Origin: Delftia tsuruhatensis NBRC 16741
GTDB taxonomy: Bacteria; Pseudomonadota; Gammaproteobacteria; Burkholderiales; Burkholderiaceae_C
Direction of reading: 5' to 3'
DNA length: 64,000 bases
Assembly: GCF_001571325.1 (NCBI RefSeq)
Contig: NZ_BCTO01000032.1
Coordinates: forward strand, 62,001 to 126,000
A program made the translations under genes and the position numbers. This document shows positions 1 to 64,000 of this stretch, piece after piece. Each line of letters begins with the position of its first letter. Position 1 is the first letter of the stretch. The notes below the pieces were generated by a model. It worked only from the letters and a program-made list of their open reading frames with translations, was not told the origin of the DNA and searched no databases.

Positions 1-981
1 CCAGTGCGCCGACGAATCCAGCTCCAGCGCACGCTGGCAGCGCAGCGCCACCTCGCGCAGCGCGGCGTCGCCAGCGGCATGGCCGTGCCTGTCGTTCACC
101 CGCTTGAAGTGGTCCACGTCCACGAACATCACGCTCAGGGCCGCACCCAGGCGCTGGCCCTGGGCGACCTCGGAGGCCAGGCGCTCGTCCATGGCGCGGC
201 GGTTGAGGCATCCGGTCAGCGCATCGGTCAGCGACATGCGCTTGACCTCCTCCACCAGCTCCTCCAGCTGGGCCGTGCGCTGGGCCACCAGCAGGTCCAG
301 ATGCTCGATGTGGCCGCGCAGGTCATGCTGCAACTGGCCAAAGCCCTGCACCACCATGTCGATCTCGTCGCGCTGCCCGCGGCGCACCCGCTCCAGCACC
401 AAGGGCCTCGACAACTCGTTGGGCTTGAGGCTGGCCGCAAAGCCCGCAATCTGCTGCAGCGGCTGGCGCAGCTCCCTGCGCATCACCCAGGCCACCATCA
501 GGCAGACCAGGGCCGTGAACAGCGCATAGCCCAGCAGCACGCGCAGCGTGGAGTCGCGCAGCACCTCCAGGTAGTGGCCCCGGTTCTCCCAGACCTGCAG
601 TTCACCCAGCGGCAGGCTGGACTGGCTGTGCCTGGGCGCCGCAATGGCCATGGACACGGCGGGAGCCTGGCCATCCCTGGGCTCGCCGGCCTCGTACATC
701 TCGCCCGTGGAGGTGACGCGCAGCTGCACATGGCCGACCAGGGGCAGCCGGCCCAGCCACTGCACCTGCTCGTGCACCAGGGCAGGCTCTATATCCCACA
801 GCGCGGCCGACAGCGAGATCATGCTGTTGGTCACCACCGTCTCCATGGAACGGCGAAACTCCTGCTGCCCCTTGCGGTACTCCCACCAGGCGTGGGCACC
901 GCCGAACACCAGCATGCAGGCCACGGCCAGCAGCATGATGCGCACAATCAGCAAGGAGGCGATCGAACGGAAGCGGGGCAT
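1..981 (-). CDS. Membrane-bound diguanylate cyclase (GGDEF), 3' end outside window
   Basis: Would make cyclic di-GMP at the inner membrane. 327 residues are visible, read from the ATG at 981. There is one N-terminal membrane segment (about residues 8-27), a periplasmic sensor stretch, a second membrane segment (about 150-172), a HAMP-like linker, and then the start of a GGDEF domain with DALTGCLNRR and FVDVDHFKRVNDRHGH. The window ends before the GGDEF signature itself, so catalytic competence cannot be judged. It starts 9 bp after the stop of the periplasmic binding protein, so the two are probably cotranscribed and the binding protein may feed a ligand signal to the cyclase. Family assignment is firm; the ligand is unknown. 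Confidence 0.9.
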   Translation of the reverse strand, partial: MPRFRSIASLLIVRIMLLAVACMLVFGGAHAWWEYRKGQQEFRRSMETVVTNSMISLSAALWDIEPALVHEQVQWLGRLPLVGHVQLRVTSTGEMYEAGEPRDGQAPAVSMAIAAPRHSQSSLPLGELQVWENRGHYLEVLRDSTLRVLLGYALFTALVCLMVAWVMRRELRQPLQQIAGFAASLKPNELSRPLVLERVRRGQRDEIDMVVQGFGQLQHDLRGHIEHLDLLVAQRTAQLEELVEEVKRMSLTDALTGCLNRRAMDERLASEVAQGQRLGAALSVMFVDVDHFKRVNDRHGHAAGDAALREVALRCQRALELDSSAHW

Positions 982-990
982 GGGAGGCGC

Positions 991-2082
991 TCAGCGCAGC
1001 AGGTGCTTCAACTCGAATCCGTAGCGCCGCAGCCGGGGATTGAGGTGCTTGCTGTAGCTGCGAAAGTCCAGCGGAGCCAGGGGCGCGCTGATCCTGTGCT
1101 CGTAGCGGTCGATCTGGGACTTGTCCAGCAAGGCGAACATGGGCCGCACCTGCTCCAGCCCTTCGGTGGCGAAATCGCTGCCGTGCGCATGGTCGTACAG
1201 CATGACCAGGGCCCAGGCGCCCGTGAGGAAATGGCCGCCCGCCAATGCGCTCAGCTCGCCCGTGCGCAGCGCCGTCATGGCGGCGGCCGATGAATTGATG
1301 GCACTGAAGAAGGCATCGTGCCCGGGCGCTCCCCCGCGCGCGCGCCAGGCCTGCATGGCGCCAAAGGCCATCTCGTCGTTGCCGGCCCATACCAGGCGCA
1401 CTTCGGGATAGCGCTGGAACAGCACGGCCGCCTGCTGCTCGGCGCGTTCGCGGCGCCATTCGCCAAAGACTTCCTGCTGCAGCACCACGTCACCGGCCTC
1501 GGCCGCTGCGCGGCGCATGCCGGCATTGCGCTCCACCGACGAGGGCGTGGAGCGGTCGCCGGCAATGGCCACCATGTGCAGCCGGCCATCGGCCGCACGC
1601 GCGTGGCCCGACGCCCGCGCGGCGGCGAACAGGGCCTTGGCCGTGAGGTAGCCGGCCTCTTCGGCGCCCGGCTCCAGGCTGCCCAGCCAGTGGCGATAGC
1701 GCTCCCGCGCCACGCCGGTCTGGCCGCGCAATGTCTCGGGCACGCCACTGAAGGCCATGAAGCTGTCGATGCCTGCCGCCTCCAGCGTGCGCAGGATTTC
1801 GGGCGCCACGCTGTAGTCGTTGGTGAACATCACGTAGCGGGGCCGCTGCGCCTTGGGCAGGGCCGCGATCTGCCGCGCGATCTCGATGGGGCGCAGGTGG
1901 TCGCGCTGCGCATAGCGCACCTGCAGCTGCATGCCCAGGCTGCTGGCCGCGTCCTGCATGGCCTCGCTGACCGTGGTCCAGTAGCGCTCGTCGGATCGGC
2001 CGGGGTTGATGAAGACCACGCTTTGCGCGGCGGCAGCGGCCGACTGCGCCAGCACGCCCATCACCCAGGCCATGTAGGTCAT
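991..2082 (-). CDS. Periplasmic sugar-type ABC substrate-binding protein
   Basis: 363 aa. The frame is open to 2244, but that would run into alaS. The ATG at 2082 gives a short hydrophobic signal peptide ending near AAAAAQS, followed by a typical type I periplasmic binding fold (VVFINPGRSDERYWTTV near the N-terminus, LVWAGNDEMAFGAMQA near the middle). No permease or ATPase gene lies beside it. The only close neighbour downstream is a membrane diguanylate cyclase, 9 bp away. Inference: it serves as a periplasmic ligand sensor for the cyclase rather than in transport. Binding-protein/GGDEF pairs of this kind are familiar in Comamonadaceae. The ligand cannot be read from the sequence. Confidence 0.85.
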   Translation of the reverse strand: MTYMAWVMGVLAQSAAAAAQSVVFINPGRSDERYWTTVSEAMQDAASSLGMQLQVRYAQRDHLRPIEIARQIAALPKAQRPRYVMFTNDYSVAPEILRTLEAAGIDSFMAFSGVPETLRGQTGVARERYRHWLGSLEPGAEEAGYLTAKALFAAARASGHARAADGRLHMVAIAGDRSTPSSVERNAGMRRAAAEAGDVVLQQEVFGEWRRERAEQQAAVLFQRYPEVRLVWAGNDEMAFGAMQAWRARGGAPGHDAFFSAINSSAAAMTALRTGELSALAGGHFLTGAWALVMLYDHAHGSDFATEGLEQVRPMFALLDKSQIDRYEHRISAPLAPLDFRSYSKHLNPRLRRYGFELKHLLR

Positions 2083-2100
2083 ACGCAGCGCCCACGGCAA

Positions 2101-2132
2101 GACGCCCCGGTGGAGGAATCCACCGGGGCGTC
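2101..2132 (-). terminator. Perfect 13-bp hairpin after alaS
   Basis: Arms 2101-2113 and 2120-2132 are perfectly complementary with a 6-nt loop. It lies 42 bp after the alaS stop and 19 bp before the start of the binding-protein gene. There is no strong T-tract, so it may attenuate rather than fully terminate, or may shape the 5' end of the next transcript. Confidence 0.65.
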
Positions 2133-2173
2133 CCGAAGCGGGAGCAGCAGCAATCATCTGCCGCGCAGCTGGA

Positions 2174-4798
<2,625 letters not shown>

Positions 4799-5235
4799 GG
4801 TGTCTAGGAGTTCGGAGCGCGCACGCGGGGCGCTGTCCCTGGCGGGAGGGTGTCCCGTCGGGACCAACGCGCATTATAGGTTTGCCCCATCGTCGCGGCA
4901 GCGAGCCCTGCCTGGCCTCCATCACGCACGTGGCCAAAGAAGGCCTCTCCTCCCATCTGCCCGCCCTTGAGCACGATCTCCAGCCCGCCGCGCTGGCCGG
5001 ATCGCTGACATGCGCGCGCAACAGCGGCGCGCGACTGGCCGGTCCGCGGCGCCTGCAGCCGTGGGTGGCGCCCCATCCGGGCCGCAGGGCCGACATTCTT
5101 GCGCTGGAGAAATGGCTGATGCAGGAGATGGGGGAGATGGCTGGCACAGGCGATCTCGCCGTTCCCTGATCCCGCTCAGACTGCGCGCGATGGGCGCCCT
5201 GGATAATCGCCAGCCGGAACCACAGCAAGCACACC
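4799..5235. other. Intergenic region between alaS and a small membrane gene
   Basis: Divergent promoter space of 437 bp. It holds the alaS -10 and leader hairpin described separately. The open frames here are short, GC-biased and resemble no family known to me. No gene is called. Confidence 0.5.
4873..4878 (-). promoter_or_regulatory. Putative alaS promoter -10 element
   Basis: On the minus strand a perfect TATAAT lies 75-80 bp upstream of the alaS ATG. The -35 position 17 bp upstream holds only a weak CTGCCG. The implied leader of about 68 nt contains a perfect GTCCC-GTC-GGGAC inverted repeat at 4852-4864. Prediction from sequence only. Confidence 0.4.
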
Positions 5236-5535
5236 ATGGCGCAACCACCGACACCCGAGCCTCATTCCGCCGAATCGGCCCAACCAGGCAAAAGCCGCAT
5301 CGTGCCCTGGCTCATCGGCCTGCCCGTGGCTTTCTTCGCTGTGCTCATGCTGGCCGGGCAGCTGCTGTCCACGCCCGAAGGTGAGGCGCGCTGGGTGGAG
5401 CGCGAAACCATCAAGATCTGCCGCAAGGAAACCGCACGGCCAGAGGCCGAGCGCAAGACGCAGCAGTTTGAATCGGTGCAGGACTGCGACAGGCTCGAAT
5501 TCGACTTCAAGCAGCGCTACGGTGAAAACCCCTGA
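5236..5535 (+). CDS. Small single-pass membrane protein, unknown function
   Basis: 99 aa. A proline-rich N-terminus (residues 1-22) is followed by one strong membrane helix (about 25-45, VPWLIGLPVAFFAVLMLAG) and a charged tail with two cysteines (ICRKE and VQDCDRL) that could form a disulfide. Topology looks like N-in with the tail outside. It stands alone, upstream of and convergent with the MHS transporter. I do not recognise the family; the composition and frame look genuinely coding. Confidence 0.7.
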   Translation: MAQPPTPEPHSAESAQPGKSRIVPWLIGLPVAFFAVLMLAGQLLSTPEGEARWVERETIKICRKETARPEAERKTQQFESVQDCDRLEFDFKQRYGENP

Positions 5536-5632
5536 GGCGGAGCCGCAACGGAAAATGCCCCCACGCTCCCCTGCTTCGCAAGGTCCGCTGCCCCCCAGGG
5601 GGCCAGCTTTTTGCCTTGGGGCGGCCCGGCGA

Positions 5633-5660
5633 CAAAAAAGGCCGGCAGAGCCGGCCTTTG
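5633..5660 (-). terminator. Rho-independent terminator of the MHS transporter gene
   Basis: On the minus strand, GGCCGGC-TCT-GCCGGCC is followed by TTTTTT. It lies 17 bp after the transporter stop codon. Confidence 0.85.
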
Positions 5661-5676
5661 GCTTGCAAGGGCCCGT

Positions 5677-7014
5677 TCAGTCGCGCGTCTCGATGGCCCG
5701 GTTGATGCCCAGCGCCGCCAGCGTGCACAGCGCGCCCGACAGCAGATAGATGCCCAGCGCCACCAGGCCGAAGCGCGAGGACACGCCCAGCGCCACCAGC
5801 GGGGCAAAGGCCGCGCCGACCAGCCAGGCCATGTCCGAGGACAGGGCCGCGCCCGTATAGCGATAGCGCGAGGGGAAGTTGGCCGTCACCGTGCCTGCCG
5901 CCTGCCCGTAGGACAGGCCCAGCAGGATGAAGCCGACGATGATGAACACGTTGTTGCCCGTGGTGCCGCTGCCCAGCAGCCAGGGAGCCACAAAGCTGAA
6001 GATGCCGATCAGGCAGGCCATGGTGCCCAGCGTGTTGCGCCGCCCCACTCGGTCGGCCAGCCAGCCCGAAACCATGATGGCGCCGGCCGCACAGAAGGCG
6101 CCAACGATCTGCACGCCCAGCACATGGTTCACCGACTGGTCCGAATACAGCGAGATCCAGGACAGCGGGAAGATGGTCACCAGGTGGAAGAGCGCAAAGC
6201 TGGCAAGGGCTGCAAAGGCGCCGATGACCACGTTGCGGCCCTCGTCGCGCATCAGCGGCACCACGCCCATGGGCTCCAGCTCGCGCTGCGCCAGCAGCTC
6301 GGTGTAGGACTGGCCCACCACCAGGCGCAACCGGGCAAACAGTGCCACCACGTTGATGGCAAAGGCCACGCAGAAGGGATAGCGCCAGCCCCAGCTGAGG
6401 AACTCGTCGGCATCCACATGGGCATAGATGAAGGCAAACAGGCCTGCCGCCAGCACAAAGCCCAGCGGCGCACCCAGCTGCCCGATCATCGAATACCAGC
6501 CCCGCCGGTTCTGGGGGGCCGACATGGCCAGCAGCGACGGCAGGCCGTCCCAGGAGCCGCCCAGTGCAATGCCCTGGCCGATGCGCAGCAGCGCCAGCAC
6601 GATGATGGCGTTCACGCCCGCCTGCTGGTAGCTGGGCAGGAAGGCCATGCCCACCGTACACACGCCCAGCAGGAAGAGCGCCAGCGTCAGCTTGGTCGCC
6701 CGGCCCCAGCGCCGCTGCACGGCCATGGACAGCGCCGTGCCCAACGGCCGCGCCACGAAGGCCAGCGCGAAGATGCCGAACGACATCAACGTGCCGTCAA
6801 GCTTGGAAAGATAGGGGAACAGCAGTGCCGGGAAGACCAGCACGCAGGCGATGCCGAACACGAAGAAGTCGAAGTACTCCGAGGATCGCCCCAGGATCAC
6901 GCCGACGGCGATCTCGTTGGGCGTGACATCTTCGTGGGTGTCGGCGCGGGACAGAGATTCTTTGCTCTCATAGCTTCCGCCGGGGAAGCTTGCAGTTGTG
7001 TCGAGGCCGCTCAT
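5677..7014 (-). CDS. MFS transporter, metabolite:H+ symporter (MHS) type
   Basis: 445 aa, about 12 membrane helices. Start is the ATG at 7014 (MSGLDTTASF), preceded by AAGGAG; the frame continues upstream without support. Seen: SEYFDFFVFGIA in the first helix region, the loop FVARPLGTALSMAVQRRWGR, and ALLRIGQGIALGGSWDG, all typical of the ProP/ShiA/KgtP-like MHS branch, which imports organic acids or osmolytes with protons. Substrate unknown. It is transcribed divergently from cyoA, with which it shares a 298-bp regulatory region, and ends in its own terminator. Confidence 0.9.
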   Translation of the reverse strand: MSGLDTTASFPGGSYESKESLSRADTHEDVTPNEIAVGVILGRSSEYFDFFVFGIACVLVFPALLFPYLSKLDGTLMSFGIFALAFVARPLGTALSMAVQRRWGRATKLTLALFLLGVCTVGMAFLPSYQQAGVNAIIVLALLRIGQGIALGGSWDGLPSLLAMSAPQNRRGWYSMIGQLGAPLGFVLAAGLFAFIYAHVDADEFLSWGWRYPFCVAFAINVVALFARLRLVVGQSYTELLAQRELEPMGVVPLMRDEGRNVVIGAFAALASFALFHLVTIFPLSWISLYSDQSVNHVLGVQIVGAFCAAGAIMVSGWLADRVGRRNTLGTMACLIGIFSFVAPWLLGSGTTGNNVFIIVGFILLGLSYGQAAGTVTANFPSRYRYTGAALSSDMAWLVGAAFAPLVALGVSSRFGLVALGIYLLSGALCTLAALGINRAIETRD

Positions 7015-7210
7015 AGATGGATGCTCCTTGTCTCGTCTCACTGACAGCTCTGTTCTACGCCCTCGCTTGATCTGGCGCAAGGCGGTTTCCACCTCGACCG
7101 GCCTCGGTGTTTGTCCTGCTGCGCGCGACGCGAAAATGCGGCCTCCGGACCGCCAGGCACCTGCCGTGCACCCGCCCAGGTAGCAGAAAGTTCCCGGCTT
7201 CTCCTTGACG

Positions 7211-7233
7211 TTGGACAAAATGTCCAATGGACA
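7211..7233. promoter_or_regulatory. Overlapping TGGACA/TGTCCA palindromes in the MFS-cyoA intergenic region
   Basis: Three hexamers in alternating orientation: TTGGACA-AAA-TGTCCAA (7211-7227, perfect 7-bp arms) overlaps TGTCCA-A-TGGACA (7221-7233). It lies 5 bp upstream of a TATACT sequence (7238-7243) that could be a -10 box for cyoA. Looks like a repressor or activator operator; the cognate protein is not identifiable. Confidence 0.5.
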
Positions 7234-7273
7234 AATTTATACTTCGTAATACATTTGCCCGGATCTTGTAATC

Positions 7274-7293
7274 CGCGTTTCTATGTAAACGCG
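7274..7293 (+). promoter_or_regulatory. Hairpin in the cyoA leader
   Basis: CGCGTTT and AAACGCG (7-bp arms, 6-nt loop) lie 19 bp before the cyoA ATG, in the likely 5' untranslated region. It may influence mRNA stability or translation start, since no clear Shine-Dalgarno is visible. Confidence 0.4.
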
Positions 7294-7312
7294 CTCTTGT
7301 TGCGCCCCTAGC

Positions 7313-8359
7313 ATGCTAAAAATCAAGGAACTCCGTGGGCCTGCGTGGCTCACCGCGGCCGCTTTGACAGCCAGTCTCACTGGCTGCAGCAAAGCCGTCG
7401 TGCTCAACCCGGCCGGCGATATCGCCGCGCAGCAAGGCGACCTGGTGGTCACGGCCACCTTGCTGATGCTGATCATCATCATCCCGGTGATCATCCTCAC
7501 GCTGCTGTTCGCCTGGAAATACCGCCAGTCGAACACCGAGGCCCACTACGACCCCGAATGGCACCACTCCACCACGCTGGAGCTGGTGATCTGGTCCGTG
7601 CCGCTGATGATCATCATCGCGCTGGGCGCCATCACCTGGATCAGCACCCACAAGCTCGACCCCTACCGCCCGCTGGACCGCGTCTCGGCCTCCAAGCCCT
7701 TGAGCACCGATGTCAAGCCGCTGGAAGTGCAGGTCGTGGCCATGGACTGGAAGTGGCTGTTCTTCATCCCTGAAAAGGGCATCGCCACCGTCAACGAGCT
7801 GGCCGCTCCCGTGGATCGTCCCATCCACTTCAAGCTGACAGCCACCTCGACGATGAACGCCTTCTACGTGCCTGACCTGGCCGGCATGATCTATGCCATG
7901 CCCGGCATGCAGACCGAGCTGAACGCAGTGATCAACAAGACCGGTGTGTTCCACGGCCTGGCATCGCACTACAGCGGCGCCGGCTTCTCGGGCATGACGT
8001 TCAAGTTCCACGGCCTCAGCGACGAGGAATTCGAGCAGTGGGTTGCCAAGGCCAAGTCCGAAGGCAAGGCCCTGAACCGCGACACCTACCTGAATCTGGT
8101 CAAGCCCAGCGAGCGCAACCCGGTCGAGCGCTTCGCCACCGTGGACGAAGGCCTGTACGACAAGGTGCTCAACCGCTGCGTCGAGGAAGGCAAGATGTGC
8201 ATGCACCACATGATGGCCATCGATGCCGCAGGCGGTGAAGCCTATCTCAAGGCCGTGGGCATGAACCTGCCCCAGGATGTGTGCACGGTGCAAAACGCCG
8301 ACCGCGTCGTGGCCTTCCTGGACCAGCGCGACGGCTCGGCCGCCAGCGCACAGCAATAA
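7313..8359 (+). CDS. cyoA: Cytochrome bo3 quinol oxidase subunit II
   Basis: 348 aa. Lipoprotein signal with lipobox LTGC (Cys near residue 25), two membrane helices (about 45-67 and 87-108), then the periplasmic cupredoxin-like domain (MDWKWLFFIPEKGIATVNELAAP, then TMNAFYVPDLAGMIYAMPGMQ and YSGAGFSGM). The CuA-binding Cys/His cluster of cytochrome c oxidases is absent. This marks it as a quinol-oxidising subunit, not a coxB. First gene of cyoABCD; the terminal oxidase couples quinol oxidation to oxygen reduction and proton pumping at the inner membrane. Confidence 0.95.
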   Translation: MLKIKELRGPAWLTAAALTASLTGCSKAVVLNPAGDIAAQQGDLVVTATLLMLIIIIPVIILTLLFAWKYRQSNTEAHYDPEWHHSTTLELVIWSVPLMIIIALGAITWISTHKLDPYRPLDRVSASKPLSTDVKPLEVQVVAMDWKWLFFIPEKGIATVNELAAPVDRPIHFKLTATSTMNAFYVPDLAGMIYAMPGMQTELNAVINKTGVFHGLASHYSGAGFSGMTFKFHGLSDEEFEQWVAKAKSEGKALNRDTYLNLVKPSERNPVERFATVDEGLYDKVLNRCVEEGKMCMHHMMAIDAAGGEAYLKAVGMNLPQDVCTVQNADRVVAFLDQRDGSAASAQQ

Positions 8360-8424
8360 GCAGATAGCGGAAGCGGACGACGGCCAGCCCGCCGCCCGTT
8401 CCAAAACGACCTAAGAGACTCGAT

Positions 8425-10431
8425 ATGTCTGAACATACCTCCCCGGCACAGGCCCACTGGCTGCTGGGACGCATCACCTGGGACTCCATCCCGATGGCGC
8501 ATGAGCCCATCGTGCTGGTGACCTTCATCGCCGTGGTGCTCGGCGGCCTCGGCGTGCTGGGCCTTCTCACCAAGTTCCGCCTGTGGGGCCCGCTGTGGCG
8601 CGACTGGCTGTGCAGCATCGACCACAAGAAGATCGGCATCATGTACATGATCCTCGGTCTGGTCATGCTGCTGCGCGGCTTCGCAGATGCGCTGATGATG
8701 CGCCTGCAGCAGGCCATGGCCTTCGGCGACAACCTGGGCTACCTGCCTCCGCACCACTACGACCAGATCTTCACCGCCCACGGCGTGATCATGATCTTCT
8801 TCGTGGCCATGCCCTTCGTGACCGGCCTGATGAACTACCTGGTGCCGCTGCAGATCGGCGCCCGCGACGTGTCCTTCCCGTTCCTGAACAACTTCAGCTT
8901 CTGGATGACCACGGGCGGCGCCGTGCTGGTGATGATCTCGCTGTTCCTGGGCGAGTTCTCCACCTCCGGCTGGCTGGCCCTGTCCAACCTGGGGGCGCAG
9001 AACCCGGGGGTCGGGCTTGACTACTACATCTGGGGATTGCAGGTGGCCGGTGTCGGCACCACGCTGTCGGGCATCAACCTGATCGTGACCATCATCAAGA
9101 TGCGCGCACCCGGCATGAACCTGATGAAGATGCCCGTCTTCACCTGGACTGCCCTGTGCACCAACGCGCTGATCGTGGCCTCGTTCCCCATCCTGACAGC
9201 AGCCCTGGTGCTGATGTCGCTGGACCGCTACGTCGGCACGAACTTCTTCACGAACGACCTGGGCGGCAACCCCATGCTGTACGTGAACCTGATCTGGATC
9301 TGGGGCCACCCCGAGGTCTACATCCTGATCCTGCCGTGCTTCGGCATCTTCTCCGAGATCGTCTCGACCTTCAGCCGCAAGCGCCTGTTCGGCTACACCT
9401 CCATGGTGTACGCGACGGTGTGTATCACCATCCTGTCCTACCTGGTGTGGCTGCACCACTTCTTCACCATGGGCTCGGGCGCCAGCGTGAACACGTTCTT
9501 CGGCATCACGACGATGATCATTTCGATCCCGACGGGCGCCAAGATCTTCAACTGGCTGTTCACCATGTACCGCGGCCGCATCCGCTTCACCGTGCCGATG
9601 CTGTGGACCGTGGGCTTCATGTGCACCTTCGCCATCGGCGGCATGACCGGCGTGCTGCTGGCCGTTCCCCCGGCCGACTTCGTGCTGCACAACAGCCTGT
9701 TCCTGATCGCCCACTTCCACAACGTGATCATCGGCGGCGTGGTGTTCGGCGTGTTCGCCGGCATCAACTTCTGGTTCCCCAAGGCCTTCGGCTACAAGCT
9801 CGATGAGTTCTGGGGCAAGTGCTCCTTCTGGTTCTGGCTGGTCGGCTTCTGGGTGGCCTTCACGCCGCTGTACGTGCTGGGCCTGATGGGTGTGACGCGC
9901 CGCGCCAACCACTTCGAGGACCCCTCGCTGCAGATCTGGTTCATCATCGCCGCCTGCGGCGCAGGCCTGGTGGCCCTGGGCATCGGCAGCTTCCTGATGC
10001 AGCTCGTGGTCAGCTACTTCAAGCGCGACCAGCTGCGTGACGAAACCGGCGATCCATGGGAAGGCCGCACGCTGGAGTGGGCCACATCCTCGCCCCCGCC
10101 CCAGTACAACTTCGCCTTCACGCCCGTGGTGCATGAGATCGATGCCTGGTGGGATATGAAGAAGCACGGCTACCAGCGTCCGCTGACCGGCTTCAAGCCC
10201 GTCCACATGCCCGCCAACACCGGCGCCGGTGTCGTGATCGCTGCGCTGTCCACGGTCTTCGGCTTCGCGATGATCTGGCACATGTGGCCCCTGGCCATCG
10301 TGTCCTTCGCCGCCACCGTGCTGGCGTCGATCATCCACACGTTCAACTACAAGCGCGACTACTACATCCCCGCCGCGGAAGTCGCGGCCACGGAAGAACT
10401 GCGCACACAACAGCTGGCACGTCATGTCTGA
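8425..10431 (+). CDS. cyoB: Cytochrome bo3 quinol oxidase subunit I
   Basis: 668 aa, full length. Catalytic heme-copper subunit with about 15 helices. Visible metal sites: the low-spin heme ligand region [15 protein letters not shown], the cross-linked His-Tyr and CuB motif [10 protein letters not shown], the CuB pair LHHFF, and the distal heme ligand region [11 protein letters not shown]. Follows cyoA by 65 bp and overlaps cyoC by 8 bp. Requires heme O made by the CtaB homologue encoded at 14369. Confidence 0.97.
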
Positions 10432-11056
10432 TATCCGTTACACCGCAGGCGGCGCTGCCGCCCTGGCCCCGCGTGAGTACCACCTCGCCGAGGAGCCCCA
10501 TCCCGAAAACGGCACCGCTCTGGGCTTCTGGCTCTACCTGATGAGCGACTGCCTGATCTTTGCAGCGCTGTTCGCCACCTATGGCGTGCTGGGCCGCAAC
10601 TACGCTGCAGGCCCCACGGGCGCCCAACTGTTCGACCTGCCCCTGGTGGCGATGAACACGGCATTCCTGCTGCTGTCGTCCATCACCTTCGGCTTCGCCA
10701 TGCTGCAAAAGCAGCAGGGCAAGCTGGGCGGCACGCAGATGTGGCTGGCCATCACCGGCCTGTTCGGCCTGTGCTTCCTGGGCCTGGAACTCTATGAGTT
10801 CTCCCACCTGCTGCACGAGGGCGCTGGCCCTCAGCGCAGCGCCTTCCTGTCCTCGTTCTTCACGCTGGTGGGCACCCACGGCCTGCACGTGACCTTCGGC
10901 CTGATCTGGCTGGTCACGCTGATGATCCAGATCAACAAGCACGGCCTGACGCACGAGAACAACCGCCGCCTGATGTGCCTGTCGATGTTCTGGCACTTCT
11001 TGGACGTGGTCTGGATCGGCGTCTTCACTTTTGTTTATCTGATGGGGGTGCTGTAA
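10424..11056 (+). CDS. cyoC: Cytochrome bo3 quinol oxidase subunit III
   Basis: 210 aa, about five helices; typical subunit III sequence ([21 protein letters not shown], then [14 protein letters not shown]). Starts within the last codons of cyoB (ATG at 10424) and ends directly against the start of cyoD (TAAATG, no gap), so the three are translationally coupled. Confidence 0.95.
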
Positions 11057-11491
11057 ATGGCTGCACACGACATCCACGCCGGCCACGGTCACCACGACCA
11101 TCACGGCCATGACGACCACCACCACGATGCCGGCCCGCACAGCACGTTCTCGGGCTACATGTGGGGCTTCGTGCTCTCGATCATCCTGACGGCCATCCCG
11201 TTCTGGCTGGTGATGGGCAACATCATCTCTGACCGCTCGACGGCCGTGATGGTGCTCGGCGGCTTCGCCGTGGTGCAGATCCTGGTCCACATGGTCTTCT
11301 TCCTGCACATGAACGGCAAGATCGAAGGCGGCTGGACCCTGCTGTCCACCATCTTCACCGTGGTCTTCGTGGCCATCGGCATTGCGGGCACCCTGTGGGT
11401 CATGTTCCACATGAACACCAACATGATGCCCCAGCACACCATGCCGGCCGACCCTGCCGCGCAGACGGCACCGGCCGTGGTCACGCCTTGA
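11057..11491 (+). CDS. cyoD: Cytochrome bo3 quinol oxidase subunit IV with His-rich N-terminus
   Basis: 144 aa. Residues about 33-125 hold the three helices of CyoD (SGYMWGFVLSIILTAIPFW). The N-terminal 30 residues are unusually rich in histidine (HAGHGHHDHHGHDDHHHD), an extension that could bind copper or zinc; this is inference. Last structural gene of the operon, overlapping the SURF1 gene start. Confidence 0.93.
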   Translation: MAAHDIHAGHGHHDHHGHDDHHHDAGPHSTFSGYMWGFVLSIILTAIPFWLVMGNIISDRSTAVMVLGGFAVVQILVHMVFFLHMNGKIEGGWTLLSTIFTVVFVAIGIAGTLWVMFHMNTNMMPQHTMPADPAAQTAPAVVTP

Positions 11492-12291
11492 CCGCATCCG
11501 GAAACTCCGGGCCCTCCAGCCGCGCAGGCGCATCGCGCCGGCGCGGCCCACTCGCTCAGGCGATGCTCATCTCGGTGGGTATCGCCTTGTTTTTGGGCTT
11601 CATCTTCCTGGGCAGCTGGCAGGTCCAGCGCCGTGCCTGGAAGCTGGACTTGATAGAGCGTGTGGACCAGCGCGTGCACGCCGCGCCCGCTGCCCTGCCC
11701 CCGCCCGCCGAATGGCCGCAGATCACGGCCGCCGACCACGAGTACCGCGCCGTGCAGGCCAGCGGCCACTGGCTGGCCGGCAAGACCGTGCTGACCCAGG
11801 CCGTGACCGAATTGGGTGCCGGCTTCTGGGTGCTGACGCCGCTGCAGATGGACGACGGCAACCAGGTGCTGGTGAACCGGGGCTTCATTCCCACAGCGCA
11901 GCGCGCGCGCTGGCAGGATCAGCCCGCACAGGCGCCCCAGGACCCGGTGACGGTGGCCGGCCTGCTGCGCATCAGCGAGCCGCGCGGCGGCTTCCTCCGC
12001 GAGAACGATCCCGCGCAGCAGCGCTGGTTCTCGCGCGATGTGGCGGCCATTGCACAGGCCCAGGGCCTGGACCATGCAGCTCCCTACTTCATCGACGCAG
12101 GCCTGCCGGGCCAGCCCGTGGCAGACGGCACCTGGCCGCGCCCGGGCATGACCGTGATCCGCTTCCCCAACAGCCACCTGGTCTATGCGCTGACCTGGTA
12201 CGGGCTGGCGCTGATGGTGGTCGGCGCGGCCTGGCTGGTCAAGCGCAATGACCGGCAGGCAAGCAGCAAGCAGCAAGCCGTAAAGCCGTAG
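11488..12291 (+). CDS. SURF1-family oxidase assembly protein
   Basis: 267 aa using the TTG at 11488 that overlaps the cyoD stop (TTGA); an ATG at 11563 is the alternative. SURF1 architecture is clear: an N-terminal helix ending in FLGSWQVQRRAWK, a soluble domain with VLVNRGFIPTAQR, and a C-terminal helix beginning YALTWYGLALMV. SURF1 proteins aid heme insertion into heme-copper oxidases. Its coupling to a bo3 operon, rather than to an aa3 operon, is worth noting. The stop codon lies inside a tandem 8-bp repeat. Confidence 0.88.
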   Translation: MTASGNSGPSSRAGASRRRGPLAQAMLISVGIALFLGFIFLGSWQVQRRAWKLDLIERVDQRVHAAPAALPPPAEWPQITAADHEYRAVQASGHWLAGKTVLTQAVTELGAGFWVLTPLQMDDGNQVLVNRGFIPTAQRARWQDQPAQAPQDPVTVAGLLRISEPRGGFLRENDPAQQRWFSRDVAAIAQAQGLDHAAPYFIDAGLPGQPVADGTWPRPGMTVIRFPNSHLVYALTWYGLALMVVGAAWLVKRNDRQASSKQQAVKP

Positions 12292-12320
12292 AGCCGTAGA
12301 GCCGTAGAGCCGCAAAGCCG
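12277..12320 (+). repeat. Tandem 8-bp repeat GCCGTAGA (about 5.5 copies)
   Basis: Units at 12277, 12285, 12293, 12301 and 12309 plus a half unit; the first and fifth are variants (GCCGTAAA, GCCGCAAA). The SURF1 stop codon (12289-12291) falls inside. Changes in copy number could move the stop by frameshift. Confidence 0.85.
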
Positions 12321-12336
12321 TCGCTCCAGGCAACAG

Positions 12337-12365
12337 GGCCACCGATGACATCGGTGGCCTTTTTT
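12337..12365 (+). terminator. Rho-independent terminator of the cyo-SURF1 operon
   Basis: GGCCACCGAT-GAC-ATCGGTGGCC (10-bp perfect stem) followed by six T residues; 46 bp after the SURF1 stop. Confidence 0.93.
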
Positions 12366-12428
12366 ACGCCAGTCCTCTACAAGACCCTGCCGCGCCACGG
12401 CTGCCTGCGGTAGCGCACAATCGCCCGC

Positions 12429-13730
12429 GTGAATTCGCCTTCAGAGTCCCTGTTCCGCGTCGAGCGCACCACCGAACGCCAGAACATGCAGCTGCTGATA
12501 CAGCTGCGCTGGTTTGCCGTGGTCGGGCAGGTGATCACCATCTCCCTGGTGCACTATGGCTTCGGCATCAACCTGCCGCTGCCGGCCATGGCCCTGGTGC
12601 TGATGGCCAGCGTATTCACCAACCTCGGCTACATCTACTGGTACCGCAGCCACCGCCGCCAGATCTCGGCGCGCAACCTGTTCCTGGCCCTGCTGGCCGA
12701 CGTGCTCGCCCTGGCCATACAGCTGTATCTGAGCGGCGGCGCCAGCAATCCCTTCATCTACCTGTTCCTGCTGCAGGGCATTCTGGGCGCCGTGCTGCTC
12801 AGGCCCGTGCACGCCTGGATCATCGTTGCCAGCACCTCGCTGTGCACCCTGGTGCTGGCCATCGTGCACTGGCCCCTGCCCATTGGCGCGGCGGGACCGG
12901 ACGGGCTGCCCGGCCTGTACGTGAGCGGCATCCTGATCAGCTTCGGGCTGACCACAGTGCTGCTGGTGGTCTTCCTGCGCCGCATCGTCTCCAACCTGCG
13001 ACGGCGCGACGCGCGGCTGGCCAACATGCGCCAGCGCGCCAGCGAGGAAGAGCACATCGTGCGCATGGGCCTGCTGGCCACGGGCGCGGCGCACGAGCTG
13101 GGCACGCCGCTGTCGACCATGTCCGTCATCCTGGGCGACTGGCAGCGCATGCCCGTCATCACGCAAGATCCCGATCTGCTCGCCGACCTGCAGGAGATGC
13201 AGCAGCAGCTGCTGCGCTGCAAGTCCATCGTCTCCAGCGTGCTCATGTCCGCCGGCGAAACCCGCGCCGACGCGCCCCAGGCCACGACCTTGCATGCCTT
13301 CATGGATGGAGTGGTCGCCCAATGGCAGTCACGCCATGCGGTGGAGCGTTTCGACTATGTCCAGGCCGAAGAGGACTTCCCCATTCTTTCGGATACCGCG
13401 TTGCAGCAAATGGTTTGCAATGTGCTCGACAATGCCGCCGAGGCATCTCCCGGCCATGTGGCGCTGCACCTGTCCGTGCGCACCGGCATGCTGTGCATCA
13501 CCGTGCGCGACAAGGGTCCCGGCTTTGCACCTGCCGTGCTGGAGCAGCTGGGCCAGCGCCATATCTCCACCAAGACGGAGCGCCCGGGCCGCGGACTGGG
13601 CCTGTTCCTGGTGCTCAACGTGGCGCGCTCGCTGGGCGGACGCGTTCAGGTGAGGAACACCCCGCCCAGGGGCAGCGAGGTGGAGATCCGCCTGCCCCTG
13701 TCATCGATTGCCATTGAACCCGGCGCCTGA
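12429..13730 (+). CDS. regB: RegB/PrrB-type redox sensor histidine kinase
   Basis: 433 aa from a GTG start at 12429 (next Met at residue 20). About six membrane helices. The quinone-sensing signature GGxxNPF is at residues 103-109 (GGASNPF). The H-box AAHELGTPLST has the phosphorylated His at about 222. A cysteine at about 264 (LLRCKSIV) matches the position of the redox-active Cys of RegB. Then the N-box LDNAAEAS, DKGPGF and GRGLGLFL. RegB kinases respond to quinone pool and thiol redox state and control respiratory genes. Followed 29 bp later by its regulator; location beside cyo suggests it controls oxidase expression. Confidence 0.92.
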   Translation: MNSPSESLFRVERTTERQNMQLLIQLRWFAVVGQVITISLVHYGFGINLPLPAMALVLMASVFTNLGYIYWYRSHRRQISARNLFLALLADVLALAIQLYLSGGASNPFIYLFLLQGILGAVLLRPVHAWIIVASTSLCTLVLAIVHWPLPIGAAGPDGLPGLYVSGILISFGLTTVLLVVFLRRIVSNLRRRDARLANMRQRASEEEHIVRMGLLATGAAHELGTPLSTMSVILGDWQRMPVITQDPDLLADLQEMQQQLLRCKSIVSSVLMSAGETRADAPQATTLHAFMDGVVAQWQSRHAVERFDYVQAEEDFPILSDTALQQMVCNVLDNAAEASPGHVALHLSVRTGMLCITVRDKGPGFAPAVLEQLGQRHISTKTERPGRGLGLFLVLNVARSLGGRVQVRNTPPRGSEVEIRLPLSSIAIEPGA

Positions 13731-13759
13731 AGCGGCGCCCACAGGAACCCGAATCGCCC

Positions 13760-14296
13760 ATGGACAGCTCCCGCCTCCTGCTGCTGGTTGAAGACGATGC
13801 AACGTTTGCACGCACGCTGACGCGATCGTTCGAGCGGCGCGGCTACCGCGTGCTGCAGGCCGCCAGCGCCGAGGAAGTGCGCGAGCTGCTGCAGACGCAC
13901 TCGCCGCAATACGCCGTCATGGACCTCAAGCTGGCGGGTAACGCGTCGGGCCTGAGCTGCGTGCAGATGCTGCACCAGCACAACCCCGAGGCGCTGATCG
14001 TCGTGCTTACCGGCTATGCCAGCATTGCCACGGCCGTGGAGGCCGTCAAGCTCGGCGCCTGCCACTACCTGGCCAAGCCGTCCAACACCGACGACATCGA
14101 GGCCGCCTTCGGCCGCCTCGAAGGCCGCACCGACGTGGAGCTGTCGCGCAACCCCACTTCCATCAAGACACTGGAGTGGGAACACATCCACGAAACCCTG
14201 GCCGAGAGCGACTTCAACATCTCCGAGGCCGCACGCCGCCTGGGCATGCACCGGCGCACGCTGGCGCGCAAGCTGGAAAAGCGGCAGATCAAGTAA
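13760..14296 (+). CDS. regA: RegA/ActR-type response regulator
   Basis: 178 aa, normal length for RegA. Receiver domain with acidic pair EDD (11-13), phospho-acceptor Asp at about 55 (VMDLKLAG), and a C-terminal Fis-type helix-turn-helix (NISEAARRLGMHRRTLARKL). Short linker without an AAA domain, as in the RegA/PrrA/ActR group. Partner of the kinase upstream; would bind DNA of respiratory promoters. Confidence 0.92.
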   Translation: MDSSRLLLLVEDDATFARTLTRSFERRGYRVLQAASAEEVRELLQTHSPQYAVMDLKLAGNASGLSCVQMLHQHNPEALIVVLTGYASIATAVEAVKLGACHYLAKPSNTDDIEAAFGRLEGRTDVELSRNPTSIKTLEWEHIHETLAESDFNISEAARRLGMHRRTLARKLEKRQIK

Positions 14297-14311
14297 GACT
14301 GCAGGCACCAA

Positions 14312-14342
14312 GACAAACCGGGCCTCAAGGGCCCGGTTTGTC
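14312..14342. terminator. Strong hairpin between convergent regA and ctaB
   Basis: 13-bp perfect arms (14312-14324 and 14330-14342, GACAAACCGGGCC and complement) with a 5-nt loop. It sits between the two convergent stop codons and probably serves both strands; the T-tract is weak. Confidence 0.75.
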
Positions 14343-14368
14343 ATTGCGCGGCCATGGCCCTCAGGCCA

Positions 14369-15274
14369 TCAGCCCAGCCAGAGGTAGTGATCGATCAGCA
14401 GTGCCAGGAACAGCACGCTCAGATGCACCAGCGAGAAGCGGAAAGTCCTGCGCGACAGCTCGTCCGAGTAATTGCGCCACAGCGCGAAGGCATAGCCGCA
14501 AAAGCCCACGCTCAGCACCACGGCCACCACCAGGTACAGCCAGGAGCTCATGCCGTACATGAAGGGCAGCATGCAGGCTGCGAACAGGATCACCGTGTAC
14601 AGCAGGATCTGCAGCCGCGTGTACTCGCTGCCATGCGTGACGGGCAGCATCGGCAGGCCCGACTGGCGGTAGTCCTCCACGCGGTACAGCGCCAGCGCCC
14701 AGAAATGCGGAGGCGTCCACAGGAAGATGATGAGAAACAGGATCAGCGCCTCGGGTCCGACCTGGCCCGTCATCGCGGCCCAGCCCAGCACGGGCGGCAT
14801 GGCGCCGGAGGCGCCGCCGATCACGATGTTCTGCGGCGTGGCGGGCTTGAGGATCACCGTGTAGATCACGGCATAGCCCACGAAGGTGGCCAGCGTCAGC
14901 CACATGGTCAGCGGATTGGTGCACAGCAGCAGCACCAGCGCACCCAGCGTGCACAGGATGGCCGAGAAGGCCAGGGCCTGCTGGCTGGTCAGCTCCCCGC
15001 GCGCCGTGGGCCGCCAGGAGGTGCGCTTCATGCGCGCATCGATATGGCGCTCCACCAGGCAGTTGAAGGCCGCTGCGGCGCCCGCCACCAGCCAGATGCC
15101 CAGGCAGGCCAGCGCCATGTGCAGCCACTGGTCGGCGTTGGGCCAGCCCGGCACGGCCAGCACCATGCCGATCAGCGCGCAGAACACGATCAGCTGCACC
15201 ACGCGCGGCTTGGTCAGGGCATAGAACTGCGTCCAGCGTGAGGACTCGACACTCAGGGAAGCTTGTTTACTCAT
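14369..15274 (-). CDS. ctaB: Heme O synthase (protoheme IX farnesyltransferase)
   Basis: 301 aa, start at ATG 15274 ([14 protein letters not shown]), overlapping the ctaA stop as ATGA. UbiA-type prenyltransferase with about nine helices. Prenyl-diphosphate/Mg motif [15 protein letters not shown]; second motif region [16 protein letters not shown]. It farnesylates heme B to heme O, the cofactor of cytochrome bo3 encoded upstream and the precursor of heme A. Also called cyoE in cyo operons; here it is separated from cyoABCD and paired with heme A synthase. Confidence 0.95.
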
Positions 15275-16458
15275 GCAATCTCTCCACGGGCAACCGGTAA
15301 CCCGGCCCGCAGCGTGCCCGGGCGACTGGCCGCCAGGCACCAAACAATCACGGTCACCAACGCGGCTGCGCCACCCGTATGCAGCACTGCAGCCACCAGC
15401 GGCCAGTCCAGCACCACGTTCGACAGGCCTGTCAGCACCTGCAACACCAAAAACGCAGCCAGCACGCGGCGCTGCGGCGCCAGGGCAGGCGCCTCGCCCA
15501 ACCGCCACCACAGCCCGGCAAGCGCGGCCACTACCACATAGGCCGCCAGGCGGTGCAGATAGTGGATGGCCGTGAGGCCCGCAAGGCTGATGTTGCTGCC
15601 GTCCTGCAGCAGGCCCAGCGGACGCCAGATCTGCAGCGCCTGCGAAAAATCCATGGCCGGCCACCAACTGCCCTGGCAGGTCGGAAAACTGCTGCAGGCC
15701 AGCACCGCATAGTTGGTGCTGACCCAGCCACCCAGTGCCACCTGCAGCACCAGCAAGCCCAGGCCCAGCCACAGCAGAGCACGCAGGCCCGGGGAAATCA
15801 CCGTTGCCTGCTGCTGGCGAGCCGCCCGGCTCAGCCCCACGGCGGGCACGCACAGCAAGGCCAGCAGGCCCGTGCCGCCCAGCAGGTGCAGGGTCACGAT
15901 GGCCGGAAACAGCTTCATGGTCACGGTCCAGGCGCCAAAGGCACCCTGCAGGCAGACCCAGAACAGCGCCAGCGTGGGCCACCAGGGGCTCATGGCCCCC
16001 CGCCGTGCGCCTTCCACGCCTTGGGCGCCCGCCCTGCCCTGGCGGCGCGCACGCCGCCAGGCCATGATGGTCATGGCGATGATGAGCACGCCCACGGTGG
16101 TGGCCAGATAGCGGTGGACCATCTCTATCCATGCCTTGCCATGCGTCACCGGCCCGGTGGGCATGGCGGCCTGCGCCTCGGCAATCTGCGCGCGGGCGCC
16201 CATGGGGCTGGCGCTGCCATAGCAGCCCGGCCAGTCAGGGCAGCCCAGGCCGGAATCGGTCAAGCGCGTAAAGGCGCCGAACAGCACCAGGTCGAAAGTC
16301 AGGAACAGCGTCAGCACCGACAGTGCCTGCAGCCGCTTGAGCGAGCCACCGTTGCGGTTGCGCAGCCACACCCAGGCCAAGGGTCCCAGCGCCAGCAACA
16401 GGCCCAGCAGCATCAGCTCCAGAACGGGGGCCAGATCGTACAGCGCCTGCTCGTTCAC
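15271..16458 (-). CDS. ctaA: Heme A synthase, COX15/CtaA family
   Basis: 395 aa from the GTG at 16458 ([15 protein letters not shown]), preceded by GGAGGG. The frame stays open to 16767, but the upstream residues do not look like the family. About eight helices. Family marks include [22 protein letters not shown] (cysteine-containing periplasmic loop), [24 protein letters not shown] and [12 protein letters not shown], which carry heme-ligand histidines. Converts heme O to heme A for aa3-type oxidases. Such oxidases must lie elsewhere, because the oxidase in this window is bo3-type. Confidence 0.93.
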
Positions 16459-16980
16459 CTCCGCCCTCCGCAGCGCAGCGTCCACCGGACGGAACTGACC
16501 CCAGGCAAGCCGCAAGGCAATGCCACAGGCGCATCCGGTTGGCGACAGCAGAACTTCATAAATGAGAGCAATTTGACGAGAAGGCTCAGCCCCATGCGCG
16601 AGATTGGATCGCAGGCCGGGCCCACAGAGAATCAGGACATGCACCCAGATACAGGCTGCGGGACGGCACCCCATGCACAAGGCCCGCCAAGCGGGCCCGG
16701 TCGCTGCAACTTTCAGAGCAGCATGTCTTTGATATGAAACAATTCTACTTGCCTGCGCACCACTCAAGCGCCCAAGCGCGCAGTGCCCCTAGACCGCAGC
16801 CAGCTTCTTTTGGCCGGCGTGATGCGGCTTGGGCCGGGCGCACACGAATTTGCGCAGGGTGCCACCCGAGGCATCGGTGGCCCGGCTTTGCACAACTGCT
16901 CAGATTCGCTCAGACTCAGACGCCCAGCGTTCCTTAGATTGACGCTTTTACTTGGGGACCGGCAACCGCCGGGTGAGGCC
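16459..16980. other. Intergenic region upstream of ctaA
   Basis: 522 bp between the divergent ctaA and a 73-aa plus-strand gene. The ctaA frame is open through much of it, but without family resemblance. No RNA gene, repeat or clear promoter is recognised. Confidence 0.4.
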
Positions 16981-17202
16981 ATGATTGCAGGACGCTCGTG
17001 GACTGTGCTTGATGGGCGCGGACACGAAATCGGGCGTGTCGAAGGCGATGAATTCGTCCGGTGCGGGACCAGGCTCATCTACCGCATCGATGGGCCGGCG
17101 CTGTACTCCATGGACGGCTCGGCCAGACTGATGGGCTTTATCGAAGGGACCGAGGTCAGAACGCGGCAGGGGCGGATCTTTCTCAAATTCCTCGCGCATT
17201 GA
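16981..17202 (+). CDS. Small beta-rich protein resembling 4-fold beta flower domains
   Basis: 73 aa from the ATG at 16981. It consists of four similar short units with a glycine turn and a hydrophobic pair (VLDGRGHEIGRVEG, then IYRIDGPALYSMDG, then LMGFIEG, ending GRIFLKF). This pattern is reminiscent of small 4-fold beta flower proteins. No signal peptide or membrane segment. Function unknown; the domain resemblance is from memory and moderate. Confidence 0.6.
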   Translation: MIAGRSWTVLDGRGHEIGRVEGDEFVRCGTRLIYRIDGPALYSMDGSARLMGFIEGTEVRTRQGRIFLKFLAH

Positions 17203-17401
17203 ACTGCGCTGCTCTGATCTGCGCAGCACCGTGCGCGTGCAGCGGCAAGCTTTCGGCCCCCTTCTGCGCCAGCCGATGACAATCTATATCAATTCATTCA
17301 TAGCCAGTCGCTAAGACGCACAGATAATTGCCGGCATCGTGTGAATTGTGAGAAGGGACCGGGCCACGTGCCACGCCCTTCGCATGCTGGAGGATTGGCA
17401 G

Positions 17402-17584
17402 ATGAGCGCCCCGGAAATGGAGGCCATACAGGAGCGGCTGAAGAAGCTGCGGGCCGACGAGGCGCAGGTAGCCGAGCAGCTGGAACGGCTGCAGACCCAG
17501 AAGGCTGCGCTGGAGCACAGGCAGGCCATGATCCAGGGCGCCTTGGAGGTGCTGGAAGAGATGCGGCAGGAGCTGGAGCCATGA
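17402..17584 (+). CDS. Small coiled-coil protein, unknown function
   Basis: 60 aa from ATG 17402, preceded by GGAGG. Almost entirely a charged amphipathic helix (AIQERLKKLRADEAQVAEQL and on), predicted coiled coil. Its stop overlaps the next start as ATGA, so it is cotranslated with the membrane protein downstream. Confidence 0.7.
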   Translation: MSAPEMEAIQERLKKLRADEAQVAEQLERLQTQKAALEHRQAMIQGALEVLEEMRQELEP

Positions 17585-17829
17585 ACCGCGGCAAGCCCGG
17601 TTCGTCCCCGTCCTCGTCACCGCCCGCCACTGCCCTGCCAACAACCCAGGACTGGCTGGAAAGAATTGCAGCCCTGGATGCCACGCAGCCGCCGCCTACC
17701 CCACCTCGTCCGCGCAACACCCGCAAAGCAGCGCGCCGCAAGGCGGTCACCATCGTGGCAAGGCTGGTGCTGCTGGTGCTGCTGGCCATCGCCCTGGCCG
17801 TGGCGGCGCAATTGATGTGGGTCAAGTAG
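17581..17829 (+). CDS. Small membrane-anchored protein, unknown function
   Basis: 82 aa. A proline/serine-rich N-terminal half, a basic patch (RNTRKAARRKA), then one C-terminal membrane helix (IVARLVLLVLLAIALAVAA). Looks tail-anchored. Translationally coupled to the upstream coiled-coil protein, which suggests the two interact. Confidence 0.68.
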   Translation: MNRGKPGSSPSSSPPATALPTTQDWLERIAALDATQPPPTPPRPRNTRKAARRKAVTIVARLVLLVLLAIALAVAAQLMWVK

Positions 17830-17928
17830 CTGCCTGCGGTATACCCTCGCATCCTGGCGAAGTTCCCATATTGTTTGCATGCTCACTTGCGCCTAGCATG
17901 GAGGCACACTCAACGCAGTGGAGGTGTC

Positions 17929-18210
17929 ATGGCCGATCCCGAAGAACCGCTGGAAATACGCTCAGAACGCTGGCAGTCGCTGAAGGGGCTGGACATCGCC
18001 TCCGTGGATCTGGGCCCCATCTGCGTGGTGCTCTTGCTGACGTTGATCTGCATGGCCGTGATGCTGCTGCTGGCCAAGTCCGGCGCCGAGCAGGTGCGGC
18101 AGGCCCAGCCATCGCCCCAGGCCAAAGGCCCTGCTCCCCGACCGCAACCGGCGCAGCCCGTGGCAGAACCCGCCCAGCAACAGACCTGGATACCGGCCTT
18201 GCGCACCTGA
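17929..18210 (+). CDS. Small single-pass membrane protein, unknown function
   Basis: 93 aa from ATG 17929 with GGAGGTG six bases upstream. An acidic N-terminus, one membrane helix (about residues 30-51, ICVVLLLTLICMAVMLLLA), and a Pro/Gln/Ala-rich tail. Separate from the preceding pair by 99 bp. No family recognised. Confidence 0.68.
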   Translation: MADPEEPLEIRSERWQSLKGLDIASVDLGPICVVLLLTLICMAVMLLLAKSGAEQVRQAQPSPQAKGPAPRPQPAQPVAEPAQQQTWIPALRT

Positions 18211-18246
18211 GCGCGGCAAGGCCGGTCCAGGCCGTAGGTAGCGCGT

Positions 18247-19035
18247 TCAGACCTTCATCGAACGTGTCGCAATGAAGGTCGGCACGAACTTCTCGATCAC
18301 AAAACGGGCGTGGGGCTGCCAGTCCTCGTGGAAGCCCGTCAGCACAAGCCCCGCATCCAACTGCCCCCCGATCTGATCGGCCAGCGTATGGCCGAACACC
18401 AGGGCCTCGTTGCGCTCGCGCTTGGCCGCAATCGCCTCGGGCGGCAAATCCGCCACATCGGAATACGGCAGGCGCCAGGCGGGCCGCACGAGTCCTTGCT
18501 CGCGCAATGCAGGATCACGGTCCTCCACGAAGACCACCGGATTCCAGAAGCTGGACAGAAGACGCCCGCCCGTCGTCAGCACCCGCGCGCATTCACGCCA
18601 CACGGGCCGCACATCGGGCACGTAGAGGTTGGAGATGGGGTGAAAGATCACATCAAAGCTGGCGTCTGCAAAGACCCCCAGATCGCGCATATCGCCCTGC
18701 ACGCAGGTCAGCGCAAGGCCTTCGCGCTCGGCCACATGCCGGTCCTGCGCAAGCTGGCCGGCTGAGGCGTCGAAGACGGTGACCTGGGCGCCCGCTGCCG
18801 CAAGAATGGGCGCCTGCTGGCCGCCGCCGCTGGCAAGGCAGAGGATGCGCAGGCCGCGTACATCATCCAGCCAGCCGGCAGGCAAGGGGCCTGGCGTGAG
18901 CCGCGCCTGCCAGCTTCCGGCGCGGGCCCGTGCTATTTCGGCGCTGTCGACCGGGCGCGACCAGTCGCAGGACTTGGCAGCCTGCTGGTTCCAGGCGGCC
19001 GTGTTGTGGGCAAGGATATCGATGGATTCCGTCAT
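18247..19035 (-). CDS. Class I SAM-dependent methyltransferase
   Basis: 262 aa from ATG 19035 (MTESIDILAHNTAAWN), with AAAGAG upstream. Rossmann motif I is ILCLASGGGQQAPILAAAG, followed by VTVFDAS (motif II) and FDVIFHPISNLYVPD (motif IV region), as in UbiE/type 11 small-molecule methyltransferases. The family contains uncharacterised proteins of this length that start IDILAHN. Substrate unknown. Single gene, convergent with the small membrane-protein gene ending at 18210. Confidence 0.88.
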   Translation of the reverse strand: MTESIDILAHNTAAWNQQAAKSCDWSRPVDSAEIARARAGSWQARLTPGPLPAGWLDDVRGLRILCLASGGGQQAPILAAAGAQVTVFDASAGQLAQDRHVAEREGLALTCVQGDMRDLGVFADASFDVIFHPISNLYVPDVRPVWRECARVLTTGGRLLSSFWNPVVFVEDRDPALREQGLVRPAWRLPYSDVADLPPEAIAAKRERNEALVFGHTLADQIGGQLDAGLVLTGFHEDWQPHARFVIEKFVPTFIATRSMKV

Positions 19036-19456
19036 GGGCACTCTTTCAAAAATTCCGAAAGGAGGCCGCACGGCGACGCCGGGTTGCGTTCAGGAAACGC
19101 AGAGCAATCAACGAACAGGCAGGAGGTGACGCAGGCGTCCGCCGTCGGCCGGCAAAGGGCTTCGGGGGATTGGTCGGACGAAGGTCCGAAGGCGTCACAG
19201 GTTCATGTCAGGCTCGCAATGGTCGCAGGAACGCAAGCAAAAATTCTAGGGCTGCCCGAAGCACGCTGTCAAACAGCTGCGGCGCCTTCCCCACACGGTC
19301 ATGCAAAAGTCACAACCGTGAGACGGCCTGGCTGTAAGTTGAACACGCACCCTCGATGGCGCCGGCTTCTGCTGCGCCTTGGCGCGCCCGCTGACGACCG
19401 CCTTTTCCAACCCGGCGCCCAATGGATACCGAGGAGCAACACTTTGAAGGAGAGCT

Positions 19457-19654
19457 ATGCGTAGTCCCAAGAAAGGCAGAGAGCCGATCCGGCTCCTGGA
19501 CCTGGCCCCCGCCGTCTTCTGCATGCAGTGCGAACAGGAAAAGCCCGCCACAGGCGCCCGCCAATTCCATGCGTGGCACGTGTGCAGCGATTGCTCGCAG
19601 AAGCTGGCCCGACTCCCCACGGCGCAAGCACCCACGGCGCACCCTGCGCACTGA
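19457..19654 (+). CDS. Small zinc-ribbon-like protein
   Basis: 65 aa with a strong ribosome site (AAGGAGAGCT). It carries CMQCEQEKPATG and, 21 residues later, CSDC, a CxxC-x(n)-CxxC pattern that should bind one zinc ion. Ends just before a terminator. Function unknown. Confidence 0.7.
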   Translation: MRSPKKGREPIRLLDLAPAVFCMQCEQEKPATGARQFHAWHVCSDCSQKLARLPTAQAPTAHPAH

Positions 19655-19677
19655 GGCAAGCGATTCCCCAAAACGAC

Positions 19678-19701
19678 AGCCCGCCAAATGGCGGGCTTTC
19701 T
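19678..19701 (+). terminator. Terminator after the zinc-ribbon gene
   Basis: AGCCCGCC-AAAT-GGCGGGCT followed by TTCTC. A second hairpin CATGCCC-TTTC-GGGCATG follows at once (19702-19719). Confidence 0.75.
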
Positions 19702-19745
19702 CATGCCCTTTCGGGCATGGGCGGGACCATGACAGTGGATCGCGC

Positions 19746-19883
19746 CTACCAGGGCGCAAACACCATCATCAGCGCCACGGCCACGACGGCTGCGGCGATG
19801 TACATGGTCCGCTTGGTGGCGAACCGGTTGCGGGACGACGACGTGGGCACTTGGCCAGGGGTGTTGGGAGGAGGTGTGTTCAT
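19746..19883 (-). CDS. Very small membrane protein
   Basis: 45 aa from ATG 19883 (an in-frame ATG at 19895 is possible). Polar N-terminus with Pro/Ser, then a C-terminal helix (TMYIAAAVVAVALMMVFAPW). Tail-anchored appearance. No relatives recalled by function; too small for certainty. Confidence 0.5.
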   Translation of the reverse strand: MNTPPPNTPGQVPTSSSRNRFATKRTMYIAAAVVAVALMMVFAPW

Positions 19884-20053
19884 GGCCTCAAGCATGGGTG
19901 CCGCCCAGGCACGCCCTTGTCGGACAAGCACAGGTCAGGGAATCAGCGCAAGGCAGGACTAGGCCGTCGGCATTGGCCCATGGCCCGGTGGTCTGAAAGA
20001 CAAATGGCGCTGCAATCGCTAGCGTGTGCCTCAATATGGGCGGACTCCGCAGA

Positions 20054-20590
20054 TCAGGTGTGAACCGGTGCCGAGAAATCCCAGGCGTTTGCGGACATGA
20101 CCGCGCAAAACGCCCCTGCCAGCGTCGCGTTGTGGTGTTCCACAATCTTCTGCGCTGCAAGCTGGGGGGTGTCGGCACAAGTATGTCCATCCGCAATAAG
20201 GACGGCATCAAGGCCCAGATCGCGAGCGACCCGGCAATTGGTGTCCACGCAGTACTGAGTCTTCATGCCGGTGATGACCAGGCCGGTCACGTTGCGTGCT
20301 TGAAGCTGCTGCAACAGATCGGTGCCTGCAAAGGCGCTTGGGCGGTGTTTTTCGAACACAACCTCACTGCCGTCCAGTTGCAGTTCGGGTGCGAGTTGGG
20401 TCAGTGGGCTGCCTGGGCCAATGGGCGTTCCCACGGGACCGATGTGACGAGCCAGAAAAATTGGCGCTCCCGCGCGGCGGGCCTGTGCCATCAAGGTATT
20501 GATGGTGTCCAGCACCTCGGTGCAGCGCCACATGGGTTCAGGGCCTCGGACCAGGCCGACCTGAACATCGAGGACTAACAGAGCAAACAT
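20054..20590 (-). CDS. Isochorismatase-family cysteine hydrolase
   Basis: 178 aa, normal length. The catalytic triad of the family is visible: Asp8 (LLVLDVQVG), Lys81 (VFEKHRPSAF) and Cys114 (TGMKTQYCVDTNCR). Cytosolic alpha/beta hydrolase of the isochorismatase/nicotinamidase superfamily; the substrate could be an amide or similar and cannot be read from the sequence. Single gene. Confidence 0.88.
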   Translation of the reverse strand: MFALLVLDVQVGLVRGPEPMWRCTEVLDTINTLMAQARRAGAPIFLARHIGPVGTPIGPGSPLTQLAPELQLDGSEVVFEKHRPSAFAGTDLLQQLQARNVTGLVITGMKTQYCVDTNCRVARDLGLDAVLIADGHTCADTPQLAAQKIVEHHNATLAGAFCAVMSANAWDFSAPVHT

Positions 20591-21032
20591 GAATGCAACT
20601 CCTTGCGTGGTGCCGGCGACGCAAGGGCAAAAAAAGGGCCCTGTCCATCGCTGGCGGGCCTGGGAAGTGGTTCAACTGAGACTCACGGCACTTCACACGG
20701 TCCGCAGGAAGCGGTCGTGGAGGTGGTAGTGGTGAGAGTGCAGTAAACCATGGAGTTCCATTGTAACGAGCGCCTTCGCCTGTCATCTCAGCACCTATGC
20801 GGCTTTTTTGCGTTTGTCGCGCCGCAGATCTCGCCCCTGTAGTTCCGGACGCTGTCCAGCTGTTTTCGGGGGAGACGTCAGGCAAGAACAAGCCCACTGT
20901 TAGGGCTTGTCTGCACCTCGGTGTGCTTTACCTTCTTCGACGTCTCGTCACTTCCCAGGATGACAAGGTGCTGCGTCCTTTGCGAGACCAGTTCATGGAG
21001 AACCCCCAGGCGCTGACGGATCCGGGCAGCGA
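20591..21032. other. Intergenic region, no gene recognised
   Basis: 442 bp between two minus-strand genes. An 88-codon plus frame (20797-21063) overlaps the acetyltransferase gene and has no recognisable features. It may hold old mobile-element debris, but nothing can be assigned. Confidence 0.4.
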
Positions 21033-21536
21033 CTACGCCGACAAAAGCGCCCAGCGTTCGTGATCTCGCCAGCGACCACCGACCTTCATGAATGCGGGCG
21101 ACAACCCCTCCAACTTGAAACCACAGGACTTCACCAGTGCTATGGCTGCCTTGTTCTCAGGCTGAATGTTGGCTTCCAGCCGATGCAGCTTCGAAGTCCT
21201 GAAGACCTGCTTCACGACATGCGCGAGGCCCTCCTTCATCAGGCCCTTCCCTTCGAAGCCCGAGAATGCAAAGAAGTCGATATGGGCAGAGCGGAACGGG
21301 TCCATCAGGATGTTCGTGATCTGCACGACCCCGGCAAAACCATCGCTGCGCCACTCCCAGATCACAAATGCCGCACCCGACGGCTCCTGCACGCGAGCCA
21401 GGTAGCCCTGGAACTCCTGTGCCGTGCTGGGCGGCGAAACCCATGGAGCGTGCAGTTTGCGGCTCTGTCCGACCGCGTCGATGAACTGCTGCTCCAGATC
21501 GGCGGTCAGCGTCGAAACGTAGATATCTGTGCCCAT
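21033..21536 (-). CDS. GNAT-family N-acetyltransferase (RimJ/RimL-like)
   Basis: 167 aa. GNAT features: IDFFAFSGFEGKGLMKEGL (the acetyl-CoA binding region, with a slightly divergent Q/RxxGxG/A loop), HRLEANIQPENKAAIALVKSCGFKLEG, and the C-terminal RDHERWALL. Acetylates an amino group, possibly on a ribosomal protein or a small molecule. Last clear chromosomal gene before the mobile-DNA debris around tRNA-Gly. Confidence 0.88.
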   Translation of the reverse strand: MGTDIYVSTLTADLEQQFIDAVGQSRKLHAPWVSPPSTAQEFQGYLARVQEPSGAAFVIWEWRSDGFAGVVQITNILMDPFRSAHIDFFAFSGFEGKGLMKEGLAHVVKQVFRTSKLHRLEANIQPENKAAIALVKSCGFKLEGLSPAFMKVGGRWRDHERWALLSA

Positions 21537-21689
21537 GACTTCCCTTCTCTGTGGAAAGAAAAGTGTAGCCAGCCCAGGAATCCGTCGGAAGCCTGGCAGC
21601 GCGCTTGCACCCTACAGCCTTGTCAAGTGCACCATAGCAACGACGAAGCCCGCTCGAGGCGGCAGCCTAAGAATTCGAGTTCAAGCTCG

Positions 21690-21919
21690 GCGCACCATCA
21701 AGAGGCGATGCGCAAGCGCTCGGGTCGAACGATATGGAAGAAATGGCGCGACTGCCAACGGCGCAGCGTTGTGGAGGCGAAGAAGAACTTGCTTTAAGCG
21801 GCCGGGCGAAATGGTGACCGTACGCATGTTCGACTGCCAGCTTGTGGAACTGCATGTCCACGTCGGCTTGCTCACTCGCTTTAGCCAGATTGGCCACTCT
21901 CAAGCCGCATTCTGTTTGT
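21690..21919 (+). pseudogene. IS5-family transposase C-terminal fragment, frameshifted
   Basis: Two plus-strand frames together spell the C-terminus of an IS5-type transposase. Residues RTIWKKWRDCQRRSVVEAK end in a stop at 21797. The next frame continues CFKRPGEMVTVRMFDCQLVE, then LHVHVGLLTRFSQIG. This matches from memory the family pattern in which RSIWRKW, YHRRSLVET, CFKxLGERVMAR, FDRQVVELHVR and LNRFTxLG follow one another. The N-terminal catalytic part is gone and no terminal repeats are seen, so this is a dead remnant. It lies between the GNAT gene and tRNA-Gly. Confidence 0.7.
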
Positions 21920-21951
21920 GCACCAGAACCGACGTCAGTAGGGAGTCTATC

Positions 21952-22025
21952 TGGAGCGGGCGATGGGAATCGAACCCACGTCTTGAGCTTGGGAAGCTCA
22001 GGTCCTGCCATTGAACGACGCCCGC
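21952..22025 (-). tRNA. tRNA-Gly(CCC)
   Basis: 74 nt including an encoded CCA (21952-21954 on the plus strand read as TGG). Acceptor stem GCGGGCG/CGCCCGC, anticodon arm TGAGC-TTCCCAA-GCTCA with anticodon CCC at 21991-21993, and T-arm GTGGG-TTCGATT-CCCAT. The D-arm has a normal length. An IS fragment lies next to its 3' end and a phage remnant next to its 5' end. Confidence 0.95.
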
Positions 22026-22152
22026 CTTGGCCAAGCCATTGTCGAATCATGCATTTCTTCGCCAAGGGCTTGCATTTCTTGGAAATTTCACGGCGCGCTT
22101 GCCGCAGAACCTCAACTTGGCACCCAGCGAATCCATCTTCACTTACGAACTT

Positions 22153-22210
22153 GGCGTAGGTTCTGGCGTAGGTTTTTGCTCCCTACGCCGTTGGCAATAA
22201 AACCTACGCC
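22153..22210. repeat. GGCGTAGGTT direct and inverted repeats
   Basis: GGCGTAGGTT occurs at 22153-22162 and 22165-22174. Its complement occurs as CCTACGCC (22182-22189) and AACCTACGCC (22201-22210). The arrangement can fold into hairpins and resembles arm-type integrase sites or operator arrays of mobile elements. It lies 128 bp from the tRNA-Gly 5' end, next to the phage pseudogene. Confidence 0.75.
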
Positions 22211-22253
22211 ATGACTCTGGAAGAGATTCTAGTGCTATTCGGTCCGCGTTCTT

Positions 22254-22828
22254 TCAAGCAGCTTGCTGCGTGGGCACGGGACTCACGGAGTGGTCGAGCA
22301 TACGAACCTGGGCGGTCTTCGTCAGGGGCTTGCCAGGGGACGGTACGGTCGATGAGGTAGCCAGGAGGAAAGTCTTGGCCGTTATGGAGTTCGCGCGGCA
22401 CCAGCATGCGCAACGTGATAGCCACGATCCTCCCAAGGCTCGCCCTTGAGCCACACGGTCGCGAACGCCAGGCGGTCGCGCGTGGTGGTCGTGTTCATGG
22501 GGTCGCGCAGGTCGCGGGCCGGCGTGCTGTTGAACCCGCCGTTGGCCTGGACCATGAAAGCAGAGGCGAGGTTTTGGCCGCCGCCGCTGGCCGTCGCGGG
22601 GCCCAAGGAGCCCTTGATGTATTTGGCGCCGTGGCTCCAGCGCTTGTTGCCGTCCTTGCCCTCGCCGTGTTCCGGACAGGCGAAGTCGTCATAGACAGCT
22701 TGATGCTCGTTGTCGGTGTCGCAGAAGACCGGGACCATGCTGCAGGATGGGCAGCGCTCCATGGCGAGCAGCAGCACGGCTGTGCTGTCCTTGCCGCCAG
22801 ATACGGAAATGACGTGCTTTGTCGCCAT
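22254..22828 (-). pseudogene. Chimeric phage pseudogene: PAPS-reductase-like N-terminus joined to a C5 DNA methyltransferase C-terminus
   Basis: From ATG 22828 the frame begins MATKHVISVSGGKDSTAVLL, a PP-loop (SGGKDST) as in phage phosphoadenosine-phosphosulfate-reductase-like proteins, with CDTDNEHQAVYDD. After about 50-80 residues it changes to the tail of a phage cytosine-C5 methyltransferase (FMVQANGGFNSTPARDL, then RDPMNTTTTR). Two further frameshifts are needed to finish it: TLRMLVPRELHNGQDFPPGY is in a second frame (about 22330-22425), and KPLTKTAQVRMLDHSVSP with the stop (22254) in a third. An internal deletion fused two prophage genes and the product then decayed. Confidence 0.75.
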
Positions 22829-23036
22829 GGATTGGGAATTCAGAACATCAAAAGCCCGAGTTGCCTGCACCGTTCGGGCTTCGGGGCGGGTTGCCGGCCT
22901 CTTGATGCAAGAGTTAGTGCGCAAATAGATTACCCAAATTGAATCCAAAACTTGACTTGAATTGGAATATCGCAGTCACATGATTGCCAGTTATAGTCAA
23001 TCGTTTTTTTGCAGTTCAAACATCAATGGAGTCGTT

Positions 23037-23894
23037 ATGAATCGTTTTGCCCGTAGTGCTGTGTTCTCTGCGCTCGTATCCTGCCTGGCTGCGCCGGCAA
23101 TGGCGGCCCTGCCTGATTCAGGTATGTGGACGATTGACGGGGAGCTGAACGGCAAGCCAGGACGCGGCATTCAGATCGACAGGCAAAGCGGGCTGAACGT
23201 CATCGTCACCTATTACGGCTATAGGACGGACGGGTCGGCACTCTTCCTGCAAGCGGCAGGCCGGTTGAAGGACGAGAAGATCTTCGAGGGGGAGCTGGCC
23301 GAATACCAGGGCGGTCGCGTGCTGGGAGGTCCGGCGCAGAACGGCGAAGTTGCACAAGTCGTGGGCCCTGTTCGCATCGTCTTCGACACTGAGACATCGG
23401 CGTCCATCACGCTCCCCGGCGAAACCACTCAACTGATGAAGAGATTTCGCTTTGAAGACCACTTGAGCCGCCTTCACACAAAATCTTTCAGCTATTCCAC
23501 CGCGGAGGAAATGGTCAGAAAGGTGACCCCTGGGACGATCCATATCTACGCAAAGGATGGCATCTTTCGGATGGAAGAAGAGTTGGTCAACGGCGGTTCA
23601 TGCTTTTACGAAGGTGGACTCGAAGTCTCGGGGCAGTCTGTCAACTCCGCCGGGTCCGTGACCTGCAAGGACCCGTCTACTCGACCGAATGTCCATTCCT
23701 ACAAGGTTGAGAACCTGCAAGTAGACGAGTATGGGGTCTTGACTGGGCGCTTCAACTGGTCCGGGTGGGACACGGCGGGAAATACGCTGAGCAATACGCG
23801 CACCGTGGTCGGCATCTGCAGCTCCAATCTGGAGCCGCTTGACGCAAAGGCCTGTCTTGAAAATGGTCACAGCTTCTATACGAAGCCGAATTGA
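23037..23894 (+). CDS. Exported protein, unknown function
   Basis: 285 aa from ATG 23037 (TGGAG upstream). A clear Sec signal peptide (MNRFARSAVFSALVSCLAAP, ending AMA-A at about residue 29). The mature part opens PDSGMWTIDGELNGKPGRGIQIDRQ, a pattern I recall from uncharacterised periplasmic proteins of beta-proteobacteria, and holds four cysteines in its C-terminal third, probably disulfide-bonded. The upstream DNA (22920-23036) is AT-rich with a possible TATAGT -10 at 22992. Lower-GC flanks and position beside the phage remnant suggest it may have come in with the island. Confidence 0.8.
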   Translation: MNRFARSAVFSALVSCLAAPAMAALPDSGMWTIDGELNGKPGRGIQIDRQSGLNVIVTYYGYRTDGSALFLQAAGRLKDEKIFEGELAEYQGGRVLGGPAQNGEVAQVVGPVRIVFDTETSASITLPGETTQLMKRFRFEDHLSRLHTKSFSYSTAEEMVRKVTPGTIHIYAKDGIFRMEEELVNGGSCFYEGGLEVSGQSVNSAGSVTCKDPSTRPNVHSYKVENLQVDEYGVLTGRFNWSGWDTAGNTLSNTRTVVGICSSNLEPLDAKACLENGHSFYTKPN

Positions 23895-24272
23895 TCCGAT
23901 TCCTTGATCCCAGGCCCACAGTACCGTGCTGAAAGAAAAAAGCCCCTGGCGCGTGCGCGCCCAAGGGCTTGAGGTGCCGCCTAGACTTGGCGCGCACCTG
24001 CCTGCTTGGTGTATCGGCAGTCCGTTGCCTAACTTTTGGCTGTTTCGATCAGGAATTGCTCCCTGTCCTTGCCGTCGATCCAGTTCGAGGTCTGCCTCGG
24101 TACTTCGGGGTGCCCACGCTGCCCAGGGGGACGACATCGGCAGCCGGCAGGGCGTCGCCGCGGCGGTGGTCTTCGGGCTGGCTACGGGCGTGGGCGCGGC
24201 GATTTGTGCGACAAATCCGAGCCAAGCGGGCTACAGTCGCAAGCAACGTTCCATCCAACCTCGGCAGACAGC
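23895..24272. other. Intergenic region with a possible C-terminal gene relic
   Basis: Contains the minus-strand terminator at 23940-23972. On the minus strand a frame reading HPEVPRQTSNWIDGKDREQF, then LIETAKS, stops at 24029-24031, 57 bp before that terminator. It looks like the tail of a lost gene but I cannot name it. Confidence 0.35.
23940..23972 (-). terminator. Minus-strand terminator-like hairpin
   Basis: On the minus strand, AAGCCCTTGGGCGCG and CGCGCCAGGGGCTT pair with one bulge and are followed by TTTTTC. It would serve a minus-strand transcript from the right, yet no intact minus gene ends there; see the gap 23973-24272. Confidence 0.55.
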
Positions 24273-24746
24273 ATGCAGGACACCGTCTCTTGCGAGAGCA
24301 CCAACGCAGAAATCCGGCTGAGCGGCTTGCGCGTGCAAAGCATGCGCCTCTGCGATTCCTACGTACGCATGCACATGAATCTCGAAGCCTGTGGCTCGCC
24401 CGACGCACTGGGCGTCATGCACCACTTCTTCAACTGCTACTGGCTCAACGACCTGGAGCTGCCCTATCTCACCGATCTGCTGGATTTGCGCAATCCGCAG
24501 GTGTGCCCCGTCAGCCTGCGGGAGGACGGCTGGGCGCAGATGGAGCCGGACCGACGCCAGGTACGAATCTGCAGCACCTATGGTGATTCACCCTGCGCGT
24601 TGATCGCCTGGGAAGAGTTCAGCGCGGCCATGCAGCTCAAGCACCGCTTTCTTTGCCTGATGCGGCAGTACGAGGGTCAGGGCATCCCTCGCTACAGCAT
24701 CGCTGAAGGCTTCAGGGTTCGACTGCGTGCACCTGCTCGTGCATAG
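24273..24746 (+). CDS. Hypothetical protein
   Basis: 157 aa from ATG 24273. Soluble, no signal peptide, six cysteines, acidic/aromatic composition (GVMHHFFNCYWLNDLELPYL). Codon use and frame look real, but no family is recognised. The frame is open well upstream (24036), where composition becomes arginine-rich and unlikely to be coding. Lies between the exported protein and an AraC gene transcribed toward it. Confidence 0.6.
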   Translation: MQDTVSCESTNAEIRLSGLRVQSMRLCDSYVRMHMNLEACGSPDALGVMHHFFNCYWLNDLELPYLTDLLDLRNPQVCPVSLREDGWAQMEPDRRQVRICSTYGDSPCALIAWEEFSAAMQLKHRFLCLMRQYEGQGIPRYSIAEGFRVRLRAPARA

Positions 24747-24868
24747 GCCGGGTGTCCACCCTGGAGACTAGGGACACGGAAATCTTTCCTCCTGATGCAA
24801 GCATGAAAAGGCTTTCAGAGGCCAGGGAGACCAGGTGCAGTTGCACACAGAGCATCCTGCATGCAGAA

Positions 24869-24904
24869 GCCCCTGACGTTTTCGACTGAGCGTCAGCCTG
24901 GGGC
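24869..24904 (-). terminator. Possible terminator of the AraC-type gene
   Basis: GCCCCTGACG (24869-24878) pairs with CGTCA and GGGGC in 24891-24904, leaving a 4-nt bulge. It lies 19 bp after the stop at 24924. Weak T-tract. Confidence 0.4.
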
Positions 24905-24923
24905 AAGACCATCCATCCGGCAC

Positions 24924-25985
24924 TCAGGCCATGAGCCCCAGCAGCCAGTCCGCATACTCCACGGTGGCGGGAGTGGTCCCGGAAGGAGGCTTGATGCATG
25001 CCGCGCGTGTGGAATTCGCCATGGCGCGTATGTCGCTGGGTGTGTGGCCGAATTTGGCCCGGAATGCGCGGCTGAAGTGGGCCTCACTGGCAAAGCCCAG
25101 GCGCGCGGCCACCTCGGCGACACGCAGGCGTCGGTAGGCAGGGTTTGACAGGGCATGGAAGGCCTCTTGCAACCGTCGCTGCTGCACATAGCGCATCACA
25201 CCCCCCAAAGGTTCGAAAAGGTGATAGAGCCGGTGACGTGAGATGCCGAAGCACCGGCAAAGCAGCTCGGGCGAGAGGGGAGCGGCCAGGTTTCGTGCGA
25301 TATGGCGCTTGATACGGTCCAGCATTGCTGCCTGCAATTCAGTCCGAGCCTCGGCCACCGTCCGTAGACTGGGGCGCAGGCAGGCTGCCAGCATCTGGGT
25401 AGTGGCATGCACTATGTCGTCAGCCTGCTCCAGGCCGATGGAAGGCAGGCGTCGCTGCAGAGCGCAAAGATGATCTGCCAATAGCCCGGCGAAGATGCTG
25501 CTGCCGGTCAACACGGTTCCGTGCAAGCCTGAACTCGATGCACCCATTGCCTGGTCGCCAAGGCTGCGGGGCACGATCAACGAGAGCACATGGGAGTCGT
25601 CCGCAACGGTATGCTGGCAGCGAGCCATGTCGAAGAAGACCACATCACCTGCTTGCACCGTCAGCTCGTGACCATCGTCACAGCGCCCTGTGAAGCCGCC
25701 TCCCCGGTACCACTGCACCAGATAGTGGTCCAGCCCGTCATGGGCCGCGCGTGCATGTCCGCGCGAGAAGCGCTGTGCACCGAAGCGCAGGTCTCCCAAA
25801 AGCAATTGACCCAAGTGGACTGCATCTACCGAGGCGTGGAAGCCACCGCGCACCGTACCGCGTTCCAGCGGGGTCACATCGAACAGTACAGAGATGCCGC
25901 TGCGCCAAGCGTCGAACCTGTCCGCCTCCAGGCACTGCTCGGTGGTGAAGGTGGTGCTCGGCAGGGCTGAGGTCGGAGTCTGCAT
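24924..25985 (-). CDS. AraC-family transcriptional regulator
   Basis: 353 aa from ATG 25985 (MQTPTSALPSTTF); the frame extends to 26078. The N-terminal half is an AraC-binding-like sensor domain (VLFDVTPLERG, YLVQWYRGGGFTG, GDVVFFDMARCQ). The C-terminal half is the double helix-turn-helix (LSPELLCRCFGISRHRLYHLFEPLGG and RLRVAEVAARLGFASEAHFSRAFRAKFGHTPSD, abbreviated from two segments). Divergent from the PEP-mutase-like gene 310 bp away, which it may regulate. Effector unknown. Confidence 0.9.
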   Translation of the reverse strand: MQTPTSALPSTTFTTEQCLEADRFDAWRSGISVLFDVTPLERGTVRGGFHASVDAVHLGQLLLGDLRFGAQRFSRGHARAAHDGLDHYLVQWYRGGGFTGRCDDGHELTVQAGDVVFFDMARCQHTVADDSHVLSLIVPRSLGDQAMGASSSGLHGTVLTGSSIFAGLLADHLCALQRRLPSIGLEQADDIVHATTQMLAACLRPSLRTVAEARTELQAAMLDRIKRHIARNLAAPLSPELLCRCFGISRHRLYHLFEPLGGVMRYVQQRRLQEAFHALSNPAYRRLRVAEVAARLGFASEAHFSRAFRAKFGHTPSDIRAMANSTRAACIKPPSGTTPATVEYADWLLGLMA

Positions 25986-26295
25986 GTCGAATGATCTGGG
26001 CAAAAGAATGCCGTGGTGAAGCCGTCCCTCCGATAGCAGCCAAGGCGTTGCGACACACTCGCCCAGGACGGCTTTCATTTGAGAGCCGCGGCATCGTAAC
26101 GCAATGTGTGCTGGGGCGAATCAAACTGACGAACGGTAGCCCGTCAAGATGCAACCCAGGCAGTGATGCAGGAAGATGCGCAGAAGTTGGTGCCTCGGCA
26201 GGTCCAGCAGCCATTCAGCCTGTGGCGGTGGATAGCGTTCACAGGCCTTGGAGAATCGATGCTTGAGTTTCTCAAGAGTCAAAACGGAGTGTTCC
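25986..26295. promoter_or_regulatory. Divergent regulatory region of AraC-type gene and PEP-mutase-like gene
   Basis: 310 bp without a gene. A perfect inverted repeat CTTGAG-TTT-CTCAAG (26262-26276) lies 19 bp before the enzyme start codon and may be an operator or leader hairpin. The GGAG before 26296 is the ribosome site. Confidence 0.45.
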
Positions 26296-27123
26296 ATGAC
26301 CCCTACCACCGAACAAAAACGTGCCAGCTTCCGGGCCCTGCACCGCCAGGGCTGCTTTGTACTGCCCAATCCATGGGACGCCGGCAGCGCCCGCATGCTG
26401 CAGGGCCTGGGCTTCAAGGCGCTGGCCAGCACCAGCTCGGGCCATGCATGGTCGCTGGGCCGGCCCGATGGCGCCATCTCGCGCGACATGACCCTGGCGC
26501 ATCTGCGCACCCTGGTCGCGGCCACCGACCTGCCCGTGAACGCGGACTTTGAAAGCGGCTTCGGCCTGGGTCCGCAGGAGGTGGCAAAGAGCGTTCGCAT
26601 GGCCTTGGACACCGGCGTGGCAGGGCTGTCCATCGAGGATTCGACAGGCGATGCGGCCAACCCCTTGCGCAGCATCGAGGACGCCGTGGCCCGGCTGCGC
26701 GCCGCCCGCGCTGCCATCGACGAGGCAGGCGGCAGCACCTTGCTGGTCGGGCGTGCGGAGAATTTCTTCGTGGGCCGGCCCGATCTCGACGACACCATTG
26801 CCCGGCTCAAGGCCTATGCCGAGGCCGGCGCGGACTGCCTGTACGCACCCGGCATCCGCAGCGCCGAGCAGATCCGTGCCGTGGTGGCGGCCGTGGCACC
26901 CAAGCCGGTGAATCTGCTGATCGGAGGGGCCAGCGAATGGAGCCTGCAGGATGCCGAGGCCATGGGCGTGCGCCGCATCAGCGTGGGCGGCGCACTGGCG
27001 CGCGCAGCCTGGGGCGGCTTTCTGCATGCGGCGCGCTCCATTGCCGAGACGGGGCGCTTCGACGCGTTCGCCCAGGCCACGCCGGGCGCCGAGCTCAATG
27101 GCTTTTTTCAGGGCAAGGACTGA
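26296..27123 (+). CDS. Isocitrate lyase/PEP mutase family protein
   Basis: 275 aa from ATG 26296. TIM-barrel phosphoenolpyruvate mutase superfamily: LPNPWDAGSARML near the N-terminus, PVNADFESGFG (metal-binding acidic residues), GVAGLSIEDSTGD, and later GADCLYAPGI. The usual lyase active-site KKCGH motif is absent, as in the oxaloacetate decarboxylase/carboxyvinyl-phosphonate-like branch. Acts on a small 2-oxo-acid or phosphonate; substrate uncertain. Its 3' end overlaps the convergent 101-aa gene by 16 bp. Confidence 0.88.
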   Translation: MTPTTEQKRASFRALHRQGCFVLPNPWDAGSARMLQGLGFKALASTSSGHAWSLGRPDGAISRDMTLAHLRTLVAATDLPVNADFESGFGLGPQEVAKSVRMALDTGVAGLSIEDSTGDAANPLRSIEDAVARLRAARAAIDEAGGSTLLVGRAENFFVGRPDLDDTIARLKAYAEAGADCLYAPGIRSAEQIRAVVAAVAPKPVNLLIGGASEWSLQDAEAMGVRRISVGGALARAAWGGFLHAARSIAETGRFDAFAQATPGAELNGFFQGKD

Positions 27124-27413
27124 TCCGCACCGGCCTGCAGCCGCTGCGCGGTCATGACCCAGACCGCGATATCGAGCAGGGCGGCCGCGCGCTCCACCGG
27201 CGCGAGCTGCGGGTCCAGCACGCCGTCCATCTGCCGTGCCAGGGCGGACCAGCCCAGCAGTGCGGCCTGATCGGCCCAGGCCCGGCCTGCGGCCAGCAGC
27301 GGTGCGCCGGCACCCACCAGGCCTGCGGCCTGCATATCGGCCAGCCAGACCTGGCCCTGTGCCAGCCAATGGCGCAGCGGCGCCTCGGCGTTTTCGTTCG
27401 GTGCCGTGCTCAT
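27108..27413 (-). CDS. Small protein at the end of the DUF4132/YehLMPQ operon
   Basis: 101 aa from ATG 27413, which overlaps the stop of the SWIM-protein gene (ATGA). Alanine-rich helical protein (HWLAQGQVWLADMQAAGLVG, then AAALLDIAVWVMTAQRL); no motifs, no membrane helix or signal. Tight coupling argues it belongs to the system, perhaps as a small partner or adaptor. I recall no matching yeh gene. Confidence 0.7.
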   Translation of the reverse strand: MSTAPNENAEAPLRHWLAQGQVWLADMQAAGLVGAGAPLLAAGRAWADQAALLGWSALARQMDGVLDPQLAPVERAAALLDIAVWVMTAQRLQAGADQSLP

Positions 27414-29080
27414 GGCTGTTTCTCCCTGCTGCCCTGCGCTGGCGGCGGCTTCCAGGCCGTGCTGGGATGGTGCCAGTCCGTACTGTCCCGCCAGCGCACC
27501 GATGCCACGGCCATCTGCAATCGCCCGGCCACGAATTCCACGCGGCCAAAGACCTCCTGCAGCACCCGGCCGCACGCCAGCTCCCGGCGCAGGGCCTCGC
27601 CCGCCCTGCCCTGCATGCCGTGCAGATCACCAGCAAGGCATATGACGGGGCCGGAGGTTGGCAGCTGCGGTTGCAGCTCCATCGTCCAGCGCTGCAGCAG
27701 CAGGTCAGTCTGCGGCAGGCCGCTGCCGCTCACCTGCCATCGCGCCCAAAGGGGCGGCTGCTGGCGCCAGGGGTCTGCATGCAGCTCCTGCAGATGGCGG
27801 CGCAGCAGGACCTGGGGGTCGTCGGCCTCCGGCAAGGGGCCGGCCGCCTGGGCCGCCACCAGCCGGGTGGCATCCCGCGCCGAAAGGCGGCCGTCGTCGC
27901 TGACCCAGCCGTCCACCAGCACATGAGGACCTTGCAGCAGCTGCCTTGCCGTGAGGCCGCCCAGGGTTTCCGATTCCAGCGCCTGGGCAGGCTCCCATTG
28001 CGGATCAAAGCCCTCAGCGCGCGATGCCGACCAGGTCAGGAACCGGCCGCTGGCCGCATCCTGCAAGTGCACCGAAAAACCGCGCTGCCCTCCGCGCGCC
28101 AGCCACAGCTCGGCCGCCACGGCATGCAGGCACAGGCCTTGCACGCGCCGGTAGCTGCGCCTATGCACGCCAGCCAGCTCCTGCAGGGGCCGCGGCAGGG
28201 GTTGCTGGGCCAGGCCGCGCAGCAGCATCCACAGCGCGGCCAGCAGGGGCGCCACGCGCTCGGCCGCGCCGGCACGGCCCGCGCGCTCGTCGCGCAAGGC
28301 GCGCACCAGCAGGTTGAGCACGCTGGCGGGGCGCGGCAGGTCGGCCTGGCGCAGTTCGGTGGACAGTGCCTCGCCCTGGTCGAGGAAGGCCGGGCTCATG
28401 CCGGCACGGCCCTGCAGCACCCAGCCGGTCAGCCAGAGCCTCACCTGCGCCAGACGCTGCAGTGCGCCGGCTTCCAGCGCATGCGCAGGCAGCTCGGGCA
28501 TGGATGCGCCCGCTGCGCGCCGGGCCTGCAATGCCACCAGGGCGCGGTGCGCGCAGGTGGCGGCCTTGCAGCTGCAACTGGCCGCCGCCAGGCCGCCAGC
28601 ACGCGGCAGGCGCACGGTCACTTCGTCGGGATTGGAGAGTTCACCGACCAGCGCGGCCGGCGTCTCTTCCAGCACGGCCTCGAAACCCTGTGCCATCCAG
28701 CGCAGGGCCTTGCGCTGGGCAGCGCTGCCGAAGGCCCGCGCCACGGCCTCGGCATCGCCCTCCAGCCATGGCGCGATAGGGGCCTGTGCTGCCTCATCGG
28801 CCGCCCCTCCGCTGGCCAGGCGCGCGCGCAGGCCCAGCAGCAAGGCGCACAGATGGTGGCAGGGTCCATAGGCAGGGCAGCTGCATTGCAGCGTGGCAAA
28901 GCCCGCGCCGGCCAGGGTCTGGACATGGCCTTCGATATCGGCCCGGGCATGGCTGGCATCCAGCTCCCAGGCCGCCGCATCCAATGTCGCCAGGGCCTTT
29001 GCGCCTCGCTTGAGCAGGCCCTTGTTGGCCCAGTCGGCAATGGCGTCATCGTCCAGGGTGCGCAGCCATTCCTGCATCAT
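27410..29080 (-). CDS. SWIM zinc-finger protein (YehQ-like)
   Basis: 556 aa. Two SWIM-type CxCx(n)CxH motifs are visible: C66-x-C68-x5-C74-x-H76 (LQCSCPAYGPCHH) and C169-x-C171-x4-C176-x-H178 (SCSCKAATCAHR). SWIM domains bind zinc and often nucleic acid or protein. The remaining 370 residues are helical with no known fold by eye. Start overlaps the VWA-gene stop (ATGA at 29077-29080). Same position as yehQ after yehP in E. coli; function there is unknown. Confidence 0.88.
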   Translation of the reverse strand: MMQEWLRTLDDDAIADWANKGLLKRGAKALATLDAAAWELDASHARADIEGHVQTLAGAGFATLQCSCPAYGPCHHLCALLLGLRARLASGGAADEAAQAPIAPWLEGDAEAVARAFGSAAQRKALRWMAQGFEAVLEETPAALVGELSNPDEVTVRLPRAGGLAAASCSCKAATCAHRALVALQARRAAGASMPELPAHALEAGALQRLAQVRLWLTGWVLQGRAGMSPAFLDQGEALSTELRQADLPRPASVLNLLVRALRDERAGRAGAAERVAPLLAALWMLLRGLAQQPLPRPLQELAGVHRRSYRRVQGLCLHAVAAELWLARGGQRGFSVHLQDAASGRFLTWSASRAEGFDPQWEPAQALESETLGGLTARQLLQGPHVLVDGWVSDDGRLSARDATRLVAAQAAGPLPEADDPQVLLRRHLQELHADPWRQQPPLWARWQVSGSGLPQTDLLLQRWTMELQPQLPTSGPVICLAGDLHGMQGRAGEALRRELACGRVLQEVFGRVEFVAGRLQMAVASVRWRDSTDWHHPSTAWKPPPAQGSREKQP

Positions 29081-30321
29081 GAGTAACGCCCTCCCTGCAT
29101 GGCACAGGCCAGCCAGTCCACCAGATGGTCGGGCGTCATGGCGCCGACCTGCGCACCGCGTTCCACCAGTTGCGCAGCCAGGTCCCGGTCGTAGTCGGGA
29201 TGGGCGCGGCGATCCAGGGCGGCCAGCACCAGCACGCGCGCACCGCTGGCGATCAGCCGCTCGGTCTCGGCGATGACGCGGGCCTCGTCATGGCCTTCGT
29301 AGAGATCGGTGATCAGCACGATCACGCTGCGGCGCGGCGCGGCCAGTTGCCCGGCCGCATGCGCCAGGGCGGCACCGATATTCGTGCCTCCGCCCAGTTG
29401 CGCGCCCAGCAGCAGTTCTTCGGGCGCATGCAACTGGCTGGTGACGTCGGCCACCTCGTCGGCGAACAGCAGCACATGGGTGCGCAGGGCGCGCACGCGC
29501 GCGAAGATGCTGCCCATCACGGCGCTGTGGATGACGGATTCGTACATTGAGCCGCTCTGGTCCACCAGCAGCCACAGGTCCCAGGTCAGGCGCTGCGCCT
29601 CGTTCTCCCTGAAGAACAGGCGCTCCAGCACCAGCACCTGCTCCTCGCTCTGGTAGTGGCGCAGGTTGTGGCGCAGGGTGCGCGGCCAGTCCAGGTCGGC
29701 CATCTGCCCCTGGCCCCAGCTACTGCGGCGCCTGCGCCGCCGCCCGAAGGCCGAGCGCACGCGCGAGGAAAGCCGTGCCTGCAGATCCGCCACCACGCGT
29801 GCCACCAGCCGCCGGGCCTCGTCCAGCACCTGCACGGGCAGGCTGGCGCGCACGGCCATCAGCGCGGCCACCAATTCAATGCTGGGCGTGGCCTGGGCCA
29901 GTACCTGGGGGTCGCCGAGCAGGCCGTGCAGCCCGTAGCGCGACAGCGCATCACGCTGCAGCGTTTCCACGGCGCTGTGCGGAAACAGGTCGCGCACCTC
30001 GCCCAGCCAGTGCACGGCCTGGGGCTCGGGCACGCCGCTGCCGCCCTGGCGCGCGGACAGCCCGCCCGTGCCCTGCCAGGCGTCGGTGCCTGCACCGTCG
30101 GGCTGCTCGCGCAGGCGGTGCTCGCGCTGGTAGAGATAGTCCAGTGCCGCGTCGCGGCGCGCATCGGCGCCATCGAGCGGCTGCGCCGCAGCCAGGGGCT
30201 GGGCCGCCTCGGGCCCGAGGATGAGGCGCCAGCGCCGCAGGGTGGCGGCATCGATTGCCTGTTCCTGCATTGGCGGCTCGTGCATTGGCGATTCGTGCAT
30301 TGGCGGATCTTCCCGGCTCAT
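29077..30321 (-). CDS. VWA-domain protein, CoxE/YehP-like
   Basis: 414 aa. The N-terminal 20 residues hold near-repeats (PPMHESPMHEPPM). A helical middle region (VHWLGEVRDLFPHSAVETLQ) and an arginine patch (RRRRRR) precede a C-terminal von Willebrand A domain with a complete MIDAS: D254-Q-S256-G-S258, a Thr in GGGTNIG, and the Asp in LITDLYEG. In MoxR systems such VWA proteins act as metal-dependent adaptors of the AAA ATPase. Coupled by ATGA to both neighbours. Confidence 0.9.
   Translation of the reverse strand: MSREDPPMHESPMHEPPMQEQAIDAATLRRWRLILGPEAAQPLAAAQPLDGADARRDAALDYLYQREHRLREQPDGAGTDAWQGTGGLSARQGGSGVPEPQAVHWLGEVRDLFPHSAVETLQRDALSRYGLHGLLGDPQVLAQATPSIELVAALMAVRASLPVQVLDEARRLVARVVADLQARLSSRVRSAFGRRRRRRSSWGQGQMADLDWPRTLRHNLRHYQSEEQVLVLERLFFRENEAQRLTWDLWLLVDQSGSMYESVIHSAVMGSIFARVRALRTHVLLFADEVADVTSQLHAPEELLLGAQLGGGTNIGAALAHAAGQLAAPRRSVIVLITDLYEGHDEARVIAETERLIASGARVLVLAALDRRAHPDYDRDLAAQLVERGAQVGAMTPDHLVDWLACAMQGGRYS
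30266..30310 (-). repeat. Three 15-bp repeats at the start of the VWA gene
   Basis: Units at 30266-30280, 30281-30295 and 30296-30310, each encoding MHE(S/P)P-like peptides and each containing an in-frame ATG. They offer alternative start codons and a site of copy-number change. Confidence 0.7.
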
Positions 30322-32780
30322 GACAGTCCCCAGGGATGCAGCAGCCGGCCCACCTGGGCCGCCAAGGCGCGGCTGTGCGCCAGGGCCTCGTCCGATGGCA
30401 GGTGCACGCAGGCCAGCGTGGTTGCGCCGGGTGGCGTGGCCGCGCCCGACAAACCGGCCAGCCGCCCGGCCAGTTGCCGCAGTTCGGCACGGGTCAGCTG
30501 GGCAAAGGCCAGCCGCAAGGCCGGCAGGCCGGCCAGGAAGGCGTCTTGCGGCCAGTGCGCAATGCCGTCGCTGAGCAGGCGCAGCAGCGGCGGATGACTG
30601 AGCAGCCAGCCCTTGGCCACGCGCACAAAGCCCTGCAGGTACTCGCCCATGGCGGCAGCATCGACCTGCGCCAGGCCCAGCATGGCGCGCAGGGCGGCAT
30701 CGGTCTGCGCAATCTGCCAGCGGCCGGCCATGCTCAGGATGCCGGCCGTGGCGCCGCGCACGCGCGCGGGCGTGCTGTCGGCGCCTGCCTCATGCAAGGC
30801 GGCACAGGCATCGTGGAACAGGCCGGCGTCGGCCCAGGGCACGGCGCGGCAGACCATGCCGTGCAGATCGGCCAGGGCATCCAGGGCCTGTGCCTGCTGG
30901 GATGCATCGCCCTCGCCCAGCCAGGGCAGGCGCAGGCAGGCCTGGGCAAAGCAGCGCCGCAGCAGCGGCAGCAGGCGCGCCAGGCCCACGCCGCCCAGCG
31001 CATGGCGGGCCTCGTAGGCCAGGGCCAGGCAGCCGGTGGCGCGGGCCAGGGCCAGGGCGTCGTGGCTGCGCTCCATCCAGGCCTGCACGGTGTCCAGCAC
31101 CTGCTGGGCAATGCCGTCCAGGCCCATGACCAGCACTTCCAGCACGCGCTGCGCCGGCTCGGTGTCGGCGGTCTGCGACAGCCGCTCCAGCACGCGGTGG
31201 ACAGCGGCCTCTTGCAGGCTGGAGCCGTGGCGCATGGCCTCGGTGAGTGCCACCGTGGTCTCGACCTGCCAGCCCAGCGTCCAGACCTCGCGCACGCGCG
31301 CCAGGCCGGTGCCCGCCACAAAGTCCGGTCCCGCCAGGCATTGCGCATAGGGCACGCCCAGGTAGCGCAGCCGGTGCAGTCCCTGCGACAGGCGGCGGTG
31401 GCGGGCGCTGCGGTAGATGTCCAGCTCCTTGCGCACGGGTGCGGCAGGCCGCACGGGCAGGCGGTGGCGCAGGCAGAAGGCCTGTACATCGACCAGCAGC
31501 GGGGCGGCCGGCGCGTTGGGTGGCAGCTGGCCGTAGTCGTCGGCGTCCAGCAGCCATTGACCAGTCTGCTGCCCGGCCTGCGGCTCCATAGGCTGCGGAC
31601 GCAGGGCCTGGGCATGCTCCTTGAACACGGCGCTGTCCAGCGCTTCCAGCAGCTCGGCCCGGCCGCCGTGGCAGGCGCGCAGTGCAGCCAGGCCATGGGC
31701 CAGGCGCACGGCCTCTGCCGCGTCGGGCAGGCTGGCGGGCAGGCCCCGGGCACGCAGGCCGTTCACGGTGCGTGCCGCCATCTCGGGCCAGGCCTGGGCA
31801 TCGGGTTGCGAGGCGCCCTGCTCCAGCGCCTGCCAAACGCCCTGGTAGTAGCCGGGCATGGGCATGCCGGCCGCGTAGCCGCTGGCACGCTCCAGCCGCT
31901 GCAGCGTGTAGGGGATGAGATGCACGCCCACATCGATGGGCTGACCGGCCGCAGCCGGACGCTCGGGCGCCGACAGGCCAGCGGTGATGCCAGCCACGAT
32001 GCCCGCCACATGAAAGCCGCCGCAGACCACCAGGCAGCGCCCGCCTTCGGCCAGGGCCTCGCGGACCTGGGCGGCCATGTGGGCCTCGCGGGCCCTGTCT
32101 TCGGCATCAGGGCCCGCGCCGCCCGCTGCCTCGTCCCGCTCGCGCAGCAGCTGGCTGAAGGCCAGCACGCCGGCAAAGTACGCCTGGGGCGAGGCGTCCT
32201 CATTGCCCGATTCGTAATGCCGGTCCCACCATTCGTCGAAGTCTCGGCAGCCGCCGGCCTGGATGAGGCCGGCCAGCACGTCGGGCGCGCGCCGCGAGGG
32301 TTCGTCGGCCAGCAGGGGTTCGGGCGCGCAGGCGAAGTAGTCCAGCTGCGCGGCCTGGGCCAGCCGCGCCGCATAGGGCAGGTCGATGAAGCGCACATGG
32401 CTGCGCAGCCGCACCGCCTCGCGCAGGGCCACCCATTCAGGAGAGAAGGCCGCAAAGGGCACATAGCAGCGGCAGCGCCAGTCGTCCTCCAAAGCGCCAT
32501 TCGCGCCATTCGAGCCATTCGTTTCATGTGCGCCATCGCCGCCTGCCACGGTCGCATGCAGGTAGGCCGCCAGCGGCGGACGCGCCTGGGCGTGCTGCAG
32601 CGCAGGCAGCAGGGCATCGAGCTCGCCCGGGCCTTCGATCAGCACGTGGCTGGGCTTGAACTCGCGCATCAGCGCGCGCAGGTGGTGGGCGCAGCGCGGG
32701 CTGTGGTGGCGCACGGGCACCAGGCGCAGCTGCGGCAGCGGCGCCAGCCAGGCGATGGCCTCTGCGGCCTCAGTGCTCAC
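30318..32780 (-). CDS. DUF5682 protein (YehM-like)
   Basis: 820 aa from the GTG at 32780, which overlaps the AAA gene by 11 bp; a second GTG at 32822 is possible. N-terminal marks of the family: LRLVPVRHHSPRCAHHLRAL, SHVLIEGPGELD, YVPFAAFSPEWVALRE, RFIDLPYAARL and later CLVVCGGFHVAGI. The two histidine-containing motifs and the acidic residue recall EreA/ChaN-like proteins, so an enzymatic role is possible; this is inference. The C-terminal half is helical. The stop overlaps the VWA start (ATGA). Confidence 0.88.
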   Translation of the reverse strand: MSTEAAEAIAWLAPLPQLRLVPVRHHSPRCAHHLRALMREFKPSHVLIEGPGELDALLPALQHAQARPPLAAYLHATVAGGDGAHETNGSNGANGALEDDWRCRCYVPFAAFSPEWVALREAVRLRSHVRFIDLPYAARLAQAAQLDYFACAPEPLLADEPSRRAPDVLAGLIQAGGCRDFDEWWDRHYESGNEDASPQAYFAGVLAFSQLLRERDEAAGGAGPDAEDRAREAHMAAQVREALAEGGRCLVVCGGFHVAGIVAGITAGLSAPERPAAAGQPIDVGVHLIPYTLQRLERASGYAAGMPMPGYYQGVWQALEQGASQPDAQAWPEMAARTVNGLRARGLPASLPDAAEAVRLAHGLAALRACHGGRAELLEALDSAVFKEHAQALRPQPMEPQAGQQTGQWLLDADDYGQLPPNAPAAPLLVDVQAFCLRHRLPVRPAAPVRKELDIYRSARHRRLSQGLHRLRYLGVPYAQCLAGPDFVAGTGLARVREVWTLGWQVETTVALTEAMRHGSSLQEAAVHRVLERLSQTADTEPAQRVLEVLVMGLDGIAQQVLDTVQAWMERSHDALALARATGCLALAYEARHALGGVGLARLLPLLRRCFAQACLRLPWLGEGDASQQAQALDALADLHGMVCRAVPWADAGLFHDACAALHEAGADSTPARVRGATAGILSMAGRWQIAQTDAALRAMLGLAQVDAAAMGEYLQGFVRVAKGWLLSHPPLLRLLSDGIAHWPQDAFLAGLPALRLAFAQLTRAELRQLAGRLAGLSGAATPPGATTLACVHLPSDEALAHSRALAAQVGRLLHPWGLS

Positions 32781-33894
32781 GGCCGCCTGCGACAAAGTCC
32801 TGCCAAGCCGGCTGCCCTGCACGCTGGCGTGCCACCACGCGCAGGTATTCGGCGAAGCGGCGACGGTCCTCGTCGTCGTCCTTGATCACCGTGCCCAGCA
32901 GGTGGCGCGCCAGGTGGGCCGGACCCACGCGCTCCTGCCCGAAGTACCAGCACTGGCAGGCGGCGTTGAAGGCCACGTCGATGGCCTCGGCCGTGGACAG
33001 CACGGTGCCCGGCCGCTCCACGGCCGTGCCCTCCACGCTGCCGCTGCGCAGCTCCTGGAAGGCCGTGGCCAGCAGGGCCAGCACATCGGGCGCGACGGTG
33101 GTGCCGATGCGCTGCTGCGCCAGTGCGCGGCCCACCTCCTGCCCTATCAATGCGGCCTGCGCGGCCACGCCTTCGAGCGGGCGCATGGTCTCGAAGTTGA
33201 AGCGGCGCTTGAGCGCGGCCGACATCTCGTTGACGCCGCGATCGCGCAGGTTGGCCGTGGCAATCACATTGAAGCCCGGCCGTGCCAGCAGCCAGGGCTG
33301 CTCGTGCTTGAGTTCGGGAATCTGCAGCAGCCGGTCGGAGAGCACGGGCACCATGCAGTCCTGCACTTCGGTGGAGCAGCGCGTGATCTCCTCGAAGCGC
33401 AGCAGCCGCCCTTCGCCCATGGCGCGGTGCAGCGGGCCGGGCACCAGGGCCTCGGGGCCGGGGCCGTCACGCAGCAGCAGGGCGTAGTTCCAGCCATAGC
33501 GGATCTGCTCCTCCACCACGCCGGCACCGCCCTGCACGGTGAGCTTGCTGTCGCCGCTGATGGCGGCGGCCAGCAGCTCGGACAGCAGGGACTTGGCCGT
33601 GCCCGGCTCGCCCACCAGCATCAGGCCGCGCTGGCCGGCCAGGGTGACGATGGCGCGTTCGACCAGGGCATCGTTGCCGTGGATCTTGCGCGCGATGGCC
33701 GGCCCGCCGCCGTCAGGTTCCGCACCGCCCAGGATGAAGCGCCGAACGGAGCGCGGGCTCAGGCGCCAGCCGTCGGGGCGCGGGCCCTGGTCGGCGGCCT
33801 GCAGGGCCGCAAGTTCCTGGGCGTGGGCCATCTCGGCCGGCAGCCGCTGGGCGGCAGGTTCCGGGGTGGGCGCTGCAATGCGTTTGGTGGCCAT
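32770..33894 (-). CDS. MoxR-type AAA+ ATPase (YehL-like)
   Basis: 374 aa from ATG 33894, sharing one base with the upstream stop (TGATG). Walker A GEPGTAKS (95-102), Walker B region LLRFEEI (164-170), sensor 1 IATANLRDRG with Asn215, and an arginine-rich second region (AALKRRFNFE). MoxR ATPases work with VWA proteins to remodel or insert cofactors into targets; the YehL branch is one of the recognised MoxR groups and lacks a defined substrate. Central motor of the operon. Confidence 0.92.
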   Translation of the reverse strand: MATKRIAAPTPEPAAQRLPAEMAHAQELAALQAADQGPRPDGWRLSPRSVRRFILGGAEPDGGGPAIARKIHGNDALVERAIVTLAGQRGLMLVGEPGTAKSLLSELLAAAISGDSKLTVQGGAGVVEEQIRYGWNYALLLRDGPGPEALVPGPLHRAMGEGRLLRFEEITRCSTEVQDCMVPVLSDRLLQIPELKHEQPWLLARPGFNVIATANLRDRGVNEMSAALKRRFNFETMRPLEGVAAQAALIGQEVGRALAQQRIGTTVAPDVLALLATAFQELRSGSVEGTAVERPGTVLSTAEAIDVAFNAACQCWYFGQERVGPAHLARHLLGTVIKDDDEDRRRFAEYLRVVARQRAGQPAWQDFVAGGREH

Positions 33895-36821
33895 CAGTCG
33901 CTCTCTTTGGTGCTGGCCGATTTGGCGGCGATGGCCGCGAACTGCGCCATCAGCGTGGCCTGCAGCGCGCGCGGCCACTGCTGCGGCTGAAGCCGGGGCC
34001 AGCGGCCATCCTCGCCGCGGTGGCTGCTGTCATAGACCACGGCGTGGGCGATGTCCACGCGGTGGTCCAGTTCCATGAACGGCATGTAGCGCCCGTGGTG
34101 AAGCTCGATGTACAGCTGCGGGCCCGCCAGGTCCAGCCTGTGCTCGTAGATGCCGGGGCCGTCTTCCACGGGGCCAGGGCGGTAGTTCCACTTGGCCAAC
34201 AGGCCGGACAGCGCGCCCTGGCGTATCTGCAGCGGGCCGGCAGGGTGCAGGGCATGGTTCTTCCACTGGCTGGCGTCGGGCAGTTGCGCACCCGCGCCCA
34301 GTTGGTCGATCAGCGGCTGCAGCTCGTAGTCGGCCAGGCAGGTGCGCCAGGCCTCAACCTCGCCCGCTGCGGCATCGACCGGATGCCAGAGCAACACCTG
34401 CGCATCGTCGGGCAGCTCCACGGCATCGTCTGCGGCATCGAGCAGGGAAAAGTCCTCGGCAATGCGAAAGCTGGCGCCCTGCTCCAGCCGCCAGATCAGG
34501 GTGCGGCCCATGATGCGCAGCAGGGGATGCTGCAGGAACAGGCGGCGCCAGCGCGGGACGGACCAGCGCTGTCCCGTCATGAAGGCGGTACCCATGCGCG
34601 GCGCCTGCTGCCTGGCGATGGCCTTGACGCCAGCGGCAACGGTCTTGAATTCGGCCTGTGCCGCATTCCACTGAAGGCGCAGCGATTCGTCCTTGAGCGC
34701 AGGCAGGGTCTTGGAGGCCTTGCCCTTGTCGCCCACCACGCGCAGGCTCAGGTCGCCCTGCAGCTGCAGGCGGTAGCGCTGCGGGCCCACCTCCAGCACC
34801 AGGCCTTCGCCGCCCAGGCCGAAATCGGGCGTCAGCTCGTCATACAGCTCGATCAGGCTCAGGCCGCGCCGCTGGGCGGCTGCCTCCAGCGCGTCATGCG
34901 CTGCCGCAATCACCAGGTCCTTGAGCTTGCGCGAGGTGGACAGGGTCTGGACCTGGGACAGCGCGTACAGCGTGTCCAGCGCACCGAGCTGCTCCACGGC
35001 GATGATGGCGCGCAGCTTCTTGCTCCAGCCCCAGGCCTTCACGGCGGCCACCAGGGTCTGCACCAGGCGGTCGTCGACATGGCCGTTGGCCAGTCGCAGC
35101 GCCCAGCGCGCCTTGGGCTCGCCCTCCAGGGCCACCCAGGCATTGACCAGGTGCAGGGACAGCTGGGCGCGGCTTTCGGCCGGCACATGGGCCAGCAACT
35201 GCTCCACCAGCGGCGGCAGCTCTTCCTCGGCCGTGGCCACCAGATGCAGCACGGTGCGGGCCGCATGCTCGGACAGCGGCGCGAACAGGGCCAGGGTCTC
35301 TGGCTGGTCATAGGCCTTGATGCTGCTGGAAAAGCGCTTGAAGCGCGCCACGCGGGCCTCCAGTGCGTCAAGCGGCACCCGGCCCCCCTCCCCCTGCGCC
35401 ACGGTCAAAGTACCCGGCACTGGCACACCCAGGGCCAGCAGCCGGCCCTCGACCATGCTTTCGGAGCCCAGGTCCAGGCCCGTGCGCAGCAGCGCCTGCA
35501 GCAGCGGTGCGACCCCGGGATCGGGGTGGACCAGCAGGATGTCGCGGCAGGCCAGCTGCATCGCCTTCTCGCGCCGCTGCAGCCAGGCGTTGGACTCGAA
35601 GACAGCGCCTACGGCCTGCGCATCCAGTCCCTGCATGAAGCGCGCCACCGCTTCGCGCAGCGCCCGCGAGCTGCTGGCAGCCAGCAGTTCGCCCAGCAGG
35701 GGCAGCCGGGCATGCAGCATGGCCGGGTCCAGCTGCGCCAGCAGCGGGGCCAGGCGCACGGTGGGAATCTCGCGCAGATAGTCGGGCTGCTCGGCCAGCA
35801 TCTGGTTGAGCAGGCCGATGAAGGGCTCGATCCGCGATTTCTGCAATATGCAGCGCAGCAGATGGGGCAAAAGCTCCGGGTAGCGTGCCTTCCAGATCTG
35901 CTGGGCGACCACCGCATCGAAGTGGTACTTGGGCTGCCATCCTTCGATCCAGGCGACAAAGGGTGCGGAATCCTCCCGCACCAGGCGGTCGAAAATGGGG
36001 ATGAAGTAGTCGGCCGGCTCATGGTCCGCCCTGCCCAGCAGCAGGTTGACCAGTTCCAGGCGCCGCTGGGCATCGGCGCCGAGGTCCCAGCGCAGCGCGA
36101 TCAGGCCCGGGTCTTCGTTGATGGGCTTGTCGTCGAACCAGTCGGGATGGCGGCGGTAGAAGTCGTACCAGGGCGCGCAGCGCTGCGGGTGCGGAACGTC
36201 GCTGTGCCGCGTCAGGTAGACATCGCGGATGTCGGCATAGAGCGCGCCACCGCGCTCGGCCAGCTCCATCAGGTCCTGGTCGTCCAGGCTGCCCAGCAGC
36301 AGCTTCCAGTCGGCTCTGTCATACCCGCCACCGGACTGGACGTTCAGCTCTGCGGCCCAGTCCAGCAGCTGCATCACCCGTTCACGGCTGATGCCCGGGT
36401 ACCAGAGCCAGCCGAACATGTCCAGGATGCGGATTTCACGGTAGTCGTTGTCGCCGTCCGGCGCAGGTGGACGGGCCAGGCTGGCGCGCGCCATCTGCTC
36501 GAACTCGGCCGCAAGCTCGGGGCTATGGCGTGGAATGTCGCCGTCCAGGCTGCCGTCGATCCTGCACCCGAAGGGGATGGTCTGCCGCGCGAAGGCCAGC
36601 CACAGGTCATGGTCATGGGTCCAGGGCAGATCGAAGTTGCCCAGGGCGCGGATGGGGTTGGAATAGTCGTCGAAGGCCTTGCGCGTGAAGGCGCCCACTT
36701 CGTCATGCCGGCCCGCGCGCATGCGGCTGGCCAGCACCTGGACCAGTTCGGCGGTTGGCAGCGAGGCGCTCAGTTCCTCGAGCGTGGCCTGGTCGGTGTG
36801 TTCTAGGGTCGAAGAGTTCAT
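33894..36821 (-). CDS. DUF4132 protein, third tandem copy
   Basis: 975 aa from ATG 36821 (MNSSTLEHTDQATLEEL). HEAT-like helical N-terminal two-thirds, then the conserved DUF4132 C-terminus: FLQHPLLRIMGRTLIWRLEQ, FRIAEDFSLLDA, QVLLWHPVD, LADYELQPLIDQLG, and the tail motif PGIYEHRLDLAGPQ. No signal peptide, membrane helix or WGR domain seen. Directly precedes the AAA gene. DUF4132 proteins include E. coli YehI and MolR; activity unknown. One of three paralogues; the lack of a gap to the AAA gene suggests this copy is its nearest partner. Confidence 0.9.
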   Translation of the reverse strand: MNSSTLEHTDQATLEELSASLPTAELVQVLASRMRAGRHDEVGAFTRKAFDDYSNPIRALGNFDLPWTHDHDLWLAFARQTIPFGCRIDGSLDGDIPRHSPELAAEFEQMARASLARPPAPDGDNDYREIRILDMFGWLWYPGISRERVMQLLDWAAELNVQSGGGYDRADWKLLLGSLDDQDLMELAERGGALYADIRDVYLTRHSDVPHPQRCAPWYDFYRRHPDWFDDKPINEDPGLIALRWDLGADAQRRLELVNLLLGRADHEPADYFIPIFDRLVREDSAPFVAWIEGWQPKYHFDAVVAQQIWKARYPELLPHLLRCILQKSRIEPFIGLLNQMLAEQPDYLREIPTVRLAPLLAQLDPAMLHARLPLLGELLAASSSRALREAVARFMQGLDAQAVGAVFESNAWLQRREKAMQLACRDILLVHPDPGVAPLLQALLRTGLDLGSESMVEGRLLALGVPVPGTLTVAQGEGGRVPLDALEARVARFKRFSSSIKAYDQPETLALFAPLSEHAARTVLHLVATAEEELPPLVEQLLAHVPAESRAQLSLHLVNAWVALEGEPKARWALRLANGHVDDRLVQTLVAAVKAWGWSKKLRAIIAVEQLGALDTLYALSQVQTLSTSRKLKDLVIAAAHDALEAAAQRRGLSLIELYDELTPDFGLGGEGLVLEVGPQRYRLQLQGDLSLRVVGDKGKASKTLPALKDESLRLQWNAAQAEFKTVAAGVKAIARQQAPRMGTAFMTGQRWSVPRWRRLFLQHPLLRIMGRTLIWRLEQGASFRIAEDFSLLDAADDAVELPDDAQVLLWHPVDAAAGEVEAWRTCLADYELQPLIDQLGAGAQLPDASQWKNHALHPAGPLQIRQGALSGLLAKWNYRPGPVEDGPGIYEHRLDLAGPQLYIELHHGRYMPFMELDHRVDIAHAVVYDSSHRGEDGRWPRLQPQQWPRALQATLMAQFAAIAAKSASTKESD

Positions 36822-36844
36822 GGATTCAGGGGTTCTGGAGGGAG

Positions 36845-39829
36845 TCAAACCTGGGCTGCAGCCGCGCCCGCAGCACGCGAGGCCAGGGCCTGGAGCATGG
36901 CGCACAGCGATGCCTGCAGCGGCAGCGGCCATTCGGCCGGGGGCAGCAGGCGGTCGGCGGCCATGTCGCGCAGGGCAAAGCCTTCGATGTCGATCTCATG
37001 GCCGGGCTCGTAGTACGGCATGGCCGCGCTGTGCAGCAGTTCCACGCGCCAGTGCTGCACGGCAAAGTCCCGCAGGTGCAGGTAGATGCCGGGGCCATCG
37101 CACACGGGGCCGGCATGAAAGCGCCATGGCCCTGCCAGGCCGTCCAGCGCCTGCTGCGTGAGCCGTATCGGTGCCAGGGGCTGCAGCAGTTCCTGCTGCC
37201 ACTGGCTGGACAGCGGCAGGTCGGCGGGCGCATCGACCTGCTCGACCAGGGCCTTGAGGCCGTAGTCGGCCAGGCATTCGCGCCACTGCGCACGCTCCTG
37301 CTCGGTGGCCTGCGCGGGGTGCCACAGGGCGATGCGGCCCTCGGCCGGCAGTTGCACCGCGTCGCTCTCGGCATCGACCAGGGACAGGTCCTCGGCAATG
37401 CGCAGGCTGAACGGCTGGCCGGCCGCGGGCTCCACCCGCCAGACCAGGCCCTGGGCCACCACGCGCAGCAGCGGGTGTTCCAGGAAGAGGCGGCGCCAGG
37501 TGGCCAGCGGCCAGTGCCGGCCCAGCATCAGGCAGGACTGCAGGCGCGGCGCCTGCTGCTGCAGCACGGCCTTGATGCCCTTGGACAGCGTCTTGAGCCG
37601 CGCGGCGGCCGCCTCCCACTCCGTGCGCAGGCCCTCGTCGGCCAGGGCCGGCAGGCTGCGCACCAGCTTGCCGGCCGGCGTGCGCAGGCGCAGCGACAGG
37701 TCGCCCTGCAGCAGCACGTCATAGGTCTGCGCGCCCACCTGCAATTGCACGCCCCGGCCCAGGTCGAAGTCCGGGGTCAGCTCGTCGCCGAGGTCGGCCA
37801 GCGCCATGCCGCGCCGCGTGGCGGCCTCGGCCAGCACGGCCTGTGCAGCGGCCAGCACGCTGGGCTTGAGCGTCTTGCCGGTGGCCAGGGCCTGCACGCA
37901 GGACAGGGCATAGACCGTGTCGAGCCGGCCCAGCTGCTGCAGCGCGACCACGGCGCGCTCCTTGCGCGTCTTGTGCCAGGCCAGGGCGGCCGAGGACAGC
38001 ACATCGACGATGCGGTCGTCCGCCGCGCCGGGCAGCAGCTTGAGCACCCAGCGTGATTCGGGCGCGCCATCGGCAGCCACCCAGTGCTGGACCAGGGCCA
38101 GGGCCAGCCGCGCGCGATTCTCGGCGCTGGCCTGGGCCAGCAGTTGGCGGGCCAGCGCAGGCAGCTCCTGCGGGCTGGTGGCCGCCAGGTGCAGCAGCGC
38201 ACGCGCGGCCTGGGCGGACAGGGGCGCGAGCAGGTCCAGCAGCGCCGGCTGGTCCAGCGCGGCAATGGCGGGCGACAGGCGCTGCAGGCTGACGGCCTGG
38301 GCTTCAAGATCTGCCAGGGAGCCGGCACCATCGCTGCCTGCCGGCGCGGCCTCGCCGGCAGGTGGCCTGGCTGCGTCCGCAACCGGGGCTGCGGCACCCA
38401 GATCCTTCAGGCGCGCCTGCACCGGGCCTTGCTCGGCCACGTCCAGCAATCCACCGGACAGCAGTGCCGACAGCAGGCTGCCAGACGCCGGATCAGGATG
38501 GGCCACCAGCACATCGCGGTAGGCCAGCACCAGGTTCTTGTTGGGCTTGGCCAGCCAGCCGGCGGCCTGGGGCGCATCCACGGGCAAGGCAGACAGGGCC
38601 TGTGCCAGCGCCGCACGCAAGCCCTTGGAGGCACTGCTGGAGGCGGCCTTGCCCAGTTGCGGCAGCAGCCGCTGCAGCGTGTCCACGCGCAGCACGGGCA
38701 GCAGGTGCGTGAGCGGGCCGGCGGCCAGCCGGGCCAGGTCGCCAGGGCGATCGGCCAGCAGGGTCTCGGCCACCGGGGCGTAGCCGGCGCGGTCGGATTC
38801 GTGCTTGCAGCCGTCTGCGCAGGCCGGCAATAGCAGCGGCAGCAGGGCCGGCCACCGGGCGTCCCACAGCCGCTGCGCCACGACGGGATTGATCGCCAGG
38901 TGGCCCAGTTGCTTGAACCAGGCGGCCAGGGGCGCAGCGTCGGTCTGCAGCATGCGCTCCACCAGGGCACGGTCATGCGGCCAGTCATCGTCCGAGGCAA
39001 AGCACAGGGCCTTGAACAGGTCCTGGGCCAGCAGGTCGCGGCGCGCGGCATCGGCCGTCTCCCAGCGCGATGCGATCAGCACGGGCTCGGGCAGGCGCAG
39101 TTGGTCAAGCACGGCGGGGAATTGCGCAAAAAAATCCCGCCACAGCGCCCAGCGCTGCGCTGCAGGCCGCGTGCGCTGCAGCGGCAGCTGGCGTTGGACG
39201 ATGTCGCGGCTGAGCTGGCCGCCGCCGTCCTCGATGGCCATGGCCAGCAGTTCGGGCTCGGGCAGCTGGTGCAGCAGGTGCTGCCACTGGCAGTAGTACT
39301 GCGCGCCGGGCGCAATGCCGGCCTTTGCGCTCAGTTCCCGCGCCCAGCGCAGCAGGGCGGTGATCTCGGCACTGGACATGCCTTCATGGCCCAGCACGCC
39401 GAACACCTGCCTGAGCACGAGGTCGTAGCCATCGCGCAGTCTCCAGGGCTGGTGGGTGCGGCTGCCCCAGTCATCCAGCCAGGCGCGGGCCAGTGCCGTC
39501 AGCTCTGCGGTCAGCTCGGCACTGCGCCGGGGCACGCCCGGGTTGCCTCCATAGAACTGTCCCAGCGGAAGGCTGATGCGCGCCAGCGCCAGCCACAGCG
39601 CGTGGTCGCGCTGCCAGGGCGCATGCTCGACGGGCAACTGGTGCAGCCGCTCCTGGCACAGGCTGCTGCTGTCGCGCAGGAAGTCCGCCACCTCGGCATC
39701 ACGCCCCTGGGCCAGGCGCTTTGCCAGTTCGGCGGCAAAGGCCGGCATGCCCTCGCGCCCGGCCGGCGCGGCCGTGTGCAGTTCGTACAAAGCCTGCAGG
39801 GGAAGCGCTGCTGTCTCGTTGTTGCTCAT
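36845..39829 (-). CDS. DUF4132 protein, second tandem copy
   Basis: 994 aa from ATG 39829 (MSNNETAALPLQALYEL), 23 bp ahead of the third copy. Same architecture: long alpha-solenoid-like N-terminus, then TWRRLFLEHPLLRVVAQGLV, LRIAEDLSLVDAE, IALWHPAQ, LADYGLKALVEQVD and PGIYLHLRDFAVQHW. It is the most divergent of the three by eye (for example ADYGL where the others read ADYEL). Carries a Gly/Ala/Pro-rich insertion near the middle (ARPPAGEAAPAGSDGAG). Confidence 0.9.
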   Translation of the reverse strand: MSNNETAALPLQALYELHTAAPAGREGMPAFAAELAKRLAQGRDAEVADFLRDSSSLCQERLHQLPVEHAPWQRDHALWLALARISLPLGQFYGGNPGVPRRSAELTAELTALARAWLDDWGSRTHQPWRLRDGYDLVLRQVFGVLGHEGMSSAEITALLRWARELSAKAGIAPGAQYYCQWQHLLHQLPEPELLAMAIEDGGGQLSRDIVQRQLPLQRTRPAAQRWALWRDFFAQFPAVLDQLRLPEPVLIASRWETADAARRDLLAQDLFKALCFASDDDWPHDRALVERMLQTDAAPLAAWFKQLGHLAINPVVAQRLWDARWPALLPLLLPACADGCKHESDRAGYAPVAETLLADRPGDLARLAAGPLTHLLPVLRVDTLQRLLPQLGKAASSSASKGLRAALAQALSALPVDAPQAAGWLAKPNKNLVLAYRDVLVAHPDPASGSLLSALLSGGLLDVAEQGPVQARLKDLGAAAPVADAARPPAGEAAPAGSDGAGSLADLEAQAVSLQRLSPAIAALDQPALLDLLAPLSAQAARALLHLAATSPQELPALARQLLAQASAENRARLALALVQHWVAADGAPESRWVLKLLPGAADDRIVDVLSSAALAWHKTRKERAVVALQQLGRLDTVYALSCVQALATGKTLKPSVLAAAQAVLAEAATRRGMALADLGDELTPDFDLGRGVQLQVGAQTYDVLLQGDLSLRLRTPAGKLVRSLPALADEGLRTEWEAAAARLKTLSKGIKAVLQQQAPRLQSCLMLGRHWPLATWRRLFLEHPLLRVVAQGLVWRVEPAAGQPFSLRIAEDLSLVDAESDAVQLPAEGRIALWHPAQATEQERAQWRECLADYGLKALVEQVDAPADLPLSSQWQQELLQPLAPIRLTQQALDGLAGPWRFHAGPVCDGPGIYLHLRDFAVQHWRVELLHSAAMPYYEPGHEIDIEGFALRDMAADRLLPPAEWPLPLQASLCAMLQALASRAAGAAAAQV

Positions 39830-39905
39830 GGTCTGTGGAGTCTTCGGTGATGGGCGATCGGCCGGCCAACGTTTCAAGGGAGCAAAGGTTCACAAAGACA
39901 AGGGC

Positions 39906-42848
39906 TCAGGCAGCCGCCTTGGCCGCCAGGGCCAGCCACTGGCCTTGCAGCGTGGCCAGCAGCGGCTTGGGCAGCCGCGCCGGGTCGGCGCTGGCCCCGT
40001 AACCCTTGCTCAGGTCGTGCACGCGCAGGCCTTCCACGGCCACGGGCAGGCCCAGGTCCAGGTAGGGCGGGAAATAGCCGTGCGACAGCTCCAGGCTCAG
40101 CTCCAGCGCGGGCAGGCGCCACACATGCTCGTTGATGCTGGGGCCATCGCCCACGGGGCCGGGCCGGTAGCCGAACTTCTTGAGCATGGCGCCGAGCTGC
40201 TCCTGCGCCAGCGTGATCGGCGCGGGCGGCAGCAGCATGCCGTTCTTGAACTGGCCGGGCGCTGGCTGCTCGGCGCAGGCGCCCAGCTGGTCGACCAGGG
40301 GCTCCAGCTCATAGTCGGCCATGTAGGCCTGCCAGGCCTCGCGCTCGCCGGGCTGGGCCGTGGCCGGGTGCCAGAGGCTGATGCTGCAGCCAGCGGGCAG
40401 GGTCACGGTTTCATCCTCCACATCGACCAGCGAGAAATCCTCGGCCAGGCGGAAGCTGGTGCGCGCCAGGCCCGGCGCATCCTCTGCGCGCCAGATCAGG
40501 CTGCGCCCCACGATGCGCAGCAGCGGGTGGGCCACGAACAGCCGCTGCCAGCGATCCAGCGGCCAGCGCTTGCCGCTGACCAGGGCCGCCAGCATGCGCG
40601 GCGCCTGTTGCTTGACCACGGTCTTGAGGCTGGTGGACAGGGTCTTGAGCTGCGCGGTAGCGGCCTCCCATTCGGGCTTGAGCGCCTCGTCCTTGACCGC
40701 AGGAATGGTCTTGCTGGCCTTGTTCCTGTCGTTGATGACGCGCAGGCTCAGATCGCCCTGCAGCTCCACGCGGTAGCTGTGCGGCCCGACCGTGACCGTC
40801 AGGCCCTGGCCCAGGCCGAAGTCGGGGGTCAGCTCGTCGAAGAGCTCGGGCACGCTCATCTTGCGGCGGGCAGCGGCAGCGCGCAGGGCGCTGCGCGCCG
40901 TGCGCTGCACCTGGTCCTTGAGCGAGCGCGATTCGGAGATCTCCTGCACGCGCAGCAGAGCGTAGAGGCTGTCCACCTCGCCCAGATGCTCGACAGCGGC
41001 GGCCGCGCGCTGCAGGCGCGGGCGGTTCCAGGCCTGGACGGCGGCCACCAGCGCATCGACCACGCGGTCATCGGCATGGCCGGGCAGCAGCCTGAGCGCC
41101 CAGCGCTGCTTGGGCTCGCCCTCGCAAGCAATCCATTGCTGCACCAGGGCCAGCGCCAGGCGGGCACGGTTGTCGGCCGGAATGCGCGCCAGCAGCTCGC
41201 CGGCCAGCGGCGGCAGGCCGCCTTCGGCAATGGCGGATACGTGCAGCAGCACGCGGGCCGCGTGCTCGGACAGCGGCGCGCACAGCGCCAGCAGCTCGGG
41301 CGTGTCGAAGGGCTTGATGGCCGCGCTCAGGCGCTTGATGGAGGCGATCTGGGCTTCCAAGTCCACGCCGCCAGCGGCAGACGCTGGCGATGCGGCATCC
41401 GCCTGGCTTTCTTCCGATGCCGAGGCGCCCTGCCCGGTCAGGCCCAATTGGTTCAGCCGCTGCTGCACGCTGCTGGCCGAGGCCGCATCCAGCTTGCCGC
41501 CGGCCAGCAACTGCGCCAGCAAGGGACCGACGGCGGGGTCGGGGTGGGCCAGCAGCACGTCGCGGCAGGTCAGCAGCAGGTTCTTGGGCGGCTTGTTCAG
41601 CCAGCCGGCATCCACCAAGCTGGCCAGCGGAATATGGGCGGCCAGGCCGGCCATGGCGGCGCGCAGGCCCTTGGCGCTGCTGCCTGCGATGAGCGGGGTC
41701 AGGGTGGGCAGCGTGGCCTTCAGGCTGGCGGTGTCGAACGCGGGCAGCACATTGACCAGGTCCTTGACAGGCACCTCGGCCAGATCGGCCGGGCGGCGGG
41801 TCACCAGTTCGCGGATCGCGCTGCGGTAGCGGCGCAGCTCGTCCTCGCGGTCGCAGTGCTGGGCAATGGCCGGCAGCAGCAGGGGCAGCAAGGCGGCATC
41901 GTCCTGCTTCATGACATGCATGGCCAGCGCCAGGCTGATCCGATAGCCGCCGTTCTCACGCAGCTGCCTGGCAAAGGGCGCGGGATCCTCGGCCACCAGG
42001 CGGTCCAGCAGCTGCAGCGCACGGGTACGCTCCCCGCCCTGGGCATGGCCCAATTGGCCCATCAGGGTGCCCGCCAGTTCCTCACGCCGTGGGGCATCTG
42101 CGCTGGCCCAGCGCTGCTCTATCAGGTCCGGATCGCCTATGTAGGTCTGGTCATACAGCTCGGGATGCGCGGCAAAGAAGCCCATCCAGGACTTCCAGCC
42201 CTGCCCCTTGGGCTGCTTGGGTTGGCGCTCTTCGCGGTAGTGCACTATCACGTCGGCGAACAGCTTGCCGCCCACGGCGGCGTAGCGCTGCAGGTCGGCA
42301 TCGTTCAGCTGGGCGATCAGCCGCTTCCAGGGCGCGTGGTACTCGGTGTCGGGCTTGTACTCACCTTCCTTGCGCAGCGCCAGCGTCCAGTCCAGCGTGG
42401 CCGTCACTTCCTCGTAGGGCATGCCTGGATAGCAGAGCCAGGGCACCAGGTTGCCCAGCACCATGCCTATGCCTTTGAAGACCGGCAGATCCGCGCTGCG
42501 GGCATGGGCCAGCCATTGCTCGGCCATCACGCGCACTTCGGCGGCCACCTTGGCATTGGTCAGCTTCTCGCTGAGCCCTGCCGGCGCATGGCCGCGCGGC
42601 ACCGTGAGCCGTGCCAGGGCCAGCCAGCGCTCACCGTCATGTGTCCAGGGCGATTCGCTGCTGTTCAGGCGCCCCAGCATGTAAAGGCAGCGCTCCTCGC
42701 AATCACGCAGGAAAACCTGCACCTCATCGGCCCGCCCGTCATGAAGCCGGGCATCAAGTTCGGCGGCAAAGGCCTCTTCGCTGAGGCCTTCGTCCAGCCG
42801 GTCATAGAGATCGCTCAGGGAAGCTGCGTGAAGATCGGTAGTGCTCAT
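39906..42848 (-). CDS. DUF4132 protein, first tandem copy
   Basis: 980 aa from ATG 42848 (MSTTDLHAASLSDLYDRL); the frame is open to 43046 but the extension is not conserved-looking. No Shine-Dalgarno precedes this ATG. Contains WQRLFVAHPLLRIVGRSLIW, FRLAEDFSLVDVE, ISLWHPATAQ, MADYELEPLVDQLG and PSINEHVWRLP. A Ser/Ala-rich linker (GASASEESQADAASPASAAG) splits the solenoid. First gene of the operon, so its upstream region should carry the operon promoter. Followed by a 76-bp gap before copy two. Confidence 0.9.
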   Translation of the reverse strand: MSTTDLHAASLSDLYDRLDEGLSEEAFAAELDARLHDGRADEVQVFLRDCEERCLYMLGRLNSSESPWTHDGERWLALARLTVPRGHAPAGLSEKLTNAKVAAEVRVMAEQWLAHARSADLPVFKGIGMVLGNLVPWLCYPGMPYEEVTATLDWTLALRKEGEYKPDTEYHAPWKRLIAQLNDADLQRYAAVGGKLFADVIVHYREERQPKQPKGQGWKSWMGFFAAHPELYDQTYIGDPDLIEQRWASADAPRREELAGTLMGQLGHAQGGERTRALQLLDRLVAEDPAPFARQLRENGGYRISLALAMHVMKQDDAALLPLLLPAIAQHCDREDELRRYRSAIRELVTRRPADLAEVPVKDLVNVLPAFDTASLKATLPTLTPLIAGSSAKGLRAAMAGLAAHIPLASLVDAGWLNKPPKNLLLTCRDVLLAHPDPAVGPLLAQLLAGGKLDAASASSVQQRLNQLGLTGQGASASEESQADAASPASAAGGVDLEAQIASIKRLSAAIKPFDTPELLALCAPLSEHAARVLLHVSAIAEGGLPPLAGELLARIPADNRARLALALVQQWIACEGEPKQRWALRLLPGHADDRVVDALVAAVQAWNRPRLQRAAAAVEHLGEVDSLYALLRVQEISESRSLKDQVQRTARSALRAAAARRKMSVPELFDELTPDFGLGQGLTVTVGPHSYRVELQGDLSLRVINDRNKASKTIPAVKDEALKPEWEAATAQLKTLSTSLKTVVKQQAPRMLAALVSGKRWPLDRWQRLFVAHPLLRIVGRSLIWRAEDAPGLARTSFRLAEDFSLVDVEDETVTLPAGCSISLWHPATAQPGEREAWQAYMADYELEPLVDQLGACAEQPAPGQFKNGMLLPPAPITLAQEQLGAMLKKFGYRPGPVGDGPSINEHVWRLPALELSLELSHGYFPPYLDLGLPVAVEGLRVHDLSKGYGASADPARLPKPLLATLQGQWLALAAKAAA

Positions 42849-43240
42849 AAAGATGAGGAGATGAACAATGTGGGCAGCCGCAAACCGGGGCCTGCCGGGA
42901 TGGAGACGGGGGTGGAGCCTGCACGGGATGGACGCAAAGGTTCTTGATCCATTCGGACAGTTCCTCGGAAAACTCACAGATTCATGCCCTGCGTATGTCG
43001 TCAGCTTCGGAAAAATCTGTAGCGCCGTCGGCAAGGAATGCGCCATTGTTCAGCGGCACGCGCGCGGCGCGGGCGCCGATCTTGTCAGGTCGCGGACCCG
43101 GGCACTTGACAGGCTGTCAAGCAGCCGACTGCCACCGCTGCGGGCCATGGACTGTACTGGGGACTTTTCGCCCAGGCGTACTGCCCGGCCCCGCCATGCC
43201 GCCGATACCATGGACCGCGACATGACCCCGGAGACACCCC
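42849..43240. promoter_or_regulatory. Divergent promoter region of the DUF4132 operon and alaX
   Basis: 392 bp without a gene. It holds a perfect palindrome CTTGACA-GGC-TGTCAAG (43105-43121), preceded by a near copy of its left half (CTTGTCAGG, 43081-43089). The palindrome embeds a TTGACA on each strand. Possible operator for the operon, for alaX, or for both. Confidence 0.45.
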
Positions 43241-43963
43241 ATGCCCATGCCCCTGTCCCAGACGCACAAGCTCTTTGACGACGACGCCTACCTGGACCGC
43301 TGCGAAGCCACCGTGATCGCGGTCAGCCCCGAAGGCATCGAGCTGGATGCCACGGTCTGCTATGCCCGCAGCGGCGGCCAGGCCGGAGACACCGGCACGC
43401 TGATCCTGGCCGACGGACGCAGCCTGGCGGTCATCGACACCGTCTATGCCGATGACCGCCAGCGCATCCTGCATGTGCTGCAGACCGATGCGCCGCCCCA
43501 GGTCGGCGAGCGCGTGCAGGTAGCCATCGACTGGGACAGGCGCCACCGTCTGATGCGCCTGCACACCTGCCTGCACCTGCTGGGCGTGCTGGTGCCCGTG
43601 CCCGTGACGGGCTGCAGCATCTCGCCGGACTCGGCACGCCTGGATTTCGACCTGCCTGAATCCACGCTGGACAAGGCCGATCTGACGGAGCGCCTGAACG
43701 CCCTGATCGCCGACAGCCATGCCGTGAACGTGGACCGCATCACGCCCGAGCAATTGGCCGCCCAGCCCGACCTGGTACGCACCGCAGGCGCGGCGCCCCC
43801 TGGCGGCACGGCGACGATCCGCATCATCGACATCCCCGGCCTGGACCGCCAGCCCTGCGGCGGCACGCATGTGCGCAGCACGGCCGAGATCGGCACGGTG
43901 GCCGTCACCAAGATCGAGAAGAAAAGCCGCACCAACCGGCGCGTGGTCGTGCAGTTCGCCTGA
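43241..43963 (+). CDS. AlaX-type alanyl-tRNA editing protein
   Basis: 240 aa from ATG 43241 (GGAGA upstream). A free-standing homologue of the AlaS editing domain that deacylates Ser-tRNA-Ala or Gly-tRNA-Ala. Zinc ligands are complete: H108 and H112 (RLHTCLH), C206 and H210 (CGGTH). The N-terminal SGGQAGDTG is the usual glycine-rich motif. Single gene, divergent from the DUF4132 operon. AlaS itself is at 2174-4798. Confidence 0.93.
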   Translation: MPMPLSQTHKLFDDDAYLDRCEATVIAVSPEGIELDATVCYARSGGQAGDTGTLILADGRSLAVIDTVYADDRQRILHVLQTDAPPQVGERVQVAIDWDRRHRLMRLHTCLHLLGVLVPVPVTGCSISPDSARLDFDLPESTLDKADLTERLNALIADSHAVNVDRITPEQLAAQPDLVRTAGAAPPGGTATIRIIDIPGLDRQPCGGTHVRSTAEIGTVAVTKIEKKSRTNRRVVVQFA

Positions 43964-44008
43964 GGCCTGCCGGACCTGCCTGGCCTGCCTTGGCTGCCGC
44001 CCCGTGCC

Positions 44009-44299
44009 TCAGGACATCCAGGACCTGGGCGCCGAGGGGCCACCCGGCTCACGGGACCCCTCGCCGCCCGGAGCCACCCCTTCGGGCTGGCTGCCGGACT
44101 TTCGCATCAGCTGCAGGATCTGATCGAGCTTGTCCTGCTCGACGGCGATCGAGTGCAGCCTGAACAGCACGTACGGAATGAGGACGCTGGCACAGGCCAT
44201 GCCCGCCAGCGCCGTCTGTTGCTGGGAGCTGTCGACGAAGAACGCCGTCAGCAGAAAGATGGCGCCAATGACAGCGCCTATGAAAACCATCACTCTCAT
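44009..44299 (-). CDS. Small membrane protein, unknown function
   Basis: 96 aa from ATG 44299 with AGGGGG upstream. Two membrane helices (about 4-22 and 31-47), then a charged helix (AVEQDKLDQILQLMRK) and a disordered Gly/Pro/Ser tail. No family recognised. Confidence 0.7.
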   Translation of the reverse strand: MRVMVFIGAVIGAIFLLTAFFVDSSQQQTALAGMACASVLIPYVLFRLHSIAVEQDKLDQILQLMRKSGSQPEGVAPGGEGSREPGGPSAPRSWMS

Positions 44300-44625
44300 A
44301 AACCCCCTCTATGTTCCGCAATCGTACCCAAATGTGACTGAGGTGAGTAGAGGCATGCGAGCTGTGGGGTTGCCCGTCGCCAAAAGACGACGGACGGCAA
44401 GTGATTCCCGGCGACAGCCACCGCGCATACCGTGCCGGCGTGACGCCATACCGCATGCTTGGAGCGCAGGTCTTCGAACTGTTTTGACTTGATTCAAATC
44501 AACCCGCCCTCCCCCATCCTGTCTATGCTGGAGGCAGCCATACAAAGCATCCATGGCGACAGACCGCCTGCCGGTCCATGGCCACCGGATGCCAGCCACC
44601 TCACCCGCTTTTCAAGGAGAAAACA
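44300..44625. other. Intergenic region upstream of azurin
   Basis: 326 bp. Only the 3' half is explained, by the FNR-type promoter of the azurin gene. The rest shows no gene or repeat. Confidence 0.5.
44489..44528 (+). promoter_or_regulatory. FNR/ANR-type promoter of azurin
   Basis: A perfect FNR consensus TTGAT-TCAA-ATCAA at 44489-44502, and TATGCT at 44523-44528 as -10. The box centre (44495.5) lies about 40 bp before the expected start of transcription, the class II activator position. Predicts oxygen-limited induction. Confidence 0.8.
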
Positions 44626-45084
44626 ATGGCAATGCAATGGAAACCCGTCCTCTTGGCCCTCGCAATGACTGCCGTCGCCGCACCTGTGCTGGCCGCCGAC
44701 TGCGCCGTCGAGATCGAAGGCAATGACGCCATGCAGTTCAACAAGCCCACCATCAGCGTGCCCGCCAGCTGCAAGCAGTTCACGGTCAAGCTCAAGCACG
44801 TGGGCAAGCTGCCCAAGACGGCCATGGGCCACAACTGGGTACTGAGCAAGACGGCCGACCTGCAGCCCGTGGCCAATGACGGCATCGCCGCCGGCGCCGC
44901 CAAGGACTTCGTGAAGGACAAGGACGCCCGCGTGATCGCCCACACCAAGGTGATCGGCGGCGGCGAGACCGACTCCGTGACCTTCTCCACCGCCGCCCTG
45001 AAGGCGGGCGAGGCCTACAGCTACTTTTGCTCCTTCCCCGGCCACTCCGCGCTGATGAAGGGCACGCTGACGCTGGCCAAGTAA
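44626..45084 (+). CDS. Azurin
   Basis: 152 aa from ATG 44626 with AAGGAG seven bases upstream (a second ATG two codons later is possible). Signal peptide 1-23 (VLA-AD). In the mature numbering all type-1 copper ligands fall at canonical positions: His46, Cys112, His117 and Met121 (H69, C135, H140, M144 of the precursor), with Cys3 and Cys26 for the disulfide. A periplasmic blue-copper electron carrier, often feeding nitrite reductase or cytochrome peroxidases under low oxygen, in line with its FNR box. Confidence 0.97.
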
Positions 45085-45254
45085 GCCGGCGATCTGCCCT
45101 GGCCCGGGACCTTGCGCCCCGCGCCCTACCCGGCGGCACTTCGGTGCCGCTTGTCGTTTCCGCCCCTCACATTTGCGGGACCGGGCAAGCCACGCTTGCC
45201 TGGCCTGCCGGTCCCTGCCGATGCATGCCGATCCGTGCCGTTGTGCGCTGCCTC

Positions 45255-45764
45255 TCAGTGCCGGCTGGCGGTCCTGCCGTGCGGGCGGCCCTGCATTTCC
45301 ATGCAACCCTTTTGCATCAGGCGCAGCAGCAGCTGGGTCCAGCTGGCGTCGGCCCATTTGGTGCTTTCCAGCACCAGGGACCGTGCCGACTGCAGGCCGT
45401 CGCCGGGCTGCAGCTCCACGCGGAAACTGCCGCGTTCACGCTGGGACGTGACGGCCACCACGCTGCCCAGCAGGGCGATATCGAGGGAAGGGCGCGGGCC
45501 TTGCGGGCCGTCCAGGTCCACGCGCAGCACGCAGCCGGGGCGAAGTTCGTAGGTCCAGCGGTGGTCGGCATGGCCGGCCGCGCCCATGGCGTTCATTTCG
45601 GCAAGCCGCTGCTCCTGCGTCATGTCGTAGGGGCTGATGATGGGCGCCTGCTGCTGCGGGTAGCCCTGCACGCCGTCCAGGCAGGCGGCCATGAAGACCA
45701 CGGCCGCCGCGCATGCCAGCAGTTTCCAGGCGCAGCGCGGGGCCCGTCGTTCAACGCGGTGCAT
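45255..45764 (-). CDS. Putative lipoprotein, unknown function
   Basis: 169 aa from ATG 45764 with AGGAGC upstream. Basic N-terminus (HRVERRAPR), hydrophobic core and lipobox-like VFMAAC (Cys about 28). The mature part holds TYELRPGCVLRVDLDGPQG and a C-terminal region with two further cysteines. Overlaps the end of the CNNM/CBS gene by 14 bp, so cotranscribed. Confidence 0.75.
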   Translation of the reverse strand: MHRVERRAPRCAWKLLACAAAVVFMAACLDGVQGYPQQQAPIISPYDMTQEQRLAEMNAMGAAGHADHRWTYELRPGCVLRVDLDGPQGPRPSLDIALLGSVVAVTSQRERGSFRVELQPGDGLQSARSLVLESTKWADASWTQLLLRLMQKGCMEMQGRPHGRTASRH

Positions 45765-47088
45765 GGGCTGCTCCTGCGTCTTCGTCGCCGGGCACCTGCA
45801 GCGACACGTCAACGCGCATGGCCAGCACCTTGTCGATGGCCTTGCCGTCCATGTCCACCACCTCGAAGCGCCAGCCTTCCCATTGCACGGTGTCGGTGAC
45901 ACGCGGCAGCCGGCCCGTGAGCAGCATGACCATGCCGGCCAGCGTGTGGTAGCGGCCGCGCTCTTCCTCGGGCACGGTGGCCAGCTCCAGCCGGTCTTTG
46001 AGTTCGGGCACGGGGATGTGGCCGTCCAGCAGCCAGCTTCCGTCCTCGCGCTGCAGCGCCCAGGAGTTGCGCGGATCGCGGGGCTGGAATTCGCCCGTGA
46101 TGGCCTCCACCAGGTCCTGCAGGGTGACGATGCCCTGGACCTCGCCGTACTCGTCGATCACAAAGGCCATGTGCACGTCGGACAGCCGAAAGCTCTCCAG
46201 CAGCTCCATGCCGGTGATGGTCTCGGGCACATAGAGCGCGGTCTGCATGGGCTGGTCGGTCAGGCCCTGATCCTTGCCCTGCAGCGCGCGCGACAGCCAC
46301 TGGCGCGCGTTGAGCACGCCGATGATGGAGTCCATGCCGCCGCGCACCACGGGAAAGCGCGCGTGGTCGGACTGCTCGATCACGCGCAGGTTGTCCTCGA
46401 ACGGCGCATCGGCATCCAGGCAGACCACGTCGCTGCGCGGCACCATCAGCGAGCCGATCTGGCGGTCGTCAAGGCGGAACACGTTGCGCACCATGGTGTG
46501 CTCGTGCGATTCGATGACGCCGGCCGTCGTGCCTTCGGCCAGCATGGCGTGGATCTCTTCCTCCGTGACGGCGCTGCCGCTGTTTTCCTTGACGCCCAGC
46601 AGGCGCAGCAGCGCATGGGTGGACACGGACAGCAGCACCACGAAGGGCTTGGTCAGATGGGCCAGCCAGTTGACTGGGCGTGCGATCAGGCGCGCAAAGG
46701 TCTCTGGGTAGGTCTGGCCGATGCGCTTGGGCACCAGCTCGCCGACGACGATGGAGAAATAGGTGATCAGCACCACCACCAGCGCCGTGGCCGTGTAGCC
46801 GCCATAGGGCGCGGGCACGCCCATGCGCTGCAGCCACTCGGCCAGGGGAGCGGCCAGCGCGGCCTCGCCGACGATGCCGTTGAGCACGCCGATGGAGGTG
46901 ATGCCGATCTGGATGGTGGACAGGAAACGCGTGGGGTCGGCCCCCAGTTGGGCGGCTGCGGCGGCGCCGGCGTCCCCCTCGTCTATGAGTTTTTGCAGGC
47001 GAGCCTTGCGCGCCGTCACCAGCGCGATCTCGGACATGGCGAAGACGCCATTGAGCAGGATCAGCGCAAAAAGAATGGCAATTTCCAT
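45751..47088 (-). CDS. CNNM/CBS-domain membrane protein, CorC/TlyC (hemolysin-like) family
   Basis: 445 aa from ATG 47088 (MEIAILFALILLNGVFAMSE), the family N-terminus. CNNM (DUF21) membrane domain with about four helices and the GELVPKRIGQTYPE motif, then two CBS domains (about 215-335, SLMVPRSDVVCLDAD and FVIDEYGEVQGIVTLQDLVE), and a C-terminal CorC_HlyC transporter-associated domain (DGHIPVPELKDRL, RVTDTVQWEGWRFEVVDMDG). Family members are linked to Mg2+/Co2+ efflux or sensing. The old name hemolysin is misleading. Confidence 0.92.
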   Translation of the reverse strand: MEIAILFALILLNGVFAMSEIALVTARKARLQKLIDEGDAGAAAAAQLGADPTRFLSTIQIGITSIGVLNGIVGEAALAAPLAEWLQRMGVPAPYGGYTATALVVVLITYFSIVVGELVPKRIGQTYPETFARLIARPVNWLAHLTKPFVVLLSVSTHALLRLLGVKENSGSAVTEEEIHAMLAEGTTAGVIESHEHTMVRNVFRLDDRQIGSLMVPRSDVVCLDADAPFEDNLRVIEQSDHARFPVVRGGMDSIIGVLNARQWLSRALQGKDQGLTDQPMQTALYVPETITGMELLESFRLSDVHMAFVIDEYGEVQGIVTLQDLVEAITGEFQPRDPRNSWALQREDGSWLLDGHIPVPELKDRLELATVPEEERGRYHTLAGMVMLLTGRLPRVTDTVQWEGWRFEVVDMDGKAIDKVLAMRVDVSLQVPGDEDAGAAHAPR

Positions 47089-47277
47089 GATGCTTGTTCT
47101 GGGAACCGGGAGCCGCCGCTGCGGCAAAAAGGGCCCATGCTGCGCTGGGTCCGGAGAGATTGGAAGCGATAGGCCAGCCCCGCAGACAGGGCATGCCGGA
47201 CAGGACCCGGCGAACGGCGTGGATGCCGCATGCGCCGACCCGGCGGAGCCAACGGCCCCGGCAGGTCGCAAAGGGGA

Positions 47278-47628
47278 TCAGGCCGCCCGGGGAGGCCGGT
47301 CGGGCGGGGCCAGGCTGCGCCACGGTCCTTCGCGAAGGCTGCTGGCGACATGGCGATCGGCCTGCAGCCGGGGGGCATCCACGCCATCGACGGCATGCAT
47401 GACATCGGGGAGGTCCTGCTGATCGTCCATCAGCGCATGGTCGAAGTCATCGAGCAGGGAGGCCGTGTCCACCAGCGGCGCTGCCGTGCGCTGCACGCTG
47501 GCGCAGGCGGCGCCGGCCGGCTCGCAAGCGACCCCCGGCAGGGCCCGCCATGGCACAAGCCCCAGCGTGGACAAGGCCACGCTGACGACGAAGTGCAGGG
47601 AAAAAGCCACGATGAACCATCTGGACAT
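47278..47628 (-). CDS. Small exported or membrane-anchored protein
   Basis: 116 aa from ATG 47628. One N-terminal hydrophobic segment (FIVAFSLHFVVSVALSTLGL), then a soluble part with two cysteines (VACEPAGAACASV) and an acidic helix (LLDDFDHALMDDQQDLPDV). No family recognised. It lies 189 bp upstream of the CNNM gene on the same strand. Confidence 0.65.
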   Translation of the reverse strand: MSRWFIVAFSLHFVVSVALSTLGLVPWRALPGVACEPAGAACASVQRTAAPLVDTASLLDDFDHALMDDQQDLPDVMHAVDGVDAPRLQADRHVASSLREGPWRSLAPPDRPPRAA

Positions 47629-47781
47629 GGTCCGGGGATTTTATCCATGCGCCGCACCCGCGGGCAGGCACCGCGCCTGCCCACCGCTGCCTGCCACTGT
47701 CCACGGCTGTTCGCCGTTTCCTACAAGCGGCGCGCCGGCGCCGTGGAAACATGCGCCACGGCCCACTCTCCGCCCTTTGCC

Positions 47782-48288
47782 ATGAAAGCACTCCATACCC
47801 TTTTCACCGTCGTGCACGCGCTCATTGCCCTGCTGTTTTCGCTGGCGGCCATCGCCCTGCTGTGGATTGCAGGCCTCAAGGGCTGGAACGCCATGGCGCA
47901 TGGCGTGGATGGCGATTCGGGCCTGCGCATCGTCGAGGCGCTGGGCATTCTGGCCTCGGGCGTGGTCGCGCTGCAGATCGCCCAGACCATCACCGAAGAG
48001 GAGGTCATACGCGAGGCCCATATCAGCGGCCCTACGCGCGTGCGCCGGTTTCTCTCGCGCTTTCTGGTGGTGCTGGTCGTGGCCCTGGCCGTCGAAGCCC
48101 TGGTCGCTGCCTTCAAGACGCAGGAAGAGCCGGCCCACCTGCTCTATCCCGCCGCCCTGGTCAGCGCCGTGGGTGTCCTGCTGCTGGGCTGGGGTGCCTT
48201 CATCCACCTCAACCGCTCCGCCGAGGAGCTGGAGCCCGAGGCCATGGAACAGGCCAAGGGCGAGGACCACAAGGTGAACAAGGATTGA
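47782..48288 (+). CDS. Integral membrane protein, unknown function
   Basis: 168 aa from ATG 47782. Four predicted helices (about 5-30, 46-68, 92-112 and 124-144) and a charged C-terminal tail (SAEELEPEAMEQAKGEDH). Resembles small general-stress-type membrane proteins without a named function. Divergent from the small exported-protein gene. Confidence 0.78.
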   Translation: MKALHTLFTVVHALIALLFSLAAIALLWIAGLKGWNAMAHGVDGDSGLRIVEALGILASGVVALQIAQTITEEEVIREAHISGPTRVRRFLSRFLVVLVVALAVEALVAAFKTQEEPAHLLYPAALVSAVGVLLLGWGAFIHLNRSAEELEPEAMEQAKGEDHKVNKD

Positions 48289-48416
48289 TGGCAGGCAGCT
48301 TCCCTTCGGGTTGCCTGCATTCGTGCGAACAGGCCCTAATATGGGTATCAGCCCTTGAAGCAATTCATGGAAGGTGGATGCCGCCCGCCCGGGCCGGCAA
48401 CGCACAGGAGCCCGCC

Positions 48417-49304
48417 ATGCCCGAATCTCTTGCCCCGACGGCCGCGACGGCCTTGCCCGACGCGCAGCCCTCCTCGCCACGCCAGGAAAAACTGTCCGAT
48501 GTCAGCGAGACCTTGCGCATTCCACTGGCCGCCCGCGCCCTGGGCGAGCGGCTGTTTCCCGGCATGGCCGTCAGCGACGCCCACGCCTTGGACACCCTGA
48601 CCCAGCTGGGCGACGACGGCAGCCGGTGGCTGCAGGACCGGCAGAGCATCTACGGCGTGCTGGCGCGCACGCACTGCTTTCGCGCGCTGGCGCAGGACTT
48701 CTTGCAACGCCAGCCGCAGGGCCATGTGGTGAACCTGGGCTGCGGCCTCAGCGACTATTTCCAATGGCTGGACAACGGGCAGATGCACATGACGGATGCG
48801 GACCTGGGACCGGTGACCGCGCTGCGCAGGCAGCTGCTGCCCCGGCAATCGGAGCGCCAGGAGATCCGCGAATTCGACCTGGCCGATGCCGACTGGTGGC
48901 AGCGGCTGGGACTGCCGGCCGACAGGTCCGGGCCTGCGGTGTTCATGATGGCCGAGGGCGTTTCCATGTACCTGCAGCCAGAGCAGATGCAGGCGCTGTG
49001 GACCACGTTTGCGCAACGCAGCCCGCCGGGCTCGGAGCTGGTGTTCGACGCCATGTGCTGGCTGGCGGCCGGGCGCGCAAGCCAGCACCCTTCGGTCCGG
49101 CTCACCCAGGCCCAGTTCCATTGGGGCCTGCGCCGCGAGGCCGATCTGGCGCAAGCCCATCCCCGCCTGCAGCTGGTGGCCGCGCACCAGGTGATGGAAG
49201 GCTACGGCCCGCCCTACTCGCTGGTGGGGCCGGCATTCCGCTGGACCTTTGGCGTGCACTTCTATGCCATCTACCAGCTGAAGTCGGTCGAGACGGCGGC
49301 TTAG
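48417..49304 (+). CDS. Leucine carboxyl methyltransferase (LCM/PPM1)-family methyltransferase
   Basis: 295 aa from ATG 48417, AGGAG upstream. SAM-binding motif VVNLGCGLSDYFQWL, then MTDADLGPV, FMMAEGVSMYLQPEQM (LCM signature) and ELVFDAMCWLAA. Resembles bacterial LCM homologues involved in secondary metabolism (tetracenomycin-type O-methyltransferase). Substrate unknown. Ends at a bidirectional terminator. Confidence 0.88.
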   Translation: MPESLAPTAATALPDAQPSSPRQEKLSDVSETLRIPLAARALGERLFPGMAVSDAHALDTLTQLGDDGSRWLQDRQSIYGVLARTHCFRALAQDFLQRQPQGHVVNLGCGLSDYFQWLDNGQMHMTDADLGPVTALRRQLLPRQSERQEIREFDLADADWWQRLGLPADRSGPAVFMMAEGVSMYLQPEQMQALWTTFAQRSPPGSELVFDAMCWLAAGRASQHPSVRLTQAQFHWGLRREADLAQAHPRLQLVAAHQVMEGYGPPYSLVGPAFRWTFGVHFYAIYQLKSVETAA

Positions 49305-49325
49305 GCCGATTGCGCAGCCGCAACG

Positions 49326-49354
49326 AAAGATGCCCGGTCAAGCCGGGCATCTTT
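49326..49354. terminator. Bidirectional terminator
   Basis: AAAGATGCCCGG-TCAAG-CCGGGCATCTTT: 12-bp perfect stem with A and T runs at each end, between two convergent genes. Confidence 0.9.
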
Positions 49355-49371
49355 GCTTCAAGGAAGCAGGA

Positions 49372-50019
49372 TCAGCCTGCGTCGGCCGCGCTGGAAGACA
49401 GGGCCAGGGCCAGGCCTTGCACCAGGTCTTGCCCGGGCTGCCATTCGCGCACAAAGCGGTTGCGCGGCGGCCGCAGGGCTTCGCGGCCGGCCGAGACGGG
49501 CGTGCCCACATACAGCAGGCCGACGAGCCGGTCATGGGGCTCGAATCCCAGGGCCTCGCGCACGCGCGCATCGTGGCTGTTGGCGCCGCTGGCCCAGAAG
49601 CCGCCAAAGCCCAGGATGTGCAGGGCATTGAGCATGTTCATGGCGGCAGCGCCACCAGCCAGCAGTTGCTCGCTCTCTGGCACCTTGTGCTCGGGCTGCA
49701 GGTGCACGCCCAGCGCAATGATCAGCGGGGCGGACAAGGCCTTGGCGCGGAATCGCTCGGCGTCGGCCTGCGGGTCGCGCGCCCTGGCGGCCTGCACGAA
49801 CACCTCGCCCAGCGCATGGCGCGCATCGCCCTGCACCAGCACGAAGCGCCAGGGCCGCAGCTGCCCGTGGTCGGGGGCGCGCAGTGCAGCATCGATGACG
49901 GTGTCGATCACGTCTGCGCCCGGCGCCGGGTCCTGCAGCGGCCAGCGCGACTGGCGCGACATCAGCAGGTCCAGGGCGGCGCGCTGCTCGGGGGTCAGGG
50001 ATCTGTCGTTGGTGCTCAT
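49372..50019 (-). CDS. Nitroreductase-family flavoprotein (YdjA-like)
   Basis: 215 aa from ATG 50019, overlapping the fur-paralogue stop (ATGA). FMN-binding pattern: SRQSRWPLQDPAPG, AALRAPDHGQLRPWRFVLVQG, GGAAAMNMLNALHILGFGGFW and GFEPHDRLVGLLYVGTP. NAD(P)H-dependent reductase of nitro or quinone compounds; the YdjA-like group is small (about 180-200 aa). Last gene of a Fur-box operon. Confidence 0.9.
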   Translation of the reverse strand: MSTNDRSLTPEQRAALDLLMSRQSRWPLQDPAPGADVIDTVIDAALRAPDHGQLRPWRFVLVQGDARHALGEVFVQAARARDPQADAERFRAKALSAPLIIALGVHLQPEHKVPESEQLLAGGAAAMNMLNALHILGFGGFWASGANSHDARVREALGFEPHDRLVGLLYVGTPVSAGREALRPPRNRFVREWQPGQDLVQGLALALSSSAADAG

Positions 50020-50519
50020 TCGTTGTCCTGCAGCGCAGGCTGTCTTGCCTGCTCGGGCTGTGCCGGTGATTCGGGTGGCAGCTGCGAGCACGCGCCGCAA
50101 TGGCCGTACAGGGCCAGGCGGTGGTCGGCCAGGCGGTAGCCGTGGGCCTGGGCCACCTGGTGCTGCAGTGCCTCGATGTGGTCGTTGCTGAATTCATCCA
50201 CGCGTCCGCACTGCAGGCAGATCAGGTGGTCATGGTGCGGGCCCTCGTTGAGCTCGAAGACGGCCTTGCCGCTTTCAAAGGTCTGGCGCAGCAGCAGGCC
50301 CGCCGCCTCCAGCTGCGACAGCACGCGGTAGATGGTGGCCAGGCCCACTTCGGCACGCCGCTCGGCCAGCAGGCGGAACACGTCCTCGGCATGCAGGTGG
50401 CGCGATGCGCTCTGCCTGAAGATTTCCAGCACCTGCATGCGCGGCAGCGTGGCCTTCAGGCCCACGCTGCGCAGTTCGGGTTCGCCACCCGGGCTCAGGG
50501 GCATCTTGCTGCGTGTCAT
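50016..50519 (-). CDS. Fur-family metalloregulator
   Basis: 167 aa from ATG 50519. Winged helix (GLKATLPRMQVLEIF, VGLATIYRVLSQLEAAGLL), metal-binding HHDHLICLQCGRVDEF, and a second cysteine pair HCGAC. Close to canonical ferric uptake regulators by eye. Its place inside an operon with DUF2325 and a nitroreductase is unlike the usual beta-proteobacterial fur, which is divergent from bamE/omlA, so it may be a second Fur paralogue. Overlaps both neighbours by 4 bp. Confidence 0.9.
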   Translation of the reverse strand: MTRSKMPLSPGGEPELRSVGLKATLPRMQVLEIFRQSASRHLHAEDVFRLLAERRAEVGLATIYRVLSQLEAAGLLLRQTFESGKAVFELNEGPHHDHLICLQCGRVDEFSNDHIEALQHQVAQAHGYRLADHRLALYGHCGACSQLPPESPAQPEQARQPALQDNE

Positions 50520-51136
50520 GCGGTCGTGTCTCCGTGGCTCAGCGTCATGGCGGGGTTGTCGCCGCCGTCGGCGCCCCGGTGTATGCGGACGATGCGCAGC
50601 GCATCGGGCTGCTCCACCAGCACGCAGGTCTTGCCCGTGCGCTGGCAATGGTCCTGCACGCGCCAGTACTCGCCGTGGCTCAGGCAGCCGGTCTGGCAGA
50701 TCACCAGGTCGGCCTCGCGCAGGCTGGCCTCGAAGGCCTCGGCGTCCTGTTCGGGCTCCCGCGCATGCGCGCCCGCTGCAGGCACGGCGGGCTGCGCCAG
50801 GGGCGCGGCCGATTGGCGCTGCCAGCGTGCGCGCTCGCGCAACAGGTCCTGCACGCGCACCAGCAGCGACTCCACGCGCCGCGCCAGCGTGACGCGGCGC
50901 GAGAGGCCGGGAATGGCCTTCTCCAGCGCCTCGCGCTCCTCGCGCGCCCACAGCAGCTGGGTTTCCTTGGCCATCAAGGCCGCGCGCTGGCGGATCACCA
51001 GCCTTTGCAGCCTCTCTATTTCCTGGGCTTGAAGGCACAGCAGCTCGCTGCTGCGCAATTGGGCGTGGCCGTAGCCACGCAGCAGCACCTGGTGCTCGTG
51101 CGCCAGCTGCTGAATGTCGTCCAAGGTCTGGGTCAT
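50516..51136 (-). CDS. DUF2325-domain protein
   Basis: 206 aa from ATG 51136 (GAGGAA upstream). N-terminal coiled coil (LQAQEIERLQRLVIRQRAAL) and a C-terminal DUF2325 domain (EADLLICQTGCLSHGEYWRV-like segment: DLVICQTGCLSHGEYWRVQD, then KTCVLVEQPDALRIVRIHRG). DUF2325 is a small Rossmann-like domain often linked to metal or redox regulators; activity unknown. First gene of the operon, with a Fur box upstream. Confidence 0.85.
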   Translation of the reverse strand: MTQTLDDIQQLAHEHQVLLRGYGHAQLRSSELLCLQAQEIERLQRLVIRQRAALMAKETQLLWAREEREALEKAIPGLSRRVTLARRVESLLVRVQDLLRERARWQRQSAAPLAQPAVPAAGAHAREPEQDAEAFEASLREADLVICQTGCLSHGEYWRVQDHCQRTGKTCVLVEQPDALRIVRIHRGADGGDNPAMTLSHGDTTA

Positions 51137-51439
51137 GGTTTCCTCGGCAAACCTGAGCATCGCGCGGCGGTCGCGCGAAGGCCTGTGCGCATGGCCGCGT
51201 GCGGCACGGGCCGGGCTTGCCGGCAAGGCGGTGTGCTGCGGTGCAAGCCGGATGCGTCGGCAAATCAGTGAGAATGATTCTTATTAAATCATGAAATGCC
51301 GGCCGTCAAACCGATGACCGTACGCCGTCTGGTGCAAAGGCCGCACCGGCGCAGATGCGCTTGCAGGGCGGCTGTCAGCGCCCTGTCCCTTGCAGCAACG
51401 CAGGCCTGCGCCCGGCCTGCCGTTGCCTGTCCGATCCGC
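51137..51439. other. Intergenic region carrying a Fur box
   Basis: 303 bp between the tsdA stop and the DUF2325 start. Besides the Fur box it holds a short AT-rich patch. No gene is supported. Confidence 0.55.
51269..51287 (-). promoter_or_regulatory. Fur box upstream of the DUF2325-fur-nitroreductase operon
   Basis: Plus strand TGAGAATGATTCTTATTAA. Read on the minus strand it contains AATAAGAATCATTCTCA, a close match to Fur-box half-sites. It lies about 133 bp upstream of the first start codon, which predicts iron-dependent, probably autogenous control. Confidence 0.75.
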
Positions 51440-52450
51440 TCAAAGACCCTTGAGTAGCCGCCCGTTGACCTCGGTGCCGTACAGCGAGTACGGGTTGTCG
51501 TGGAACTGCTTGCGCGTGTCGGCCACGTTGCCGGTGAAGCGCGGGTCCTGGGGGCGCTCCATGCTGTTGATGTAGGTGGCCACGTCCCAGGCCTCCTGGT
51601 CATCCAGCGTGGGGTTGCCGTAGGGCATGTTGCCCTTGATGAAGCTGGCGGCCTTGTCCACTTCGTGCGTGCCCGCGCCCCAGTTGTAGGACTGCTTGCC
51701 CCACAGCGGCGGGAACACGGTTACACCGCCTACTTCCTGGCCCTGGCCCTGAGGGCCGTGGCACAGGGCGCACTTGGCCTCGTACACCTTGGCGCCGCGC
51801 TCGAAGCTGGGCTCCTGCGCGGCCTTGCCCACCTTGGTGAAGCCCGCGCCGGGCAGCTTCTCGCCCGTGGGCGCCTTCTGCGCCATCCAGTAGGCATAGG
51901 CCTCCAGCGCCACGAGGATGTCGTGGCCGTCGTCGGGGGCCTTGCCGTTCATGCTGTACATGAAGCAGCCGCGCACGCGCTCGGCGAAGGTGTCCACGTG
52001 GTTGGTCTTCTTGCGGTAGGCCGGGTACAGCGGGTAGGCACCCCACATGGGTGCGGCGCCCTTGAGCCGGCCTGCGTCCAGGTGGCAGTTCACGCAGTTG
52101 AGGGTGTTGCCCGAAAAGCCCACGGCGTTGGCCGGCGTGCGCAGGAAGATGGCCTCGCCACGGCGGATCCACTCGCCCATGGGGGTGTCCGGAATGTCGC
52201 GGGCACCGGGCGGCGTGAAGGCTGCGCCGTCGGCAGCCCCCTGAACGGGCTGGGCATCGGGCTTTGCGGGGACAGCAGCGGGTGCGGCGGGTGCGGCGGC
52301 CACGTTGACCGGCACGTCGGGCCGGGCAGGACGGCTGACGTACATGCCATAGGCGAGTGTGCCCGCCAGACCGGCGAACAGGCAGGCAACGACGATGTAT
52401 TCGGCGGTGTTGGAACTGCCGGGGGCGGGATTGCGTGGTGTGTCGGACAT
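51440..52450 (-). CDS. tsdA: Thiosulfate dehydrogenase, diheme cytochrome c (TsdA)
   Basis: 336 aa from ATG 52450 (GGGAG upstream; an ATG at 52468 overlapping the upstream stop is possible). N-terminal membrane anchor (18-38), Ala/Pro linker, then two heme sites: C119-VN-C122-H123 and C227-AL-C230-H231. Between them lies the TsdA-specific stretch PMWGAYPLYPAYRKK and ERVRGCFMYSMNG, whose Cys162 should be the unusual heme ligand. Couples two thiosulfate to tetrathionate in the periplasm and can work in reverse. Placed after its cytochrome partner with a 17-bp gap. Confidence 0.88.
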   Translation of the reverse strand: MSDTPRNPAPGSSNTAEYIVVACLFAGLAGTLAYGMYVSRPARPDVPVNVAAAPAAPAAVPAKPDAQPVQGAADGAAFTPPGARDIPDTPMGEWIRRGEAIFLRTPANAVGFSGNTLNCVNCHLDAGRLKGAAPMWGAYPLYPAYRKKTNHVDTFAERVRGCFMYSMNGKAPDDGHDILVALEAYAYWMAQKAPTGEKLPGAGFTKVGKAAQEPSFERGAKVYEAKCALCHGPQGQGQEVGGVTVFPPLWGKQSYNWGAGTHEVDKAASFIKGNMPYGNPTLDDQEAWDVATYINSMERPQDPRFTGNVADTRKQFHDNPYSLYGTEVNGRLLKGL

Positions 52451-52467
52451 GATCGGCTCCCGGTCCA

Positions 52468-53205
52468 TCAGGGTTTGGCCGGCGCGGAGGCCGTGGCTGC
52501 GGTGGCTGTGCCCGCGCCATGCAGGCGGGCGTAGTAGGACGCCACCGCCTGGATGTCTTCGGGCGTGAGCTTGCGGGCGATCTTGCCCATCAGGCCCAGG
52601 GGGCCGGCCTCGCGCTGGCCCTTGTTCCAGGCGGCGACCTGGCTTTGCATGTAGTCGGCCGTCAGGTGGCCGATGGCGGGGAAGTCCGCTCCCACGCCCA
52701 CGCCGCCAGGGCCATGGCACTGGGCGCAGGCAGGAATGCCGTCGGCCCAGCGGCCACGCTCGACCAGCCAGGCGCCGTCATCGTCCTTGCCCTTGGGCAG
52801 CGGGCCGCGCACGGGCTGGATGGGCAGCGGCAGGCTGGCGTAGTAGGCCGAGACGTCGGCACGGTCCTGGGCCGACAGGGCCTTGGCCATGGGCGCCATC
52901 ACGGGCGCCTGCCGGCTGCCGTCGGCCAGGTGCTGCAGCTGGCGCGCCAGATAGCCGGCGTGCTGGCCGGCCAGGGCCGGAAAGCCCGCCATGCCCTCGC
53001 CCTTGGCGCCGTGGCAGGTGGCACAGGCCGCCGCGCCCTGGGGCGTGCCCGCCTGGGCGATCTTCTGGCCAGCGGCAGCGTTGCCTTGCACTGCCGCCTG
53101 CGCAGCGGAGGTGTCTTGTGCCCAGGCGCCGCCCATCGGCATGCAGATGCCGACAGCAATGGCGATGCACGACCGGGACAGGGTCTGTTTGTTCATGCGG
53201 TTCAT
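52468..53205 (-). CDS. tsdB: Diheme cytochrome c4-type protein, TsdB-like
   Basis: 245 aa from ATG 53205 (ATG 53196 is the alternative). Sec signal ending AWA-QD (about residue 29). Two class I heme domains: C61-AT-C64-H65 and C160-AQ-C163-H164, each with a c4-like PAL/PAI-GQ/GH follow-up. TsdB proteins take electrons from TsdA and pass them to terminal oxidases. Immediate upstream neighbour of tsdA. Confidence 0.88.
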   Translation of the reverse strand: MNRMNKQTLSRSCIAIAVGICMPMGGAWAQDTSAAQAAVQGNAAAGQKIAQAGTPQGAAACATCHGAKGEGMAGFPALAGQHAGYLARQLQHLADGSRQAPVMAPMAKALSAQDRADVSAYYASLPLPIQPVRGPLPKGKDDDGAWLVERGRWADGIPACAQCHGPGGVGVGADFPAIGHLTADYMQSQVAAWNKGQREAGPLGLMGKIARKLTPEDIQAVASYYARLHGAGTATAATASAPAKP

Positions 53206-53355
53206 CGTGGGAAGAGGCTGTTGCCCTGCCATGCGTGGGCGCCGGCAGGTGCGCGGCAGCGGCGGACAGGGTCAGTTCTGGATACCTGCGGCTGCCCCCG
53301 CACGGCGCAATACCTGCGCGGCTGGCCAGCCAGGTCGGCACGATACGCAGCGCAG

Positions 53356-53372
53356 ATTAAGTCGGCGTTAAT
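53356..53372 (-). promoter_or_regulatory. Direct-repeat box (TTAAC-type) upstream of tsdBA
   Basis: Minus strand ATTAAC-GCCGA-CTTAAT: two TTAA half-sites 11 bp apart, like PmrA/QseB boxes (YTTAAK-N5-YTTAAK). Two more such boxes lie at 57675 and 60531. 151 bp before the tsdB start, in the gap after the histidine-kinase gene. Confidence 0.55.
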
Positions 53373-53395
53373 GCGCCGGCGTCGGTGCGCTCTCG

Positions 53396-54919
53396 TCAGT
53401 GCGTCGGCACCAGTGCGCCGGCGCCCGCCGCCAACGGCAGATAAAGGCGTGCGACCAGCCCGCTCGCATCGCCTTCTTCGGGCCTCCACAGGCTGCGCGG
53501 CTGCAGCAGCAGGCAGCCGCCTGCGCATTCGGCGATGCGCTGCACGATGGGCAGTCCCAGGCCGCTGCCATGCTCCTGGGGACGCTTGCGCCAGAAGCGG
53601 CGCGTGGCCTCTTCGCATTCCTCGGCGCTGAGCCCCGGGCCATGGTCGGCCACAGTGAACTCCACATAGCCTGATCCCGGCTGCTGCGTCTTGCCCGGCA
53701 TGGCGCCAATGGGCCGCACCGCCAGTTCCACGGGATGCTGCGGCGCATGGCGCAGGGCGTTTTCCAGCAGATTGCGCAGGGCCGAGACCAGCAGGGGCTC
53801 GGAGATGGCCAGAGGCCAGTCCTGCACGGGCTGGCCGTTGTCCAGCCATGTACGAAGCGCGGGCGCTGGGGTCTGGGCGCTCACGGCATTCACCGCCAAT
53901 TGCCAGGCCTTGTCCAGCGCCTGCAGCGCATCGGCTGGCGCATCGCCGCAGGCCAGCGCATTGGCGGCACCCGGTTCATGCTGCTCCAGCCGCGCCAGCA
54001 GCAGCAACTGCTCCAGCGTGTGCTGCAGGTGCTCCACGCCCTCGCCCGCCTGGGCCAGCGAATCGCGGGCCATGGAGCCGGGCGGCGCGGCCAGAAGGCC
54101 AGCAGGCATGCCGGGCGCCGCCAGCGCCATCTGCGCCACCTGCACATGGGTCTTGATGGCGGTCAGCGGCGTGCGCAGCTCATGGGCGGCGTCGTCGCTC
54201 CAGCGGCGCTCGCGGTCGATGGCCGCGCGCACGCGGTGCAGCAACTGGTTGAGCGTGCCCACCAGCGGCGCCAGCTCGCGCGTCTGCAGGCCCTGGGCCA
54301 CGGGCGAATCGTCGCCGGGCGGGCGGTGCGCCAGCTCGCGCCGCAGGGCCTCCAGCGGCCTGAGGCCCTGGGTCACGGCCCACCACATCAGCCCCATGCT
54401 GGCCAGCAGCGCCAGCACGAAGGGCAGGACGATGGTGTAGGCAAAGCCGTGGACCAGGCCCTCGCGCACATCGATGCGGTCGGCCGTGGCGATGCGCACG
54501 CCGTGGTCCTCCAGGACATAGGTGCGCCAGGGCTTGCCCCCCTTGATGATGGTCGAGAAGCCCAGCGGCATGCTCTGCGGGAACACGGGGCTGCCCTCGG
54601 TCTTGGCCAGCACCTGCGGCAGGGCCGATTCGGGCCGCACGGGCTGGACCTCGCCGCGCACCAGGCTGACCTCGCAGGCCACGCCGTCGCGCGCGATCAC
54701 GTTGAGCATGGGGCTCCAGTCCTGCGGCAGCTCCCGGGCAGGCCGGAACTGGTGGACGATGCCTGCCACCATGCGCGCCGAGGCGATCAGCCGGTCATCC
54801 AGCACGGTGCGCAGCTCGTTGCGCATGTCCGAGAACATCCAGGCCGCCACCCCGCCCCACAGCGTGCACAGCGCCAGGCACAGACATGCCAGCAGGCGCA
54901 CGCGCAGGCTGCGCATCAT
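53396..54919 (-). CDS. Sensor histidine kinase, QseC/PmrB-like
   Basis: 507 aa. Two membrane helices (about 8-29 and 161-181) enclose a periplasmic sensor of about 130 residues with QseC-like features (LIASARMVAGIVHQF, FSTIIKGGKPWRTYVLEDHG). Cytoplasmic HAMP-like linker, H-box DDAAHELRTPLTAIKTH with His246, N-box LRNLLENALRHAPQ, VADHGPGL and GSGLGLPIVQRI. Coupled by ATGA to its regulator and followed by tsdBA on the same strand. Signal unknown. Confidence 0.92.
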   Translation of the reverse strand: MMRSLRVRLLACLCLALCTLWGGVAAWMFSDMRNELRTVLDDRLIASARMVAGIVHQFRPARELPQDWSPMLNVIARDGVACEVSLVRGEVQPVRPESALPQVLAKTEGSPVFPQSMPLGFSTIIKGGKPWRTYVLEDHGVRIATADRIDVREGLVHGFAYTIVLPFVLALLASMGLMWWAVTQGLRPLEALRRELAHRPPGDDSPVAQGLQTRELAPLVGTLNQLLHRVRAAIDRERRWSDDAAHELRTPLTAIKTHVQVAQMALAAPGMPAGLLAAPPGSMARDSLAQAGEGVEHLQHTLEQLLLLARLEQHEPGAANALACGDAPADALQALDKAWQLAVNAVSAQTPAPALRTWLDNGQPVQDWPLAISEPLLVSALRNLLENALRHAPQHPVELAVRPIGAMPGKTQQPGSGYVEFTVADHGPGLSAEECEEATRRFWRKRPQEHGSGLGLPIVQRIAECAGGCLLLQPRSLWRPEEGDASGLVARLYLPLAAGAGALVPTH

Positions 54920-55578
54920 GGGTGCAGGCCCAGGCGGTAGCCCTCGCCGCGCACCGTCTCCACCAGTTCATGGCCCAGCTTGCGGCGCAGGTGGTGCACA
55001 TGCACGTTGACGGCATTGCTCTCCACGTCCTGGCTGTAGCCGTAGAGGCTGTCGCGCAGTTGCTCGGTACTCAGGATGCGGCCCGGCGACTGCAGCAGCG
55101 CGCGCAGCAGCGACCACTCGCGGCGCGACAGCTCCACGGTGCGGCCCTGGCGCTGGATATGGCCGGCAGCGGGGTTGATGCGCACCTCGCCCAGCTCGAT
55201 CCAGTCCACGCTGCGGCCGGCCGCGCGGCGCAGCAGCGCATGCAGGCGCGCCGCCAGTTCGTGCAGGTCAAAGGGCTTGACCAGGTAATCGTCGGCGCCG
55301 GTCTGCAGGCCTTCGATGCGCTGTGACACAGCATCGCGCGCCGTCAGCACCAGCACGGGCACCTGCAGGCCCTGGCCGCGCCAGCGCGCCAGCAGCGAGA
55401 GGCCATCCTCGTCGGGCAGGCCCAGGTCCAGCACGCATGCATCGAAATGCGAGGAACGGATGGCCGCATCCGCCTGCCCGGCCGAGGCCACGGTATCCAC
55501 GCCAAAGCCCTGCAGCTGCAGGCCGGCCCGCACGCCGCTGGCCACCAGCGCGTTGTCTTCCACCAAGAGAACATGCAT
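54916..55578 (-). CDS. OmpR-family response regulator, QseB/PmrA-like
   Basis: 220 aa from ATG 55578. Receiver with Asp51 (CVLDLGLPDEDG) and Lys in YLVKPF, then a winged-helix DNA-binding domain (VELSRREWSLLRALLQSPG, NAVNVHVHHLRRKLG). An 8-bp perfect hairpin (GGGCCTGG-CT-CCAGGCCC, 55592-55609) sits just before the start. Regulators of this group bind direct TTAA-type repeats 11 bp apart, and three such boxes are found in nearby intergenic DNA. First gene of the operon. Confidence 0.93.
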   Translation of the reverse strand: MHVLLVEDNALVASGVRAGLQLQGFGVDTVASAGQADAAIRSSHFDACVLDLGLPDEDGLSLLARWRGQGLQVPVLVLTARDAVSQRIEGLQTGADDYLVKPFDLHELAARLHALLRRAAGRSVDWIELGEVRINPAAGHIQRQGRTVELSRREWSLLRALLQSPGRILSTEQLRDSLYGYSQDVESNAVNVHVHHLRRKLGHELVETVRGEGYRLGLHP

Positions 55579-55729
55579 GTTGTTGTCCGCAGGGCCTGGC
55601 TCCAGGCCCCGCCGTCTGTATCCAAGTCGAGAACGAAAAGCGACTGAGCATCGCAGATTTGTAGCGAGGTGTGCGCCAGCTGGCCGAATCTCGCAGGCAC
55701 GCGCACAAGAATGCGGCCAGGCGGCCCGC

Positions 55730-56317
55730 TCAGGGCCGGGCCAGCAGCCCGCCCAGCAGCAGGTCCAGCGCCGCCGCGCCGCGCTCCAGCCGCAGGTCGG
55801 CGTCCTCGCCCTCGGCAATCCAGAAAGCCGCTTCGGCCAGGCTGCCGTAGATCAGCGATGCCAGCGCCTGCGGATCGGCCCGGGCCACGATGCCCTGCGC
55901 CATGAGGTCCGCAATCAGTGCCTGCATGGACGCAATGCAGTGGCGCTGCGATTGCGGCAGCGCTCCGCCCAAAGCCGCGCGCGCATCGCGCAGCACGATG
56001 CGCTGGATTTCAGGCTCCAGCGCCATTTCCAGGTAGGCCTGGCAGCGACTGCGAAAGCCCTGCCAGGGATCCCGGGCATGGGCGGTGATGGCCTTCAGGC
56101 GTTCATCCACCTCGGCATCGATCTGCTCGACCACGGCCGCCAGCAGGCCCTGCTTGTCGCCGAAATGGTGGTACAGCGCGCCCCGCGTCAGGCCCACCTG
56201 CGCGGTGAGATCGTCCATGGAGGCATCGGCGTAGCCCTGCTCTCCAAAGGCCTTGCGGGCCGTGGCCAGCAGCGTGGCGCGGGTTTCTTCCATCTCGGCG
56301 CGGGTGCGGCGAACCAT
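55730..56317 (-). CDS. TetR-family repressor of the adjacent MFS gene
   Basis: 195 aa from ATG 56317 with AAGGAG upstream. N-terminal helix-turn-helix (MDDLTAQVGLTRGALYHHFGDKQGL region) and a ligand-binding helical C-terminus (EIQRIVLRDARAALGG). Divergent from an MFS efflux gene with palindromic operators between, the usual layout for drug-responsive autoregulation. Confidence 0.92.
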   Translation of the reverse strand: MVRRTRAEMEETRATLLATARKAFGEQGYADASMDDLTAQVGLTRGALYHHFGDKQGLLAAVVEQIDAEVDERLKAITAHARDPWQGFRSRCQAYLEMALEPEIQRIVLRDARAALGGALPQSQRHCIASMQALIADLMAQGIVARADPQALASLIYGSLAEAAFWIAEGEDADLRLERGAAALDLLLGGLLARP

Positions 56318-56330
56318 GGCCAATCTCCTT

Positions 56331-56400
56331 ACATACGGCGTGCATGATTATTTACATACGCTTCGTATGTATATAGGATTCTATTCATACGCAGCGTATG
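56331..56400. promoter_or_regulatory. TetR operator array
   Basis: Two good palindromes: TACATACG-CTT-CGTATGTA (56353-56371) and CATACGC-A-GCGTATG (56386-56400), centres 31 bp apart. A third, degraded site, ACATACG-GCG-TGCATG, begins at 56331. All share the CATACG half-site and lie between the divergent TetR and MFS genes. Confidence 0.82.
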
Positions 56401-56461
56401 TATTTTCTCTGTCCCGCGACGGCGGTGCAACACCCCCCACCTGTTTGAAGGGATCTGGACC

Positions 56462-57661
56462 ATGAATTCGTCTTCCTCCACGCGGCCCGAACCCGCCGCG
56501 CGCCGCCCGTGGCTGGCCGTGTCCGCCGTGGGCCTGGCCACCTTTTCCGTGGTGACCACGGAAATGCTGCCGGTCGGCCTGCTCACATCCATTGCTGGCA
56601 GCCTGGGCACCTCCATGGGCAGGGCCGGCCTGATGCTCTCGCTGCCGGCGCTGCTGGCCGCGCTGTTCGCGCCGCTGGTGGTGATGGCGGCGGGCGGCAT
56701 GGACCGGCGCCGCATCCTGTGCGGACTGCTGGCCCTGCTCGTGCTGGCCAACCTGGCCTCGGCGCTGGCGCCATCGCTGATCTGGCTGCTGGCCGCGCGC
56801 GTCCTGGTGGGCTTTTGCATGGGCGGCATCTGGGCAATCGCGGGCGGGCTGGCGGCACGGCTGGTACCCCAGGCGTCGATGGGCCTGGCAACCTCCATCA
56901 TCTTTGGCGGCGTGGCGGCGGCCTCGGTGCTGGGCGTGCCGCTGGGCGCGCTGATCGGCGATTTCGCGGGATGGCGCTGGGCATTCGGTGGCATGGCAGG
57001 CTTCAGCGCACTGGTGCTGGCGCTGCACATGGCCGTTCTCCCCGCCCTTCCTGCCACAGGCTCGGCCAGCCTGCGCCAATTCAGTCATCAGCTGGCCAAC
57101 CGCAGGCTGCAGGCCGGGCTGGCACTGACGCTGCTGCTGGTGGCCGGGCATTTCATGTCCTTCACCTTCGTACGCCCGCTGCTGCTGACGGTGTCGGGGT
57201 TCGATGCGCAATGGATGAGCGCGCTGCTGCTGGCTTACGGCATCGCGGGCATTGCGGGCAACTTCCTGGCGGGCATCATCGCGGCGCGCCGCACGGTGCC
57301 GAGTCTGGCGGCGATCGCCATGGGCCTGCTGCTGGCGCCTGTGCTGTTCCTGTCCGTGGGCGACTCGCCAACCGGTGGGGGCGCCGTGCTGCTGGTCTGG
57401 GGCCTGGCCTACGGCGGCGTATCGGTGGGCCTGATGACCTGGATGATGCAGGCTGCGCCACGCGCCGTGGAAATTGCCACGGCGCTGTACGTTGGCGTCT
57501 TCAACATCGGTATTGCGCTGGGCTCATGGGCAGGCGGCCAACTGGTCGATGGCTGGGGGCTGCACGCCACGCTCTGGCTGTCAGGCGGCGTGGCCGCTGC
57601 GGCCTTGCTGCTGTCTGCGGCCATGGGATTGGTTGGGCGAAATGGACCGGTCGCAGCCTGA
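56462..57661 (+). CDS. MFS efflux transporter (DHA1 family)
   Basis: 399 aa, 12 helices. DHA1 marks: FSVVTTEMLPVGLLTSIAGS (motif D region), GGMDRRRILCGLLALLVLAN (motif A region) and LAARVLVGFCMGGIWAIAGG. Similar to sugar/arabinose and drug exporters of the SotB/AraJ/YdhP group. Controlled by the TetR-type repressor next door; substrate unknown. Confidence 0.92.
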   Translation: MNSSSSTRPEPAARRPWLAVSAVGLATFSVVTTEMLPVGLLTSIAGSLGTSMGRAGLMLSLPALLAALFAPLVVMAAGGMDRRRILCGLLALLVLANLASALAPSLIWLLAARVLVGFCMGGIWAIAGGLAARLVPQASMGLATSIIFGGVAAASVLGVPLGALIGDFAGWRWAFGGMAGFSALVLALHMAVLPALPATGSASLRQFSHQLANRRLQAGLALTLLLVAGHFMSFTFVRPLLLTVSGFDAQWMSALLLAYGIAGIAGNFLAGIIAARRTVPSLAAIAMGLLLAPVLFLSVGDSPTGGGAVLLVWGLAYGGVSVGLMTWMMQAAPRAVEIATALYVGVFNIGIALGSWAGGQLVDGWGLHATLWLSGGVAAAALLLSAAMGLVGRNGPVAA

Positions 57662-57674
57662 TGGCCATGAGGCC

Positions 57675-57691
57675 GTTAACCCCCCGTTAAT
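57675..57691 (+). promoter_or_regulatory. Direct-repeat box (TTAAC-type) before the TlpA-DsbG operon
   Basis: GTTAAC-CCCCC-GTTAAT: TTAA half-sites 11 bp apart, 55 bp before the fusion-gene start. Same pattern as 53356 and 60531. Confidence 0.6.
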
Positions 57692-57746
57692 TCCCCGCTG
57701 CCAGCATCCACGGCCTGTCAGCCTGCATGGCTGAAACTCCTTGCCC

Positions 57747-58745
57747 ATGCATCTCCGGTCATCCCCTCTTCTTTCGTCCTTCCTGCCCTTGCTTGCCGGC
57801 CTGCTGCTGGCGCCTTCGCCTGTTCTTGCCGGAGCGGCAGAGCCTGGCGGGCCGTCAGCGCTATCGGCGCTGGGCGCCTGGCTGCACCTGCCTGCCAGCC
57901 TGGCGCTGGGGCCGCTGGTCCTGCCGACGGGCGTGGTGGTGGCCATGCTGGCCTGGCTGCTGGCGCAGTGGCTGGCGCGCAGGAATGAAAGGCGCACGGG
58001 CCAGGCCGTGGATGCGCTGCTTTGGCAAAGCACCCTGGCCGGCCTGCTGGCGGCGCGCCTGGCCTATGTCGCGCAGTGGTGGACAGAGTACGCGCCGGCC
58101 CCCTGGGATTGGAGCGGGATGCCGGCCTTCGCAGGCCGCATCATCGATATCCGCGACGGGGGATGGAACCTGTGGGCCGGCCTGCTGGCCGCGCTGCTGT
58201 ACATGCTGTGGCGCAGCCGCCGCTCCCCGGTGCTGCGCCGCGCCACAGGGCTGGCGCTGGGCGCGGGGGCGGCCCTGCTGGTGCTGGGCAGCCTGCTGCA
58301 GGCGCTGCCGTCCGCAGATGCACCGGCCCTGCCGGCCTTCACCCTGGTCAACGGGCAGGCGCAGCCGGTCTCGCTGCAGCAGTTGCAGCAGGCCGATGGC
58401 AAGCCCATGGTGATCAACCTCTGGGCCACCTGGTGCCCGCCCTGCCGGCGCGAGATGCCGGTGCTGGCCCAGGCCCAGCAGCAGCGGCCCGATGTGCGCT
58501 TCATCTGGATCAACCAGGGCGAGCCAGCCGAGGCCGTGATGGGCTACCTGCGGCGCGAGCAGGCGACGGCCCCGCTGCCGCTGGCCCAGGTGCTGTTCGA
58601 CCCGCAGCAGCAGGCCGGCCGGCACTGGCGCCAGCGGGGCCTGCCTTCCACCTATTTCTATGGCGCCGACGGCCGGCTGTGCGGCATGCGCATGGGCGAG
58701 CTGTCGCGCGCCAGCCTGGCCCAGCATCTGAAGGAATGTTCATGA
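57747..58745 (+). CDS. Membrane protein with Lgt-like N-domain fused to a TlpA-type thioredoxin domain
   Basis: 332 aa from ATG 57747 (TTG 57741 also in frame). N-terminal signal/anchor, then several helices with an arrangement recalling prolipoprotein diacylglyceryl transferase (LLAARLAYVAQWW, RIIDIRDGGWNLWAGLLAAL). From about residue 192 comes a periplasmic thioredoxin fold with active site WATWC-PP-C (Cys230, Cys233) and GLPSTYFYGADG (cis-Pro loop). Probably a membrane-tethered thiol reductase or electron relay. Coupled to dsbG by ATGA. Whether the Lgt-like part is catalytic is doubtful. Confidence 0.82.
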   Translation: MHLRSSPLLSSFLPLLAGLLLAPSPVLAGAAEPGGPSALSALGAWLHLPASLALGPLVLPTGVVVAMLAWLLAQWLARRNERRTGQAVDALLWQSTLAGLLAARLAYVAQWWTEYAPAPWDWSGMPAFAGRIIDIRDGGWNLWAGLLAALLYMLWRSRRSPVLRRATGLALGAGAALLVLGSLLQALPSADAPALPAFTLVNGQAQPVSLQQLQQADGKPMVINLWATWCPPCRREMPVLAQAQQQRPDVRFIWINQGEPAEAVMGYLRREQATAPLPLAQVLFDPQQQAGRHWRQRGLPSTYFYGADGRLCGMRMGELSRASLAQHLKECS

Positions 58746-59548
58746 GCGCTTCCCCCCTGTTCCCCCTGCCTGCACTGGCAGGAGCCCTGGCCCTGTCGGC
58801 AGCCTTGGCCCTGCCGGCTGCGGCGTCCGAGCTGCCATCGGAGGATTTCCTGGCCCAGCAGGGACTGACCCTGGTGGGACCGCTGCCGGCCGTGGGCGGA
58901 CTCAAGGCCTGGGCCGCCTACCGCGACCGCCAGCCCGTGCCCATCTACCGCATGCCTGACGGCAAGCACTGGGTGCTGGGCACGGTGATCGATGCCCAGG
59001 GCCGCGACGTGAACGCCCAGGCCCTGCAGGCCGCCGTGCAAAAGCCCATGGGCGAGCAGCTGTGGAGCGATGTGCAGCGCGCCCAGTCCATCCCGGATGG
59101 CCGCGCCGACGCGCCGCGCACGGTCTATGTGTTCACCGACCCCAACTGCCCCTATTGCAACCAGCTGTGGAACGATGCCCGGCCCTGGGTGGAGAGTGGC
59201 CAGGTGCAGTTGCGCCACATTCTGGTGGGCATCCTCAAGCCCAGCAGCGAGGGCAAGGCCGCCGCCATGCTGACCGCGCGCCAGCCCGAGCAGGCCCTGG
59301 CCGAGCACGCACGCGCCTATGCCAAGGCCGGCCGCGCCAGCGCAGAGGGCGCGGGCGCCACTCCGCTGGCCCCGGTGCCGCAGGCCACGCGGCAGGTGCT
59401 GGCCAGCCATGCCTCGCTGATGTCCACCTGGGGGCTGCGTGCCACGCCGGCCCTGGTCTGGAAGGATGACAAGGGGCTGGTGCAGGTACGCACCGGCCTG
59501 CCGCCGGGCCTGCTGGAAGAGGTCATGGGGCCGCGTGGCAGGAAATGA
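58742..59548 (+). CDS. dsbG: Thiol:disulfide interchange protein DsbG
   Basis: 268 aa. Signal peptide ending AAA-SE (about residue 29), dimerisation domain, then a DsbC/G-type thioredoxin domain with TDPNCPYCNQLW (Cys136, Cys139, the CPYC of DsbG) and cis-Pro in RATPALVW. A periplasmic disulfide isomerase or reductase that rescues sulfenylated cysteines. Its reductant could be the TlpA-like fusion protein encoded just upstream, in place of DsbD; inference. Confidence 0.9.
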   Translation: MSASPLFPLPALAGALALSAALALPAAASELPSEDFLAQQGLTLVGPLPAVGGLKAWAAYRDRQPVPIYRMPDGKHWVLGTVIDAQGRDVNAQALQAAVQKPMGEQLWSDVQRAQSIPDGRADAPRTVYVFTDPNCPYCNQLWNDARPWVESGQVQLRHILVGILKPSSEGKAAAMLTARQPEQALAEHARAYAKAGRASAEGAGATPLAPVPQATRQVLASHASLMSTWGLRATPALVWKDDKGLVQVRTGLPPGLLEEVMGPRGRK

Positions 59549-59559
59549 CGAGGACGACC

Positions 59560-59970
59560 ATGAGCACAAGCCGTTCTCCCGCCGCTTCCACCGCTTCCAC
59601 CGCCTCCAGCGACTGGAGCGACCTGTTCCCCGTCCGGCCGGATGCGCCGCCGCTGCGCATCGTGCTGCATGCGCCCACACCCGGCGCCCTGGCCCGTGCA
59701 CGCAGCAATCTGGCCAACCTGCGCCAGGACCGGCCCGGTGCCGAAGTCCGCATCGTCATCAACGGCCCGGCCGTCGAGGCGCTGCTGGACGCAGCGCCGG
59801 GCACGCCGCAGCATCTGGATGCAAAGGCCCTGGCCCATGCGCTGGTCTGCCCGAACACGCTCAGGAAGCTGGGCCGCGAGGCGCCTGCCGGCATGCGCGT
59901 GCTGCCGCAGGGCGGCATCGAGTCACTGGCCCTGCTGCAGCAGTCGGCCTGGTGCTACGTGCGCTGCTGA
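59560..59970 (+). CDS. DsrE-like protein
   Basis: 136 aa from ATG 59560 (GAGGA upstream; ATG 59545 overlapping the dsbG stop is possible). DsrE/F-type fold: RIVLHAPTPGALARARSNLA, EVRIVINGPAVEALL, then CPNTLRKLG and GIESLALLQQSAWCYVRC with a cysteine-containing tail. DsrE-like proteins handle protein-bound sulfur in thiosulfate and tetrathionate metabolism, which fits the tsd/ttr setting. Soluble and cytoplasmic in appearance. Confidence 0.75.
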   Translation: MSTSRSPAASTASTASSDWSDLFPVRPDAPPLRIVLHAPTPGALARARSNLANLRQDRPGAEVRIVINGPAVEALLDAAPGTPQHLDAKALAHALVCPNTLRKLGREAPAGMRVLPQGGIESLALLQQSAWCYVRC

Positions 59971-60419
59971 GCGGCCTGCGCCAGCGAGGCCAGGCAGCGC
60001 GCCTGCCATTGGTATTCAGGCTCGAAGGACTCGCGGTCCGTGACGGCGCCGTGGCCGCCCTCGCCATAGACCATGGCATAGGCCGCATAGTCGGCCGCCT
60101 GCAGCGCCCGGCCCGCCAGGCCGTGGGCCGTGGCATAGGTGGCGGACACGGCGGCATGGCCGCAGCCGTCGAGGGAGCGTGATCCCTGGTGGTGGTTGGC
60201 CAGGCTGGCGGCCTCGCGGGCCAGGCGGTCCAGCTCCTGCCTGTCGATCTGGCCGTCCAGGTAGCGGCGAAGGCCTTGTGCGCAGCGGATGACGTCCGGG
60301 TCTTCCAGCAGGTGCGCGATGCGGTCCACGCAGGCCTGTGTGAATTGCAGCCTCAGGTGCTCGCCGGCTTCGGCGGCAAGGTCCAGTTCCGAAGCAAGGC
60401 TGTTCAGGGCATGGTTCAT
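59955..60419 (-). CDS. Putative Imm5-like immunity-type protein
   Basis: 154 aa from ATG 60419 with AAGGAG. All-helical, with an N-terminal CVDRIAHLLEDPD and a repeated Ala/His-rich core (GHAAVSATYATAHGLAGRAL, then YAAYAMVYGEGG). The pattern recalls Imm5-like putative immunity proteins found beside toxins, but no toxin is seen here. Overlaps the DsrE-like gene tail by 16 bp (convergent). Function uncertain. Confidence 0.6.
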   Translation of the reverse strand: MNHALNSLASELDLAAEAGEHLRLQFTQACVDRIAHLLEDPDVIRCAQGLRRYLDGQIDRQELDRLAREAASLANHHQGSRSLDGCGHAAVSATYATAHGLAGRALQAADYAAYAMVYGEGGHGAVTDRESFEPEYQWQARCLASLAQAAQQRT

Positions 60420-60530
60420 GGAGAACTCCTTGGCAGTGGCGACACAAGCAGCGTAGACCGGGGCCGCGCACGGAAACAAGAGGGTGATTTCCGATACGCG
60501 CCCTGCATTCCCGAGAAATGCAGTCACCCT

Positions 60531-60547
60531 GTTAACCCCGTCTTAAT
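60531..60547 (+). promoter_or_regulatory. Direct-repeat box (TTAAC-type) in the ttr upstream region
   Basis: GTTAAC-CCCGT-CTTAAT: third copy of the 11-bp-spaced TTAA pattern. 240 bp before ttrB and 112 bp before the divergent 154-aa gene, so the target is ambiguous. Confidence 0.55.
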
Positions 60548-60657
60548 CCCTGCGCCACACGCTATGGACTGCCTTGGGCGCCTGTCCATGGCAGGCAGTC
60601 GGTGGCGCTTTGCAAGCACTTGGCAGGCACTCGGCAGGCACTTGGAAAGCCCATTGC

Positions 60658-60699
60658 TTGACTCACATCAAGCCGCCAAGGCCCTGAATTTCATATATT
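60658..60699 (+). promoter_or_regulatory. FNR/ANR-type promoter of ttrBCA
   Basis: TTGAC-TCAC-ATCAA (60658-60671, one mismatch to TTGAT-N4-ATCAA) and TATATT at 60694-60699 as -10. The FNR centre falls about 41 bp before the expected start, the class II geometry, as at the azurin promoter. Confidence 0.75.
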
Positions 60700-60786
60700 A
60701 AATTCAATATAAAAAGCATATTTTTAATGCTTTATTGAGTTTGAGCGACCACCCTCCCGTGGCCGCAGGACGATGAAAGACAGGCC

Positions 60787-61632
60787 ATGCCAAAAACATC
60801 CCGCGCCGGCAGCGGCTGCAACGACTGCAGCTGCAAGCCTTCCTCCCAGGACATCCCCGCCCCTACCCTCTCCCATGCGCAGCCCGCCGCCGGCAAGCGC
60901 GGCTTCCTGCAGGACCTGCTGGCCGCTGCCATGGCGGCCGTGGCCCTGCCCGTGGCGGCGGCCGCGCCCGGCACCCCGGGTTTTCAACCGCCGCGCCGCC
61001 CCGGCGAGGCCGGCAAGCGCTACGGCATGCTGGTGGACCTGCGCCGCTGCATAGGCTGCCAGGCCTGCACGGTGAGCTGCTCCATGGAGAACCTGCCGCC
61101 GCTGGGCCAGTTCCGCACCACGGTGCTGCAGTACGAGGTGCAGCACGCGGGCAACGAGGACCTGCCGCCGGCCATGCTCAACCTGCCGCGCCTGTGCAAC
61201 CACTGCGACAACCCGCCCTGCGTGCCGGTCTGCCCGGTGCAGGCCACCTTCCAGCGCAGCGACGGCATCGTGCTGGTGGACAACGAGCGCTGCGTGGGCT
61301 GCGGCTACTGCGTGCAGGCCTGCCCCTATGACGCGCGCTTCATCAACCACGAGACGCAGACCGCCGACAAGTGCACCTTCTGCGAGCACCGCCTGGAAGC
61401 CGGCCTGCTGCCGGCCTGCGTGGAAAGCTGCGTGGGCGGCGCCCGCGTGATCGGCGACCTCAACGACGAGGGCAGCGAGATCCGCCAGCGCATGCGCGAG
61501 CACGCCAAGGACCTCAAGGTGCTCAAGCCCGCCATGGGCACGGACCCGCATGTGTACTACCTGGGATTGCCCGACGCCTTCGTCGACGGCGTGGACGGGC
61601 AGGCCAGCGTGCGGCTGGTCACTTCCCACTGA
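60787..61632 (+). CDS. ttrB: Tetrathionate reductase subunit B (iron-sulfur)
   Basis: 281 aa. N-terminal CNDCSC cluster and hydrophobic segment (about 40-60), then four Cys clusters for four [4Fe-4S] centres: CIGCQACTVSC (C88-C98), CNHCDNPPCVPVCP, CVGCGYCVQACPYD and CTFCEHRLEAGLLPACVESC. The twin Arg of a classic Tat signal is reduced to KR, so it may travel with TtrA. Passes electrons from the membrane subunit to TtrA on the periplasmic side. Confidence 0.9.
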   Translation: MPKTSRAGSGCNDCSCKPSSQDIPAPTLSHAQPAAGKRGFLQDLLAAAMAAVALPVAAAAPGTPGFQPPRRPGEAGKRYGMLVDLRRCIGCQACTVSCSMENLPPLGQFRTTVLQYEVQHAGNEDLPPAMLNLPRLCNHCDNPPCVPVCPVQATFQRSDGIVLVDNERCVGCGYCVQACPYDARFINHETQTADKCTFCEHRLEAGLLPACVESCVGGARVIGDLNDEGSEIRQRMREHAKDLKVLKPAMGTDPHVYYLGLPDAFVDGVDGQASVRLVTSH

Positions 61633-61648
61633 ACGCAAGGAGCACCCC

Positions 61649-62692
61649 ATGCACATCGTCGAACTCCTGACCCCCGCCTACGAATCGGCCTGGCTGCCCT
61701 GGGCCGTGCAGTACTTCTTCCTGGCCGGCATTGCCACGGGCGCCGCCCTGCTGGCCGCCGCCTGCGCCTGGGCGCCGCGCGGCAGCGCCATGGCGCGCCT
61801 GCTGCCGGCCGCCGTGCTGGTGCTGGCCGTCAGCGCCATCGCCGCGCCCGTGTCGCTGCTGGCCGACCTGCACCAGCCTGCGCGCTTCTGGCATTTCTAT
61901 GCGCACTTCACGCCGTGGTCGTGGATGTCGGTGGGCGCCCTGCTGCTGCCGGCCTTCGTGGGACTGGCGCTGGCCTTCGTGCTGGCCTGGTGGCTGGGCC
62001 GGCCGCAGTGGCTGCGCTGGCTGGCGCCGCTGCTGGCCGTGTCGGCGCTGACCATCACCGCCTATACCGGCGCTGAGCTGATGGCCGTGCGCTCGCGCCC
62101 GCTGTGGAACACGCTGTGGGTGCCGCTGAACCTGGCGCTCACGGGCTGGCTGGCCACGGTGGGCTGCATGCTGGTGACGGCGCGCTTTCTGCCCGCCCGC
62201 CACCGCCCCGATGCCGGCGCCCTGCAGGCGCTGCGCATGCTGGGCCTGGCGCTGGCGCTGTGCCTGCTGGCCATGGTGGTGGTCTGGGCCGTTGCCGGCT
62301 GGCTGGGCCAGGGCCGCTCCTTCCAGGCGGCGCTGCAGCTGTGGCAGCAGTTTCCGGTCTGGCGCCTGAGCATGCTGGGCTCGGCCGTGGCCGGTGCCGC
62401 CTTGCTGTGGGCCCTGGTGCGGGGTGGTCAGCGCATGGCCTGCCCGCGCTACACGCTGGCCCTGGGGCTGGGCCTGGCCGCCGCGGCCTGGGCCTTCCGC
62501 TGGGCGCTGTTCATGGGCGTGCAAGGCGTGCCCAAGTACGGCGCGGGCCTGTACATCTACCACATGCCGCTGGGCGGCGACGGCCTGCTGGGCATGCTGG
62601 GCGTGGCCGGCCTGTGCATTGCACTGGTGACGCTGGCCACCTGGGCGCTGGAGCTGTTTCCCGCGCGCTCGGCCGCGGCCCGCGCCGTCTGA
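61649..62692 (+). CDS. ttrC: Tetrathionate reductase membrane subunit C (NrfD-type)
   Basis: 347 aa from ATG 61649 with AAGGAG upstream. Nine helices, NrfD/PsrC fold: WAVQYFFLAGIATGAALLAA, LLADLHQPARFWHF, TAYTGAELMAVRSRPLWNT and the C-terminal YHMPLGGDGLLGMLG. Oxidises quinol and feeds TtrB. 16 bp after ttrB. Confidence 0.9.
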   Translation: MHIVELLTPAYESAWLPWAVQYFFLAGIATGAALLAAACAWAPRGSAMARLLPAAVLVLAVSAIAAPVSLLADLHQPARFWHFYAHFTPWSWMSVGALLLPAFVGLALAFVLAWWLGRPQWLRWLAPLLAVSALTITAYTGAELMAVRSRPLWNTLWVPLNLALTGWLATVGCMLVTARFLPARHRPDAGALQALRMLGLALALCLLAMVVVWAVAGWLGQGRSFQAALQLWQQFPVWRLSMLGSAVAGAALLWALVRGGQRMACPRYTLALGLGLAAAAWAFRWALFMGVQGVPKYGAGLYIYHMPLGGDGLLGMLGVAGLCIALVTLATWALELFPARSAAARAV

Positions 62693-62770
62693 CACCGCCG
62701 CCCTGACGACCCCTCACCCATTCACGGAGCGCGGCCCGCCACCGGCCGGCCGCGCCACAGAAAGCCTTTC

Positions 62771-64000
62771 ATGACCGACAAGAAGAAACTCCCCCAAGCC
62801 CCCGAAGATTCCCTGGATGCCGAGGCCGCCCGCCGCCGCCTGCTGCTGCGCGGCGGACTCACCGCCGGTGGGCTGGCCGCCTTTGCGGCCGGCTACGGCG
62901 AGACGCTGGCACGTGGCGCCAAGGGCCTGGTGACAGGCAGCTCGGGCACGCCCACGGCCAGCGCCACGCGCGGCAATTCGCTGACGCCCGAGTTCCGCAT
63001 CGACCCGGCCACGGGCGCGCTCGCCACCCAGCCCGGCCAGGTGGTCAGCCCCTCCAGCTGCCTGGGCTGCTGGACGCAGTGCGGCGTGCGCGTGCGTGTC
63101 GATACCGCCAGCAACCGCATCCTGCGCGTGGCAGGCAACCCCTACCACCCGCTGGCCACCACGCGCCCGGCCGCCATGGAAGAACCCGTGCGCGAGGTCT
63201 ACGCCAAACTGGGCAAGGAGCTGGGCCTGGAGGGCCGGGCCACGTCCTGCGCGCGCGGCTCGTCCATGCTGGAGCACCAGAGTGCACCGCACCGCGTGCT
63301 CACCCCGCTCAAGCGCGTGGGCCCGCGCGGCAGCGGCCGCTGGCAGAGCATTTCCTTCGAGCAGCTGGTGCAGGAAGTCTGCGAGGGCGGCGATCTGTTC
63401 GGCGAAGGCCAGGTCGAGGGCCTGCGCGCCATCTGGGACCTCAAGACGCCGCTGGACGCCGACAACCCCGAGTTCGGCCCGCGCTCCAACCAGTTGCTGG
63501 TGACCGACGCCTCCAACGAAGGCCGCGCCCAGCTGCTGCGCCGCTTTGCGGGGCCGTCCTTCGGCACCGTGAACGTCAGCAACCACGGCGCCTACTGCGG
63601 CCAGAGTTTTCGCGTGGGTGCAGCTGCCGCGCTCGGCGACCTGCCCGGCATGCCGCACGGCAAGCCCGACTGGAGCCATGCCAGCTTCGGCCTGTTCATC
63701 GGCGCGGCACCCGCGCAGTCCGGCAACCCCTTCCAGCGCCAGGGCCGCGAACTGGCCGAGGCCCGCTCGCGCGAGGACAACCGTTTCCGCTACGTGGTGG
63801 TCTCGCCCGTGCTGCCCACCTCGTCCAGCCTGGCTGCGGGCAGCGGCAACCGATGGCTGGCCGTCAAGCCGGCCAGCGACCTGGCCCTGGCCATGGCGCT
63901 GATCCGCGTCATCCTGGACGAGGCGCGCCATGACACGGGCTTTCTCGCCCAGCCCGGCCCGGCCGCCATGCAGGCGGCGGGCGAGGCGTCCTGGAGCAAT
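62771..64000 (+). CDS. ttrA: Tetrathionate reductase catalytic subunit A (molybdopterin), 3' end outside window
   Basis: 410 residues visible. Twin-arginine-type leader (ARRRLLLRGGLTAGGLAAFA), then the molybdoenzyme [4Fe-4S] site CLGCWTQCG (C97, C100, C104) and RVAGNPYHPLATT, ARGSS (ARGSSMLEH) and VNVSNHGAYCGQSFR. Reduces tetrathionate to thiosulfate in the periplasm with a bis-MGD molybdenum cofactor. The order ttrB-ttrC-ttrA matches Salmonella, but no ttrRS regulators are visible here. Confidence 0.9.
   Translation, partial: MTDKKKLPQAPEDSLDAEAARRRLLLRGGLTAGGLAAFAAGYGETLARGAKGLVTGSSGTPTASATRGNSLTPEFRIDPATGALATQPGQVVSPSSCLGCWTQCGVRVRVDTASNRILRVAGNPYHPLATTRPAAMEEPVREVYAKLGKELGLEGRATSCARGSSMLEHQSAPHRVLTPLKRVGPRGSGRWQSISFEQLVQEVCEGGDLFGEGQVEGLRAIWDLKTPLDADNPEFGPRSNQLLVTDASNEGRAQLLRRFAGPSFGTVNVSNHGAYCGQSFRVGAAAALGDLPGMPHGKPDWSHASFGLFIGAAPAQSGNPFQRQGRELAEARSREDNRFRYVVVSPVLPTSSSLAAGSGNRWLAVKPASDLALAMALIRVILDEARHDTGFLAQPGPAAMQAAGEASWSN

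Follow-up and report, generated by a model that had tools for sequence, protein, structure and literature searches.

An eight-gene Delftia operon joins a MoxR-VWA pair and three DUF4132 paralogues to a DUF5682 protein, a predicted hydrolase

The window, a stretch of 64,000 nucleotides from Delftia tsuruhatensis NBRC 16741, carries on its minus strand an operon that corresponds, in expanded form, to a set of E. coli genes about which little is known. The MoxR, DUF5682 and VWA genes of this operon occur in two architectures, newly described here and named type A and type B. The N-terminal domain of the DUF5682 protein resembles, with moderate confidence, hydrolases of the TIKI/TraB/EreA fold, and it is followed by C-terminal helical repeats. 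We propose, with our confidence evenly divided, that the gene products form one machine in which the MoxR-VWA pair, together with a scaffold, controls the predicted hydrolase DUF5682. The preliminary description of this DNA had listed the DUF5682 protein, but missed both its enzyme-like fold and the type A architecture with DUF5691.

Gene content of the operon

All eight genes were found between positions 27108 and 42848 of the minus strand from the ORF translations and Pfam. The coordinates below correspond to the most likely start codons, and the Pfam matches are above the curated cut-offs.

39906..42848, minus strand: D1, DUF4132 protein, 980 aa; PF13569, 101 bits
36845..39829, minus strand: D2, DUF4132 protein, 994 aa; PF13569, 93 bits
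33894..36821, minus strand: D3, DUF4132 protein, 975 aa; PF13569, 102 bits
32770..33894, minus strand: MoxR-type AAA+ ATPase, YehL-like, 374 aa; AAA_5, 114 bits; Walker A GEPGTAKS
30318..32780, minus strand: DUF5682 protein, YehM-like, 820 aa; PF18934, 371 bits
29077..30321, minus strand: VWA protein, CoxE-like/YehP-like, 414 aa; VWA_CoxE, 156 bits; MIDAS DQSGS / GGTNI / ITD
27410..29080, minus strand: SWIM zinc-finger protein, YehQ-like, 556 aa; PF04434, 20.6 bits (cut-off 19.6); two CxC..CxH motifs
27108..27413, minus strand: 101-aa protein without a known family, last gene of the operon; no Pfam match
43105..43121, no strand: perfect palindrome CTTGACAGGCTGTCAAG upstream of D1, putative operator; pattern drawn from the sequence itself

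The eight minus-strand genes of the preliminary description (three for DUF4132 proteins and those for the MoxR, DUF5682, VWA, two-motif SWIM and 101-aa proteins) are confirmed by these coordinates and Pfam matches, and the two CxC..CxH motifs of the SWIM protein can be read directly in its translation. With the most likely starts, the genes overlap at five of the seven junctions (by 1, 11, 4, 4 and 4 nt); the figure of six given earlier would require D2 or D3 to start further upstream. Gaps of 76 nt and 23 nt separate D1 from D2 and D2 from D3, respectively. Relatives of the 101-aa protein were found at the loci L004-L007 and L092, and a weak one at L008.

The shuffle figure of the palindrome is 0.01, which is not an independent test, the pattern having been taken from the sequence itself. 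Its 15-base core is present at one of 195 loci (L110, positions 1856-1870) and absent from L092. No sigma-70-type promoter was found upstream of D1, no box of the LexA-type consensus CTGT-N8-ACAG occurs in the window, and the search for Rfam families found none.

The Walker A motif G.PGTAKS is present at all 52 loci, and the MIDAS motif DQSGS in 49 of the 50 VWA rows. None of the 52 MoxR sequences matched the Walker B pattern used; this pattern was probably wrong, since the R-x-E-E columns are kept in at least 50 of these sequences.

Comparison with E. coli

It is useful to compare the operon with its counterpart in E. coli MG1655, in which yehI (DUF4132), yehL, yehM, yehP and yehQ lie consecutively on one strand; yehK intervenes between the first two, and yehI is preceded by the pseudogene yehH. 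The window has its DUF4132, MoxR, DUF5682, VWA and SWIM genes in this order too, likewise on a single strand, and the earlier comparison with E. coli (the same yehL-M-P-Q order, with DUF4132 nearby) was right. In the MoxR, DUF5682 and VWA trees, the E. coli locus (L053) and the window lie on the same side of the branch between the two architectures. However, the DUF4132 genes of the window number three, all intact and lacking WGR, and its last gene encodes the 101-aa protein; in E. coli only yehI is an intact DUF4132 gene, and it includes WGR, accompanied by the pseudogene yehH, by yehK and, as a gene of its own, by the WGR gene yehF. No WGR domain was found in D1-D3, unlike YehI; this domain is fused to DUF4132 at 13 loci including YehI, and many type-B loci are without it. 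Matches to yehM and yehI were found in 5284 and 5283, respectively, of 5426 complete E. coli genomes (97%). None of the literature passages found assigns a function to yehI-L-M-P-Q; in a passage of PMC3893208, YehL is the name of one among seven MoxR subfamilies.

Two architectures and their distribution

Type B has the order DUF4132-MoxR-DUF5682-VWA-SWIM (31 loci studied) and type A the order SWIM-DUF5691-MoxR-DUF5682-VWA (21 loci). The Delftia genome under study contains one of each, the type-A locus being L036. Quick trees of MoxR, DUF5682 and VWA split the two types at a single branch with SH-aLRT 100, the MoxR tree containing DUF5682-linked MoxR sequences only. The five type-B gene families recur together at the other type-B loci, and the arrangement in the window is therefore not due to chance. 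A DUF4132 gene is located upstream of the MoxR gene at 27 of the 31 type-B loci (G414 counted as a completed slice). At all 21 type-A loci a different large protein, DUF5691, stands before MoxR; the L036 copy has HEAT matches under the Pfam cut-off.

The two types have homologous MoxR, DUF5682 and VWA proteins with identical predicted active-site residues in DUF5682, and the SWIM proteins, which occur in both, are related by profile (P 7e-7). They differ in that DUF5691 replaces DUF4132 in type A and the SWIM gene comes first instead of last. Homology between DUF4132 and DUF5691 was considered and rejected, being undetectable by profile comparison (P 0.064). A natural fusion of DUF5682 and VWA, in the operon order, is found in P0046.

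When genomes were sampled by DUF5682 alone, 22 of 22 with type B contained DUF4132, versus none of the 19 with type A only. In 20 of these 22 genomes it lay in the same stretch, in one on a second contig and in one only elsewhere. The occurrence of the genes apart in most genomes, which had been named earlier as grounds for refuting the grouping, was looked for in this way, and the grouping held. The seven genomes with a type-B DUF5682 in a genus sample of 53 are exactly the seven with DUF4132. In the phylum sample the distribution is patchy (12 of 349 genomes), and DUF4132 is present in all eight type-B genomes versus two of the 341 others (Fisher p 9e-15). A protein search with the alignment listed 64 proteins, compared with 63 earlier, and the scan of genome contigs with one sequence gave five loci.

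The predicted hydrolase domain of DUF5682

The AlphaFold model of the DUF5682 protein (mc490831c3b37) has a pLDDT of 89.7. The residues His25, His26, Glu49, Arg231 and His257 are invariant at all 52 loci and are found in 95-96 of 96 aligned homologues. The conserved His, Glu, Arg and His stand in the order of those in EreC (EreC residues from PMC7979712), and the likeness to the TIKI/TraB/ChaN/EreA superfamily consists of these residues and, more tentatively, the predicted fold of the N-terminal domain. However, DUF5682 differs from these proteins in its long C-terminal helical-repeat part and in its MoxR-VWA operon setting. In place of the ExxH of EreC it carries RHHSP, or RHHGP in type A. 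The glutamate before the first His, which is E47 in EreC and belongs to the 2His/2Glu of RRSP, is absent from DUF5682; Val or Ile stands three residues before His26 at all 52 loci. The mutation E47A in EreC is reported to lower the rate, according to a passage of PMC7979712. It is important to note that this glutamate does not define the superfamily, since a TraB relative has GTIH at this place.

Solved relatives found by sequence are weak only, the best being a designed protein (E 0.01). The top Foldseek row, ZSWIM8 (E 7e-3), was discounted as an alignment of helices (TM 0.18, rmsd 27.8).

The DUF4132 proteins

The AlphaFold model of D1 (m323cf8fe0227, pLDDT 87.6, pTM 0.62) has an alpha-solenoid N-terminus (about residues 1-672) and an alpha/beta C-terminus. 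The PDB structure matches listed are helical-repeat proteins, so the fold assignment is limited to the solenoid. Solved relatives by sequence are weak only (best E 0.25).

D2 and D3 are 42% and 44% identical to D1, respectively. D1, D2 and D3 each group with their own counterparts across Delftia; orthologues in other Delftia were found for D2 at L004 and L092 and for D3 at L004, L006 and L092. If a fragmented gene is counted as a single copy, 17 of the 31 type-B loci have one DUF4132 copy, 13 have two to four and one has none. Pairwise dN/dS for all genes against five relatives ranges from 0.11 to 0.72; among these comparisons, D2 is set against a paralogue for L005 and L006, as is D3 for L005, and D2 and D3 share one partner gene in L007. 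The triplication is thus old, optional and under purifying selection. The preliminary description had read it as diversifying recognition; this was rejected in view of the old paralogues with cross-Delftia counterparts, the loci with a single copy and the dN/dS values below 1. An observation on the other side is that D2 is the fastest large gene (dN/dS 0.52 against G399/L092) and that the value of the gene for the 101-aa protein against L004 is as high as 0.65.

Proposed mechanism and alternative explanations

In the proposed machine, the MoxR AAA+ ring and its VWA partner would remodel or load a large helical-repeat scaffold, which would be DUF4132 here and DUF5691 in the sister type A architecture. 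Remodelling of the scaffold would thereby control DUF5682, whose catalytic domain is predicted to be TIKI/TraB/EreA-like. A probable role of the SWIM zinc-finger protein is to anchor the complex or direct it to a target, which may be nucleic acid, and the single motor probably uses the three DUF4132 paralogues as scaffolds either alternatively or in mixtures. The predicted remodelling of the DUF4132 giants by the ATPase-VWA pair is plausible; we infer that the components assemble physically, that DUF5682 acts as a hydrolase and that control runs in this direction.

The CoxD-CoxE pair serves CO dehydrogenase. Similarly, the MoxR-VWA pair might serve to activate a single enzyme complex of its own, in metabolism or respiration, as do CoxD-CoxE, RavA-ViaA and NorQ-NorD, with DUF4132, DUF5682 and SWIM as assembly helpers and the TIKI-like domain binding a ligand or cofactor with no cutting; we regard this as possible but rather unlikely. 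The best match of the VWA protein is the CoxE-like family, and the operon is found in most E. coli genomes, yet was lost from one Delftia genome. In passages of PMC3893208, MoxR proteins are described as maturation chaperones, and RavA-ViaA and CoxD-CoxE, like the window, have a MoxR AAA+ and a VWA gene in one operon. ChaN, which has the fold predicted for the TIKI-like domain, binds haem according to a passage of PMC7979712. However, apart from CO dehydrogenase, these two pairs serve respiratory enzymes, and they are not placed with DUF4132, DUF5682 or SWIM in the relevant passages of PMC3893208 and PMC7159879. There is no recurrent enzyme gene beside the operons (105 Pfam families in 116 flanking frames, the commonest in four), and the invariant His, Glu and Arg residues fit catalysis at least equally well. 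A genome-stress machine, bound to DNA through WGR and SWIM and acting on proteins at stalled forks or sites of DNA damage by remodelling or cleavage, is improbable. It would agree with the WGR-DUF4132 fusions, with the SWIM proteins common to both types and with the D. radiodurans DUF4132 gene drA0166, which a passage of PMC8533742 describes as strongly up on DdrO depletion; but the DUF4132 proteins of the window have no WGR, and the window has no LexA-type box.

A defence role had been suggested in the preliminary description. An anti-phage or conflict system akin to the published MoxR-vWA ternary systems appears very improbable to us, although the patchy distribution in the phylum is consistent with it. 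Passages of PMC7159879 (Kaur et al. 2020) describe MoxR-vWA pairs that power proposed conflict systems and, as here, stand with a further distinctive component; some such systems are linked to CRISPR loci in a passage of PMC10910872. In PMC7159879, however, this component is VMAP, iSTAND, FtsH or a beta-propeller, and the main text does not mention YehL, SWIM, DUF4132 or WGR. The bpMoxR model gives the window MoxR 19.5 bits, under the cut-off of 27, and VMAP, iSTAND and FtsH have no Pfam match in the eight proteins, although Pfam may not model each of them. Good PADLOC matches occur in flanking frames for MzaA (2 of 116, best E 6e-78), mad3 (3, 5e-37), AriA (3), mad8 (2), viperin (1) and PtuA (1), the frames being picked by length, possibly including false genes and having no control set. 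But no PADLOC family is found in more than three of these frames, and three DnaG primases probably account for the RT_UG29 and DnaG-like rows. The eight proteins match no PADLOC family (PADLOC-DB 2.0.0, E 0.01), and the presence of yehM in 97% of E. coli genomes and the lack of hypervariability (dN/dS below 1) also argue against defence. Relatives of DUF5682 and DUF4132 occur in 33 and 19 plasmid-collection records, respectively; however, six of the 30 records listed exceed 4 Mb and are probably chromosomes, and among phage records there is one in 50,697.

To return to the machine that controls DUF5682, we suggest, only tentatively, that it represents an undescribed class of ATP-gated intracellular hydrolases, in which a MoxR-VWA ring would arm an enzyme of the TIKI fold carried by a giant solenoid that can be exchanged (DUF4132 or DUF5691), with SWIM for targeting and the scaffold setting recognition. 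In that case YehM of E. coli would belong to the TIKI fold and be under MoxR control, possibly as a regulated protease. The named DUF5682 residues and the two scaffold versions make this anonymous cluster experimentally testable. Two such machines, each with its own scaffold, may operate in a single genome, and this appears to be so in the Delftia genome studied here. If the proposal is true, the gating of an enzyme would join the tasks of the MoxR-VWA chaperones.

The window operon

The operon is located on contig C32 of the 6.6 Mb genome (G000:C32), between a PEP-mutase gene and a divergent alaX-like gene:

26248-27120, plus strand, PEP-mutase gene, flanking the operon
27108-42848, minus strand, eight-gene operon
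43241-43963, plus strand, alaX-like gene on the other flank, divergent from the operon

The gene content given in the preliminary description, three DUF4132 genes (D1, D2 and D3), MoxR, DUF5682, VWA, SWIM and a 101-aa gene, is borne out by the Pfam assignments of the eight products: DUF4132 three times, AAA_5, DUF5682, VWA_CoxE and SWIM, with no Pfam match for the 101-aa product of the last gene. NCBIfam gave only matches far under cut-off for these products, and PADLOC models gave zero matches. The genes overlap by 1-11 nt at five of the seven junctions, gaps of 76 nt and 23 nt separate D1 from D2 and D2 from D3, and third-position GC, at 0.74-0.87, agrees with all eight reading frames. The DUF5682 protein shares 91% identity with its counterpart in Delftia acidovorans NBRC 14950, and D1 about 90% with proteins from several named Delftia. 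A perfect palindrome, CTTGACAGGCTGTCAAG, at window 43105-43121 between the operon and the alaX-like gene, is a possible candidate operator; its core recurs in locus L110 at 1856-1870 and is absent from locus L092 of genome G399.

Two architectures of the gene set

DUF5682 was found in 12 of 349 genomes of the phylum sample, 32 of 299 of the family sample and 33 of 53 of the genus sample. The Pfam scores form two bands, type A at about 650 bits and up and type B at about 297-392 bits, with a 19-bit row in G243 and a gene of G395 split into 652- and 190-bit pieces as outliers. Loci were examined in 21 of the 22 A genomes (G407, 65% complete, was left out) and in all 22 B genomes of the phylum and family samples. 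The B set was enlarged to 31 loci by five further loci, by three genus genomes first picked up via DUF4132 (G356, G383 and G384) and by E. coli MG1655. L109 and L110, which duplicate L006 and L004, were removed, and L049-L052, containing DUF4132 without DUF5682, were excluded from the B loci. Our own iterated profiles, from the proteins of the window, L036 (type A), L053 (E. coli) and L008 (type B), were applied to every open reading frame.

The type A order is SWIM, DUF5691, MoxR and DUF5682 in 21 of 21 loci, with VWA next in 20; in L117 no VWA was seen. Type B has one to four copies of DUF4132, then MoxR, DUF5682, VWA and SWIM, as in the window operon. DUF4132 is found upstream of MoxR at 27 of the 31 B loci. 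It lies downstream of the gene set in L008 and between DUF5682 and VWA in G151. G414 has two copies on each side of MoxR-DUF5682, with VWA and SWIM visible in a longer slice. A second contig of G167 carries DUF4132, VWA and SWIM. G476 has no DUF4132 at its DUF5682 locus and six DUF4132 matches scattered elsewhere on one chromosome (C1); two adjoining VWA frames were observed at that locus (L105). Two extra DUF4132 genes in G154 are distant from its B locus, and G007 and G200 have DUF4132 and no DUF5682. The genome of the window contains one B and one A operon, the latter being:

L036 (G000:C24:82000-101999), 7625-15862, minus strand, type A operon SWIM-DUF5691-MoxR-DUF5682-VWA, without DUF4132

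DUF4132 is present in 22 of 22 B genomes, in 20 of them within the same stretch (loci found via DUF4132 excluded), and in 0 of 19 A-only genomes, four from the phylum sample and 15 others; the two phylum-sample searches were treated as one draw of 349 genomes, their handles agreeing. By score band alone, the genus sample has 30 A genomes, 7 B genomes and 4 with both, and its DUF4132-bearing genomes are exactly the seven B genomes. The family sample has 19, 16 and 3, respectively. The types are therefore not mutually exclusive. In quick LG+G4 trees of 52 DUF5682, 52 MoxR and 50 VWA sequences (rooted for drawing only), a single branch with an SH-aLRT of 100 separates A from B. Long terminal branches were flagged (for example L008, L044 and L047), and none crosses this branch. 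Relatives in the window clade come from Delftia, Ectothiorhodospira, Pseudomonas and Pleionea.

The MoxR Walker A motif is present in 52 of 52 loci and ATAN in at least 50; the VWA motifs DQSGS and GGTxI occur in 49 and 50 of 50 rows. Of 30 B SWIM frames, 20 have two copies of the CxC..CxH motif and 10 have one; of 21 A frames, 18 have one copy and 3 have none. The protein P0046 is a DUF5682-VWA fusion with its parts in operon order. At 13 loci DUF4132 carries a fused WGR domain, which the window DUF4132 genes lack. The predicted structure of D1 (pTM 0.62) consists of a solenoid up to about residue 672 and an alpha/beta part after it. Two DUF4132 proteins, P0182 and P0185, one from Streptomyces, bear other Pfam domains (PF24879; PF18991 in P0185), which suggests another DUF4132 context. 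Three DUF5682 proteins (P0011, P0019 and P0022) are labelled "4-aminobutyrate aminotransferase" in UniRef, probably a misannotation, unsupported by Pfam match.

DUF4132 triplication

D1 is 42% identical to D2 and 44% to D3. In a tree of 51 DUF4132 sequences each of the three clusters with its counterparts in L004 and L092; D3 has a further counterpart in L006, and D1 in L005, L006 and L007. Judged from this tree, the duplications predate these Delftia species. Identities between the window and G399 are 78%, 64% and 76% for D1, D2 and D3, and 92%, 80%, 81% and 76% for MoxR, DUF5682, VWA and SWIM. The corresponding dN/dS values are 0.30, 0.52 and 0.37 for D1, D2 and D3; the remaining large genes range over 0.11-0.25, and the small gene has 0.36. 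The operon genes are thus under purifying selection, weakest on D2.

Probable loss and distribution

In Delftia G350 both operon flanks are found on a single 423-kb contig. The PEP-mutase flank matches to window 27182, which is 75 bases inside the 101-aa gene, a second short match covers window 27256-27296, and the other flank picks up at window 43113, 38 bases past the end of the first match. At about 6500-6740 of this locus (L187, G350:C28) the operon is missing, and of the 101-aa gene two short pieces are left. Because the 101-aa gene is kept in six loci across three genera, we read G350 as having lost the operon by a deletion of about 16 kb; an insertion is the less likely reading. On that reading the operon is dispensable. 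G350, 94% complete, has a type A DUF5682 by score and gave no match to DUF4132.

Of 5426 E. coli genomes, 5284 match the E. coli gene yehM (5166 with coverage of 80% or more) and 5283 match yehI (5177 at that coverage), a presence unlike that of most defence genes. The patchy spread across the phylum fits horizontal transfer plus loss. Among plasmid-collection records (72,556), DUF5682 has matches in 33 and D1 in 19; six of the 30 DUF5682 matches listed are in records above 4 Mb. One of 50,697 phage records matches DUF5682: MT835988.1, a 14-kb "Bacteriophage sp." record without annotation. The relative, encoded at 10911-12746, aligns over 80% of the query at 27% identity, and its source may be either a phage genome or contaminating bacterial DNA. 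In the B-locus flanks, taken with no control set, 23 PADLOC families match at least one of 116 frames, led by RT_UG29, a DnaG-like model, mad3 and AriA with three frames each; MzaA matches two (E 6e-78). Individual B loci are thus close to defence-like genes, and no widely shared partner stands out. According to excerpts of PMC9334617, an E. coli ST131 sublineage has a resistance transposon in the DUF4132 region (metG/DUF4132/yeh), so clinical strains tolerate disruption of this region.

Proposed mechanism

Excerpts of the full-text literature, which leaves most subscription journals outside, contain no description of the A and B architectures or of DUF5682 as a TIKI-fold protein (PMC8533742, PMC11674859, PMC3893208, PMC9334617, PMC7159879, PMC7979712, PMC6254334, PMC10060162, PMC7824862, PMC10910872); three papers of this literature mention DUF4132, and none mentions DUF5682 or DUF5691. 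Known MoxR-VWA pairs, as excerpted, serve in remodelling or maturation of client complexes (PMC3893208, PMC7159879). The large partner differs between types A and B, while the predicted enzyme DUF5682 and its active site are retained in both. In the simplest account, whose steps past co-inheritance and the predicted active site we infer, the MoxR ring and VWA would act upon the large scaffold protein, and the scaffold would then position or arm DUF5682.
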